In this document: positions 1-64,000 of the stretch, in pieces
Layout of the letters: each line of letters starts with the position of its first letter
Numbering within the stretch: the first letter of the stretch is position 1
NCBI GenBank assembly: GCA_946699065.1
Contig: CAMPDV010000252.1
Coordinates: forward strand, 310,001 to 374,000
Length of the DNA stretch: 64,000 nucleotides
Reading direction: 5' to 3'
DNA from: Loxodes magnus
Lineage: Eukaryota > Ciliophora > Karyorelictea > Loxodida > Loxodidae
Notes under the pieces: generated by a model
Told to the model about the DNA's origin: nothing
Databases searched by the model: none
The model's input: only the letters and a program-made list of their open reading frames with translations
Translations under genes and position numbers: made by a program

Positions 1-357
1 TCATATCTAAATTAAATATAATATAAAAGTGTATATAAAATGCTAATAATATAATAAATTTCAAGAAACAGAAGAAATAAAGATATTAAAAGCAATTAAA
101 AGTAAAACTAAACTTTTGTTTATCTTATTTTATTATTTAATATTCCTTAGTTCTAATTGAATTATTAAGAAATATCCAATTACTTATTAGAAAATAGAAG
201 TTTATAAATTAAGAAGTAAAAATATTATAACTATAGCTCCTTTAACTTTGCATTTTATGAATAAAATGTAATTAATTTAAAATAATATTTTGGGAAATAT
301 TAAAATAAATTGCATGTTTAGTGCTATTTTGGTTATAATAATTAATTGATAAATAAC
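1..357. other. A+T-rich stretch, nothing recognised
   Basis: No coding signal, hairpin or repeat that I could match elsewhere in the window. Confidence 0.5.
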
Positions 358-700
358 GGCTCATTTTTTTTAAAAACTTTAAGTTTATTAAGAATTTTAG
401 AAAATAAAGATAGAAGTTAAGCAGGAGCTGATATTGCAATTCTTTCCAACATCTAATAAAGTGCTACTATAGCTACAAAATATTAAAAAAGACAAGAAGG
501 TAATAAAATTCAAATAGAGCTTAAAAGACTGTTTAGTAATAACTTTAGAATTTATAAGAAAAAAATTGGATACAGAATAAGCCTTATTTAGATGGAGAGA
601 AAGTAATCATCCAAATAAAAAATAGTAGAGAAATCCTACCTCGATAAAAATGGATAGCCTGACTGGATGAAAATCCAAGGAAAGCAAGTATTACTTAAAT
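358..700 (+). pseudogene. gag-like fragment of a short hairpin-ended element
   Basis: With TAA/TAG as Gln the frame starting at GGC 358 is open for more than 110 codons and reads like protein, ending in a Lys/Gln-rich tail. It contains N-N-F-R-I-Y-K-K-K, matching the G-N-I-Y-K/R-K-K motif that follows the zinc knuckle in better copies of this window's gag-like family. The zinc knuckle itself is not recognisable, so this is probably the 3' half of a copy. It runs into a terminal hairpin (663-678) shared with six other copies, which sets orientation and 3' end. No start codon can be chosen. The family assignment rests on that motif plus the hairpin. Confidence 0.45.
663..678 (+). other. conserved 3'-terminal hairpin of short retroelement
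   Basis: CTGG-ATGAAAAT-CCAA folds with a 3-bp core (TGG/CCA). The surrounding bases, ATGG(A)TAGC before and GGAAAGC after, match the ends of the copies at 49.87 and 54.48 kb. The position just downstream of coding sequence and the shared loop TGAAAAT support a 3' end signal. Confidence 0.5.
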
Positions 701-2954
701 TTTTAGGTAATAATTAAGCTTTTTAAGAAGGTAAAATTTTTAAGTAGCATAAATCACTAATTATAAATTAATAAAATTAAATCTTTATCTTAGTTAATTA
801 GTTTAAAAATATGGAATACTTTATTAATATTTCACTCATTACTTATAAATTTATTTATTTATAAATTTTGATCTGAGAATTAAATTATTAAATGATATTA
901 TATAGTTATCAATTAAATTATTTTTTCTTATTTTAATTTTTTTAAATATTTATGTTATAGAATATGTTCTTCAAAATTTTGAAATTGATTCGTTTATTAT
1001 CTAATTAAATTGTTTATTTTACACTTTATAGTTGTGGATTAAAATCTTTTATTCTTCAATTTTATCAAACATTTTTATTAAATATTTACGATTTTATCTT
1101 TGATCCTTTTCCTGCTTCAAGCTATAAGATAAATGCCTTGACTAAAATTAGAAAATTTAATCTTAATTTCTAAAATTTTTAAGAAACATTATAAGAGCTT
1201 AATTTGCAAAAATGCAAATTTTTTATTTTTTAAATGTATTTCTAAAGGTTTTTTTACATTATTTAAATTTTAATAAAATACCTTATATTACAAATTAAAA
1301 AGACAAATTCAACATTATTTAAAATTGTTTAACATATTTTTAAGAATTTAGGATTTATTTACATATTTGTACATTTTATATATCTACAGTCCCCTATTTA
1401 TATTCTAATTATTTTTTGAAATTCTATATTGAAGAATAATAAAAAATCTAGGTTTATCTTGGAAAATAAGAAAAAAGTTAAATATATCTATTGAAGAGCT
1501 ATAAATTAAAAACTATAATAAGAATAGTTTTAATATATTAAAATATAGAATATATACACTAACTAAAATACTTTTCTAATCGTAAATTTTATATTTATTA
1601 GCGAAATCTTTATTTTTATTGCTTCAATTAATAGAAATTATCTTTTAGTTAGAAATTTATTTAACTATTATATTTTATTCTATATAAAATAATTATTTTT
1701 TAAAACCTGATAAAAAATATTATTAAAATATGTGCTTTTTTATATGATTTAAATTAGCATTTTAACTAAATTTTTTGTTTAATTTTTTTACTTTAAATAA
1801 AAATTGAGATATTTAGGTTATCTAATAGAAAGTTTAATTAAAAAAAGTAGTTAAATACTATATCTAACAGATTTTTATAAAAATATAGCATTATTAAAAA
1901 GTATAAAGTAAAACTAATCAATCTTAAATTTATTTTAAATTAAAAAACATAACTAGTTACTTTTTATTACGATTGGATAATTTATAATCTTTAAAAAAAT
2001 TATAAATTTTTTAATTCTATTAATTTAATTTACTTTCTTTAGTTTAGAATTTGTTTTTTTACGATATACGAATAAATATTTTTTAAACCAAAATCAAATT
2101 ATAAGATGATCGGATTTTTTCATAAATTAATTTTATATAAAAGTTTTATTGCGATCACTTTATTAGTTATAAATATAGATTTATATTTTTATTACTATGC
2201 CAAGTATTTTCAAAATATTAACAATTAGATTTTAGCATAAATATATTATTTTTTCTTACATTTTTCTTAAAAAAAATATTTTTATTTATTTCTTTTATGC
2301 CCTTTCTATAAAAGATTTTCTTAAAAAATATGTCAATTTAATTAAAAAAATTTTAATTATTTAAATAGAATTCTGAATTACGATTTTTTATTTTTCATTC
2401 TGATTGGTTTTATTTGTTTTCTTTTTAAAATAATTTCAAATTAAAACAATATAAATTTATTTTATTTTTTCTTTAAAAAATTTATTTTTTATTTTATTTA
2501 TCAATTTTTAAATTTCAAATTTCTTTATTTTAATATTTTATTATTGTCAAATAAATTAAAAATATTTATTAAATTAAGTTATCAATTTTTTATTTTATGA
2601 TTAAATATTTTATTAATTATCCTAATACTCTTAATGAATTTCAAATCGTCTCGTAAAAGTTCTAATCTATCATCTTCTTAAATGGATATAGAGATACAAA
2701 GGATCTTTTTAATGCAAGTTTTTTTACATACAAAATTTTTTTAAAAAACAGCACCATTTTTAGCTCCTAGGATTTTCTTTCGAATTATAAGCTTAAAAAT
2801 TTGATCAAAAGATTCATATTATAATGCTTTATTTTATCAAAGCTTAAATAATTTTTCATTAAATATATGAAAGACGGAAAGATATTATAATATCATAATA
2901 TTATCAGATAAAAATATTTAAGTATATCTATCAAAATTTAGTTTAAAAATAGTA
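701..2954. other. A+T-rich stretch, nothing recognised
   Basis: No protein-like frame under either code and no match noticed to the other repeats. The segment 2,640-2,860 is slightly less A+T-rich but gives no interpretable frame. Confidence 0.45.
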
Positions 2955-5590
2955 ATTTCGTTAAGTTGAAGCAAGATAATCTATCTACAATTTCGGAGAC
3001 GAAAAAGAAACTTATTAAATAAAGTATACTTCATAAATATTTATAGTAAGCTATGACCATAATTCATAAGCAAGTACTATTTTTAACCTCAAAGATCTTA
3101 GTTATTTTCAATCTATTTTATTATTAAATTTATAACCCTTTTGCTTCATTCTACTATATTTATATTGTCTACTTTTACTCCTCTAACTAATTATAATTAT
3201 TTTATGCTTTTCCGCACATTTTTCTTCTTATATAAGCTTATAGTAAAAAAAGAATAATAAATCAATTAATAAACAAGATAAAATTTATATACAAGAGTTT
3301 TGATTATTTTCCTATAGTAAATAAATTTACTTTTTTAAAGAAGAAACATTATTTGCAATTTAATTATTTATGGCTTTACTGTCTTTAATGATTCTTTCAA
3401 AAACAATTTATAATAAATTTTTGTCACAAAAAATATTTAATATACTTTTAAGAAAATATTATTCAAATTTAGTAATTAAATATTTATTTTCTATTTTACA
3501 TAAATAATTTCTAATTCTAATCTTTTACTGCATTTTATAAGTTTTTTTAATTATAATTTATAAAATTTATTCCTAATATTTTAAATTTACCTTTTTTTAG
3601 TTTATTAATTTGTCTTTAACAAAATTTTCTTTATTATATCATTATTTTTTATTATATTTCATAATTAAATTTTTATTTTCTTCTTAACTAAATAACTCAC
3701 TAAAATATTTCAATTTTTTAAATAAAGAAGAATATTTAGGTATAGAGACTTTATTTTATTAAGATTATTTATATCTATTTTATATCTAGCAAATTTAAGG
3801 AAGAATTTCTTTTAAAAATAGATCGTAAAAAAAATTTAAAATTCTAGAAAGTCTAAGCCAGAACAGCCCAATAATTCAACGACACAATGGATATAGAAAA
3901 ATAACCCCAAACATAAGAAATTCCCTATTGGATAATAATGGTATGTTCGTATTACAAGGAGCAGGATATAAAATAAGAAGTTGATACTAATTTAATTAAA
4001 GAAAAAAGAATAATAGAAAGTTAGTGGAAAAATTTTATTTAGAAATTATTACAATTAAAAAGGTTTGCTCTACAGGAAAAAATGTTTTAAGAAAATAAAG
4101 AACCTATAATATTCAATAATCAGTTAATAAATCCAATAGAAAATGATTGGAATTTTATCTATAGGAAAAAATCAAGAAAAATAATATTAAAATCATCAAG
4201 AATTTTTAAAGAGAAGATCAAAAAGTTTGAAATAAGAACTTTTATTTATCATTAAATTTTTATTTCGTATTTACCATATAAATGCAAAAGTCTTATTTAT
4301 TAATTATTATTATATTTATTATGCTTTTTCTTTATTACTAATATTATTATTATAAATATGTATTCACTATCAACTATATTTATCTTTTTATAAAATATTA
4401 GATTTATTTATGCTTTTTTTGGTTAAAGATATTCACTTTTTCTTCTTAATCTAAAAAGTAATTTTTTAATTATTATTTTTACTTCTCCTATTAAATTTTT
4501 CACTAAATATTATTTTTAATTCCTAGTTGTAAATTTTTTAAAATATTTATTTATTTTTTTATTTTTACGAAATAAATTATCTTTTGACCTATTCGTTTAT
4601 TAATCTATAAATTAATCTTAAATTTTTTTTATTTATCTTTTAACTAAGCTATTCTAATAGATAATTAAATTAGATTGATTTTTAAAGTTTTTAACTTTAT
4701 TTATTTCAAATTATTTTTACATTCCTCTATATTTGATGCACTTTTGATTTACTTTTATGTTATTTTTAAGTACATAATTTTATCAATTATGTTTTAGACT
4801 TTTAGTTAGCTCTCCATGATTGTATTTATAGTTTTATAAAAGATAATATAAGTCTATCATTAGATTTTTTAGTTTTTAGCCTTTATAGAAGAGATATGAT
4901 TTTATATATTTTCCTATAATCTAAATTTGAATTTTCTACTATCATTTCATGTTATTCCTTTATTTAATTATTTTTTCTATTTTAGCATTTTATGCTTGTG
5001 TTCTAAATAATTAAAACGGTTCTTTAAGTCTTAATAATGATTTGTTGTCTCGTTCTCTATAAATTATTTTTACAAAAATTAATTTTTTCTTAAAGTTCAT
5101 TAATTTCGATATTTCTACGATGATTGTATTTTAAGATAAAATCTAAAAATTTTATTTTTATTTATAGATCTATCAAAGTCAATCTAGTCAAAAAAGTTAA
5201 ATTTTCTATTTTAAATCTAAAAATCAAAATTTTAGTAATTCTACACTTTTATTAATTTAATTTATTTACCAATTAAATAACTTTTTAAAGACAGATTATT
5301 CAAAATTGCTGCTTAGTTCTAGTAAGACTATTATTATTATGCTCCTCTTTCTTATTATTTTATACTATTCAAATATTTCAACTTATAATCATTTTAAAAA
5401 ATTATTTAGCAACTCTTTAATTATTGAACTAAAAGTATAAATACATTTTGCGTATTTTGTTGATTAAACGAAGCATTTATTAATAAGATAATTATTTAGA
5501 TATTTATTATAAAGTATAAGCATTTAACATAAAAGGCTTTACTTTATATTAGCATAAGACAAAGTAATGTAAAGAATAATTGATTCTAGT
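2955..5590 (+). repeat. left arm of inverted repeat 1 (partner 22,505-25,560)
   Basis: Reverse-complement matches to 22.5-25.56 kb run collinearly through the arm. Examples are 2,970-3,560 against 24,980-25,555, 4,560-4,800 against 23,280-23,680, and 5,290-5,570 against 22,510-22,800. Runs such as CATAAGCAAGTACTATTTTT and TTATATAAGCTTATAGTA are shared with few changes, and similarity is roughly 75-90% by eye. Outside about 2,955 and 5,590 the match fades. Each arm carries a different gag-like insertion (3.84-4.24 kb here, 23.87-24.57 kb in the partner). Confidence 0.8.
3845..4240 (+). pseudogene. gag-like fragment nested in inverted repeat arm
   Basis: A less A+T-rich stretch than its surroundings. 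The region 4,110-4,200 (N-D-W-N-F-I-Y-R-K-K-S-R-K with UAR as Gln) closely matches 34,600-34,700, and its F-I-Y-R-K-K-S equals the motif found after the zinc knuckle in the 46.2-kb copy. The corresponding position of the partner arm holds a different insertion, so this piece entered after the arms separated. Frames are broken and no start is defensible. Confidence 0.4.
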
Positions 5591-6289
5591 TAGTTAGATT
5601 AGTTCACTTTATAATATTTAAAAACAAACTAAAATATTTTATACTTCTATAAAACAATCTAAATGGGATTTTAAACTTTGAAAATTGAAATGAGAATATA
5701 ATAGTTTTCATAAACAGTAAGTTCTAATATTAAACTTTTTTAAAATAATTGACATAATTTTTTAGATATAATTACTAAATTTTAAAGATAAGGTTAGCTT
5801 AAATATCTAAGTATTAGAAAAGAATGACAATTTAAGTTTAAAAATTTAGAATTTATTTGAAAATAACTATATTTTATAAAATTATTATATTTATATTAAA
5901 ATTACATATAACTCAATAAATTTAGCAAAATTATAAATATATACCATAATAGTTATAAGCAAAAAATATTATTCTAATAATATCACTTTAATTTTTCTTT
6001 TTATAAATAGGAAATAAATTAAAAAACTGTAGTAAAAGATTAAAAATTAGAAATATAATTATAAATATAAACAAGTTGCTTCTATAAAACATTAAAAGAT
6101 AATTATAAAAACGTTAAATCATAAAAATGTCAAAAAATAAATTTCTTGAATGAATGATAAAAATTAAAGGAAAACTAACTTTATCTAAAAATTTATTTTA
6201 AATATTCAAATGGTCTAAACGTTAAAATAAAAAAGAGAATATGTATTAACTTAATTTATTATTATAGACTAAATTAAATGCTTAATATT
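5591..6289. other. A+T-rich stretch, nothing recognised
   Basis: No coding signal or repeat identified. Confidence 0.45.
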
Positions 6290-6791
6290 GCATGTTCTTT
6301 TTCCGGATATATAACAACATTTCGGAGTAACTGAATTTCTTTAAAGTCAGGATACATTCTTCACTCTTCTCTGCTGTTCAGGTTTTGCATTAGATTTTCA
6401 TTTTCTTTTATACATCTTTCTTTGAAAAATACAATAATTTTTCAAAATTATTATATCTCCTTTCTTTTCAATATCTTTCTTACCAATATGCTTTTTACAT
6501 TTTCCGATTCAATAACATAGTCAATAAAAATGTTTATAAAGTCCTCTACAGTAGTACTTCTTTCATTTTGGCTTAGTTAGTATCTCCAAGTGTAAAAAGG
6601 TAGTATCTTTTTTAATTCCATTTTATCATCTATTTTTTCTTTTCGTTGTGCGTTTTAGAATTTAAATTGCAATTTACCTGATTTTCTTCCATTTCTCCGA
6701 GTATATATCAATTTTCGTACTCTTCTATTATTTAGACTAAGTTTGACTGATTTAGTCTTGAGATATGTTTCAAAGAACATTCAGGCCTTTC
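6290..6791 (-). pseudogene. C-terminal continuation of gag-like ORF
   Basis: Beyond the TGA at 6,794-6,792, the same minus-strand frame stays largely open to about 6,290, with TGAs only at a few codons. The segment E-R-P-E-C-S-L-K-H-I-S-R matches E-R-F-L-E-H-I-S-E-S near 18.0 kb. Composition is Lys/Glu/Gln-rich, as in the other gag-like copies. A clear CCHC knuckle is not visible here. This is the decayed second half of the ORF in the next entry. Confidence 0.45.
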
Positions 6792-7904
6792 TCAGGTCAT
6801 TAGTCTCAATTCTATTTCTTTTGTAATTTTAAGCTTTTCCTTGGTTTTTTTATTATCTTTCTTCAATTTTTTGTCCTTTTCTTATAGGTTTACCACCAAT
6901 TTAATAAGCTAGGTATAGCATATTAATAACTTGGTGATTAAATCTGAGACTTACGAGTGTAAGATATTTTTGGCCTATTTTCTAGGCTTTTCTTCAGAAA
7001 TAGGAGTTTCTATTTATTAGCCAATCTTCTTGACGGTTTATCTTTTATCATAGAAATTCTAGGAAACGCTTATTTCAACTTTTTGGGAACAAGCAAATTA
7101 TTTTTAATCTTGTCTTGATCTCATCATTTTTCTTTAAATATTCTTCTTTCTATTCATCTTTTCCTTTTTCCTTTTTTGCTTCCTCCATTTCTAAAATCTC
7201 GAGTCTTCTTCCATTAGTTTCTTGTGGAATATTTTGGTTTATAACTCTAAATACTATAATTTAAATCTTGAAAATAAGTTTATATATTCTTCATCATATA
7301 GCATGAGATGCCTTAAGTCATAATTCCCGATCTTTTCCGATAGTTAATCCCTTATATTAGAATAGCATATACAATTAAAGATATGTTTGAAAGTCTCATA
7401 CTCATAACACATAAAATGGGTTATAAATAGAATAATGATATGATCTTAAAGATCCTTACGAAAATAATAAGATTATGTTCTATGTTTATATATACTGATA
7501 ATTTCTCGTCTATACTATTTGCTTAATTTCTTATAAATAATTTGTGAAAATAGTTAAAGATTACCAAATTACTCAGTATTTATTTTAGCTGTTTTCATTC
7601 TCATACATTTTTTAGTAGCTAAATTATAGAAATATTGCTGCATTTTGTCTCTTATATGCTTATTAAAAATTTTAAGATTGGCATTATTCTATTAGTTCTG
7701 CAGATGGTCATATAGATCATTATGCTTGAAAATTTCACTACCTTTAAAAATAATAATTTTAGCTGATGTGAAGTAAATAAATAAATAAAATAAAGTATAT
7801 TTAAATTGGCTTATAATTGAAGTTATAATAATGGAAGTAGTTAAATACTTGGTAAAATAAATGTATTTAAATTTAAAAAAGCATATAATTATTACTATAA
7901 CCAA
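6792..7904 (-). pseudogene. 370-codon frame joining a reverse-transcriptase tail to a gag-like coiled coil
   Basis: From ATG at 7,904 to TGA at 6,792 I find no TGA in frame; TAA/TAG are frequent and read as Gln. I checked the phase at three internal points. Residues about 140-185 hold Y-K-K-L-S-K-Q-Y-R-R-E-I-I-S-I and then Y-E-Y-E-T-F-K-H-I-F-N-C, the C-terminal CCHC motif of LINE reverse transcriptases with its first cysteines damaged. Near-identical sequence lies at 26.2-26.5 kb and a diverged one at 56.5-57.2 kb. Residues about 300-355 hold E-E-K-P-R-K-Q-A-K and then Y-T-Q-L-I-K-L-V-V-N-L-Q-E-K, the coiled coil of the gag-like family. The acidic RT tail seen in the sister copies lies in another frame here. 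This is therefore probably two old genes in tandem, fused by an indel, rather than a working protein. Confidence 0.55.
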
Positions 7905-7989
7905 TAAAAATTAGTTTCCATCATATTATAAAATAAAACTTAAATTATCTAATGTTTTTATTTCAGGCAATTAATAAAAACGATTATAA

Positions 7990-8290
7990 ATTGTACTTAA
8001 TATTATAAAAACTTATAGTTCAAGAGAGAAAAACAATGGTCAGATTAAGTAGCTTTAGAAAAATTTTAAGCAGGTATTGAGAAGACTATGAAACGCACAA
8101 ATAATATTTACAGATAAACGTTCTTTGAAATAAATTCAAATACAAAGAAAAATTAATAGTAGAATAGAATGAATTTACTTCAAAAGGATCTTTCGAATGA
8201 AATCGAATTCGATCTGCAAAATTGAATAATAATGGGCCTGGCGGAAGAATAAATCGAAGAAGAAGAAAGAGAACTTTATACCATAAGGTT
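7990..8290 (+). pseudogene. short coding-like remnant, basic C-terminus
   Basis: From ATG at 8,036 the frame with UAR as Gln reads M-V-R-L-S-S-F-R-K and ends in an Asn/Gly/Arg-rich tract (N-N-N-G-P-G-G-R-I-N-R-R-R-R-K), in a stretch less A+T-rich than its surroundings. Two or three TGAs interrupt it at possible Trp positions. No zinc knuckle is visible. It may be another gag-like end, but I cannot assign it. Confidence 0.3.
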
Positions 8291-8711
8291 ATAAAGCTTT
8301 AAATATTAATAATGAGTTTAAAAATGATTTTTAGCGTACTTTTTAATAAGTGGAAAGCCAAATAAAGAAGACTCCACTAAATAAATTATGTTATGTTAAA
8401 GAAATTTTATCTGAAAATAATAAATTTTTATTAGCTTATAAATCACTAAAAATTTAGTTTTTATTAAGTTAAATATATGCTTAATATTTTTTTGTTTTTT
8501 GGTTGCTTATCTTATTTGTTAAAAATATCTACTATTCATAAATAATAGTTTTTATATTGACTTAATTAAATTAATTTTATTAATAAGTAAAACATTAGAA
8601 TTGTTTCTTCTACTTTAAATAAGATAAATTATTTCTTATAATTTTTATGCTTTTTTATTACGATAACTAACACAATAATAATATTTTACTTAAAAGTTTA
8701 AAAAATAATTT
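8291..8711. other. A+T-rich stretch, nothing recognised
   Basis: No coding signal or matched repeat. Confidence 0.45.
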
Positions 8712-8744
8712 CGCTTTCCCCAGGAATTCAACCTGTTTGAAGCG
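8712..8744 (-). other. conserved 3'-terminal hairpin, two-part stem
   Basis: CGCTT (8,712-8,716) pairs with AAGCG (8,740-8,744) and CAGG (8,721-8,724) with CCTG (8,732-8,735), enclosing a 7-base loop. Other copies have CCTGG/CCAGG or GGG/CCC at this position, so pairing is kept while bases change. Confidence 0.6.
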
Positions 8745-9025
8745 GCCCAGATATTTTGACATGGTTGGTTTCCACACTAATTTGAAAGGTTAAAGATTGT
8801 TTCCTCTTGTTTAACTATGACTTATTTTTGGTTTTAAATTTTAACCTTTTCTAGATTAGAAGGATCGGGATTGGCCATGCGCTTGTCTTAAGAAGGAGAT
8901 GACGAGCTTGATTAATCGACAGCCTTCAGTTTTTATTTTTGGTTCTTAAGGATTTTTTTTCAAGCATTCTTGATTTCTACTTTTTTATGGCGTTGTCCAA
9001 TGTTAAATTCCATTTTTTTAATAAA
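8712..9025 (-). mobile_element. internally deleted short retroelement (about 310 bp)
   Basis: On the minus strand an ATG at 9,013 opens a frame (UAR as Gln) starting M-E-F-N-I-G-Q-R-H-K-K and containing a serine run, S-S-S-S-S-P-S-Q-D. This resembles the start of the 50.6-kb copy (M-E-Q-K-I-R-L-Q-R-N with S-S-S-S-R-G-K). After about 95 codons the sequence reaches the family's 3' hairpin (8,712-8,744) without coiled coil or zinc knuckle. Both ends are thus present with the middle missing, as expected of a deletion derivative. It is less A+T-rich than its surroundings. Confidence 0.5.
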
Positions 9026-9659
9026 TTTACGATAACTAGCATTGATAACTTAAATTAAATATGTATCTCTTTCTCTTATTTTAATTTAAGATACTTTAAA
9101 TCATTCAATTTACCAAAATGAGCACTAAATAAACATTTCAATATTTATATAATAATATACCCTTTTAAAAAATACATATAATTAAATCAAAAATAACTGC
9201 TTTATTAAATTCATTTTTAAATGATAAGAATAGAAAAAGTATAGAAACTAATTATTACTATAGCAATATAAGTGACATAAATCCAATATACTATCATATA
9301 TAATAAACCAGTTATTAAAATTTATTAAGTAATTAAGAATTTGATAAGCATAATTTAGTAAATTTATAAAAATATAATTAAATAATAAAAAATATTTGTT
9401 TAGCTTTTTAATAAAATAATAGTTTACATTTTTTAAAATCTTAGTAAAATCATAAATATTTATTTATTGAATATTCAATTGAAAGAAAAAAAGAACAAAA
9501 TTATATGTCTAAAATTCCCTTAAATTTATTTATATAAAATACAACTTATTTAAAATAGAAAATTTAATATTAAAAAAATCAAAAAGAACATAAATAATAG
9601 AATCTAATATTCTTAAGTAAAATTTATGTGCTTTCTTTCTAAATTGAATGAAGAAAATC
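9026..9659. other. A+T-rich stretch, nothing recognised
   Basis: No coding signal or matched repeat. Confidence 0.45.
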
Positions 9660-10390
9660 ACTTTTTGTTTTTTCTGAGGTAGAAAAATCAAAATTCTCTT
9701 TTAAAAAAGTTAAATTTTCTATTATAGTTAGTATAAGCTTGGATATTAAATTTTAGCAAAATTATTTCTTCTTTATATTAGTTTAAAAACTTTATAACCT
9801 AAAAAAACCAAATTTCAAGTTATTCGATTCAAGGTTTATTTTTACAGGAATACAACATTTAAAATAAAATAGAAAATTTAGATTGAAGAATTTTAGATTT
9901 TAAAACGCTCTCAAAATCATTAGCTAAATTAGATTTAATAAATTCTACATATCTATTTTAGTAAAAATCCAAAGATCAGTAGATAAAATAAAAAATTATA
10001 AATTTCAATTAAATAAACCATTAATAATTTATAAACAAAACCATGCTTTAACCACTAAATCAAATTAAAATTTTAATCAGTCACAAAAAAATTAGACAAT
10101 TAATTAAGGAATAAAAAGAAATCCAATTATGTTCTGATTCTGTAGAAGGTTAGAGAAAAAAAAATTTTGGAGATATATGTAAACTATGTAAGCAAAATGT
10201 TTTTAATTCTAAAAAAATTGAATGCTTGTTGGAAGGTGACTTATAAAGGAAAAGTTGATTGGTGGAGACTAATTACTCTAGCAATAGTAGATATTCAAAG
10301 AAGAGAACGAATCAAATGTTTGGAAAGGACTGAGATTGGAAAAAGAATTGAGATTGCTGAATTGAAATGCAATTTGCACTAAATATTAAT
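9660..10390 (+). pseudogene. gag-like ORF remnant with zinc-knuckle trace
   Basis: The segment 9,900-10,175 is homologous to 34,290-34,525. The aligned knuckle reads F-[TGA]-F-C-R-R-L-E-K-K-K-F-W-R-Y (10,132-10,176), against C-[TGA]-F-C-R-R-L-E-K-K-I-[TGA]-N-C at 34.48 kb. The first Cys, the His and the last Cys are lost. Further on, S-N-S-R-Y-S-K-K-R (about 10,275-10,310) echoes the G-N-I-Y-K-K motif, in a different frame. The plus-strand frame 10,167-10,382 is open even under the standard code but crosses these motifs out of phase, so it is not the ancestral protein. A G+C-rich island follows directly. Confidence 0.45.
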
Positions 10391-10625
10391 TAATTTTAAA
10401 ATTAAGAGTTTTGGACTGCAACTTCTTGCAGTTTAACGACCCCAAGACTCCCTTCATGGGATAACGGGGATATCCTGTTGCTTTCGAAAAGCAGGTGCCA
10501 GGGAGCTCCATGGGCAGCCAGGCTTCAAGCCCCTACCAGGAGTGAATAATCGAAAGGAAGGCGTTCCCTTGCAAAGGTTGACTTTGACCAGGGACTTTCT
10601 CAGCGACAGGAAAGGAACTTGTTCC
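10391..10625 (+). other. G+C-rich, hairpin-rich island
   Basis: About half G+C by eye, against roughly one fifth around it. It holds several short perfect or near-perfect hairpins: ACTGCAA/TTGCAGT (about 10,415-10,433), TGCTTT/AAAGCA within a CC/GG clamp (about 10,474-10,496), GGAA/TTCC (about 10,555-10,568) and GGAAC/GTTCC (10,614-10,625). The plus strand is open throughout under the ciliate code and the minus strand is open too, so openness says little. GGTTGACTTTGACCAGGGA at about 10,576 resembles the terminal hairpin of the short elements, so this may be the unusual 3' part of the preceding copy. It could also be a structured RNA or a transferred fragment; I recognise no known RNA. Confidence 0.5.
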
Positions 10626-11039
10626 TACCCATAAAACCAGAAAGTATGATTTAGAAGGTCAATCTCAGCTCTCGCCATCTTTTTAATTATCTTTGCACTA
10701 AATATTTGAACAGTTATATTTTTTACAAGAAAAAATTTAGATAAATAAAATGAAAAATGTATTTTTTCGTTAAAATTAAAGCTTATTATATAAGCTAGAT
10801 ATATCATAATGTAGCAAAATAAGGAGGAAAGTTGTGAAGATTTTCGTTAGGTAAATTATTTTCAATAACTTAAAAATTTATCCAATAATGAACTTAAATA
10901 AAGATGGTATCACATAATTAATAATAATATTTATTATAAAATTATTACAAATCAGATATTTTAAATATTTTATAAAATAAAATTATTTTATCCTTATCTC
11001 AAATAAAAATAATTTCATCTGTTAATTTAAAAAAAGAAT
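10626..11039. other. A+T-rich stretch, nothing recognised
   Basis: The minus-strand frame at 10,625-10,807 has no family features. Confidence 0.4.
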
Positions 11040-12059
11040 AAAATTAATATTTTTTAACTTTAGAGTAATAATTTACGTTAAATTTAAAGAAAGTAAAAAT
11101 TAGAAAAGAAAAAATGGCAATTTCGATTAAAAATTATCTTAAATATACAACTAAAAAATAAAATTCATTTTTTTATTAAAAGTTCTCAAAGATAAATTTT
11201 AATAAACTAAATCTAAAATTAAAGATAAATAAAACTTAAAAAACTTATCTCTTCTTACTAAAAATAAACATTTTTTATTCAATTTATTTAATATTAAAAT
11301 AGTTAAGAGATAATTAGCATTTAGCTTTACTGAATTAAGCTTATCAAGTAGGAATAATAATGAAGCACAATTTAAAAAAAATTGTAAATTATTAACTGAA
11401 GCAATAAAATTTTATATACTATTGGAAATTCCTATCATAAGGGGTTTTTAATTATGATATAAAGCGACTTATACTTTATGATTTAGGTAATTTATACTTT
11501 TTATTAAGTACTTGATTAAATATTAAATTTTAAAATAAAAATATTTCACATAATGTTGAAATTGAGAAAAATAAAATTGCAGAAAATTTTGAAAAAATAG
11601 TAAAAAGATGTAAAATACGATAAGAAAACAAGATTAAGTAAATATTAGATCAGGAATATATTAAAAAACATAAAAAACATAAACACCTTTAATTAGAGGA
11701 AACAATTCTTACAATGAAATATATAAAAAATGTTTTTTAGTTAAAAATTCTATATGAATTACTAAAAATAGCGATTTGAGAAATTTAAAATTAATTTTTG
11801 ACAATTATAAGAAATTAAATCAGAATTGTATTATTTAAATTCTAAAAGCTATTTTATGTTTAGATACCTAACTTCTAATATATTTTATTGTTTTTATCAA
11901 AAATTTGAAAAAAGAAAGTTTTTTTGGCATTATATTAGTAATAAAATTAATTTTTGAATTTTACTTAAATATTGAATAAATAATCATTAAAAAAAAATAA
12001 ACTGAGTAGAGAATGAGCTCAATCAGTTTATAATATGGTTTCTGAAAGTTAGGTGAAGT

Positions 12060-12245
12060 GTTAATTAAATCATTTAACTAAGATTATTAAGTTGAAGACC
12101 AAAATTTATTCAACCTAATTCTTTGAACTTTTAAAATGTCTGCGAATAATTTTAAATCTCATTTGAATTCCCTCATGACATTTCTTTCCACTTCAAATAC
12201 GATAAAGATAATTGTATTCATTCCTTTTAAATAAGCTTAAATTTA
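12060..12245 (-). pseudogene. remnant of ORF opposite the gag-like gene
   Basis: On the minus strand the frame (UAR as Gln) reads F-I-V-F-E-V-E-R-N-V-M-R-E-F-K and then D-L-K-L-F-A-D. It aligns with F-I-V-F-Y-G-E-R-N-S-I-R-E-L-K and then D-L-K-L-I-A-A in the partner arm (about 30,065-30,140). Conservative changes (D/E, I/V, K/R) suggest that both were once coding. It points away from the gag-like ORF at 12.34 kb. The family is unknown. Confidence 0.4.
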
Positions 12246-12339
12246 AAATAATCAAGATGTCGGTCTTACAAAAGTGATTCTTTGTCACTACAAAGAAGTA
12301 GATATTACAAATCTTATATAAATCTCAACTTTAAAAAAG

Positions 12340-13075
12340 CTTTAGAACTGCAGTATTGAATGCAGCAGTATTATGAGAAGGAGGAAAGGTATCAGGAGTG
12401 CCTCGTATTATAATGTCACCAAATTCAGAGGTGAAACTGAAGAAGCAAATGAAGTACACCTTGCACAGGAGGTCTGGGAGTTCAACCCATTTAATCAGAT
12501 GAGCTGGAATAGCTCATCAAAATAATATTAAATCTTTAAAAAGAGATTAAAAAGCTTCGCTTGGAAAATTTAAAGTTGAATATGCAAATAATTAACAAAC
12601 TTTAAGATACACTAAACCTCAGAAAGGCAAATGAGGAGTGAGAGATAGATGCTTTATAAAAATATTAATAAGAAATAAAATAGCTAGTCCAGATCTTAGA
12701 TATATTAAATACAGAATTAAACACATGGCTAAGAATTAAAATCTTAAGCCAACAGCAAATCGAACAAGATAAACATGAAAACAAAAGGGCAGATTATATT
12801 TAAAAAGACTTCTGCTGTTAACTAAGTTATTAAACGAATAGTGAAAGAAATTTTATTAATTAAAAAAAACACTGAATCGAGGGAAAAAAGTTATTTTGCA
12901 ATTAGGAGAGAGGAATTTTTAATATAAAATAGAATCAAGATATACTGAGACTGATTTTAGAAAGATTATTAGGAAGAAGGAGACAATAATTAAATCCATG
13001 GAATAGAGCTCAAAATTATTTTAAGTTTAGATGTGAAATCGGTTGCTAAATGGTTAAAATAAATAAAATAAAAAA
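12340..13075 (+). pseudogene. gag-like (ORF1-like) protein, coiled coil and zinc-knuckle region
   Basis: With UAR as Gln one frame runs about 245 codons, broken by seven TGAs. Near residues 60-150 is a long coiled coil, E-L-E-Q-L-I-K-I-I-L-N-L-Q-K-E-I-K-K-L, matching Y-K-Q-L-I-K-V-V-L-N-L-Q-E-E-V-K-K in the 28.2-29.0-kb copy. The knuckle is reduced to D-F-C-C-Q-L-S. Past it, K-H-[TGA]-I-E-G-K-K aligns with H-D-[TGA]-I-Q-E-K-K at 28.4 kb and with N-Y-W(TGG)-I-K-E-Q-K at 27.5 kb. R-G-I-F-N-I-K-Q-N follows in the place of G-N-I-Y-K-K. It is part of inverted repeat 2. Such proteins bind RNA in retroelement particles; that role is inferred. Confidence 0.6.
12475..12518. other. two adjacent hairpins with 7-base loops
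   Basis: TGGG-AGTTCAA-CCCA (12,475-12,489) is followed by GATGAGC-TGGAATA-GCTCATC (12,498-12,518), the second with a perfect 7-bp stem. On the minus strand the first has the loop TTGAACT, like the TTGAAAAT loop of the short elements' ends, so an old minus-strand element end may lie here. It sits within the start of the gag-like frame. Confidence 0.4.
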
Positions 13076-14179
13076 TGTTTTAAATAATATTTTTATTTAA
13101 TTTAAAATAATATGATCTTGATACTTCAGTTTATTTTTTTCTTATGAAAACTATATTTTAAATTTTAAATTTATTTCTTTGTAAGAATTTATATTTTTTT
13201 CGTTTTATCCTCCATAATATTATAAAATCATTCCATTTTTTTAAAAATCAGATTTAGAAATTGAGAACTGACTCTGAATAAAACCAAATTATCACAATAA
13301 TACTTAATAAAAGATTATTTAATTGATAAATTTTTATTTTAGATTTTTAAATAAGTTATTGTGATTTAATATTAGTCATTATAAAATTAATGATAATCTA
13401 CTTCAAAAAATTAATTTTTATATATTTTTAAAAATTATATTAATTTATATTTTTTAATATTTTTATAGATTTTTCTGCATTTTATAAATAATTGCATTCT
13501 AACTTAAAATATTAACTTACTAATAGAAAAAAAATATAAATTTCGTAAGTAAAGAATAGCAAAAAATTGAATGGAAAGTAATTAAGAATTAAATAGCTTT
13601 GATTAAAATTATATGATAGATTTAAAATAATTAAATTACTAAAAGACAAATTTTTATTAATAAATGCTCATTATTTAAATTTTTTAATTAATTTTCATTT
13701 TCTAAACTTTAGTTCTTTTTACATTTTAAACATAATTAAGTTTCTAGTTCATTTAAAAACATTTATCTTTTACAAGAATTAAATTAATATCAAGAAATTA
13801 AATAATCGAGTAAAAAATCAGATAAAAGGAATTGATTATTTTTATTAATTTAAGGATTATTTAAATAAAAATTTCTGTTATTTTAGTTTGATTAAATATG
13901 ATTATTTTAGTTAAAAATAAATTTTTTAAACGTAATTATTTTAAAAAATTTAGCATAAGCTTTAGATAAATTTCAATTTTATCCAAAAAACTCATTTTTT
14001 CCTTATTGGAACTCCATTTTATTAAAGTTTTGCATTTGCCAATTTTAACCAAGATCCATATTTACATTATTTTTTATTTTTTAGGAAAATTAATAAATTA
14101 ATAATTTAATTAAAACTGTATAGCTAATAAATAATTTTATTTATAATGTTTTTTGCTTTAATAAATTTATTATTACGAT

Positions 14180-14755
14180 GATGAACGCAATCGATGTTAT
14201 TTGCGCACTTTAATCAATATTTTTAATAAAAAAATCTTAAAAGAAGGAATTTTCAAATCTTGTTCTCGGCTTCCTTTTGGGAAAGTAGAGAAAAAATTAT
14301 TTAGAAATAGCAGTCGAAGCAAAAACAATAAGAGTCTTCTTTTCATTTATAAACCTAAACAAGATCACAGCAACTTTAGAAGTAGTTACTTAATAATGTA
14401 AGAAAGATATGCTATTATTGCCAGAACTAGTGACATTTATACAAGAGATGCTAAGAATTTAAGGAATTAAAGAAAAAATTCAAAAAAAGAATAAGAAAAA
14501 TTAAAAAAACTTTATTATGATTAATAAGGAGACATTTACAGAAGGAAAAGAAGTGAAGCGCCTGTTGATATTAAAATAAAACTAATAAGAAAATAAAGAA
14601 ACTGAGCTAATTATTGTGTATAAATAAATTCAGGATGGAGGAAGAGTATAAATAAAACAACTTATTTTAAGTTGTGACCTAACTTGCACTACTAAGCATC
14701 TCAATTGCAGAAAATAAAAATTTATAAATACATTTTATCTTGATTTAACTAATGC
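14180..14755 (+). mobile_element. gag-like insertion, absent from the partner arm
   Basis: The arms match up to about 14,180 and again from about 14,755 (A-A-T-T-C-A-A-T-T-T-C-A-G), while the partner shows continuous sequence at 26,600-26,650. About 575 bp is therefore extra here. Inside, the frame through 14,201 continues (UAR as Gln) for about 150 codons with no TGA. It reads like protein and contains Q-Q-G-D-I-Y-R-R-K-R (about 14,520-14,550), the family's G-N-I-Y-R-K-K motif. The codons 14,675-14,715 (C-D-L-T-C-T-T-K-H-L-N-C) lie in another frame and may be chance. No clear target-site duplication is visible. Confidence 0.55.
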
Positions 14756-15476
14756 TTTAATAATCTAAATTCAATTTCAGATATATTTATCATTTTTTCT
14801 TTTTACTTTAAAAGTTTTTTTTCTCTCATTTCTATTTGAATTTATTATTTTTTAATGTGCTGATATTTTAAGTTTCTTCAACTATATAAAAATTTAAATA
14901 TTTTTCATCTAGTTAAATTTTTTGATATTTAAATAAATCATAAGATTATTTATACAATTTTAACGCTTTTAATAATTTATTTTAGCTTTGATCATTTTGA
15001 TGTTTATTAAATGTAAATAATAATATAGTTTTTTTAATCTCTTTTCAGTAAAAAATTAATTAATGTAATTTCTAATTTTTTTATAATTTTGCTTAAAATT
15101 AATTAGATTAACATCTTAATTTTTTTTGTAAATTTAACATATTTATAATTATAAAAGATATTTTACTTATATATTTATTTCAGAAAAATTAATATTTGAA
15201 AACATTTATTTTTTAAGTATTTCAAGTAGTCTTAGAATGTTTATCTTTATAATTTTGAGATTAAAAAATAAGTTATATTCTTTGATTCTAATCTATTATT
15301 TTATTAGATTATTATTTTATTAAATTTTCTTAAACTAGAATTTTAGATATTTTACAGATTTTTTCAATTTAGTTGGGATCACAATTCTATATATATTATT
15401 TCATCTTTTTTTAAATTCTTTGCTATAATTATATATATGTATATGTAAACTAAAAATTATTAAATTTTTGCTATTT

Positions 15477-15559
15477 CCTGGGATTTAACCAGGTTCTTGC
15501 TGCCATTTTTTTGCGTGGATGGATACCACGACCAAGTTTTTTACGTGGAAGTTAGCCAC
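15477..15559 (-). other. terminal array of three hairpins with 7-base loops
   Basis: CCTGG-GATTTAA-CCAGG (15,477-15,493), CGTGG-ATGGATA-CCACG (15,514-15,530) and GTGG-AAGTTAG-CCAC (15,545-15,559) are each perfect stems of 4-5 bp with 7-base loops. The first matches the end hairpin of other copies. The middle one is also partly kept at 49.90-49.95 kb (CGTGA/CATGG). The set resembles tRNA arms but no acceptor stem pairs, so I call it a structured 3' end. Confidence 0.6.
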
Positions 15560-16230
15560 AAAGAATTTTCTGCACTTCCTGGGAATATTTTCCTCTTGTA
15601 GATTCCATTTTAAGTAATCCTAAGTTTATTGATTGTTCTTCAAGTTCTTTATTGCTCTCTAACTAAAATCTTCTTTCATTCATAACATTGTTTTAATAAA
15701 TGTCATTTTGATTTGCAGTACCAGCAATATCTAGTTATTTTTTTCTAAAATTTCTTCTGAAATACCTTTTTTTCAAGTCATTTACTTTTTTTCAGTAAAT
15801 CTTAGTCAATCTTTTTATCGTTCTGATGTTCTTAAACATTTGCTTAATTAAAATCTTTTTCAATAATCATACCTTGGTTTTACTTAGAATTATTTTAAGA
15901 TTATTCTTATAGTTGCTATTCCGTGAATAAATTATTTTAGAATAACAGAAGCCTTATTATTAATAATTCATTATTTTAGTCGTCTATTAAATTCATTATC
16001 TCTCTTATTTTTTCTCTTTGATTGTACATTGTTTCTTAATATTCTTTGATTGTTCTTTTCATTTAATTGAGTTATAAATATAGTTCTGATTCTTCCTCGA
16101 TCTTAATTAGATTTTTCTCGATTGTTCCGACATTTATTTTTCCTTCTGATGAGGAAATTGAATTGTCTTCTAGCTATTATTTTTCTACAATTATTTCGCC
16201 GCTTTCCTTTTTGTGTTTCTAATTTGTTTT
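15477..16230 (-). mobile_element. short retroelement encoding a gag-like zinc-knuckle protein
   Basis: Read on the minus strand with UAR as Gln, a single frame spans nearly the whole element: a serine stretch (S-I-S-S-S-E-G-K), a coiled coil with E-K-I-R-E-I-M-N and D-Q-N-N-E-L-L-I-I-R, then an intact CCHC knuckle, C-W-Y-C-K-S-K-[TGA]-H-L-L-K-Q-C (15,726-15,685). R-E-Q-Q-R-T and N-G-I-Y-K-R-K follow. The 53.8-kb copy aligns throughout. TGAs fall at a few codons, two of them shared with that copy. The 5' flank shares AAATTAG and GCGGCGAAA-like bases with 53.80 kb. It ends in three hairpins. No ATG is preserved at the expected start. Length is about 750 bp, with no polymerase gene, so it would need enzymes in trans. 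Confidence 0.65.
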
Positions 16231-17935
16231 TTTGCTATAAATAAAATGATAATTCTAATTAGTTTTTACTTATTTCTATATTTAAAATTTCAAAATCTTT
16301 AGCATCGAAAAACTTATTGTATTATATTTCAATTATCTTAAAAATTTTTTGTAAGACTATTTAATATATTATAACGATCTACAACATTAAGTAGATATTT
16401 CTTATTCTCATTAAATTAAATCAATAATTTAAATAATTTCCAGTCATTATTCTACTTTTTATAAATTAATTCTTCTTTGTACTTTTAAACTTTTTCTATT
16501 ATAATAAAATAAATTTCCGATTATAAATATAGAAATATAAGCATTTTTTAATTTATTTGATTAAAACTACAATAATCCATTAGACTAATTATCTCTTAAA
16601 TTCTGTGATATTAAATTAGTTTTATTCTTTAATATGTTTTTAATATATTTTATATTTATTCCTAATTATTTAGTAATATTATCCTATTTTTCTTTATAAA
16701 GTTTTAATTCTTTTTTATTTTATTTTTTTGATTAACATATTAAATACATCTACCAAAATTAATATTGTTTTGATTGCTTTTAAGAGCCAAGCTATCGATC
16801 AATAAGGTGGAACTTCTAGATAAAATCCTTTTCATCAAAAAATTATGAAGAAAAATGATTCGCGAGTTTCCCTAAATGTAATCTGAGTATCAAAAAATAC
16901 AATTTAAAAATAGAAAACTTGAAAAGTGCCTTTAAGATCTAAGCAATAAAAAGATTTGTCTGATTACGTAGTAGGTAAGATATTCAAAAAATTAAATACT
17001 AAAATATTGAAGATTATTTAATTTCCTTTTTAAAGATATTATTTGCTTTATGAAAAATTAAAATTGAATCACTCTTGACTCTAATTTATAAATTTCAATA
17101 AGTACATAAGAATTAAGTATAAGAACTCTAAAATTAAATGATAGTTTAATGAAAATTCTGCTTTTACTTTGTAATTTATTTGTTTCAGCATAATTATCGT
17201 TTTTTTTGCTGTAGATCAGCACTTCAAACAAATTATTTCTAATATCTTAACACTATTTAATTAAATTTAATTTTACTATTTAGTAGATATTCTTTAAAAT
17301 CATTTAGAAAATAGTTAAAACTACTTCATATACAAATGTTCTTCATTAAGTTTATTCTATCTAGCTTAAATAATAGTTGATAATATTTTTTTAAATATTT
17401 AATAAAAAAATCTGTATTTTTTTAATTTTTTCCCATTCAAATTTTACTTTTTTGCTTATTAAATTAAATATTTTTATTTGATTTATCTTATTATTGCTAA
17501 TATCCCATTCATCAACATTTTTGAATACAAAATTTTTTCTTATTGTAAATTTGCTACTCTTCCTAAATATAATTTTATAATTTTAGATTAAATCTAGTTA
17601 ACTTTAATACTAAATTACTAAAATTTGACTAATTTATTATTAAAAATAGCTTTTTTAATATTTTAACTTTTCTATTTTATAGCTAATGTTTATAATTTTT
17701 AATTTAGTGAGTTAATTTTCTAAATTATCTTAATGCAGTAAGTTTCTAGAAAGTTAGATTCTATTTTATTTTTAATTTCTTATCATTGAATAAGAATTTA
17801 ACTTTCACTAGATTTAGGATTAATTAAGTTATAGCTTTCTTATTAATTAAAATTTTATTTCTAATTTTTAACTCTTAAAGATATTTTGCTTGGAAATAGG
17901 AATTTCATTAAGCTGTTTAAATCGAAAAAATGTTT
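16231..17935. other. A+T-rich stretch with one weak coiled-coil remnant
   Basis: Nothing firm. Around 16,853-16,980 the plus strand (UAR as Gln) reads M-I-R-E-F-P-Q-M-Q-S-E-Y-Q-K-I-Q and is Lys/Glu-rich, perhaps a gag-like coil fragment. Confidence 0.35.
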
Positions 17936-18535
17936 GATAACATTTTACAAGCAAAAATTTTGATTTTCTCTTTAAATAAATTATTAGAGCGCTTTCTTGA
18001 GCATATCTCAGAGTCAGAACAGCTGATTACAGATCAAGATTAAAAATACAGAAATATTGACGGTAAATTAGCACAGTTAGTAAAAAAAGCAAATTGCAAA
18101 AGTAAATAGAATCAAGTGATTATAAGTAAGACAAGAGGGAGAGAGAAGAGATTAAAGTTGACAAGCCTTTATATAAGCGAGAAATGAAATCCTACTACTA
18201 CTGTGGCTCGTGAGAACACTTGTGAAGGAAGTATATGAAATTCCTAATTTAAAATAGAGTTACTGGTAAAAGATAACATATGAAAAAGGTAGAAACAGCT
18301 CAAATTAAGAAGGAATAGAGAACAGTTATAGATGAACGCTTTTGGGAATATATACAAGAAAAAGGGCAACTAGTAATGGAAGAGGAACTGGAGACTTTAG
18401 AACAACCAAAACTTGACAGTGGGTGTAGTACGAACATTTAATTTTAGCCTCCGGAGCTATCTGGAGGCAGACTAGAGATAGGTTGAAATACCTACAAGAA
18501 GGCCAAATATTTAATTCATAACAATAATAAATAAA
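17936..18535 (+). pseudogene. gag-like protein, zinc knuckle and C-terminal part
   Basis: E-R-F-L-E-H-I-S-E-S-E-Q (about 17,990-18,025) matches the 6.7-kb and 32.0-kb copies. The knuckle (18,193-18,234) reads Y-Y-Y-C-G-S-[TGA]-E-H-L-[TGA]-R-K-Y, that is CX2CX4HX4C with the first and last Cys changed to Tyr by single G-to-A steps. The TGA two residues after His is shared with the copies at 46.67 and 31.86 kb. G-N-I-Y-K-K-K-G-N follows about 100 bases later in another frame. The frame of the knuckle stays open about 100 further codons. The end, around 18,440-18,510, matches 20.0 kb. Confidence 0.6.
18447..18468 (+). other. 6-bp hairpin near the end of a gag-like copy
   Basis: GCCTCC pairs with GGAGGC around a 10-base loop. 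It is the most G+C-rich point of this copy and lies close to its 3' end. Confidence 0.45.
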
Positions 18536-19559
18536 TTATTAGTTTTTAACTTCTTTAAAATTAAAAAACTTAGAATCTTTAATTTAACTATTAAAAACAA
18601 ATTTTCTAAATTTCAGATTTGGAAAAAATATTATTTTGGTATGTTACCTATATCTATCTTTTTAAAAATAAAATTTTTCTATTAGCCATTATAAATTATT
18701 TTTAATTAATAATCTATTGCTTAATAATAATATATTTTAAAAGATATAAATATTTTTTATTTATGAAAATAATATTTAATTTAAAGAAATTAAAATAAAA
18801 AATAAAAATTATTAAAAAAAGAAAGGTAATTGCAAATAAGGAAAGTATATTACAATCATAGTTTCTAAAAATTATAATTTTTTATTTATATTTTACTATC
18901 TGAAATTATGAATATGAAGTTAATAAATCATAACTGCAAAAATTAAAAAATCATTAATTAACAAAATAATCCTAGGTATGTAAATAATTATTATAAAGCT
19001 TATTTTTCATTTTCCTATAGCATTTCTTCCTTAAAATTTTTAATTGTAAAGTATATTAAAAATAATTATTAATTTTTTAGAGCTTAGTAGAAATTAAAAA
19101 GTATAGAAAGCAAATTAATTTTTTTAATTTTAGTATTTATACATTAGTTTGAAATAGTCTATCAGAAAATATATATTATATAAAGGTAAAAAGCCAAATA
19201 AGAGAAAATGGGATAAATAGGATTTTTAAGCAGTTATTTTTGAGCGAATTATATGTATTTATTTTAAAAAGAGTGTTGTATTTAAAAAAAGATTTAAATG
19301 TTAATTTAGCGTTTATTTTTTTATTATTAAGGATTAAAATTAAAAACGATAGTTTAAATGGTTTAAAATATCTTATATTATAATAAGAGTTAAAAAATAT
19401 ATATTTAATTTAAGTGATCTATCTTAGTTATTATATTGAAAGCATAAAAAATATTAGAATATCTTTTGTCTTATTTAAAAAGAATTATCCTATCTTGGAT
19501 GAAACCTAAATTTATAAAACTAAATTCTACATATTTTATTATTTATTTTAATATTTTTT
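18536..19559. other. A+T-rich stretch, nothing recognised
   Basis: No coding signal or matched repeat. Confidence 0.45.
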
Positions 19560-19995
19560 CTGAATCATTTAAATATTTTTATTAAAATTTGTAAATTAGA
19601 TTAATTTTTCTTTAATTTTAGCCATTTATTCAATTAGTTTATTTTTGATATATTTTATTTTATTTTTTATATCTATCTTTTAATATTTAGTAGAAGAAAT
19701 ATGTTTAAATTTTTATTTCTCACTTTTAATCTTTTACTATGGATTTTTATTTTTTTACATATTCGTAATAAGAAAAATTGAAGTAATATTATTAGTATAA
19801 ACTTTATTTATAATTATTATTGTTTATATTTATTATTTTTCTAATTTTATTAAATTATTAAAGATTCTAATATCGTTATAATAATTGTATACGAAATATT
19901 TATTGGCCATTAATTTAAAATTATTTTAAAAGTAAATTTTCATTATTTTCTTATATTGCATAATTTTACAATACAATGCAAAATTAAATATTTTA
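19560..19995 (+). repeat. direct repeat with 47,100-47,740
   Basis: Blocks such as ATTCGTAATxxGAAAAATTGAAGTA and TTTTAAAAGTAAxTTTT with ATTGxATAATTTT occur in the same order in both places. In each case a minus-strand gag-like ORF lies immediately to the right, so this is probably the shared 3' part of one element subfamily. Confidence 0.5.
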
Positions 19996-19999
19996 TATT

Positions 20000-20930
20000 C
20001 TTGGAGGTATTTTAGCCTCTTTCCAACCAACTCTAGATTGCTCTAAAGCCTAGATATAAAAGCTTATAAATATCCACAAGTCTTCTTCTCTCGTCATTTG
20101 TATAGTCCTTGAAATATAATTTTGTCTAGATAATGCTTTATATCTTTTTTCTTGTTTATTTTTTCTAAATTGTTGCAAAATATTTTTTCTCTTTTTAGTT
20201 TTATCATATATTGTTTCTCTTTTTTGTTTCATATTTCTTCTAGCAGTACCAATACTCTTATCAAAGTTGTGAAATTTATAGCGTCTTTTCCACAAATAAG
20301 ATATAGAATTACATTAATTTCATTTTTAGCTTTGCGTTTGGATTTAAATTTTAAATTTTTTTCTTCTTCAATTATCATTGGATCATTTCTTTATTTTCTT
20401 AGTTCCATTTAACGCTGCAATTTGCTGACTTTCTTCTATTTTTCTATCTTAATGGCCCGTTCTTAATGCTTCTATTGCTAGTTTTATGATTGAATATTTT
20501 AATTTTTTTAAATATTTTAAAAAAAAGTTACAATTCTTTCTTAGATCATGAGTCCTGATTCTATTTGTTCTACAATTTCAAGTGAGTCCATTGATTTCTT
20601 ACTACCTTTCTTCAACTTTTTGTTCTCTTCCTGTAGATCCAGCATCACTTTAATATGCTAATCATAGCTTATTTACTGCTTGGCTGTGAAATTTGAGACT
20701 TTCAGTTAAATTATATTTTTTAGCTTATTTCCTAGACTTCTCTTCATAGTGAGAGACACAATTAGGTGGCAACTTTTTTTGTAACTATTCCAAATATCTA
20801 GCCTCTCTAGTTGACGTTAACTCTTACTTTTTTAGAGCCACAAAAAATCCTGATTGTAATCCTTGCTTTTTTTGTAAGATATTTTTTAATTTTTATAATA
20901 TCTTTTTCTATATATTTCAGTAATTAAAAA
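20000..20930 (-). pseudogene. gag-like protein with coiled coil
   Basis: On the minus strand E-E-K-S-R-K-Q-A-K-K (about 20,755-20,725) matches E-E-K-P-R-K-Q-A-K in the 7.0-kb copy. Q-I-S-Y-D-Q-H-I-K-V-M-L-D-L-Q-E-E-N-K-K (about 20,675-20,615) matches the coiled coil of the 28.7-kb copy. An open UAR-rich frame continues through a basic region. Around 20,305-20,265, L-I-C-G-K-D stands where the knuckle is expected, badly decayed. The end (20,045-19,995) resembles 18,440-18,510. The minus-strand frame 20,050-20,295, open under the standard code, crosses this in another phase. Confidence 0.55.
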
Positions 20931-21689
20931 AATAAATTAAATATTTTTATTTAAAAAGATAATAATTTTCTTAAATAATAATAATATTTAAGATAATTTT
21001 AATTTTCATACTAAGATTTATTTATTTATGAGATAATTCTATATCTCTACTATTTTTCAAATTTTATATTAATTTTATATTTTTCTAAATGATAATTATA
21101 AAAAATTAGAAGTTTATTTTATTTTTTATTTTATTTATGATTATAACATTTATTATTTAAAAAAAGTACATAATAAAAAAGTATTGCTATGTAGGAATAT
21201 TTAGCTTTATAAGAAAATATTATCTAATCCAAATAAAAGAATAGCATAATTTTAGTAGTTAAATATAAATTTTAATCAATAATAAAAGAAAATGATTTAG
21301 ATATAAAATTTTAAAGAATCTTTATTTTTCCAAATTTTAATAAATAAAATAGTAAAGTGAAAATAAGCAAAACATATTTAAAATAATCTATTTTAAACTG
21401 AAAAGATAGAAAAAATTGAAAATGTTGTAGATTAAAAAATAAATAAAAATTAATCAAAGTATAAATATAATAAAGGGTAAATTTTTTTGAGATCTAACTC
21501 TATTATAAATAAAAATTATAATTTTGACTTTTTTTTCATTAGTATTGCAGAAATTAATTTAGATAGGCATAACCTAATTAAAAGAAAATTATTATGGTTA
21601 TTTTTAAAATGGCTCTAGAATTCTCAAATAATTCCTCTACCAATACATGCCGACTAAATTAGTAGAAGACAAAAAGCTGTAGATAAAAA
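20931..21689. other. A+T-rich stretch, nothing recognised
   Basis: No coding signal or matched repeat. Confidence 0.45.
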
Positions 21690-22230
21690 TATGGAAGAAC
21701 CTATTATTTTCTCCCTTAAAACATTTTGCCTTACTTACTGATTCAAAAAATAAAAAATCACAACTGCTACAAAAAGGAAATAGAATATTATTATCGGAGA
21801 GGAAAGATAATTACAAGCAAACAATCAAAAAAGAAAGAAAAAAAAAACAGGAAAAAGCTAACAGTGACAACAATATATCTAGAAATAATATGAAGAAATT
21901 AACTAGAAAAATAGAATGAATAAATAGCAGGATCTATAAATTGTTTACGAAAAGGCATAGCAGAACTTTTCAAATGGATTGGAATCGTATATTTTAACAC
22001 TTAACTATAGCAAACATACAATATGCTAAATATTAACATGTAAACAATTTAGCAGAAACAGAAAATTTAAGAATTCCTAAAAAAGGAACTTAACATTGTG
22101 CAAGAGTCTCAAAGAGTCGAGGTAAGGTTAGAAATATTTCTTGACTCTAAGTAAAAATAAAAATTAAGTTTTTTTATTAATTGTGATGAACTTAACAAAG
22201 GTTGAACCACGTCAATTTAATTTATTTTTA
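21690..22230 (+). pseudogene. Lys/Gln-rich coding-like frame, possible gag-like copy
   Basis: From ATG 21,691 the frame (UAR as Gln) is open for more than 150 codons with two TGAs. It reads M-E-E-P-I-I-F-S-L-K and then a Lys/Gln/Glu-rich coil-like region. It contains T-I-C-Q-I-L-T-C-K-Q-F-S-R-N, which could be a broken knuckle but lacks spacing and His. It is less A+T-rich than its surroundings. Membership of the family is a guess from composition. Confidence 0.35.
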
Positions 22231-22504
22231 AACATTATCATTTCGATAAAATTTATTTAAAGAACTGATTTTAATATTTAAAATTTTGGAATTTTATTAA
22301 ATTCATATGTTTCCTGAAGTAAAATGATATCCTAAAAAAAATATATTATATAGTGTAAGAGTAATAGGATACTATCACCTTATTATAAAAATATTTAATT
22401 ATTTTATAGACGAACTAAATATATATTTACATATCTTAGTAATTTTATCATGTTATTTTAAATTATAAATTGCATATTTCAAATAAAGTATTAATTACAG
22501 TTTT

Positions 22505-25500
22505 ACATGAAAATAATCATCAAATAGTAATTTACTTTTTCTTATGCTAATATTTAGCTAAGCATTTTATGTTAAATGCTTATATCTGATAATAAATAAT
22601 TATTTTTTTAAATAAATACTTCATTTAATAACAAAATACGCATGACATATTTATACTTTTAGTTCAATAATTTTAAATAATTTTTATAAATGATTTAAAG
22701 TTGAAAGATTTGAATAGTATAAAATAAAAGGAAAAAAGAGCAGATTATTAATATATTTTACTAGAACTAAACATTATTTTTGAATAATTAGTCATTCAAA
22801 AGATGTCTTTAATTGGTGCATAAAATAAATTAAATTAATAAGAGTGTAGATTACAAAAATTGTGTTTTATTAGATTTAGAATAGAAAATTTAACTTTTTT
22901 GGCTAAGTTGACTTTATTGGATAAAATGAAACTATAAGTAAAAAATAAAATTATTGGATTTCTATTAAATTTAAAACTCCTAGAAATTGAAAGTTTGATA
23001 AACTTAACAAAAAAATTAATCCTTGCATAAATAATTAAGTAAAGGTAAAAAAAATCATTAATACTTATAAGAACTGCTTTAATTATTTAAAGCACAAGTA
23101 AAAAGCTTTTAAATAAACAGAATTAATTAAATAAAGGAGTTACATGAAACTATAGTTCGAAAATTTCAAATTTAGATTATAGGATAAGAATTAAAGCAAT
23201 ATCTCAATTATTATAAGGTATAAATAAAAAAATTCAATAATAGATTTAAATTATTTTTTATGAGACCATAAATACAATAACGGATACTAAATAAAAATCT
23301 AAAACATAATTGATAAAAATATGTACTTAAATATAACATAAAAAGTAAATCAAAAGTACATCAAATATATAGGAATGCAAAAATAATTTGAAATTCATAA
23401 AATCGGAACCTATAAAAATTAATCCAATCTAATTATTTAATAATAATAATAGATATAAAATTTTAAATATTGATACATAATGAATAGTTACATGAATGTA
23501 ATTTACAAATTATGTTTAAATAAAGCTTTAGATTTCATCTAATTATCAATTAGAATAACTTAGAGGAAAGATAAAATTGGAAAAAGATTTTAAGATAAAA
23601 TTTATAGATTAATATACGAACAATAAATTGAAAGATAATCTATACCGAAAAAAATCTAAAAAATTTTTATAAAATTTACATATTAGGAATTCATAATACC
23701 TTTAGAAAAAAATTGTAAGAAGTAAAATAAAATAATTAAAAAAGTTACTTTTAAGATCCAGAAGTAAAAATGAATAACTTTTACCAAAAAAGCAATAGAA
23801 ATAAATCTATTAATGAATAAATAGATATTTATGGATGATAAAAAAAGGTTAAATTAAGTTTATAGTCTTAGAAGAGAACTTCACATCTAAGTTAAATCCG
23901 CTCTCTCCTAAGCTAAAACAGCAAAGATTAAGAGTAGAAATATTAGAAAAAATGTTAGATAAATTGATTTAATAACTAGATCTATGATTTTCAGTCATAC
24001 AAGAAACTCTTGATAAGCTTTGAGAGTAAATAGTAACTAAATTTGAAGATATTGAAAAACAATTCGATGAAATTCCTCAATTATTTGAATTCCAATTCTC
24101 TTGATTAAATATGAAATAAAAGAACTTTTAGTTAAGTAAGAATAATAACAACTAGCAGTTTAAAAATCCCAAGATTAGTAATTAAGCATTTCAATGGAAA
24201 TCGAACACGAATAATAATAATAAGAGACAAATAAGATAAATTATTATCGTAGAAAGATCAGGTACTATATTCATCAGAAAAATCACGGCTGAAAATAGTG
24301 TTGAAAGAAAAATGAAATAGAAAGAATTAATAAGAAATAAATATATGACATGCTTTTCAGCATTTGAACAATAAAAACAGGCTGAATGTATAGAAAGAAA
24401 TTTAGCGACTAAAAACTTCAAGAATAAATAATAATTTAAATATAAACTAGAAGGACAAAATGTTTTTGGGTGGAAGATAAGAATGATGGACTAACGAAGT
24501 CATATGCCATCCTTTAGTTCTTATTATATATTTGATATCCTTTACTGCACTGATTATACAAAGGATTCCTAAGATTATTGCTATTAACCTTATTAAGATA
24601 ATTAGTCGATTAATTTAGGTTTATATTCTTACTTTTTAAAATATTCGTCAATAGAGGACTATTATTTCTTAGGTGCCTTTTTTCTTATAATAAATGCACA
24701 TTTATTTATTTTTAGATCAAAAAATGGATAAAATTATTTTAAAATAGAATTAAATAATCTTAATAATTTAAATTCTCCATAGCCAAATATTGTTTGGTAT
24801 TTAAAAAATTGTAATTGTTTAGTCTACCATTTAGTTAAGAAGAAAATTAAAATTTAATTATGAAATTTAAATAAAAATTGCTAAAGACAAACTAATAAGC
24901 TAATAAAAGGTAAATTTAAAATATTAGGAATAAATTTTATATAATTATAATTAAAAAACTTATAAAGTGCAGAAAAATATTAGAATTGGAAATTATTTAT
25001 GTAAAATAGAAAAATAAATATTTAAGTTCTAAATCTAAATTATATTTCCTTAAAAATATTTTCAATATTTTTCCGTTAAAAAATTTATTGCACATTTTTT
25101 TTGAAAGAATCATTAAAGACAGTAAAAGCATAAATAATTAAACTGCAAATAATGCTTCTTCTTTTAAAAGAGTAAATTTTATTTTACTATAGGAAAATAA
25201 TCAAAACTCTTGAATAAAAATTAAATCTTGTTTATTAATCGATTTATCATTCTTTTTTTACTATATGCTTATATAAGAAGAAAATTGTTAGAAAAAGCAT
25301 AGAATAACTATAATTAGTTAGAGAAGTAATAGTAGACAATATAAGTATAATAGATAAAACAAAAAGATTATATATTTAATAATAAAATAAATTGAAAATA
25401 ACTAAGATCTTTGAGGTTAAAAATAGTACTTGCTTATGAATTTTTGGTAATGTCTTACTATAAATATTTCTTAAATATACTTTATTTAGTAAGTTTCTTT

Positions 25501-25560
25501 TTCATTTCCGAAAATGTAGATAGATATCTTGCTTTAACTTGATAGAATTAGCATTTTACT
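22505..25560 (-). repeat. right arm of inverted repeat 1 (partner 2,955-5,590)
   Basis: Collinear reverse-complement match to 2.96-5.59 kb. A partial third copy, in direct orientation to this arm, lies at about 51,430-52,190; both share TAAATTGAAAATAACTAA and then TTTGCTAATGAATTT-like blocks. Within this arm, 23.87-24.57 kb is a plus-strand gag-like insertion not found in the partner. Confidence 0.8.
23874..24572 (+). pseudogene. gag-like ORF nested in inverted repeat arm
   Basis: About 230 codons open with UAR as Gln and only three TGAs. It contains Asn/Gln and coiled-coil stretches such as V-E-I-L-E-K-M-L-D-K-L-I-Q-Q-L and F-E-D-I-E-K-Q-F-D-E-I. Y-M-T-C-F-S-A-F-E-Q-Q-K-Q-A-E-C (about 24,345-24,395) could be a decayed zinc knuckle with one residue lost. 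No ATG suits the start. The TGAs precede residues such as F-S-V-I and E-Q-I-V. The copy is on the strand opposite to the arm that carries it. Confidence 0.45.
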
Positions 25561-26159
25561 TAAATTAAGGAATAAATACCGAATTTCAAAGATTTATTTA
25601 AATCTTAAAAGGTAATAAATAATTAAATAGATGAAAATCCTTTTAACTAATAAATTCTAGCTTAAGAAAATGTAATAAAATAATAATCTAATACAATAAT
25701 AAATTAGAATCTATGAATATAACTTACTTTTTACTCTCAAAATTATAAAGATAAACATTCTTAGACTACTTAAAATACCTAAAAGTCAATGCTTTCAAAT
25801 ATTAATTTTTCTGAATTAAATATAAAATATATAAATAAACTATCTTTTATAATTATAAATATACTAAATTTACAATTACGGGAGAAGTAAAACATTAGAT
25901 GTTAACCTAATAAATTTTAAGCAAAGCTAGAAAAAATTAGAAATGACAATAACTTAAGTCAATAATTACTTTTTTGCTGAAAGAATATTAAAAAAATGTA
26001 TATTATTTTAAATTTAATAAATATCAAAATGATTGAAGTTAAAATTAATTAGAAATGAAATTTTATAAATAATTAGTTTGAAATAGAATTTGAGAAAATA
26101 ATAAAATGCTTTAAAAATAAAATAAAATAATTAAAATAATTGAAATTGTAATCTTATAA

Positions 26160-26640
26160 TTTTTGCATGGATCTTAAAGATCGACATTATCCTATTGATA
26201 ATTCCTATTGTATGTGAGGGGAGTATGAGACTTTAGAACATTTCTTTAAATGCATATACTATTCTAATATAAGGGATTGACTATCGGAAAAGATCGGGAA
26301 TTATGACTTTAGGCGTCTCATACTATATGATAAAGAATATATAAACTTATTTTCAAGGTTTAAATTTGGATTATTTAGAGTTATAAATCAAAATATTTCA
26401 CAAGAAACTAATGGCAAGAAGACTCGAGATTTTAGAAATGGAGGAAGCAAAAAAGGAAAAAGTTAAAGATTAGTCGAAACAAGGAGTCTTAAAGAAAAAT
26501 GATGAGATCAAGACAAGATTAAAAATAATTTAAAACATTTACTAACTTCTATAATCGAAGGAAATCACTCTTGTAATTAAAGATGACAACCAACTTTTTA
26601 GTTTTAATCCATTTATATAACTGAAATTGAATTTAAGGTA
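26160..26640 (+). pseudogene. 5'-truncated LINE reverse-transcriptase tail
   Basis: The frame (UAR as Gln) reads Y-C-M-[TGA]-G-E-Y-E-T-L-E-H-F-F-K-C (26,206-26,253). This is the C-terminal CCHC motif of LINE reverse transcriptases, with the second Cys now TGA. It is followed by S-E-K-I-G-N-Y-D-F. An acidic Lys-rich tail (R-R-L-E-I-L-E-M-E-E-A-K-K) and I-I-E-G-N-H-S follow. The reverse complement of 7,080-7,455 matches at about 85% or better by eye. Homology starts abruptly near 26,160, and the partner arm lacks this piece, as expected for a 5'-truncated insertion. A one-base difference from the 7.2-kb copy shifts the tail frame. Confidence 0.6.
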
Positions 26641-27297
26641 TTAAATCATTAATAAGATCAATAAAAATGTATTAAAGTAAATAAGATTATAAATCAAAAT
26701 ATTCATAAACTATGCAGTTTTAACTAAATAATTTATAAATTAAATATTCTATTTGATTTTCCTAAAAGTAAAATAATGCTAAAATATGAACCTTGATTAA
26801 TATTTGCAAATGTAAAACTTTAATAAAATGGAGTTCCAATAAGAAAAAAGTTAATTTTTGGATAAAATTAAAATTTATCTAAAGTTTATGTTAAATTATT
26901 TAAAATAGTTAAATCTGAAAAAATAATAATTTTGATGATAAACAAATTTATTTTTAATCAAAAATATACTTATTTAATCGAACTAAAATAACAGAAATTT
27001 TAATTTAATTAATTTTTAATTTATTAAAATATTAATTTCTTTTTAGATTTTTTGCTTGATTCTTTAATTTTATGATGGGAATAATTTATGTGAAAAGATG
27101 AATATTTTGAAATAAACTAGAAACTCAATCATGTTTAAAATGTAAAAATTACTTAAGTTTAGAAAATGAAATTAATTAAAAAATTTAAATAAAGATACCT
27201 TATATTATAAATATTGTAATTTTTGGTAATTTAATTTTTTTTTAAATCTATTATAGAATTTTAATAATAATACTATAATTTAATGTTTTCCATTTTA

Positions 27298-27311
27298 GGG
27301 ATTTTCAACCC
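27298..27311 (-). other. conserved 3'-terminal hairpin, GGG/CCC version
   Basis: GGG-ATTTTCAA-CCC. The loop is the same as in the 49.88- and 54.48-kb hairpins, with both stem strands changed together. Confidence 0.55.
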
Positions 27312-27800
27312 CGTCAGGAGAACATCAGTTCATGCGACACACTGTTAAATATTAAAGTTTGGGTTGTCCAATTTTAGCGAGATTGGAAACTCGGCTTCTT
27401 CAGGTTTTTTTTTCTTTTACTTGATTTGATTCCATCTTTATCTTGTATATTGAACCATCCGGATTACAATACTTTCTTTTCATTCTGAATTCTTCTTTTT
27501 CTTCTTTTTTTGCTCTTTTATCCAATAGTTTCTTTATTTCTATTAAAATTTCCAACACTTCCAATAAAGATGTCATACGCTTCCACAGCAGAAACATTTC
27601 TTTTTGATTTTTTATTATTTTCCTTGTTATTTTTGCTCTTTTTAGACTTTGATTTTCATTTAAATAGTTCCAATTTCGCTTTACTCTTTCTTAATTGTTT
27701 TCAATTTCTCTTCTATAGAATTTTAATGAAAGTTAATTTAATTCTTAATTATTTTTCATTTAATTTTAAGCTAATTCATAATATGCTGAAATTTATATTT
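27298..27800 (-). mobile_element. short retroelement copy with intact zinc knuckle
   Basis: On the minus strand the knuckle reads C-F-C-C-G-S-V-[TGA]-H-L-Y-W-K-C (27,596-27,555), perfect CX2CX4HX4C spacing. W-K-F follows, as in the 28.4-kb copy (Y-W-K-F). The TGA directly before His is shared with the copies at 15.70 and 54.30 kb. N-Y-W-I-K-E-Q-K-K follows in the same frame. P-D-G-S-I-Y-K-I-K (about 27,465-27,440) is in another frame and matches P-D-G-S-Q-Y-T at 47.85 kb. The frame 27,400-27,597, open under the standard code, includes that last motif but crosses the knuckle out of phase. The element splits the right arm of inverted repeat 2. Confidence 0.6.
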
Positions 27801-28224
27801 TGATTCTATTAGTAAGTTAATATTCTAAGTTAGAATGTAATTTATAAATTTGAAAAGTATAGAAATACAAAATGCTAGCAAATATATAAAAATCTTAAAA
27901 AATATCAAATAATATAATTAAAAAAGTATATAAAAAATTAATTTTTTGAAGTAGATTATTATTAATTTTATAAATGACAAATATTAAATTACAATAACTT
28001 AGCTTAAAAGTTAAAATACTAATTCATCAATTTAATAATCTGCAAATAATTATTATAGTGATAACTTGTTTTTATTAAGATTCAGTTCTCAATTTTAAAA
28101 TTCTGATAAAGGAAAAATTTAATGATTTTATAATATTGGGTAGTGTAAAGCAAAAATAAAAAATTCATACAATAAAATAAATTTTAATTTAAATAATAAA
28201 TAATTAAAAATAGTTTTGCAGTAG

Positions 28225-28985
28225 TTCATAACCGCTGCTCAAAGAAGTTTATAAATTTGTGAGAAGGACGCTCTTGAATATCTAAAGTTTTCTTCTTTAA
28301 GGTCCTGCTTTTTATTATCACAGCAGTTTTTAATTTTCTTTTCTTCTATGGATTTATCTTTCTTGATTTTAATAAAGTTGTTCTCTTTTTCTTTTTTTCC
28401 TAGATTCAATCATGTCTTTTAAATTTTAAGAATTTCCAGTAATTTCTATATAAATATTATTAGCTACTACAGTAGTAGCAACGTTTTCTTTTCCTTATTT
28501 TCATTTTTCACTATTATTATTCATTGTTTTCTTTTTCTATTTCCATGTTTTTAAGTTAGGAGTTAATGTTTTAACTTTGAAGAATGTTTTCAAGGTGTTA
28601 ATTTTAGTCCTATATCCTTTAGACTTGAGAGTTTGTCTGGCTCAGCTGTTCACGTTGATAGTTTCAGAGTGCGCTGAATGCTCTTTCCTAGTTGTTCAAT
28701 CTTAGGTCAATAGAATCTTAGAATCCTCCAGTCATTAATTCTGTCAGCTTGGCGTTCTCCTTTCGAAGCTTTTTAACCTCTTCTTGGAGGTTAAGCACTA
28801 CCTTTATAAGCTGTTTATAGCTTATCTATTGTTATATGTTGAATTCTGATACTTCTTGCTGTATGTTTCTTAAAAATCTTATTAAATTTTAGTTTCTTAT
28901 TTTGAAGGAGAACACATTATTTTTCTTGGCTTTACTGGTTTCTATTTGTTCCCTTCTGATTCTTCTTAATTTTTACCAATCTAAA
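28225..28985 (-). pseudogene. gag-like protein with coiled coil and zinc knuckle
   Basis: One minus-strand frame (UAR as Gln) runs about 250 codons with only three internal TGAs, ending at TGA near 28,228. It has a basic N-terminal part, then the coil Y-K-Q-L-I-K-V-V-L-N-L-Q-E-E-V-K-K-L (about 28,825-28,770), then a Gln/Asn-rich coil. The knuckle C-Y-Y-C-S-S-Q-Q-Y-L-Y-R-N-Y (28,480-28,439) has His and the last Cys changed to Tyr by single transitions. A long basic tail follows. It aligns with the 12.3-13.1-kb copy in the other arm. No ATG is present at the start. Probably the longest continuous gag-like reading in the window. Confidence 0.65.
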
Positions 28986-29900
28986 TTTATTTAGTAAAAA
29001 CCCGGGTTTAATTTTTTTTAAATAAATTTTAAATTTAAATATAATTTTCATAAATAAAAATAAAACAAAGCATTAAAGATCATATTATTAAAATTAAATT
29101 AAAGCATTATCAAAATAAATTTAAAGAGATGCTTATATTAATAAAAAATATAGAAGTTTAGAGTGAAGTTTTTTAATATTAGAACAAAAATAAAATATTT
29201 AACGAGTATTTTTAAATGGTGATAAGATTTTTAAAAATAGGCTTTCATTTAATTTCTAAAACTATATATCTTTAATTTCTTTGTAATTTATCTATTTATA
29301 AACACTATTTAGCAATCTAAATACTAGATTTAAATTACTATTTCTAATTGCATTATTCAGATTACACTGGGTTTATTTTAAAAAATTTCTAAAAATTGTT
29401 AATTTATATTTTATAAAGCCCTAATTTTTTATTTAGAAATGCTTATTTATAATTTTGCTAGTTTGAATATTAAAACTATATCTCTTATTCTTTTATTTTT
29501 AAATTTTTATAATTAAAAATAACAAAAATTTCCAATAGGTAATAATAAAGATACCTCAAGTATTATTTTTATAAAAAAGTTAAAATTTCAATTCATAAAT
29601 TTCAATTATATGCAATCTTTTTGTGTATAAATAGTTTGCTAATATAATACAATTAAACAACTAAAATTAATCTAATATTATTAAAGTAAAATTTGTTTAA
29701 AAATGTAACTTCAAACAAAGATAAAAATGATAAGAAGAAAATTAGATTAAGAAAATGAATTTGAGCAATATTTTGAGTTTAGATTAAACATAATTTAAAT
29801 ATATTAAATATTTAAATCCATTTAGATGTATAAAAAAGTATTTTAAAACTTAAAACATTTGTACCTTGAAATGTTATTTAACTATTAAAATATTTTATGA
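28986..29900. other. A+T-rich stretch, probable extra sequence in the right arm
   Basis: The left arm has nothing of similar length between its gag-like ORF and the opposite-strand ORF, so this looks like added sequence. No coding signal seen. Confidence 0.35.
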
Positions 29901-29904
29901 CTAT

Positions 29905-30330
29905 AATACGATTCGTATTTGTCAATTGCCGCAATAAAATTAGAATTAAAAAAATGTTTCTAAAATCCTTTTCCTTTCATTTTAATAATCTTAATATCTC
30001 CTACATTTATTATTTTCCTTTGACCTATGTTTAATTAAAAGGAATTAAGGCAATTACCTTTATTGTCTTTTATGGAGAAAGAAATAGCATAAGGGAATTA
30101 AAGTTAGATTTAAAATTGATCGCAGCCCATTTTATAAATTCAAAGAATAGGGCTTATTAAATTTTGTCCTTCAAATTACTTATTTTAGTTAAAAGACTTA
30201 ATTAAAACTTTACATCATATTTCATTGACCCATTTTTTAACTAAATTTACTTCAAAACAAATGATAAATTAAACCATTCATTTATGTAAATTTATTACTT
30301 TTAACAAATCATAATAATATCAAAGCATTA
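29905..30330 (+). pseudogene. ORF opposite the gag-like gene, unknown family
   Basis: A plus-strand frame (UAR as Gln) is open for about 135 codons and protein-like: P-L-T-Y-V-Q-L-K-G-I-K-A, then I-V-F-Y-G-E-R-N-S-I-R-E-L-K-L-D, then I-N-S-K-N-R-A-Y-Q-I-L-S-F-K. The left arm keeps a diverged minus-strand equivalent at 12,060-12,245, mostly with conservative changes. It is divergent from the gag-like ORF at 28.2-29.0 kb. A weakly similar ORF stands in the same place, upstream and opposite, near the 46.2-kb gag-like gene. I do not recognise the family. Confidence 0.45.
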
Positions 30331-31270
30331 TTAAAAAGTTATTTATCTTTAAAGCATTAAATTAGATTCATTTATTAAAGTAAAGTTCTTCAATTTTCAA
30401 TTTTTAGATAAAAAAATTAAAAAATAGATAAAAATTTAGTATTAGCATACCTGAATATTTCAAATTTAGATAACATAATACTGATTTATTTTCCCATTGT
30501 TATTAATTATAATTTTAAATATATTAGCTTATTTAATATTTATTATACTTTAGATAATTTTTGAATTAAATTAGTATTTTTAAGTCTTTAATTGTAAGAA
30601 TTGCTGCCTTCAATAAATAAGCTAATTTGTATTTATTAAATTGTTTGCAAATATCTCTTTGCTCTAATGAATAATCAATCTCTCTTTCTTTCTTATTGTA
30701 TTTTACATCTTACTTTTAAGATTTAAACATTTGAATCAATTTAAGTCTTATAGACTTTGACATTATGCGAAATATTTTTATTATAAGAATAAATATTTAA
30801 TTAAGAGCTTAAAATAAAGTTAATATATTACCTTAATCATAAAGTATAATATGCTTTATATCGTAATTCTAATTCTTTTACTATGGTAAATTCACAATAT
30901 TGAAAATCATATGAATTTTAATAATTCAGTTTATAATTTATAACCCTAATTTTAATTATATTGTACTAAATCCTTACTTTATAAAATTACATGCTAATTA
31001 ATTCCCAACTATTTATTAGTAAAGAAAAATAAAATTTAGTAAGAATAAGTTAATTTTGTTTGGTTTATTCCTATTAAAAATTAGTTCTTATTTAATAAAA
31101 TTTTACAAATATCGAAGTCTTTTTATTAAAAAAGTTTTTTTCTTTTAAGCTTTAGTTATATTATAATTCTTTAATCAAAATAGCTATTTTTTAAATTTAT
31201 TAACTTTTATTCTCTATACTTATCGTTGAATAATAATCCTTATTTTATAATCTTAACTTTTTCTTTATTT

Positions 31271-31597
31271 ATTTTAATTCATAATAAAATGTTTTTAGAT
31301 GTTCAAAATAAAGAGAATTTATCAATATAATTTTATAAGTAATCTAAAATATCTTAGCAGCAATATTTTAATATACATATTTCTCAAATTTGCGAATAGG
31401 TATTTTTTATTCTATTAATGTAAATTTTTTTATTATTAGAAATATAACTTTTCAAATTTTAATTTTTCTTGCCTTTTCAAATCAACAATCTTTATTTTTT
31501 TCAATCTATGAACATAAACTTAACAATAAAAAAGCATTATAAAAATAAAAAAATTATAAGAACAATAATAATAGGATATTAAGTTTAGCAATTTTCA
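31271..31597. other. A+T-rich stretch, nothing recognised
   Basis: No coding signal; similarity to the region before 11.04 kb is too weak to claim. Confidence 0.4.
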
Positions 31598-31610
31598 AGG
31601 ATTTTCTCCT
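31598..31610 (-). other. conserved 3'-terminal hairpin, AGG/CCT version
   Basis: AGG-ATTTTCT-CCT, followed on the minus strand by TTGAAAATTGCTAAAC. The last ten bases equal those after the 54.48-kb hairpin. Confidence 0.45.
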
Positions 31611-32105
31611 CTTCATGCTGGAAATCAGATTGCTCCGGTATTTAAAAGTCTTTGCTCCTCTCTCCTCCCATCGCTATTGTCATTCCGATTCTATTTTTAT
31701 TTCCAGTCAGATTTTCTCTTGTAGATGAAACCTAATTCATTTAAGCTCAATTTATCTCTGATTTGTATCTACTACATTTTTTTCTTCCTCTGCTGTGCTT
31801 GTATTCTTCTATATTTATTCCACTACTACGTCTCGAAATTTTTGAATTTCTTGCACCATCTTCACAAGTATTTTGTCGAATTGCTGTAGTAACAATTCTT
31901 CTCTACTTTTTGTGGTTGTATCTCAATCTTCCTGTTGGTCTTTTCGATCATCATTAAGTAGCCCATTTGTTCGTCTAGTTTCTTTTTTAATTTTACCAGT
32001 CTATCTCACAGATCAGATTGTTTCTGAAGCTAATTTTAGGATTAGTTATTCTGGTCTTAGGATATGTTTCAGAAAGCGCTTAGTTCTCTTTTTATGACAA
32101 AAATC
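31598..32105 (-). mobile_element. gag-like element copy with zinc knuckle
   Basis: On the minus strand R-F-L-K-H-I-L-R-P-E-Q (about 32,072-32,040) matches the 6.7- and 18.0-kb copies. A short coil (L-V-K-L-K-K-K-L-D-E-Q) follows in another frame. The knuckle C-Y-Y-S-N-S-T-K-Y-L-[TGA]-R-W-C (31,894-31,853) has correct spacing, with Cys2 changed to Ser and His to Tyr. The TGA is at the same place as in the 18.22- and 46.67-kb copies. G-F-I-Y-K-R-K-S-D-W comes later in the same frame. The 3' end, AATTGCTAAAC beyond an AGG/CCT hairpin, matches the end of the 54.5-kb element. The plus-strand frames seen here under the standard code are antisense to this. Confidence 0.6.
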
Positions 32106-34029
32106 TGGATTCTATTCTTTCCACTAGGTTGAGTAAAAAATTATAAGAAAATAATTAAATTAATAATACAAAATTATGAATATGATAAAAATAAAAAAAT
32201 TACTAGTATTTATGTAACTTTAAACATATGAAACTGATTTTTTTATTTTTGTTCTAATTTTTTTAAGCAAAAACATTTAATAACTGAATAATATTTTTGA
32301 TTTTATATTTAAAGCTAAAATTAAAAAATTGATTACTTTTATAATTCAATTTTAATTTAAAATGCAAAATAAACAAACTTCTTAAAAATATTTAATAAGA
32401 CTTTGAAATAATTTTTTCTTATTCAAATTACTATTGCATTTTTTAAATAAATTTATATAATTTTAAGTTAATTTTTGATCAATTTATAAGAATTTTATTT
32501 TATACTTTATTTCTATTTTCAATCCTTTTTTTTGTTGATAATTGAATTAAGAAAGAGTAAATCTGATTATCAGATTTTATATATTTTCTAGTTATTATAT
32601 CTATTAATAAATTAATTTATTCATTATTTATCTATCTTTGAAAATTTATTCCAGTTTATCCATTTATTTAATAATTTTCGTTATATTGATATTTATTTTC
32701 TAAAATAACTCTAGTCATTTCACATTTTTTAAGTTTTTAAAAGTCATCCTTGTGACTTTGATTCATCTCAGTAATTCCATTTTAAATAGATATTTATTTA
32801 AAAGGGATTTTATAATGTTTCTACTTAATAATTTTAATATATACCATTAATTCTTAAATAAATTTCCATTTTTCGTTATATATTTTCATATTTTATTTCT
32901 ATCTTCACTCTACAATTCCTCAAAATATCCTTCATTGATTCTATTAAATTTAAGTTTTATTTTTGAGAATTAATTCATCTAAAGGTATTCATTTTTCTAG
33001 GACTTATACTCTTAACTATTTATAGTCTTTTTATCTAAATTTGATTTTGTCATTAAATGAAAAAATATTTTATTTTACCCTATTTTCTTGATTTTATTCT
33101 TAAATTCAAAGTTTTTTTCTAATTAGAAAATTATAAATTTTTGTATTAACTTCAATAAGATACTTCATTTAATTAAAATTATCGATTAATCTTAATTATA
33201 ATTAAGCTATAACTTTTAAAGTATTTTAATATAAAATGCTTATATTAAATTTTAAGTAGAAAAACAAAAGAAATGTTTTATATGTATAAAAAATACTTAA
33301 AGCTAAAATGTTTATTGCTATTAAAAAGGAAATTTTGATACTATTTGTAGATAATTACTAAAATTTAATTTTATAATTAATATAATTTAAATTTAATTTA
33401 ACTGAATATTTTTATCATTTAAATAACCATTTTTTATAAGTAATACACTTATTTAAAGTAAGTGCTTGCAGAAAGCTTTATTTTAGCAAATTTTATTATT
33501 GAAACTAAAGAATTCAAATTAAATAAAATAATTTATTTTTTTTGAGAAAAAATGAATAATTTTTAGTATTTGAGTCATATTATATTAATATTCTAATCCT
33601 GATCAGTAGTACAAAATTAAGACAAACAATTTAAACGATAATGAAATAACAAAATTTAAATTAGGAAAAATATTATTATCAATTAATATTCATCACAAGA
33701 AAGAGAAATAAGATATTTGAGTTTAGATTTTAGGAGATAGCAACAATAATAAGAAAAAAATCTATTTAACTTTTAAAGTCAAGAAAAAAAAAAATTTAAA
33801 ATTCGTGGTTAGTCAAGTAATGGAAACAACATGTAAATTAAGTTTACTATATATTATATTTACAATCGTATCATCTTTTTCACTACATAAAAATATAATT
33901 ATTTAAACTTTTTGGTTAAAATTTGTTGTCTAGTCATATTATAAATTTTTATATACAAAGAGTTATTTCCAATCAAGAAAATAGTTATTTAAAGATTATT
34001 TAGATTTTATTTACCTTTATTTTTGTAAA
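32106..34029. other. A+T-rich stretch, nothing recognised
   Basis: No supportable gene. Around 33,600-33,830 is slightly less A+T-rich without an interpretable frame. Confidence 0.45.
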
Positions 34030-34740
34030 GCAACATACAAAATGCTTCTTTTTTTCGATGAATTGAAATCAAAATTTTATAATATTGTTATTTCATATTA
34101 TAATATGACATAGAAGAAAAATTCGCCTAAAACGGTTTTCTAACTAGCAATAAATATCTTGATTGAGATTTATTCGTTATAGGCTAATAAAAATCTACAA
34201 GATGCAATGCAACAACTAAATCAGCAAATAAGCAGACTAGATATAAAAATGATAAACTCTTAAATGACAATAAAATTCTGAATACAGAATTGAGCTTAAA
34301 AGCTTCTACACATCTATTTAATTAAAAATTCTGGGAATAGAAGATAAAATATAAGAACTTCGAAAGCTCTAATTAAATAAACCATGTATGCACTGCTGGA
34401 GATTGAAAAATCAAAATGAATTATTAATCATACATTAAAAAATTTTTAAATTAATCTAGAAACAAAAAGAAGACCAATTATGTGTTGATTCTGTAGAAGA
34501 CTAGAAAAAAAAATTTGAAATTGTAAAAAATAAACAAGATTTATTGTACGTCTAATGGTGAACTAAATAGGTAAAAATATTTAAAGTAAACAAAGAAGCT
34601 TCCTATATTTAAAAATCATTCAATTAATAAATTAAAAAATGATTGAAATTGTCTTATAGGAAAAAATAACGAAAATTAATCTATAGATCATCAAGACTTA
34701 CAAATACCCCAAAAAAAATCTGAAGGGAATATTTTTATTA
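34030..34740 (+). pseudogene. gag-like copy with zinc-knuckle remnant
   Basis: A coil-like region around 34,190-34,330 (for example L-N-Q-Q-I-S-R-L-D-I-K) is followed by sequence homologous to 9,900-10,175. The knuckle reads C-[TGA]-F-C-R-R-L-E-K-K-I-[TGA]-N-C (34,483-34,524), with exact CX2CX4-X-X4C spacing but Lys for His. The first TGA aligns with TGG in C-W-Y-C at 15.72 kb. A block at 34,600-34,700 matches 4,110-4,200. Frames are broken and no start can be fixed. Confidence 0.5.
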
Positions 34741-35569
34741 AGTATTAAACTTTTATTTCTTATTATCCTAATAAAGATGAAAATCATGCTAATTAATTAT
34801 TATTATAAAGAGCTGCTAGTATTGTATTACACGCTCTATAATCTTAGTTTTTTAATTATATTCTTTAAGTTTTTATGTAATTAATATGATCATATTTATT
34901 ACAAACCTTTAAATTCTATAAATTTAAATTTTTGAATAATTCTAATTTTATATTATTTTATCATTATTTAAATCTGTAAATTTAAATAAATAAATATTCT
35001 AGTTGACATAATAAAATAGATAAAATTTCTAAATTAGTTTAATTTTATATAAATGTATCAAGCAACAAAAATAAATAAATATTTGATAAATATTATTAAC
35101 TAAAATGTTAATAAATAAAACTAAGATACTTTTTCATTTTACATTCAGTCTAAACTTCAAATTCTTATAGTAAAGATGTAAAAAAGGCTTGTTATTTTTT
35201 ATTTATTAAACGGTTTACTATTCAAAAAATGGCTAATTTTTATCAATCTATTTTTGAAGTATTTTTCATTTAAAAAATAATACATATTTAAGCTTATTCT
35301 TGAGGGATTATATTTATTAGTATTATATATATCTCAGCAAGCAGCTTGTTTATGAGAAGCAACAATTATTATAAATATATTAATTTTGAATTACCAAAAC
35401 ATTTTTTCAAATATTACTAGTAATCATATATAGCTTTCATTAATAGATATAATATATCCTGCTAATTTTTTATCTACTTAAGATCTTTAAAATATTATTA
35501 GAATAATATTTATTGAAGTAGTCATTTTTAAAAGTCTTAAACAAAGATAGTTATGAACATTAAATGAAA
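34741..35569. other. A+T-rich stretch, nothing recognised
   Basis: No coding signal or matched repeat. Confidence 0.45.
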
Positions 35570-35790
35570 ATAGAAAAAATTCAATTAACTTAAAAATAAA
35601 ACAGGAAAAAAAGAAGTGATGGACATCATAAAAAGATAAAGCAATGAATTAGAATCAATTAAAGAGCATTTTTAATTCGCTTAATATCAGTATAAAATTT
35701 TCTCTTTGATAAAAGAAATGTTTATATAAATTAAAATGCCTGTATAATTTAGATAAATAATCCAAAAAATTTATTTATTATGAGGAAAAT
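35570..35790 (+). pseudogene. weak coiled-coil frame
   Basis: With UAR as Gln the plus strand reads K-K-E-V-M-D-I-I-K-R-Q-S-N-E-L-E-S-I-K-E, a helical charged stretch like the gag-like coils. There is no knuckle and no repeat match, so this may be chance. Confidence 0.25.
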
Positions 35791-38700
35791 AAAATTTATG
35801 GGAAAAGAGTTATATGCTTTATAAAAAATTAAGGCAAAAATAATATAAGCAAAGAAAAAAAAATCAAGGAAGTATAATTTGGACTAAAAAAAAGAAAATT
35901 GTAAATAATTTAAAAAAAATCTAAATGCAAATATAATATATATAAATCATATTTAAATCTGAATGAAGACTCAAGTCTTTTTCTTTATTTTATTTGAATT
36001 TTTCTATTTTGTTTATATTAAATAAAACAAACATTTATCTTTCCAGTTTTAACTATAAAAATAAATCTAAGATATAAGCTTTTATTTTAAACTTTAAATC
36101 AAAACTTTTTAATTATATGATCTCAATTATCTAAAGAGATTCACTGATGAATTTTTCAATGAATAGACTCTTTCTTCTCTTTTTCAATTATTTATAAAAT
36201 AAACTATAACTATCTTGTCCTAATAGATTTCGTCATAATTAAAAGATTATATTAATACTAGTCTAAATCTGTTATTAATAGCTAAAGAATAAAGTTAAAC
36301 ATTAAGAATATTTAGAAATAAAAGAGATTGTAGTTTTTTGATAATTTAGATAAGTCAAGGATTTATAAGAATTAAATCATACAAAATGTATAGTATATAT
36401 CTTATGACTAAGAATATAAAAGGCGTAATGATAAAAAGAAAAGAATTAAATTAGTTACCAAAACTATATAAATTTATTAGGATATTCTTTAGCATAAATA
36501 GTTATTAATGAATATAAACCTAACTAAAATAAAAAGAAATAATAATAATAATCTTACAACCTAAGAAAATTCCTCATCTTAAAGCTTATAATTTAGCAAA
36601 ATTAAATTTTTTTATATTTGAAAATAAAAATAGTTAAATCAAAAGGAAAAAGAATATAATTCTATAACTTTTAATTTCTAAAGTTTAATAAAAAGTCTAA
36701 ACTAAATAGGATATATTAAAATATAAAAAATCTATTACTGAAATTTTTAAAATTATACGAGCAAATAGCCAAATTTACCTAAACTCATTAAGATATTTAT
36801 TTTTTTTATAAATAAAAAGTTGGTAAAGAATCTAAAATACATTTGTAAAAAAATCTGAAACATGAAACTTAAATCAATATAAAATTAAAAATTTTAATTT
36901 TAACTGAAACATAAATTCATAGCTGAAACAAAAAGGTCTTTATAAAAATTAAATTTCTTAAAATTAAATAATAAAAAAAAAGTTAAAACTTTTAGTTTGC
37001 TGAAATAATAATATTTCGATTATAGATGAAATTATTCTATCATAAGATATAATCAACTCTTTCATTTTCACTAACTTTTTAAAAAATTCCTTTTAATGAA
37101 TATTTCATAATATAAAAATTATTTCTTTTTCAAACTTGATATCATCTACTCTAACTCACTATTTTATTATAAATTTTTCTCCCTAAACTATATTTATCAT
37201 TTTCTTTTAATTTCATTATTTACTATAAAAGTTCTTTCGTATATTGTACATGTATATATAATCGAATATAACTAAATACTTTATTAACAAAAAGCAAAAA
37301 TACTCATTACACTTCTATAATTTGTCTTATAAATTAACTTTTATCTTTTTTTAATTATTTTTATTTATGTTCATTGATTCTTTTATCCATATTTTACAAA
37401 GAATTTTAATTTGGTTTTGCTTGAAATTTTTATCTTTATAATTATTTTTAATTTTTTAACCTAACTAAATATGGAGTGAATAACTATGATCTTTCTAAAA
37501 TGCTTTCCTTAATAATTAATATTTCTTAATTTTTTTCTCTACTATATATACATTTTTCAAATTTATTTCTAGAAGATTTAATCATTTATCGTTTTTTTAT
37601 CTTTTAATTTCTCGCTCAAAATTTTAATGAGATTGTTTAGCAAAATATCTAGTAATTATCGAATTATTTATACATTTAACCCATTTTTAATTTTTATATT
37701 TTTGAATAATTCTAACTTAAAAAATTTAAATAAAAATTAAAAAATTTTTAGTAATTTAATTCAACTAAAAAATATTATTTTCCTTTCTTCTATTTTTATC
37801 CACTAAAAAAAAATTTTTCTTCAAAAGTTACTTGAAATATTAAGTTTATTAAAAAAATAATAAAATTAGATAATTGCATAGTGGTAGATTATTAAGAACA
37901 TTTCTACTAAAATAAATGTATTTAAGAAATTCTCCAGGAATTTTTCTAATTATGTTGCTAGGTTTATTTTAATTGCCTTGCAATTTATTTATGCCTATTA
38001 TGGCTTTAAAAAATTATTTGGATAACTAGAAAAAGAAACTTTATCAAAAATTTAAAATTAAGAAACAACTTTTTTTATCTCACTAAGATAGTTCTTTTTG
38101 GTTTGCTCTTTAATTTTTAAATTTTAAGGTTATAGTTACTCTTTAAATAATACAATTTTCTTTAATCAATATAATTACGAAATTATTTTCTTTCTATTAA
38201 TAGTAGCTTTGATTTATTTTTCTTAAGCTACAAATAAAATTTAATTTTATCTACCAAAATTTTATTATTTTTTTATTTATTTTTCTATCTTTTTCTCAAG
38301 TTTATAATTATTGATAAGCATCACTTATTTATTTCTATCTTATAGTTTATATTACTTATATAGATACTTTGCTTACATTTTTTCTTCTTCCCTTCAAATT
38401 TCATTTTAAATTTTTAAATTTTTTTGTAATTAATCCGACTTTTATTTTATTATTTTACTAAGCAATTTTTTTATTTTTAGAGAAATCATAAAGTAGATAA
38501 GTGAGAATTTTTGAAGTAATTTGATTTAAAAAGAAAATAATTAAAAATATCTAGAACTTATCTCTTTTCCTTAGTAAATTTATTAGTTCTCTAAAAAAGA
38601 AATAAAGTAAATTAGTCTGAAGTCAATTTAATAGTCTTAGTTTTGAAGATGAAAATGCTTTTGAGAATAAAAGCAAAGTGAATTAGAGTGAATCTTAGTT

Positions 38701-41700
38701 ACAATATTTTATAATTGCCTCAAGTAATTCACGATATATCATTATTATTCAATCATTTATAGTGATTTTAGAATTGAATAAATGAAACTTTGGAAATATT
38801 CAAATATTTGATTTTGCAAGCTAAAAAGCTAGAAGTCATATTAAAAAAATTTATTTGATTAAATTAAATTTCAAGTTATTACTGTAACATTCCAAAACTT
38901 GAGTCTGCAAGGAAAGAAATTGAAATACATTCATGAACTCCAAAAATTTAATTTTGTCTTTTTAGTCTTATTAAATAAACTATGTTTAGAATCAGCAAGC
39001 TTCATTTTCTAATTGTTACATTTTTTACTCTATTTCTAATGATTATATTAAATCATCTGATCAAACCATTTTTGTATGATAAAATTTACTAACTTTATAT
39101 CCTAGATTTTCATGTTATTATAAATATCCTTATGTAATACTGTAGAAAATTATAGCTATTTTGGATTACTAAAGTTTTTCTTAAGAACTTTATTTTAATA
39201 TTTGATCTTCTTTTATTTTATTATCTATTATAAAATGCAAGATAATCTGCTTAATTAGCGTTATAGTATTTTTCTAGATTTTCATGTAATTTAAAACTTT
39301 TTAATTACTCAAAAAAAATTTAAAGGAATCTAATCAAATATTTTCTCAGTAATTCTTAATTTAAAAAGTATTATATCTTTTATTTTTAAAGTTTGTTTTA
39401 AGATAATTTATTACTTACTATATTTATCATATTTTAATCGAAATATACATTCTTTTTTATTTTTTACTGAAAATTACCATCTTTTAATGTGAGCCATCAG
39501 TTTTTTAATTAAAGGCATTCATAGCCTTTAGTTCTGATGTCATGATTGATGTTCTTGCTTAAATTTTAAGTTTATAGGCATTTAAATATAATAATTTAAA
39601 TTCAATTATATTTACTTTAAAAATTGCAAACTTAATAACGTTCTTCCACTTTTCAGTTTTTTAAATCTTCGGTTGAAAATATAATCCAGCCACTTATTTT
39701 CTGATGGCAAATATAATTTTATTTCTACAATTGTTGAAACTTCATATATCTAATTTATTTAATTTTCATCTTTGTCAGATATATATTAATTGATTTAAAC
39801 ACAATTTTTGCTATTATAAAATATTAATAAAACTTCAATAAAGGAATTAAAATTCTAGAAAATTAATCTAAATCTCTGAACATTAATTGAATTTATTTTA
39901 AGTATATTTTAGCAGTTCTAATCCCAAGAAATTTTTTAAGCTTTTAATTATAAATCAAGAATAAATTAAGAAATTTTGTATAACATTAAAAATCACTTTT
40001 CTTTTATAAAATTTAAACATAGATATCATATTTTTAGATATTATAAGGGGACTATATTATAAATTTTGTGAGGCTATATCTTTTATGAACTTTTCGAAGA
40101 AAGTCAGAGTTTTACTTACTAAAATTAAATTTGCTATTTTCTATAATATATAGTAAGCTTTTTTTAATTTTACTGAAAAAGTTTTTTGAAATTCGAAATA
40201 ATCTAATATAAATAAAAAAACTAATAAAGAATTTTCTTCATTTTCAAGTTTTATTTCTTACTTTAAAAAGCTACTAAAAGCAATTTTTCCTAATAAAATT
40301 ATTCAAAATTGAGACAAATTAATAACTAAAAATTTAGATAGTCTACCACAAGATAAAGATTAAAAAATAAATATTAAATGTAGATTAAAAATAGAATGTA
40401 ACATAAAAAGAAATCATAAAGTAAACTACATCAAAATTCCATTTGAAGTGAAACTAAAATTAAAAGTGTATAACTAAATTAATTTTTAAAAAATTAAAAG
40501 AAAATATAATAAAAAGTTTTAAATTTAGTTAGTAAAGCATAGAACATATTTTATTACTTCTATGAAATCATATTTACATAAAATATTATTTAAAGTTTTA
40601 AAAATAAATCTAAAAAACTTCTTTAAGACGAAAAATTTCGTTTAACTAGAAAATTTGTAGGTTACTGAAATAGATAAATATCATAAAGAATAAAAAGACA
40701 ATCAAAAAATAAAAAATATATGTATTAAAATTGATAAATCTAATAAAATGATAAAAATTTGAATTAAAAAAATTTTATAATTAAGAATGTTTAACTTTTG
40801 AAACTTAATGGCATTATTTTAAATTATTTTAAATTTAATCCTAGATCTTTAAAAAAAAATTTAACTAATTGAATTTGATTTCTTAAATATAATTTAGATT
40901 ATTTTACATATTTTATTTTTATTTTAATTTACGCCATTTCTTTTTTGTTTAATTTATAGAAATATTATTTTTTAAAGAAACTTTTTTAATTATTTATTAA
41001 AACTTTGAAATTTCTGAATAATCATTTATATAAAATTTTTATTTTAAAGTTAATTTTTAAGAAATGCATAAACTTTATTCACACTTTATTATTTTTTATA
41101 CACATAATTTATTAAAATGAATCTATATCGTTTTATTTGCTTTTTGTACTATTTTTTAATATTAGCTTTTTTCTATTTAAAGAGGCATTTATTTTTTAAG
41201 AACTATGTTATAAACTTTTAAATTCTTATTTTTTAGTATTTATATGAAGTTTTACACTTAATTCATAAAATATGATTATGAAATTCTTTAAATTTATATA
41301 TAAAATAAAAAAACATTTTATTAGACTTAAATTTTCATTTTTGCAATAACTATTATTAATCTATTTATTCAATAAACTTTTCATTCAGTTTCTATTAACT
41401 TTCGATTCTTCCCTACATTTTCAAAATCTTTATTTTTACTAATTATTTTTGCTGCCTTAGTTTTAAAAGCTTTTAAATAGAAAGTTTTTAATTATTTTTT
41501 AATCGAAATGTCTAAAATGACGAAAATAAATTTCGATTATTTTATTTAATAACTTGAAGCAAATTAATTATTGACTGTGTTATTTTTAATTAAATTTATT
41601 TATTATATCTTTTAGTTATTTATAAATAAAATTTAACTATTCTAAATGTATTTTTATTATTTATCTTAACTTAGATTTCTTTAAGTAAGATATTGATACG

Positions 41701-41900
41701 ATTAATAATCTATGAAAATTTTACTTTGTTATATGAAATTTAAGTTGAATAAATTAATATATATTCTCCTATTTGATTTTGATATTTCGTTTTTAAACTT
41801 GTTATAATAGATTAAATTGATTTAGTATAATTACTTATTTCCTAGATTTACTTTAGACTATGTTTACATTTTGTCAATTTATATAATTTTAAGTATTTTC
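35791..41900. other. long A+T-rich stretch, nothing recognised
   Basis: Six kilobases without a protein-like frame, hairpin cluster or repeat that I could match. Frames free of TGA occur, but at a level expected from base composition. Confidence 0.45.
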
Positions 41901-42084
41901 CTATTGATACTAGAAAAATTTAGGTATTTTTAGTATAAATATTAGTTTTATAACTTCTATCTAATCTAAATGTCTTATTAGAAGTTTTTAATATCGCTAT
42001 ATTAATTTTAAGCATTATAGTCATTTTCAAACTCTTATAATTGTCATTCTTTCATCTTTTTTACTATTATTTTTACAATTTCAT

Positions 42085-42540
42085 AACAGCAATGCCTGAA
42101 TAATCAAAGTCCTATAAAAGCTATCTAATATAAATATGATGCCTATATTCTTTCCTTTGAACTATTAAAAGCGAAAGCATGAGGCAGTTTATTTGGATAT
42201 TTTTAAGATGAATATGGTAAAAGAATAAACCGTAAAATTATCCATAATCCCTTGTATGGTGAAAGAACAAAAGCTGCTTAACTAATAATGCTATTAAGAA
42301 TGTGAGTCAACAAGAATAGCTCTTTTAGTTCATATAAAATGACAATTAATGATACTATATATGCTATATGTGGACTAAAAAGAAAGTTTAGTGCTAGCAA
42401 GTTAGAACTATGCCTTATTTTAGGACAACTCTTCGTAAAATTGACCTGTAATTCTTATATCATGTCCTTATATAAAGAAACTTAAATATCCATACAAATA
42501 CTGGCTTTGTTTATTTTACGATAGAATAAATAAATTTTGT
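42085..42540 (+). pseudogene. decayed protein-coding tract, unknown family
   Basis: Clearly less A+T-rich than its surroundings. One frame (UAR as Gln) reads Y-K-Y-D-A-Y-I-L-S-F-E-L-L-K-A-K-A, [TGA], G-S-L-F-G-Y-F-Q-D-E-Y-G-K-R, then N-P-L-Y-G-E-R-T-K-A-A-Q-L, [TGA], and Y-A-I-C-G-L-K-R-K-F. Amino-acid make-up is balanced rather than Asn/Lys/Ile-dominated. The two TGAs are the only breaks in about 150 codons. It has no coiled coil or zinc knuckle and matches none of the repeats here. It could be another gene of a mobile element or a decayed host gene. Confidence 0.45.
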
Positions 42541-42805
42541 GGATTTTGAAAAAAAGAACCTCAAATAATGATTCGATCATAAATATAGTTAGATTGATTA
42601 TTAGAAGTTAACTAATAAATAATTTTACCTTATTTAACTTTAAAATAAGTATTTCTAAATTTTAAATATTGTATTAAAACTCTTTATTTTTTCTTAAATA
42701 GATTAAGTAACAATAAACTATCATACTTACCTAATAATTATCAGTAATAAATCTTAAAATACTAAATCAAAATTATTTATCTAAACTATTTTTATAGTAT
42801 AATAC

Positions 42806-43381
42806 AGCTCTTCTTAAGCAACTTTTATAATGCCTCACTATAGAAGAATTATTGTTTGCTTATCAATGTAATAGAGAGTTTTGCTCCAAGTTAAGAAATA
42901 AATCAAGTAGATATAGATAATTACTAGCTTTATCTAATTTACATTAGAAAAAGTTCTTTACTTTATTTTAAAAACCCAATTCTTTAAAGTCTTAAATGAT
43001 GAACATTATCATATAGTCCATAAATGTAGCATATTAAGTATATTTTAAACTACTTTACAAATACTATCTCTATGTAGATTTTCTAAAAAATGTTTTATTG
43101 AACTTCAAAATATTATTTGTTTATTTAAACCAGCAGATTTAAGTCATTGTTCAAAGAGAAGAAATCATTTAAAATAAATTTTCTTTATAAGATTTTGTAT
43201 ATTGTCTAGCAAAAACTTCTACTTTAGAGAATATAATCATACTGTTTAGCTTTCTTAGTAATTTTGTTGTTAGACAAATCTGATAAATAACTATTTGAGT
43301 ATTTTACTTTTCTAATAACAGTTAGAATACTATATAGCTCTTCTTTATTAAGATTTTATTTATAAACCAAAGAAGAGCTAT
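42806..43381. repeat. short inverted repeats around and within the unknown frame
   Basis: AGCTCTTCTT at 42,806-42,815 is repeated in inverted form in AAAGAAGAGCTAT at 43,369-43,381, which also forms a perfect 13-bp hairpin with ATAGCTCTTCTTT at 43,334-43,346. A related ATAGCTCTTTTAG lies near 42,316. These could be worn terminal repeats of a small transposon or a chance cluster. Confidence 0.35.
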
Positions 43382-43918
43382 TTTGTAGATATTTCCTACC
43401 CTCTTTCTATTATTTTTATTGCATATCAAACATAAATATACTCATACTATCTAAACAAAAGACAAAAGTATCATTAAGGTACTTTCTATTACAATACTAC
43501 CTCAAAACAATAAGAACATTTTTAACTTTAAGACAAGTATAAGTGCTGATGATTAATACAACAAAAAATTTACAATCAGAATCCATTTATTTTTACTAAA
43601 TTCAACCAATTACCTGATGGAAACCATAATCAAGCCCATGAATTATCCATACAACAACAATAAATTATATATCAAATAATTAGATGCAAGAACTTAAAGT
43701 GCGAAATTGTTTAGACTAAAAGAAAAGTGAATCATAGCAAATTAATGGAAATATATTCAGATTTTAAGAAGACAAAGTTTACAGGAAAAAATCTGCAACT
43801 AAGCAAAGAAGCTATGAAGTTAATGTCTTCAATAAGAAATGGGAATCTACCTATCAGAAATAATTAAAAACTAAAATAACTTATGATAAGCAATTTTGAA
43901 TAATGCTTTTATTAATGA
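42830..43918 (+). pseudogene. long UAR-rich reading frame, unknown family
   Basis: From ATG 42,830 (M-P-H-Y-R-R-I-I-V-C-L) the frame is free of TGA for 239 codons, to a TGA-TGA pair at 43,547-43,552. It then stays open to TGA at 43,916 (362 codons in all). Protein-like parts include N-D-E-H-Y-H-I-V-H-K-C and T-K-F-N-Q-L-P-D-G-N-H-N-Q-A-H-E-L. The double TGA could be a true stop in a Tetrahymena-type code. A second frame continuing from the 42.1-kb tract is also open to about 43,270, so the real phase in the first part is uncertain. No known domain recognised. Confidence 0.4.
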
Positions 43919-45609
43919 TTAAAGTTTAATTCTTGATGAATCAAATATAAAGCACGTTGATTATTATAAATAAATTTTATAAGGTATAGTTAATATATAA
44001 GATACTTTTCTTATAAATATCATAGTACAATTAAAATAATTAGACTTTAGCATTTTTAATTTGCTAATTACAAATTTTCACATTTCATTTAAAAATATTA
44101 ATATTGCTAATTACGATAGTTTTGATAATTTGAATATGATAAAATGATACACAGATAAATAGAACTAAATGTGTTTGCTTTTTAATTAGTCTACTAGTAG
44201 ATACTTTATAATTTTTTAGATTAACTTCGGTAATTTAAAGTATATCTTTTTTTATCATTTATACTCAAAAAGCTTCAATATGTTTTATTTTATTTTATTT
44301 CTTTATGAATTTAAGAATATTAATTAGTAAATTTTAGCCTCGAAACTTTAAAAATTTAAAGATTTAAGTTATTCTTTATTTAGTTATTTAAATATACTAA
44401 GGTTAAGAATAAAAAAATGCACCAAATATAAAAAATAATAGAAAAGTTTTCTAATTATTTTATTTCCTGATTAAAATAATAAAAACTATACAAATAGTTT
44501 GTATTTAAGTAAAAATCTTTTATAAGAATAAAATAAAATAAAAGTAGAAATAAATGCATATAAAATAAAATTTATCGTCTTTAGACTATTTAAACGGCTA
44601 ATATTTAAAATCTTTACAGATATTCATAAATTTATACTAACTAGTATAAGGAATTTAGTAGAAAAATTTATATTTAAAATATTAAAAATTACCTAAGTAA
44701 TATATTAATTTTCTCAAAATAAAGGTACTTTACCAAGAAATCTATTTTTAATTTATAGAATCTTTAGTAAATGCACTTTAATTTTTAGATTTTTTTATCA
44801 ATTTTTTCAAATTTTATCAGATTAAAAATCTTATGATAATCAATAACGTAAAAGTTTTGCATGTGACTATTTCATTTATCATCATTAATATCTAAAATTT
44901 TTAAATTTTTAATCTAAATTTAATGTTCTCAATATAATTCTTTTTATTAATCTTAACTATCTTATTTTACCATTTTTTTAATTTTTATCTTTAATTATAA
45001 AATTTTAAGTAAAAGATTAAAACTTTTTTTTGAAAATAGAATCTCTATCTAAGTGAAATATTTTAAAATTACTAATTAAAATTAAAATTTAAAATAGGAG
45101 ATAAAAAATCAAAAATTCTTATTAAATTTTTTTTAGTTAACTAAAAGCAAGCAAAATAATAAAATATTTCAAATAAAATTAAAAAAAACAGTAACCATTA
45201 AAAATTCATTAAACAGGTTTCATTAAAAAATATGTAAAATATGCAATATACTTTAGGTAGATGGTTGTCTATTGGAATGTAAAATAAAAAATCGATCATT
45301 TAAAAATTTAGAAAAATATTAATTTTAGAAATAAAATATTTAATAAAAAAGCATTTAAAACTACATTTTGTCTTAAAAAATTTTAATTTATTTTAAATTT
45401 CTAGTAAAATAAATTTTTCAAACTTAATAATTTTATAATTATCTAAAATTATTATATTGTAAAATAAATAAAGTAGTGTAATCTAAAAATATATAAATTA
45501 ATTATTTCGTAATTCCTTTATAAACTACTTCAAATCTTAAATTATCAACTTATTATCTTAAAGAAAATTTAAAATTCACATAAATATCTCTAAATTAAAA
45601 ATTTATATA
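43919..45609. other. A+T-rich stretch, nothing recognised
   Basis: No coding signal or matched repeat. Confidence 0.45.
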
Positions 45610-45815
45610 TTCAGGACTTTAAACCTTTCGATATGGCCACTTGAAGTTTGTTCCTTGTAATTTCTTAGCAAGTTCTTAATTTCTTTAAATCACTATAATT
45701 AAATTTAGACTTAAATTTTCCTTTAATGTAGTCGCTCCTGTCTATGTAAATCCTTTTAGAAACAACTTCCTTATTTTTAAATAAAGAAGAGACGCAAAGA
45801 ATAAATTATTTCGAG
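45610..45815 (-). pseudogene. ORF upstream of and opposite to the gag-like gene
   Basis: On the minus strand a frame (UAR as Gln) between two TGAs reads K-R-I-Y-I-D-R-S-D-Y-I-K-G-K-F-K and then F-N-Y-S-D-L-K-K-L-R-T-C-Q-E-I. It is less A+T-rich than its flanks. Its place, divergent from the gag-like ORF at 46.23 kb, parallels the opposite-strand ORF of inverted repeat 2, and D-R-S-D-Y-I-K-G-K-F-K is loosely alignable with E-R-N-V-M-R-E-F-K there. The I-Y-I-D-R-S-D string also occurs in glutaminyl-tRNA synthetases, but the rest does not follow that family. Confidence 0.35.
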
Positions 45816-46230
45816 TTTATTCTTCATAATTTTTTAATATTTAATAATTAAAATTAAAAACATTATTTGAATGATTTAAAGTATCTAATAATAAATTAAG
45901 AATCAAAATACACATATTTAGTTTAAGTTATCTATTTTAGCTTATTTATAGCAAAGTAAACTAAATAAATTTAATAATTAGAATATTTTTTAAAAATAGA
46001 AACTTTTTTATCTAATATAAAAAATATTTAAAAGTTTAAAATGTATAAGTTATATATTTTTCATTTGATAAAAACAAAATTTGTTGTGATTTATAAAATA
46101 TATAATAATATTCTATTTCCAAATAAAAAAATTCTCTTTAATAATACAAATTTTCAAGTTAAATTTTTTCTTTTTTCTTTTTTCAAGTGATTGAAAAAAT
46201 TGAATTACAGAAGTTTTATTTTTCAAATTT

Positions 46231-46896
46231 ATGCAAATTATTTTAAACAAGGAACAAATACTCGGAATGGCTAAAGAGGAAATGGCTAAATTAATTATAG
46301 CGTTAATTAGCCATAACTAAGACCTAGAGAAATAGGTTATGGAGCTTGCCCAAGAACAACAATGACACCTGGACGACGAGGAGATGCATGCTCCTAGAAA
46401 CAAAAACTAAGCTGTCATAAATATTCGAATTGACGAATTCGACAGGCAGTTGGAATAGCTATATGATATGAACGAGAACATGCACATCAAGTTAGAGAAA
46501 ATTGAAAACAATATTAACCTTAAAATGGAGAATATCAAGAATGATATCAAGATCTAGATAGCACACTCTGTTCCAATGGAGTTGGAAGAGGTCTAGAATA
46601 AACAAATCGAATTAACTAAAGAAAGATACTTTAAGAAAAAATGCTTTATCTGTGGAAGAATAAACCATTTCTGAAGGAAATGCAGATAAAGAAAAGAGAT
46701 CCAAAAGAAAATTTGAAACGAACTAACCTAATTCTACCCCACTAGCAATGGGAATATTTATAGGAAGAAAAGCAATATTCGGAGCAATCCACTACGAAGA
46801 CTTGAAAGTGACTGGAGGAACAGACCACCAAGAGTTCAAGTACCTATCAGTTGGATAGGGAGTAGGAAACTATTAAGAAAACAATCCCTTCTCTGA
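46231..46896 (+). pseudogene. best-preserved gag-like (ORF1-like) protein
   Basis: From ATG 46,231 to TGA 46,894 one frame of 221 codons holds, with TAA/TAG as Gln. In-frame TGAs stand at 46,363, 46,672 and 46,714. Residues 75-130 are a helical charged region (F-D-R-Q-L-E-Q-L-Y-D, then K-L-E-K-I-E-N-N-I). The zinc knuckle at residues 138-151, C-F-I-C-G-R-I-N-H-F-[TGA]-R-K-C, has perfect CX2CX4HX4C spacing. N-G-N-I-Y-R-K-K-S-N follows, then a basic C-terminus (D-W-R-N-R-P-P-R). Codons are much less A+T-rich than the flanks. CCHC proteins of this build bind nucleic acid in retroelement particles. If UGA is only a stop, the gene is dead; if UGA can be Trp, it is intact. Confidence 0.7.
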
Positions 46897-47099
46897 ATAA
46901 CTTAAATTTAATTTAATTTAATGCAAATTATTTATTATCGGTTATAGTATAATATATTAATTTTATAATTTTTTTAATTTATTTTATCTAATATTTAATT
47001 AATTTAATTTAGTATTTTAAACTTTAATTTCTAAATGCTTTAAATAATATTTATTTTTAGCCTTAATTTAGTTTCACATCGTCTTTAGATTTATTTTTC

Positions 47100-47744
47100 G
47101 AGCAAAGGAAATTGATAAGCATAATAATTTATAAAACTATTTTTTTCTTATAAGAAATTTAAGTTAAAAAACTAAATTCATATATTCATTTATTTATTTT
47201 TATAGTTTTTATGAATCTTTAGTTTATGTTAGTTTAAATTTTTATATTAAATTTATTTTTCTTTAAACTATGCTATTCTTTCAAGAAAATTTTTTAGACC
47301 TTTTTTTAAAATTATTTATATTATATTTTTTAATTTTTTAGTAAAAAAAATATATTTACGCTTTTATTTTTAATTTTAATTTTTTTAATTAAATTTTTTA
47401 AACTATTTGAATTCGTAATTTGAAAAATTGAAGTATTATTATTATTTTAATAGTGTTTTGCTTATAACTATTATCTCTTATAATTATAATTTTTATAATT
47501 TTTATTTATTTAAGATTTTTAATATAATTATAATAATTTTATACTTTATTCTTATTTTCAAATTAATTTAAATTCTTTTAAAAGTAATTTTTTTTATATT
47601 GTATAATTTTTAATTATTTTTCTATAACTTTTAATAATTATATAGTAAAAGAAATCTTCAATATTTTTTTAAGTTTTTAATTTAAAAATGTTAAAGTTTT
47701 TCTATATCACTATGAGTTTTATCAATAATTAATAATTTTCATAT
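47100..47744 (+). repeat. direct repeat with 19,560-19,995
   Basis: Shares ordered blocks with 19.56-19.99 kb, and like it lies just 3' of a minus-strand gag-like ORF. It is probably the 3' part of the same element subfamily. Rather low-complexity, so matches were judged only on runs with several G or C bases. Confidence 0.45.
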
Positions 47745-48203
47745 TCAAATCAAATTAAGTTTGTTTTCGGCTAGAAGTTTGAAAAGTTTTAAAAGCCTGT
47801 TAGATTCTCCTTTCTTTAAATAGTATATTAGCTTCCGTCTGGTAATTCTCGCTTTCTCCGTCAGATCTTTTTGTAGCTCGATTGAAAGAAAATCATTATT
47901 TTATATCAGATCGATCTCCCGATTGCTCTTCTTATTTTCTCTTGCTACGGACATTTCCATCGTAGGTGTCATCAAGTTTCGAAATTTTTTACAGTTCCCT
48001 AATTTCTTTTGAATTTAGCTATGTTCTTTTCTTTTATATATTTCCATTGGAACACAATCGCTCTATTAGAATTCTTGTCTGACTTATTCCAGCTTTCTTT
48101 CAGTCTCTGAATTAACTTCTTCTTGCCTCTCCCAGTTCTTTTAATCTTATTCTTGCAAAATTAAAATGTTTTTTTCCATTGTTTGACCTCTTTTTATGAT
48201 CAT
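47745..48203 (-). pseudogene. gag-like copy with two overlapping open frames
   Basis: From ATG 48,203 (or 48,179, M-E-K-N-I-L-I-L-Q-E-Q) a minus-strand frame of 152 codons ends at TGA 47,745 with no internal TGA (UAR as Gln). K-L-E-Q-V-R-Q-E-F and C-V-P-M-E match the coil and S-V-P-M-E of the 46.2-kb copy. A different frame holds the family motifs further on: T-[TGA]-[TGA]-H-L-R-W-K-C near 47,965, K-K-I-[TGA]-R-R-K (matching K-K-I-[TGA]-N-E at 46,714), and P-D-G-S-Q-Y-T-I-Q-R-K. An indel has therefore moved the knuckle out of the open frame. It faces the 46.2-kb copy tail to tail. Less A+T-rich than its surroundings. Confidence 0.55.
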
Positions 48204-49874
48204 CTGTTATACAGTAACATTTCTTCATTTTCTACCAAGAAGTGAGTTTCATAATTTTTCGTACTAATTTTTTTATTTATGCAGATTATTTTTTTCTCAT
48301 ATAAGTTTTCAAAATTAATTGTCCTTTTAGAAGCTTTCTTAATGAACAATATAAAAATATTTGCTCTTATTTTTTATTTTATTGAAGATTATGAATTAAC
48401 TATTAGAAACTTATTAGAATCAAAGAATCTTCACATAATCTTGACTTTTTAATACATGATAAAAATTTAATTTTGAACACTTTTATTGATAATAAATAAT
48501 AGGGCAATTATCTTTTAAAAAGTTTCTTTAATTAAGTTAACAGTCTATATTATGTATTTACATATTTTCTTACATATTTGAAACATCTTAAAACAATAAA
48601 ATTAGTTTGAAATTGATAGATTTACAAAAGTATAAAATAGTAGGAAAGAGGAATAGAATAGTTATTTATATTACTATAGCTAAAATACTCTCTAAGAATC
48701 TCTGTCTTAGTGAAAACTGTGTAAAGTGGTTTTTGAATATAAATTAATTAAATTAGGAAAAGTTTAGAGTAATGAATGATATAATTAATTAGATTTAGGT
48801 TAGTAAATATAAAATATTTTGATTTATTTGATTTTGCACAGGAATTAGAAAAAAGCAAAAAGCATTTCTTTGATTCTATAATTCAAAATTTATAGAAAAT
48901 TGAGTATTTGAGTTCTAAAAAAAGAAATTGAATCTATGTAAAAATAATTTTAGAAAAATTAAATAAAAAAAGACGTTAATATTTATATTAATTTGTTTAT
49001 CTTTTTTAAATATAGTGTAAATTGTTTAAATAAACAGTATTAATTAATTAATAACTTCATGAGATAATAGAAAAATTAAAATTAATATAATAGATTAAGA
49101 TATAAAGGCATATTTTAATTTTTATAAAGCTATACAATTATCAAAATAAAATAACTTTATTAATTTTTGGAAACTATAAATAAAATCAAGTAAAGTTAAA
49201 TAAAAATCCAAATTTTAATAGATATAAATAATATACTTATATTTATTTATATTAATTAATTAACATAATACCCCATTAATAGGATCAACTCTATTTAAAA
49301 TTAAATTAAAAAAATATACACCTCAAGCTTGCTTGAACTTCATTGCTATGAATTTTGATGGTTTTTAAATTATTTTTCATGATTTTTTCCTTTAATTCAA
49401 AAATCATACATTTTTATTAAATTCATCAATCGCATTGTAAGTATAGGAAATTTCTTTATTAGTTTAAATTATTTTTTCCTATAAAGTAAGCCTTCTTGAA
49501 AACAATATATTATAAATTGATTTTCCCATTAGTTTTCTATTATTATTTATTCTTTTTATTTAAATTGGTAATAATTTAGTACTTTAAGTACTACCCGTTT
49601 GCAATATTAGTATATATTTTTTCTTCAGTAGAGAAATCTTTTGTTGAAGGTTATTGCTATATTCCATTGGATCGTTAAGTATTTAGGATTGTTCTGTCTT
49701 ATAATTTCTAAAGATTTAAAATACTTTACGATCTATTTATTTTATAAAATTCTTTCTTAAATTTACTACAAGGACGGGTTTTGAGGAAATTTTAATCTCT
49801 AAATTTAGTTTTTAGATCTAAAAAATTCATTATATTATTATTATAATTAAATGTAAATTAAGAATTCGCTTTCC
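48204..49874. other. A+T-rich stretch, nothing recognised
   Basis: No coding signal or matched repeat. Confidence 0.45.
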
Positions 49875-49890
49875 CTGGATTTTCAACCAG
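49875..49890 (-). other. conserved 3'-terminal hairpin
   Basis: CTGG-ATTTTCAA-CCAG, with CTT/AAG able to extend the stem. On the minus strand the loop TTGAAAAT is identical to that at 54.48 kb. Confidence 0.6.
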
Positions 49891-50645
49891 TTACAAGATA
49901 TACAGTTTCTTAACGTGATCGTATGCCATGACCTTTTTTTTTAACTTGAATGGTTACCATTTTGAATAGTCAAGAGAGTATCGGAATCCCCCATTTGTAT
50001 ATACCTTGTTTTATTATTCAAATTTTTTCATTTCCATTCACATTCTTTCTTGTACTTATTAATTCAATGTATTTCAGTTTCAGCAGCTTTTATTAAGGGT
50101 TAAATTGATTAAAAATGTCAGCACTTTTTACTTCCATATAAAGATATTTTTTGTCGTATATTTTATTCTCAAGCTTTTCTATTCTTTTTAATAAGTTTTA
50201 TTCTTCAAGCTCTTTTTTTCATTTTTTACGAGTTCATTCGGATTTATTTCTATTTCCATGTTTTGATTTTATTTGAAATTTTGTTGAGATTATATTAATA
50301 GCTGTTATTCTTTCAACAAGTTATTTTGAATTAGTTATTTTCTAAGAATGAGTAATTCATTATTTTAATCTTCAATTTTATTCATAAGCTCACGTATTTT
50401 CTCGCTTTGATTGAAAATAGTTTTCTCATAACGTGAGACTAAAGATTATATTTTATCAAGTTGCTATTAGAAATCTAAAGGAACTTCCTATTCCGATTCT
50501 TTACTATCGATCAGTCTAACCATTACTTTACCCCGTGAAGATGAGCTATATTTTTCTCGCTATTTTTCGATTTTTCATATTTCTTTCGTCGCTTATCTCC
50601 TAGCTTTTTTAGCTTAGTTTCTTTAGAGACGAATTTTCTGTTCCA
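49875..50645 (-). mobile_element. short retroelement encoding a gag-like protein
   Basis: A minus-strand ATG near 50,645 opens M-E-Q-K-I-R-L-Q-R-N, followed by S-S-S-S-R-G-K-V-M-V-R-L. A strong coiled coil follows: E-K-I-R-E-L-M-N-K-I-E-D-Q-N-N-E-L-L-I-L, then Q-L-I-Q-N-N-L-L-K-E-Q-Q-L. This matches the 53.8-kb copy (D-Q-N-N-E-L-L-I-I-R, Q-L-I-Q-N-N-L) almost residue for residue. A frame shift follows the coil, and the knuckle is unreadable. The element ends in the conserved hairpin at 49,875-49,890. It sits head to head with another copy starting at about 50,865. Confidence 0.6.
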
Positions 50646-50864
50646 TTTTTTTAAAATTCACTATAATTAATCAAATTTTAAGTTTGTTAATAAATATCAT
50701 TAGCATCTTTTGCTAATTTTGGTTCATCATATAAAGAAGGAAATATCGTAGGTTACAATCTTTTAAGAGTTACTAAGTTTTTTGAGAGAGACTTGTTTCA
50801 TTGGGATTTCTTATTATATATATTTATAAAAATAATTAGTTATTAAAAAAGAAAAATGAAATAA

Positions 50865-51330
50865 GGAATTCGTCTCTCTAAGAATTAAAGAAGAAAAATA
50901 AATTAATCAACTAACTAGGAGCTAAAAAAGTGAAGACAGAATTGAGAACAGAGGGAAATGTAATGGTTGGTCTTACTAAATAAACTAATCCTGAAATAAA
51001 AAATAAATTTAAAATAAAATTGAACTAAGAAAATATAAATTTCAAAGCATGAAGAAATTATTTTAATCAAGAAGAAAAAATCCGGGAATTAATGAACTGC
51101 TTAGAAGATCAAACAATGAACTTATAATTCTTAAAAATTCACTGAAAAAAAATTTAGTAACAAAAATTAGCACTATGAAATGTCCTAGATTAATTAATAT
51201 AATCGCGAAGAATGATTATAAAAGAAAATTAACATAAACTTCAGCATTAGTTAATTTGAGAAAAATGCATTTTTTTTAATTAAGTAGTAGTAAGGGAACA
51301 TGTTTTACCGAAAAATAACCGAGATTAATT
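50865..51330 (+). pseudogene. gag-like fragment, head to head with previous copy
   Basis: With UAR as Gln the plus strand reads N-V-M-V-G-L-T-K-Q and N-Q-E-E-K-I-R-E-L-M-N-C-L-E-D-Q, matching K-V-M-V-R-L and E-K-I-R-E-L-M-N-K-I-E-D-Q of the 50.6-kb copy. Decay follows, with no knuckle or terminal hairpin seen. Its 5' end is only about 220 bp from that of the opposite-strand copy. Confidence 0.5.
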
Positions 51331-51429
51331 TAATGCTACATAAACAGATAAATATAGATGGTAATGAAAAGTATTTGTGATTAATAATTCTATAAAATAT
51401 AAAAATTATAAACTAAATATAAGTAATCT

Positions 51430-52190
51430 TAATAATGCTAAGTTTATGTAGTCAAATATTAGAAAAATTGTAATTATTTGGTACATTATTAATTTAAAGA
51501 GAAAATTTAAAATCTATTTATGAAGATTAATTAAAAATAATAATTAAAAAAAGAAAATATTGCTAAAAAATTAATTAGTAAGCTAAGAAATGATAAACTT
51601 AAAATAATTGATGTGAAGTTATTATAGGATAATTATTTTACGAACAAACTAATTTATAAAATAAAAAAATAATTAGAAAACGAAACTATTTATGTACATA
51701 GAAAAATAATTATTCAAGTACAAACCTAAATTAAATCAATGTTTAATTTATTAAATTTTTACCTAAAAACAAATTTAACTACTTTTGAAAGGAGCATCAA
51801 AGAAAGAAAATTAATAATTAAATATATAAATAAATTTTCTGTTTTAAATAAGTAAATTCTACTTACTATAGGAAATTAGCAAAATTTTTAAATAGAGGTA
51901 TAATTTATTAATTAAATGGTTTGCTATTCTTTTGTGAGTATATACCATTTTATAAAGAAAAATGAAAGAAAAAAACTATTACATTATTAAACTGAGCAAT
52001 AATAGACGAAATAAGCTTAGAAATATAACTGAAATTATTTATATTCGAGACTAAAATAAATTGAAAATAACTAAAAAATTTTAGTAAAAAATGTCATTTG
52101 CTAATGAATTTAGTCCAAAAATTTACCTTAAATGGATTTTAAATATATTTTATTTAATAAGGTTCATTTTTACCTCAGTATGAGTAAATA
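51430..52190 (+). repeat. partial third copy of the inverted-repeat-1 arm
   Basis: Direct-orientation similarity to 24,780-25,555, lower than between the two arms. Aligned runs include GTAATTATTTGGTAC against GTAATTGTTTAGTC, and TAAATTGAAAATAACTAA in both. The match stops near 52,190, as it does at 25,560. Confidence 0.5.
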
Positions 52191-53799
52191 AATTATCTTG
52201 TGATTTAATTAAAATAAAGAAAAATTAAAATTAATAAGTATTATTTTATATAGTTTTGTTAGCAAAAGATAAATCATAATAAAATTACTGAAAATAAAAA
52301 AAATTGCTAATATTTTAATTTAAAATTAAATTAAAAACTAAAATTTGTAAATTCTGCTAATTCTATTAAATTTAGCATTATACATTTATTAAATTTATTT
52401 TTAAATTTATAACTATAGTACTATTTCTTTTTTTATTCCTTTAAAAATTTATGTTTCATTTGTAAAGTAGCTTTCTTCGTTTTTTATTTCTACATTATTA
52501 AACTAAAATTTATACATATTTTCTAATATTTTTTACTTATTGTTTATATACATTTTCATTCTATCATTTACATAATGAAAAGGACTTAAGCATTGAAACA
52601 TTATATTTTGAGTTTGTAATTCGCGAAATAGTCAAAGGGGAATAATATGGTGGAGTTATAAAAAAATGTTTTTAATGCAGAAAATACTTGTATTTAAAAG
52701 ATCGTTACTTCTCGATTTTCATTAAAGAATATGATAGCTAAATATTTTTACAAATAGAACTTATCTTCTCTAAGAGAGTAGAGATCTGGATTTTTAAGAA
52801 AAAAATATCAATAATTAAATAATAGAATCAAAAATATAATTAATTAAATTATTTTTCGGTAGCGATAAATAAAAGGAGTATCTATCTTTGAGAAAAAAGA
52901 AGTTATAAGTTATTTGAAAAGTGAAGAAGTAAAGTAAGAAAAGAAAGAATTTCAATTTTAAGAAAAAAAATTAAATTATAACTAAAATTAACTTTAATTC
53001 GTTTTGAATAGTAATTAGTTTTAAAAAGAAAATTAATACATTTAGAATGAGAATGAGAATGCGAATAATTGTAATTTAGTGTTTTACTAAAGCATTAAAA
53101 ATATATATTATATAAAATTAAAATATTGTATAAGATAGTCTTTATTGGAGAAGATAAAATAGTAAAAAGCAATTTTTTATTATTAAGAAATAAAAATATT
53201 AAAAAATAAAATCTAAAAAAAAAGTGGCTTTAAAGAGATAGTTTTAATTTACCAAATTTTTTTAATATTAAAGAAATTTAATAGCGAAAATAATATAATT
53301 TTAAGTAGATAGTCATGCTATTAAAAATGAGCTTGAGCTAATTGATGAAAAATGTAAGAAAGTAAAATATCAATAAACAATAAAGCATTTTTCTGTTTCT
53401 AATGTTTAAATTAATAAATTAATAAAAGAATAAAATTATATTACTAATTACTATAATGATTGTAATAAAACATTAATATAAAATTAGTTTCGCAAAAAGA
53501 TGAAAATCTTTTGATTAATTTTGGTTTATTTGCTTAAAAAAATGTTTATTTACTTATCATAAAAGTAAAAAAATCAAAATAATGAAAATAAAGAAAGTTA
53601 TATGAGGATTGAAAGATCAATATTTTTATAATATTTTAAGATTATGAATCACTCAATTTTAATCAAAACATTATCTTATTTTATTTATTATTAAATTATA
53701 TTTTTACCTATATTTTTTAATACTATTATTATTTTACAAACATTTTTTAAGAAATAATATTTAGATTAAAAAATTATAATAATATATTCGCCTTTCCAA
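52191..53799. other. A+T-rich stretch, nothing recognised
   Basis: Lys-rich frames occur around 52,860-53,100 without any family motif. Confidence 0.4.
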
Positions 53800-54510
53800 A
53801 AACCAAATTAGGAAAATAAAAAAGAAAGCAGCGAAAAAAATGCAGAGACAACAGTAGTAAGAAGATAAATCTAGTTCCACATCTGAAGGAAAAATCATAG
53901 ATGAAACAATAGAGACAAATCTAGTAAAGGTATAAAAATAATCATAACTCTAAATATAACTCGACTAAATGAAAAAATAATACAAAATTATTAGGAAAAA
54001 TAAGAATTCAATGAATACTATAGAAGATCAAAATAATGAGCTACTAATAATTAGATGATAATTGATTTAGAATAATTTAGTCACGGAATAGTAACTATAA
54101 GAATAATCTCAATCGAATTTTAAGCAAAACAAAATATCATTATTGAAAAAGTCTCTACATAAGCAAACGTCCAAGAAAAATAGAATGAAAAGAAGATTAA
54201 TATAGAATTATTAAAAAGAATTGACTAGCTTGTAAAAAAAAATGTTTAATAGATTCAAGAAAAGTCAAATTAATTAATGCTTTTATTGATAATTGAAGTG
54301 ACACTTATTACAAAATTACGATCGGTGAAGGTAAATTTAGATAAAAGAACAACAAAGAACGTTAAGTATGATCAGCAGACTCTGAATTACTCAAACAGGG
54401 ATATACAAGAAGAAATTATTTGCATAAAAAGCAGAAGATTCTCATTGGTTACATTCACATAAAAAAATGGTAGCAAAAACCTGGTTGAAAATCCAGGGAT
54501 TGCTAAACTT
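53800..54510 (+). mobile_element. short retroelement encoding a gag-like zinc-knuckle protein
   Basis: Starts with CAAATTAGGAAAAT and GCAGCGAAAA, shared with the 16.2-kb copy. From ATG 53,840 (M-Q-R-Q-Q-Q-Q-E-D-K-S-S-S-T-S) one frame with UAR as Gln runs past the knuckle at 54,278: C-F-Y-[TGA]-Q-L-K-[TGA]-H-L-L-Q-N-Y. There Cys2 is now TGA, the last Cys is Tyr, and the TGA before His is shared with the 15.70- and 27.57-kb copies. K-E-Q-Q-R-T and G-I-Y-K-K-K follow in the same frame, as in the 15.5-kb copy. The standard-code frame 54,277-54,462 is out of phase with these. It ends with the hairpin 54,471-54,505. No polymerase is encoded. Confidence 0.65.
54471..54505 (+). other. conserved 3'-terminal hairpin, two-part 11-bp stem
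   Basis: TAGCAA (54,471-54,476) pairs with TTGCTA (54,500-54,505) and CCTGG (54,480-54,484) with CCAGG (54,493-54,497) around the loop TTGAAAAT. This is the most complete version of the element's terminal structure. Confidence 0.65.
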
Positions 54511-56499
54511 TTATTACTTTTAGTTTACCATTATTATTATTTTTATTAAAAAGGAATTATTTAGTAAATAGTTAAAATATTTTCCATTTATTTATTACTA
54601 TAAAATTTTGAATGGAACAATAAAGTGATGATTCAAATTTAATTAGCAAGCAATCCTTAAATTAGAATTTTAAAGTTTTAAAAAAATCATTAATTTTAGA
54701 TTATTTCATTAAAATCAAATAGAGAATCAAGTTAAATTTTTAATTCACTAAATAAAACATAACTAAATTTCTAAATTTACAAGCATTTAATAAAATTATG
54801 CTATTTTATTTTTTAAATGTATATATTATTTCTACGAAGAGAACATTCAACAAATTAATGTTACTTAAATAAATATAAAGTTTACGATTAGTAAAATATT
54901 TTAGTTACTGTATAATTTTAACTATGTAAAATAAAAAAAGCTCTTATTTATAGTTTTAACTTATAATGCTTTAACATTTATGCTACGTTTTTTTCTTATT
55001 CTATTAAAAAGAAACAAGATTTAGATCTATTATCACTTATTATAAAATCACAACAAAATATGTTATGAGAAATAAAGTGATACTAAATTGATAAAATATA
55101 TCAATACATAAAGCAAACTAAAATTTGCAGAAAATGATGACTATTTTTTTGTTAAATCTAGAAAATAAAGTTGACTTTATGATCGAATACCTTATTTTAA
55201 AATTTAGATAATATAAAAAGTAGAAAATGTTTAGACTTACATTTTATAAATTAACAAATTTGAAATTTGTCAAGTTATGTTCTTATAGCGTATCTTAAAT
55301 TTAAAAACGAAACTAAATTTTCTAAATTTATATTGAGAAATTCATTTCCTAGATCAAGCAGGATAAATTTTAAAATTTAAATTCGAAATCATTCGATAAA
55401 AATAAAGATAATTCTATAAGAAAAAATAGACTTTAATCCACAATTATAAAGAGTAAAATTAATCTTATAATTAGATAAAAACGAATGATATACTCTATGA
55501 CACAAATAATTAAAAAATTACAAATAAAGAAATAAAAGAGAAAAAGTTGATAACTAGATTATTTAATTTTATTTATTTATTAATTTCTTTTGTAATGATT
55601 GATAACCTAATAAAGAGCTTTATAATACTATGTGTGAATTATTAAAAAATTTTTGTCTCCTTTTTAATTAACTAAGATAATAATTTAAGTATATTACATT
55701 TTTTTAAATCTTGTAATTAAGGAACAATTTAATAGAATATTTTACCTTATAAAATGTTTGATAAGCCCAATGTTTTTAAACACACAAATAAGCATTCAAA
55801 ATTAAAAATTACTTTTAGAAGCAAAAAGTAGCATTAAAATGAAGTTTGATTCAAAATATTTCTTAATTAATAATGTTTTATTCATGGAAATACAAATATA
55901 AAATATGCTAAATTTATCATAATTTTATCTTTCTAAACTTAGAAACTTCTATCTCTTAGTAGTTAATTAGATTTTTTATGATAAATCTAACAGATCTAAG
56001 AATAATAAAATAATCAAAATATAATTAAAAAAGTATATATTTTGTTTACTTTTTATCATTTTTAGCTTTCTTTATTTTTTCCGAATTTTAGAAATTTTTT
56101 TATTAAATCTTAGTAAGATTCTCTATGCAAACTACCTTTATTTAATTCTTTATTACTTATGATTTAGAAAAATGATTAATAAGCTTATTTAATATATTAA
56201 TCTGATCATTTCTTTTTTAAGGTTTATTATTTTGAATGAATTTTGTTATATATATCTTTATTAATTGCTATTTAAACATATTATAACTCTAAGCTTTTTA
56301 TATAAAAAAAAATAAGATAAGAAATTATAAAAAATCTCTACTAAGCAAAAAATTCCTTTTCAAGAATAACTGATAATAACTTTTTACTTATATAAAGATT
56401 AAGTAGCAAGACTATCTGATTATTATAAAATAGATATTAATAACTAGGAATATAATAGTAGCATTAATACTTTTATATAGATGTTAAAAATTAGATCCT
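54511..56499. other. A+T-rich stretch, nothing recognised
   Basis: No coding signal or matched repeat. Confidence 0.45.
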
Positions 56500-57200
56500 A
56501 CATAAATTATATAAAGTAACTACTTAAAGACTAAAAAGATATCCACAGCAAAGTTATTTATAGAATAATTAGAATAGTAATAATAAATCCTTAAATTACC
56601 TATCAAAAACTAAATAAATAGTATCGAAAAGAAATAATTAGTATACAAGCTCAGAAATTAAAACTACAACTTTCTCAAAAAGCTTTAATTTCAACTCTAT
56701 TTAATTGAAAATCCCTATTGTATCTGTGAAATATTTGATTAATTTGAACATATTTAGGATTTTTTACTATATAGATATGCGAAAATGGATAATAGCAAAA
56801 TTGGATGATGAGACATTAGCAAATTAATAACATTTGACCGAATCTATATCAATTAATTAAAAAAAATTATAATATATTGATCTGAAAATAGGAAATGTTA
56901 ATAGGATGTTGCTTAAAAGGATATTTTAATTATTCGTATTAGAAAAAGTTGAATGATAAGAAAATTCTGAGACTAAGGGGAAAGAAGAGAAAAACCAAGA
57001 AAAGGATGAATAAAATGAAGAAAATTAGGAAAAAAGAGGTAAGTGGAAGATTAAAAGGAATAAACTGATAATAAAGATGATCTAACTGAAAGAAAATGAA
57101 GTTGAAAGCATAAAGATTTGAAAAACTTCTAAGTAGCATTATAATATCTTTAATTGAAGGACGCAATTCCAATTATGAAAATATGTAACAAGACTCTTTT
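56500..57200 (+). pseudogene. LINE reverse-transcriptase tail, diverged copy
   Basis: Y-Q-K-L-N-K-Q-Y-R-K-E-I-I-S-I (about 56,600-56,645) matches Y-K-K-L-S-K-Q-Y-R-R-E-I-I-S-I of the 7.5-kb copy. In another frame Y-C-I-C-E-I-F-D-Q-F-E-H-I (56,716-56,754) keeps both Cys and the His of the C-terminal CCHC motif, with the last Cys lost. It aligns without gaps with the 26.2-kb copy through S-K-I-G. A Glu/Lys-rich tail (K-G-K-E-E-K-N-Q-E-K-D-E-Q) and L-I-E-G-R-N-S follow, as at 26.5 kb. Indels shift the frame at least twice. The minus-strand frame at 56,939-57,172 is antisense to this. Confidence 0.55.
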
Positions 57201-60200
57201 ACTTAAATTGAAATTATTTTTACGATAACTTATAGTAAATTTTAATAATTTTAAAATCTTAAGTAAATAAAATTAAAAATTTAGATTTTGCATATCAATA
57301 TGGCCAAAAATTGACAATATTTGTTTATTTGCGAAAAAAACTAGAAAATTAAAAATATTATTACTTAAATATCATTAAATAATTTAATAGTAAAATCAAT
57401 AATCTGAGTAATTGAATCTAAAAATAACTATTGAAGTTTTGCTAAAAGAAAATTAATTAAATTTTGAAATATTCTATACAAAAAAATTGAGTTTTTTCCA
57501 TTTTGGAAAATAGCAAAAGTATAATAAAATAGATTTATTTAATATTAAAAATTGTGAGTAAATTATAATTAGTTTCTAAAACAAGATAAAGTTAAAAAAT
57601 AGTAATATAAGAAAAGTGGATATTTAATTAGTTACTTAATCATATTAGTAATCATTTTTAATAATTTAGTTTAAATTACTGATAAGAAAATCTCAGCATC
57701 AAAATTTGTGTACTAATTAAATTTTAAACTCTTCCAAAATCAAGCTTAAATATATAAAAGCTAAGACCAGAAGAAAATTTAATAATTAAAAGAAAGTAGG
57801 AGAAAATATTAAAAAAATGAAGTTGAAGTATTATTAATTTTCAATGTAATACAATAATTAATAAAATAAGGTTATTAAAAAGATCTTTTGTAGAGTAATC
57901 TTATATTTAGATGAAACTAAATAAACTTTATTGATAAAAATATTTCATTAATGCAAAATTTCCATATCAAAGCTTAAAAATTATTTTAATTTTACATAAT
58001 AAAATTATTTATCATTAGATAGTTAAAAATTAAATAGTAAATATTTTTAAATAAGATGTAATTCTATAATAATATCTAATTATTTAAATAAGATATTATA
58101 GAAAATTTATAAACAAATATGCTTTTATTATAAAAAACCTCGCGTATATTTTTAAATGTTGCAAAATATAAGAATACCTTTAGATGACACCCTTTCTTTA
58201 AGAATCAAGAAAACAAAAAGATATTTAATTATATTCTGCTTTGATAAATGGCTACTACAAAATTTAAAATACCAATCTTAACTAAATAAAAGAAGAATTT
58301 TTGTATGATAATTACAAAATTATTTAAATTTAGCTTAGGAAAGATAAAGGGAAATAAAAATGTTAAATAATAACTAAAATTGAAAATCATTAAGTAATGC
58401 TTATAAAAAATGTTTAACTACAAATAAAAATATCACACTAGTTTTTTATATAGATAATTCCATCAAAAGCAAAAGTTTATTATTAGAATTATAATTATAG
58501 AAATTGATAGTTCATAGATTTTTTAAAATAAATGAATAACAAGATATATATAAAAATAAAAATTGTATGGCTAATTTAATTACAACAAAATTAATAATTT
58601 AAGAAATTAATTTTATCTAAAAATATTTTTAAAAAAATTTCATATTTAGAGTGAAACATAAAAAAACTATCTATATCAATAATCTTAAAATTTTTATTTA
58701 CTATAATTAGAATTTGTAAGTGAAAAATTTATTTAGAACTGAAAAATACTTTAGCAAAGTTTATTTTTTAAGAAAATTATAGAAAAATTAGATAAAGTTG
58801 ATTTAAATTTTCTATAAGATAAGAGTTAAGATCTTAAATAAAATATTAATAAAAAATAAATAAGTTAGAAGATATTTTAGCAATAATAATCATTAGTACT
58901 CATGAAGATATTTTATAAAATACTAAAATAGCTTATATTTCAATAAGTCAGGAAATTAAAAAAATCATATTCTAGATAAAAAAATAAACAAATATTTTAA
59001 GACATTAAAAAAGAAAAAATTAGTGAAAATAAGAAGAATCTTTAATTTTCCCAAATTATATGCTTTTAAATTTATGAAAAAATTGATTATAGTAAAGTTA
59101 TCTACTTCCACTATTTTATGAACCTAGATTAGTAATTAAAAAATAGTACCTAAAGGATTGATTTATAAAAAGCTATATAAAAATTATTACAAATTTGATT
59201 ATTTAAAATTTAATTTAGAATTTTTGGATAGAATAATGATTTTTAATTTATTAATAGAATAATCTATTGCAGATACATAAAGGAGTTACTATTTAACTAT
59301 ATCAGAAAATTTAATCTTCAACCTAAAACAGGACAATAAATAACACGATTTAATCTATTTTTTTCTGTATTAAAAAGGCAATTTTCTATTATTAACTCTA
59401 TCAAAGACTTTGCAATAACTGAAAATTTATTAAAACAAATATTATAAAAAAGATTAATTCGACTCCTCTTATCTGTTCTTTAGACATGAAATAGATACCA
59501 TTTCATAGTATGAAAGCTGCTATTAATAAATAATTTATTTTTAAGTTATTTAAAATGCTAATGATGAAAATTTTATTTTAGATGAAAATGCAATCCACTG
59601 AACTAATAATATTGTTAAGCATCAGAATCATAATTATAATTTTCAGAATTATAAGTTGGAAGATGAAATGAACTTCTCATATATCTTGATTAACTTCAAG
59701 AAATTAAACTTATCTTAGAATCTATTTGCAAGGAAAACATATTTTTGATTTTATATATATGAATATTTTTTTAACTTCTGCTTATGAAGATATAAAAAGT
59801 GAAAACATAATTTATATTCTATATATAATTAAAAAAAGAGGATAGAAAGTTAGATGGAATCTAAGTTCTATTTACTTCAGCAGTTTATTACAAAATAAGC
59901 ATTTATCTCTATTTATAATTTAGCTTAAATAGATAAATAAAAGTCATTATTATTATTCTTTATTATTGGTTCGACTTTATGAAAACTTAAATTGTCTTTT
60001 CAATCAGCTTGCTCTTTAAAATTTTTAAAATACTAATTTTTCTATTGATTAATTTCAAATTTATTCTCTTTTTTGATTATTATTTGCAGCAACAATTTTT
60101 TTCTATATATGAGCATGAAGAATATTTAAAAGATACTAATTTTACTTTACTTAAAATTCTAAAATTATTAATTTTTCCTATAGACATAAATAGATTTTAA

Positions 60201-63200
60201 AGTCTCCCCCTATTTTTAGTAAAAGTTTTAAACATTTTAAGATATTTAATGATGGACTTTGATAAACTATTTCTTAAACAATAGAAATAAAAAATCTATA
60301 GAATATGAACTGATTAAAGAAATGAGTAAGGTAGATTATATTAAAATTTTACTCAATAAATTGCTCTAAAAAAATATCAATGATATAGAATTAAAAATTT
60401 TAAAGGCATTCATTATTACTCTTTATAATTACAAATATATTAACTATTTTTATATATTAATAATTTTAAAGTTAGTCATCTTTACTTTTAAAATACTTTA
60501 TTCATTGAAATATAATTAGATCAATGATTTATTTTCGTGTTTTTATTTATTTTTTTAATTAAATTTAAAGAAAGTTAAAATTAGCTTCGTTTTTATTTCA
60601 GAATTTTATTCAATATATTTCCTTTAATATAAAGGGATTAAAAATAGTTGCCTTGTTATTCACATTCATCTTATCATTTTTTATCAGAATAAAAAACTTT
60701 GATAAGTTACTCCCGCCATCATAAAAGTTAGAAATTGAAATTTTAATTTATTGTTGTTCCAATAAATTCAAAAATCACAACATGTTTAATTTATAACTCT
60801 TTAAAATTTATACCTTAATTAAAATTACTTATTAGACTGCAAATTTGTCTTTGCTTATTATTTATAGTTAGTTATTGTTTAATATCAATTTTTATTGAGT
60901 ATAATGTATTTGACTAATAATTTTAATTATTTCTTTTATTGTATATTGAAATATTTTAATATTATGAAAAAGAAATCTTCTAATGAGTAATACTATTTTT
61001 AACAAATTACAAAAGTTTATTACTATTTTTCTTTTTAATTACTTTTAATCTTATGATCTACTACTTTAAAATTGTTTTTTATTAAACTATCTAAAGAATT
61101 ATAAAATTTTTAATTTTATATCTGGAGATAAAAATAATATCTATCTTATTAAATATTTTATCTTTAGCACTAATAAAAGTTTCAGCATTTATTTATTTTA
61201 ACTTTTTTAAATAAAAAAACCTAGTTTATACTTTGAAATTTTCATTAAATATATAATAAAATCAAAGATCTTTGACTAAAGCATCTAATAAAAATCCGAT
61301 TTATTCCTGTCCATTTTATCTATTTACTTTATGTTAATTAGTTTGTATTTCTGAATGTATTCAAATCTAGCTTAATCGATAAAATTTCAATGCTTAAATT
61401 CTTTTTATCCACTAGCATTGATATAAATTATTGAGTTTTATAGGTATATCCTCCTTATTCAGTGAATGAAAGAGAAAGATGATTTCAATAACCTTATTTA
61501 AAATTTGGTTTAAATTAGAAAATAGACCTTAATAACTTCTAAACTGATTATACATATAATTTCCCCGTAAATAGGAAGAATATCCATTTAATGAATGGTC
61601 TTTCCACATCCAAATAAGCTATCACTGAATAAAGTTTAGAATCGTTTGCTTTCAAGTTAATTAACTTTAATATTAAGATGACCTTATTTTTTAATGTATC
61701 TTTATTCAAATTCAGGTAGTGATTCTGGAAAATCTATTCATAAACTTTATTTTTTCCTTTCAATTTTTAATTTTTCTTAAATTAATAATTTTGATTCATG
61801 AAAAAAGATTAAGAAAGAACTTTAAGGAAAATATTTTTGGTTATATCTCTATCTAAACATTTTTTAATTTCATGGTAAGAAAACATCAAAATAATCTATC
61901 TATTAAATAATCTAAATTCTTTCAATACTATTTAAAAAGATGTTAGGCTATTTAAATTAGCAAAAAAGTATATTTTTATAAAATTTTTTATCATAGTAAA
62001 GATAAAAAGGGCAAAGTAAAAAAAGCAGTCATTCAAAAAATTTTGAACGAAAGATGATTTGTCATCTAAAATTAAAAAATTAAAAATAGAAATATCTAAG
62101 CTAATAATATATTGAAAAAAAGGAAAAAATAGAAAGCAATCATAAATATAAAATTTATAAATATAATTTAAAAGGAATAAGTAACTTTTGAAACTATTAA
62201 AAATTATATAAAATAAAAAAGTTAGAAAATAAAAAGATTAGCAAATAAGTGTCAAGTATATAAGTTAAAGTAAAATGTTTGAATATTTACAAACTAAAAT
62301 GTAGTTATAACAAGTTTTAAACAAAAATGAAGTAATATATATAAAAATATGAAATATAGAAGATTAAAAGGAAAATTATGATAAAAAAATAAAAATGGTT
62401 TAAAACAATGGAGCAAAAAATTTATTATTAATTCAAATTTTATTTTTAAGTTAACATAAGATTTTAGAATAATATTATTGAAAAAATGTTACAGATTTTT
62501 TAAAACAATTATCTATTATTTATAAAAGTAAAATTAAAAAGTTAAAAAAATTAAAATTTCTATAAAGTAGAAGACTAAAATATAAGAAATATCTAAACTA
62601 GTATTTAGAAAATAAATAGGTTTAAAGTCTCAAAATTATTTTTTTTAATTTAATTGCAAAAATCACTGAAATTTAAGAAAAAATTTATTTAATAAATAAA
62701 GATTAAAAAATATTAAAACTAATCTGAATGCTAATAATTAAAAATTGGATATTTTAAATAATTTCCTTTCGATTTTTTTCTGATTTTTGTCAAAGTTGTT
62801 ACTACTTTTATAGAAATAGTTGAATTTTCAATATATTTAATTCAATTTTTTAATTTTATTTATTGAGTTTCTCTGAGCCTATTTTGGTAGATTTTATAAA
62901 AATAAATAAGTTTCTAAGGTATAAGTGCTATTAAATAAAAATTGTAACTAAAATATCATAAAATATTTTAATTTCTAATAAAATTATTTGTTTATAAATA
63001 TCAGAATATAAATGAAAAACTTAAAAAGTACATTTTATATTTAAAATTTAAATACAAAAATAATTATAAATTTCTATCTAATTTAATTTATTCAAATTAA
63101 TTTTCATATAAAAAGATACCTCGGAGATTCTTTTATTAAAATCTTCATTAATATTTTTTATGAAAAAAGAAAAATAAAATAAATGTAAATTGAATAGTAA

Positions 63201-63319
63201 TATAAATTAAATAAAAATTTAAAACAAAAAGTTAAAAATAAATTAAAATGCTTAATTTAAAGTGATTCTTATAATTTTTAAAAGAGTAATAAGTAATAAT
63301 TAATTATAAACTTTTAGGA
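57201..63319. other. long A+T-rich stretch, nothing recognised
   Basis: Six kilobases without a supportable gene. A frame (UAR as Gln) at about 59,280-59,480 reads somewhat like protein (K-E-L-L-F-N-Y-I-R-K-F-N-L-Q-P-K-T) but two frames are open there. The plus-strand frame at 60,009-60,200 is Phe/Leu/Ile-rich and looks compositional. Confidence 0.4.
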
Positions 63320-63520
63320 ATGAACTTTAAAATGGAAGAATAGGTTAGATGTGATCACTTAATAGGCTCACTAGATTTTTAAATCGCTACATAAGTTTGA
63401 AAACTCATAATTTATTGTTCAACCACCTTGGGCTGTTTGAATTATATGTTAAGAACTAGAAGAACTTATGTAAGTGGGTTCAAAACCTGCTCTTTGATCA
63501 ACACTAAATATCAATCAGTA
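63320..63520. other. less A+T-rich segment of unknown nature
   Basis: Contains GTGGG-TTCAAAA-CCTGC (63,472-63,488), shaped like a tRNA T-arm, and other short inverted matches. No acceptor, D or anticodon arm fits around it, and no protein-like frame stands out. Possibly the end of another element. Confidence 0.3.
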
Positions 63521-64000
63521 TAATAAATTGAATTGTATAAATTTTTAGAGTTTTAAGGAGTTAAAATTCCTTTCTATTATAAATAAAAGAATAAGCATAT
63601 CTAATATTTTAAATAGGAATTAAAAAGATTAATATTATTATTAAAGCATAGAACAATTATTTTAATTGCATAATTGTAGAATATAACTAAATAAATCTAT
63701 ATAATACTATTAAAATTTTATAATTTATAGTTATTTTAGCGATAAATCTATTATTTTTGAAGGTGAAAATAATAATAAATTAGCTGTAAAATTATTTTAA
63801 ATATGATATCTAATTACTAAGCTTTATCTACTTTAGTATCCATATTAATTATTAGAGAAAATAGAGATTCTTTGTAAAAGTTCCAGTTAGTAAATTGAAG
63901 TTACTTTTTTTATTCATACTAAAGTATATTAAATTTAAGCCAAAACCGGATTTAATAAAAAATACCGCCAAAATATGAAAAAATTTCAATAACCAATTGA
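63521..64000. other. A+T-rich stretch, nothing recognised
   Basis: No coding signal or matched repeat. Confidence 0.45.

Follow-up and report, generated by a model that had tools for sequence, protein, structure and literature searches.

In-frame UGA codons in copies of a compact gag-like retroelement of the ciliate Loxodes magnus are most likely read as tryptophan

The 64-kb stretch of Loxodes magnus DNA analyzed here (the window) holds dispersed copies of a gag-like element on both strands, which would represent old and young insertions of one compact retroelement family. Column numbers below refer to a codon alignment of this family (67 rows, with 4 overlapping rows left out), for which copies were picked by hand rather than sampled at random. 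The family profile matched a plus-strand copy at 14221..14592, with a knuckle at 14410-14451 and a TGA before its His at 14431, and three copies on the minus strand at 27411..27788 (knuckle at 27555-27596, TGA before His and TGG at column 161), 28307..28864 (assigned to the old subfamily E, with TGG at column 151 and TGA at both 68 and 161) and 31682..32092 (TGA at columns 68 and 147, TGG at column 161). In the plus-strand copy at 12501..12900, the profile match covers the coiled-coil part (12501-12773), and a TGA at 12873 lies in a degenerate C-terminal part. Two copies at 15537..16232 on the minus strand (knuckle at 15685-15726, with TGG at its position 2 and TGA before His) and 53798..54466 on the plus strand (degenerate knuckle, TGA before His at 54299) gave no match to the profile and form a more distant branch, being 69% identical to each other. 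Also present are a degenerate knuckle at approximately 18150..18300 (+), with TGA two residues after His at 18223, two weak, degenerate copies at 10057..10162 and 34408..34513 (both +, 78% identical, with TGA at 10135 and 34486) and a degenerate copy at approximately 47780..47990 (-) containing the motif K-K-I-[TGA].

A 5'-truncated insertion on the plus strand (46244-46920) is bounded by 13-nt target duplications at 46231-46243 and 46921-46933, the whole unit spanning 46231..46933. Its knuckle, at 46642-46683, is accompanied by in-frame TGA at 46672 and 46714, and a further one is found at 46894, 24 nt short of the 3' end. The flanks of this site are present without the insertion at two other loci (L012 and L014), and a copy of the insertion itself, 91% identical over 672 nt, was recovered at a third (L018).

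The earlier note on this DNA had claimed that UGA recurs in frame at the same zinc-knuckle codons of these copies, and all 11 TGAs and 2 TGGs that it named do lie in frame at the places given. Intact knuckles are also more numerous than chance would give, as the CX2CX4HX4C spacing is found four times in the six frames of the window (at 14410+, 15685-, 27555- and 46642+), compared to a mean of 0.05 and a maximum of 1 in 40 first-order Markov resamplings; in 280 kb, the spacing occurred 14 times. Three of the four intact knuckles have TGA before His, including the one at 14431 (+) that the note had missed. Pfam zf-CCHC (PF00098) matched one of six window copies, with 17.6 bits, under the gathering cut-off of 20.8, and none of four young ORFs. 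The TGAs two residues after His at 18223, 31864(-) and 46672 correspond to column 147, those directly before His at 15705(-), 27575(-) and 54299 to column 144, and TGA 28408(-) and TGG 27524(-), just after the knuckle, to column 161. The recurrence of K-K-I-[TGA] was also borne out, at 46705-46716 (+) and on the minus strand from 47872, where the first K of the 47.9-kb copy is found. Other placements held only in part. The TGA at 12873 is in frame, but it falls outside the profile match and was placed just after the knuckle by alignment only, while those at 10135 and 34486, also in frame, belong to knuckle position 2 only if Lys is accepted in place of His, in copies that the family profile does not match.

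At full length, the element measures about 0.95 to 1.0 kb and consists of one ORF of roughly 300 amino acids, with an N-terminal coiled coil, a C-terminal CCHC knuckle and no reverse transcriptase (RT). Exact flanking repeats of 12 to 18 nt were found in six of seven young copies, bounding units of 961 to 1004 bp that are filled by the single ORF. A single 12-nt repeat could arise by chance, although the agreement of the unit lengths argues against this. No Pfam family exceeded its cut-off in the ORF stretches of four copies. Single-sequence folds of five 3' tails gave a hairpin (z from -1.1 to -2.8) and the window tail gave none, and RNAalifold predicted no pair that would form a conserved 3' hairpin; no stretch in common with the 3' end of a partner LINE emerged from these tails. 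We also considered a tRNA-like 3' tail on account of a B-box-like string near 46.83 kb; ARAGORN found no tRNA there or elsewhere in the 64-kb window, and the string lies within the open knuckle frame.

The somatic (MAC) genome of L. magnus, of 706 Mbp, uses NCBI table 27, in which UAR codes for Gln and UGA within genes for Trp (PMC11441545), and a tRNA-Trp with a 4-bp anticodon stem is among the features reported for Loxodes (PMC13092985). Under code 27, UAA and UAG are both read as Gln, and UGA as Trp within coding sequence and as stop near the mRNA 3' end. Since the published code reads UGA as Trp inside genes, the recurrent in-frame UGA codons of the gag-like copies are most likely Trp codons. 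On sequence comparison, we have high confidence in the explanation as a whole, that is, copies of a compact retroelement in a code-27 karyorelict ciliate where in-frame TGA means Trp.

In the codon alignment, TGG occurs as well at the principal UGA columns, as would be expected if the two codons were interchangeable. A reading of UGA as another amino acid, such as Gly or Arg before His, appears hardly credible, the least probable of the alternatives. In its favor, Gly precedes His in classical CCHC knuckles, AGA occupies that site in the L026 copy, and TGA stands opposite Lys or Gln at column 129 and beside 12 GGN at column 151 (18 TGA, 4 TGG, 64 rows). However, the codon most often found alongside TGA is TGG at columns 68 (22 TGA, 24 TGG of 52 rows) and 161 (19 TGA, 17 TGG, 9 GGN; 62 rows), and at column 147 it occupies 15 rows beside 11 TGA and 24 Tyr (64 rows). 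The before-His residue, said in the earlier note to be usually Gly, is Trp, Gln or Tyr in this family: column 144 has 14 TGA, 5 TGG and a single GGN among 64 rows, the latter in a copy read in a shifted frame. Column 177 has 17 TGA and 6 TGG of 61 rows. TGA occurs without any TGG at columns 129 (15 of 62), 195 (5 of 45), 47, 128 and 154 (3 each); therefore, not every common TGA lies at a demonstrated Trp column. Among 150 scored gag-like matches, 43 lack TGA within the part that matched, which also counts against the reading as Trp.

TGA and TGG also alternate as fixed states between subfamilies, at columns 144 and 147 (A vs C), at 147 (B-C and C-D) and at 68 (each of A-D vs E). Several subfamilies would thus have had source genes with TGA fixed at Trp columns, inherited by their copies. 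A different origin, parallel decay of TGG to TGA after insertion under a strong A+T bias with UGA as a strict stop, seems extremely improbable to us. Old copies have gathered their private changes neutrally (singletons within subfamily E are flat by codon position, 67/70/65) and the DNA has 17 to 21% GC, so some terminal TGAs are indeed decay. What such decay does not account for is TGA common to whole subfamilies. Subfamily E, represented by 20 loci in 22 rows (81 TGA vs 4 TGG), has TGA at column 68 in 19 of 20 and TAA in the other, and in subfamily C, column 144 is TGA in 6 of 6 copies, so that TGA is not confined to terminal branches.

Decay is equally hard to reconcile with genes outside the family. 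All of the 150 LINE RVT_1 domains scored (from 3,403 candidates) had in-frame TGA, 3 to 9 each. Among 445 codons counted in a gene for DNA ligase there were 7 TGA and 0 TGG, and its frame is read through TGA across three Pfam ligase domains. In two eRF1 genes, TAR occurs in frame 21 times and 20 times in 436 codons, which, together with fixed CAR/TAR swaps between gag-like subfamilies, upholds UAA and UAG as Gln. Both genes have 0 TGA and 4 TGG, a point against the reading of UGA as Trp, and both end in TGA. In its favor, the eRF1 residues at the positions of human Ser70 and Tyr125 are Ala and Phe, changes of the kind that the earlier note had pointed to.

The remaining alternative is that the copies stem from a dead master, interrupted by in-frame stops and lacking a working protein of its own, which enzymes acting in trans had spread. 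The element has no RT, hence trans mobilization, and the E copies have TGAs in common, both of which suit this alternative. Fixed differences between subfamilies are nevertheless concentrated at third codon positions (positions 1/2/3: A-B, 32/15/66; A-C, 28/19/70; C-E, 51/25/86). On the C stem, which carries TGA at columns 144, 147 and 177, changes amounted to 3/86, 3/111 and 7/28 at the three positions (third positions 7/28 vs 6/197 for the others; Fisher p 2e-4), and on the E stem to 19/95, 13/119 and 21/40 (p 1e-6). Polarizing the E stem with the outgroup copy L026 gave 9/79, 4/99 and 7/29, a much weaker result in which only 7 third-position changes face 13 at positions 1 and 2, although per site (7/29 vs 13/178) the bias persists (p 0.011). 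Nor are singletons evenly spread over the codon positions in the young subfamilies A (17/6/13) and C (20/9/21). Third-position bias of the fixed differences, with flat private changes in old copies, indicates that the C and E sources were selected as proteins during at least part of their TGA-carrying stems and that decay came later. A dead master is thus very unlikely. The bias by codon position is absent beyond column 177 (A-B, 24/17/23; A-C, 23/17/20; B-C, 25/21/28), which leaves the C-terminal frame and the stop of the element putative; the stop would be the final UGA, close to the 3' end.

On this evidence we set aside strict-stop decay, a dead master and UGA as Gly or Arg. The decoding of UGA as Trp suggested in the earlier note is favored by TGA/TGG alternation, the stem bias, the LINE RT and ligase frames and the published code, and decay, real after insertion, is not the main explanation. 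Gln at UAR, Trp at UGA within genes and eRF1 genes ending in UGA all agree with the context-dependent karyorelict nuclear code (table 27; Loxodes, Parduczia), and we found no departure from it; beyond the table 27 description, the mobile elements of the genome are shown to use the code too. The code itself is already known, and UGA as Trp is not new. UGA as sense in an apparent karyorelict can, however, be demonstrated from repeats alone, without transcripts, since mobile elements preserve a record of code use, and repeat annotation by standard or code-6 translation would wrongly score such genes as dead.

The short one-gene element is less familiar than the code; we found no prior description of it in the literature searched. 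As it has no RT it must be mobilized in trans, probably by LINEs. The copies are not ORF1 of the L025/L026 LINE, whose ORF1 is a different one and carries a different knuckle. We propose tentatively, at a chance somewhat short of even, that this very abundant RT-less retroelement encodes its own selected gag-like protein, in whose knuckle Trp (UGA/UGG) replaces Gly before His, and represents a karyorelict-native, ORF1-only, LINE-parasitic class. If its own protein was selected in source lineages, that protein must favor the RNA encoding it; it may serve that RNA as a nucleocapsid. Should selection truly act on the protein of this gag-only element, that would be relevant to the evolution of LINE parasites. 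HAL1-type elements of mammals are ORF1-only LINE relatives thought to be moved in trans by LINE enzymes. By analogy, the element resembles them in that it carries a single ORF1/gag-like gene and no RT, is flanked by target duplications and can be truncated at its 5' end, a likeness of organization without a sequence link to a LINE ORF1. It differs from them in its CCHC knuckle, with Trp, Gln or Tyr before His, its size of about 1 kb and its ciliate code.

All 11 TGA and both TGG codons assigned to gag-like copies in the window by the earlier note proved to be in frame as named when checked against the sequence, and the K-K-I-[TGA] motif of the 47.9-kb copy was found on the minus strand, from 47872. 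The weakest cases are the TGAs at 10135 and 34486, which are in frame but belong to copies in which the knuckle His would be Lys. The window, with a GC content of 17 to 21% in 4-kb steps, contains four intact CX2CX4HX4C knuckles, one of them (at 14410) absent from the earlier list, against a chance expectation of 0.05 on average in 40 first-order Markov resamplings of the window. Three of the four have TGA before His. Over 26 sources (280 kb), the codon in this position of 14 intact knuckles was TGA (5), AAC (3), CAA (2), GGA (2, both from one duplicated locus of a different type), TGG (1) and TAC (1).

Searched at the protein level with the 28.4-kb copy of the window, the genome gave at least 10,000 first-look candidates. 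All 150 that were scored matched; TGA is present in the matching part of 107 and absent from that of 43 (counted by eye). From these, 40 copies were taken by choice rather than at random, comprising 20 young-looking ones and 20 from among the best-scoring relatives of the window copy. Subfamilies A to D comprise the young copies; the window copy is a member of an older subfamily, E. A profile of 21 young copies retrieved 71 stretches from the DNA collected, some with tails out of frame and a few of them distant rows of doubtful status, and codon columns were recounted on 67 rows after dropping four that overlapped. TGA and TGG numbered 22 and 24 at column 68 (52 rows with a codon), 14 and 5 at column 144, directly before His (64 rows, the remainder mostly TAR [21] and Tyr [8]), 11 and 15 at column 147, two residues after His (64 rows, Tyr in 24), 18 and 4 at column 151 (64 rows, GGN in 12), 19 and 17 at column 161, just after the knuckle (62 rows, GGN in 9), and 17 and 6 at column 177 (61 rows, Tyr in 15). 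The residue before His had been thought to be usually Gly, but GGN occurs in just 1 of 64 rows of column 144. TGA was found without TGG at columns 129 (15 TGA), 195 (5) and 47, 128 and 154 (3 each), which is hard to account for by a simple Trp/Trp exchange.

In a tree built from 55 rows (out of 71) with the eight main columns excluded, which has long branches and several unsure joins, the distribution of TGA and TGG tracks the subfamilies, with a minimum of 3, 1, 2, 3, 5 and 3 changes at columns 68, 144, 147, 151, 161 and 177, respectively. Columns 144, 147 and 177 bear TGA in subfamily C, and columns 68, 151 and 161 in E. Fixed differences between subfamilies in columns 1 to 160 were in excess at third positions (positions 1/2/3, for instance 28/19/70 for A-C and 51/25/86 for C-E) and include many CAR/TAR swaps; fixed TGA/TGG swaps were found at columns 144, 147 and 68. 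Changes per sites at codon positions 1, 2 and 3 of the stems, small in number for A to D, were 8/91, 3/113 and 8/30 for A (third-position excess, p 8e-4), 2/85, 3/111 and 7/29 for B (p 1e-4), 3/86, 3/111 and 7/28 for C (p 2e-4), and 4/87, 5/112 and 5/25 for D (p 0.012). The E stem gave 19/95, 13/119 and 21/40 unpolarised (p 1e-6), and 9/79, 4/99 and 7/29 on the E side with the L026 copy as the outgroup (p 0.011). Singletons by codon position were 17/6/13 in A, 8/7/10 in B, 20/9/21 in C and 16/13/21 in D, and were flat (67/70/65) in 20 E copies, counted without the near duplicates L034 and L047. The third-position excess and the flat E singletons indicate that the TGA-carrying sources (C and E) were under protein-level selection during part of their history at least, and that their copies decayed neutrally later. 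Such selected sources oppose both the decay of TGG to TGA after insertion and the spread of a dead master copy in trans, and the case is stronger for C than for E.

The assembly of the window (G000:C252:310001-374000) has 705,730,643 bases in 7,843 contigs, and the published Loxodes magnus MAC assembly 706 Mbp (PMC11441545). The code given there is NCBI table 27: UAR is read as Gln, and UGA as Trp when distant from the poly-A tail and as stop, the sole one, close to it. For Loxodes, a tRNA-Trp with an anticodon stem of 4 bp has been reported (PMC13092985). The finding of the earlier note is right, with UGA most likely read as Trp, and the in-frame TGA is explained by a known genetic code; novelty, if any, may lie in the element family. 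Other parts of the genome agree with sense UGA. Every one of the 150 RVT_1 matches scored, out of 3,403 candidates, holds 3 to 9 in-frame TGA. A DNA ligase gene after a LINE (L025:2500-4500, elsewhere in the assembly) runs through three Pfam ligase domains without a change of frame, with 7 TGA and zero TGG in 445 codons counted. Two eRF1 genes contain 21 and 20 in-frame TAA/TAG in 436 codons, four TGG and no in-frame TGA, and end in TGA; UGA preference may therefore differ strongly from gene to gene (TGA-only ligase versus TGG-only eRF1). The pair (L003 and L004) lies 35 kb apart on contig G000:C196 with 95% identity (1244/1308 nt), in a genome with dual-meaning UGA. In eRF1, Ala replaces human Ser70 and Phe replaces Tyr125, and the NIKS motif is retained. 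According to PMC4967479, the code is not predictable from single eRF1 changes, and the same ambiguity is described there for Parduczia and Condylostoma.

The ORF stretches of four copies matched no Pfam family above the cut-off, and that of one copy had no PDB match. Among the papers listed on Loxodes magnus retrotransposons, of which PMC11441545 was the one concerning Loxodes, and on ciliate zinc-knuckle non-LTR ORF1, no description of such an element was found in the text examined. The window insertion at 46244-46920 is flanked by 13-nt target duplications; two other stretches (L012 and L014) carry its flanks without the insertion, and L018 has a copy of it with 91% identity over 672 nt. Exact repeats of 12 to 18 nt, a single one of which at 12 nt could arise by chance, bound units of 961 to 1004 bp in six of the seven young copies whose upstream DNA was examined; flanking repeats were looked for in the seventh and none found. 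In L044 and L035, no more than about 10 nt separate the 5' repeat from the start of the ORF, and a 29-nt duplication was read from the sequence of the L027/L026 copy. The family would be an ORF1-only element mobilised, presumably in trans, by LINE enzymes. The LINE end at L025:2040-2110 forms a strong hairpin (z -3.9) with TTTA repeats after it. Folding also gives hairpins for five tails of the gag-like element, with covariation support absent.

About 10 kb of the window (45000-55300) is copied with 94 to 96% identity at G000:C252:229104-240265 (L007-L009), which lies on the contig of the window, ca. 126 kb upstream, and further inverted copies of the 46-kb flanks, more diverged (77 to 83%), are present in L012 and L014. 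Inverted repeat pairs with 83 to 93% identity are also found within the window, at 2979-3782/24740-25525 and 7095-7420/26204-26531.
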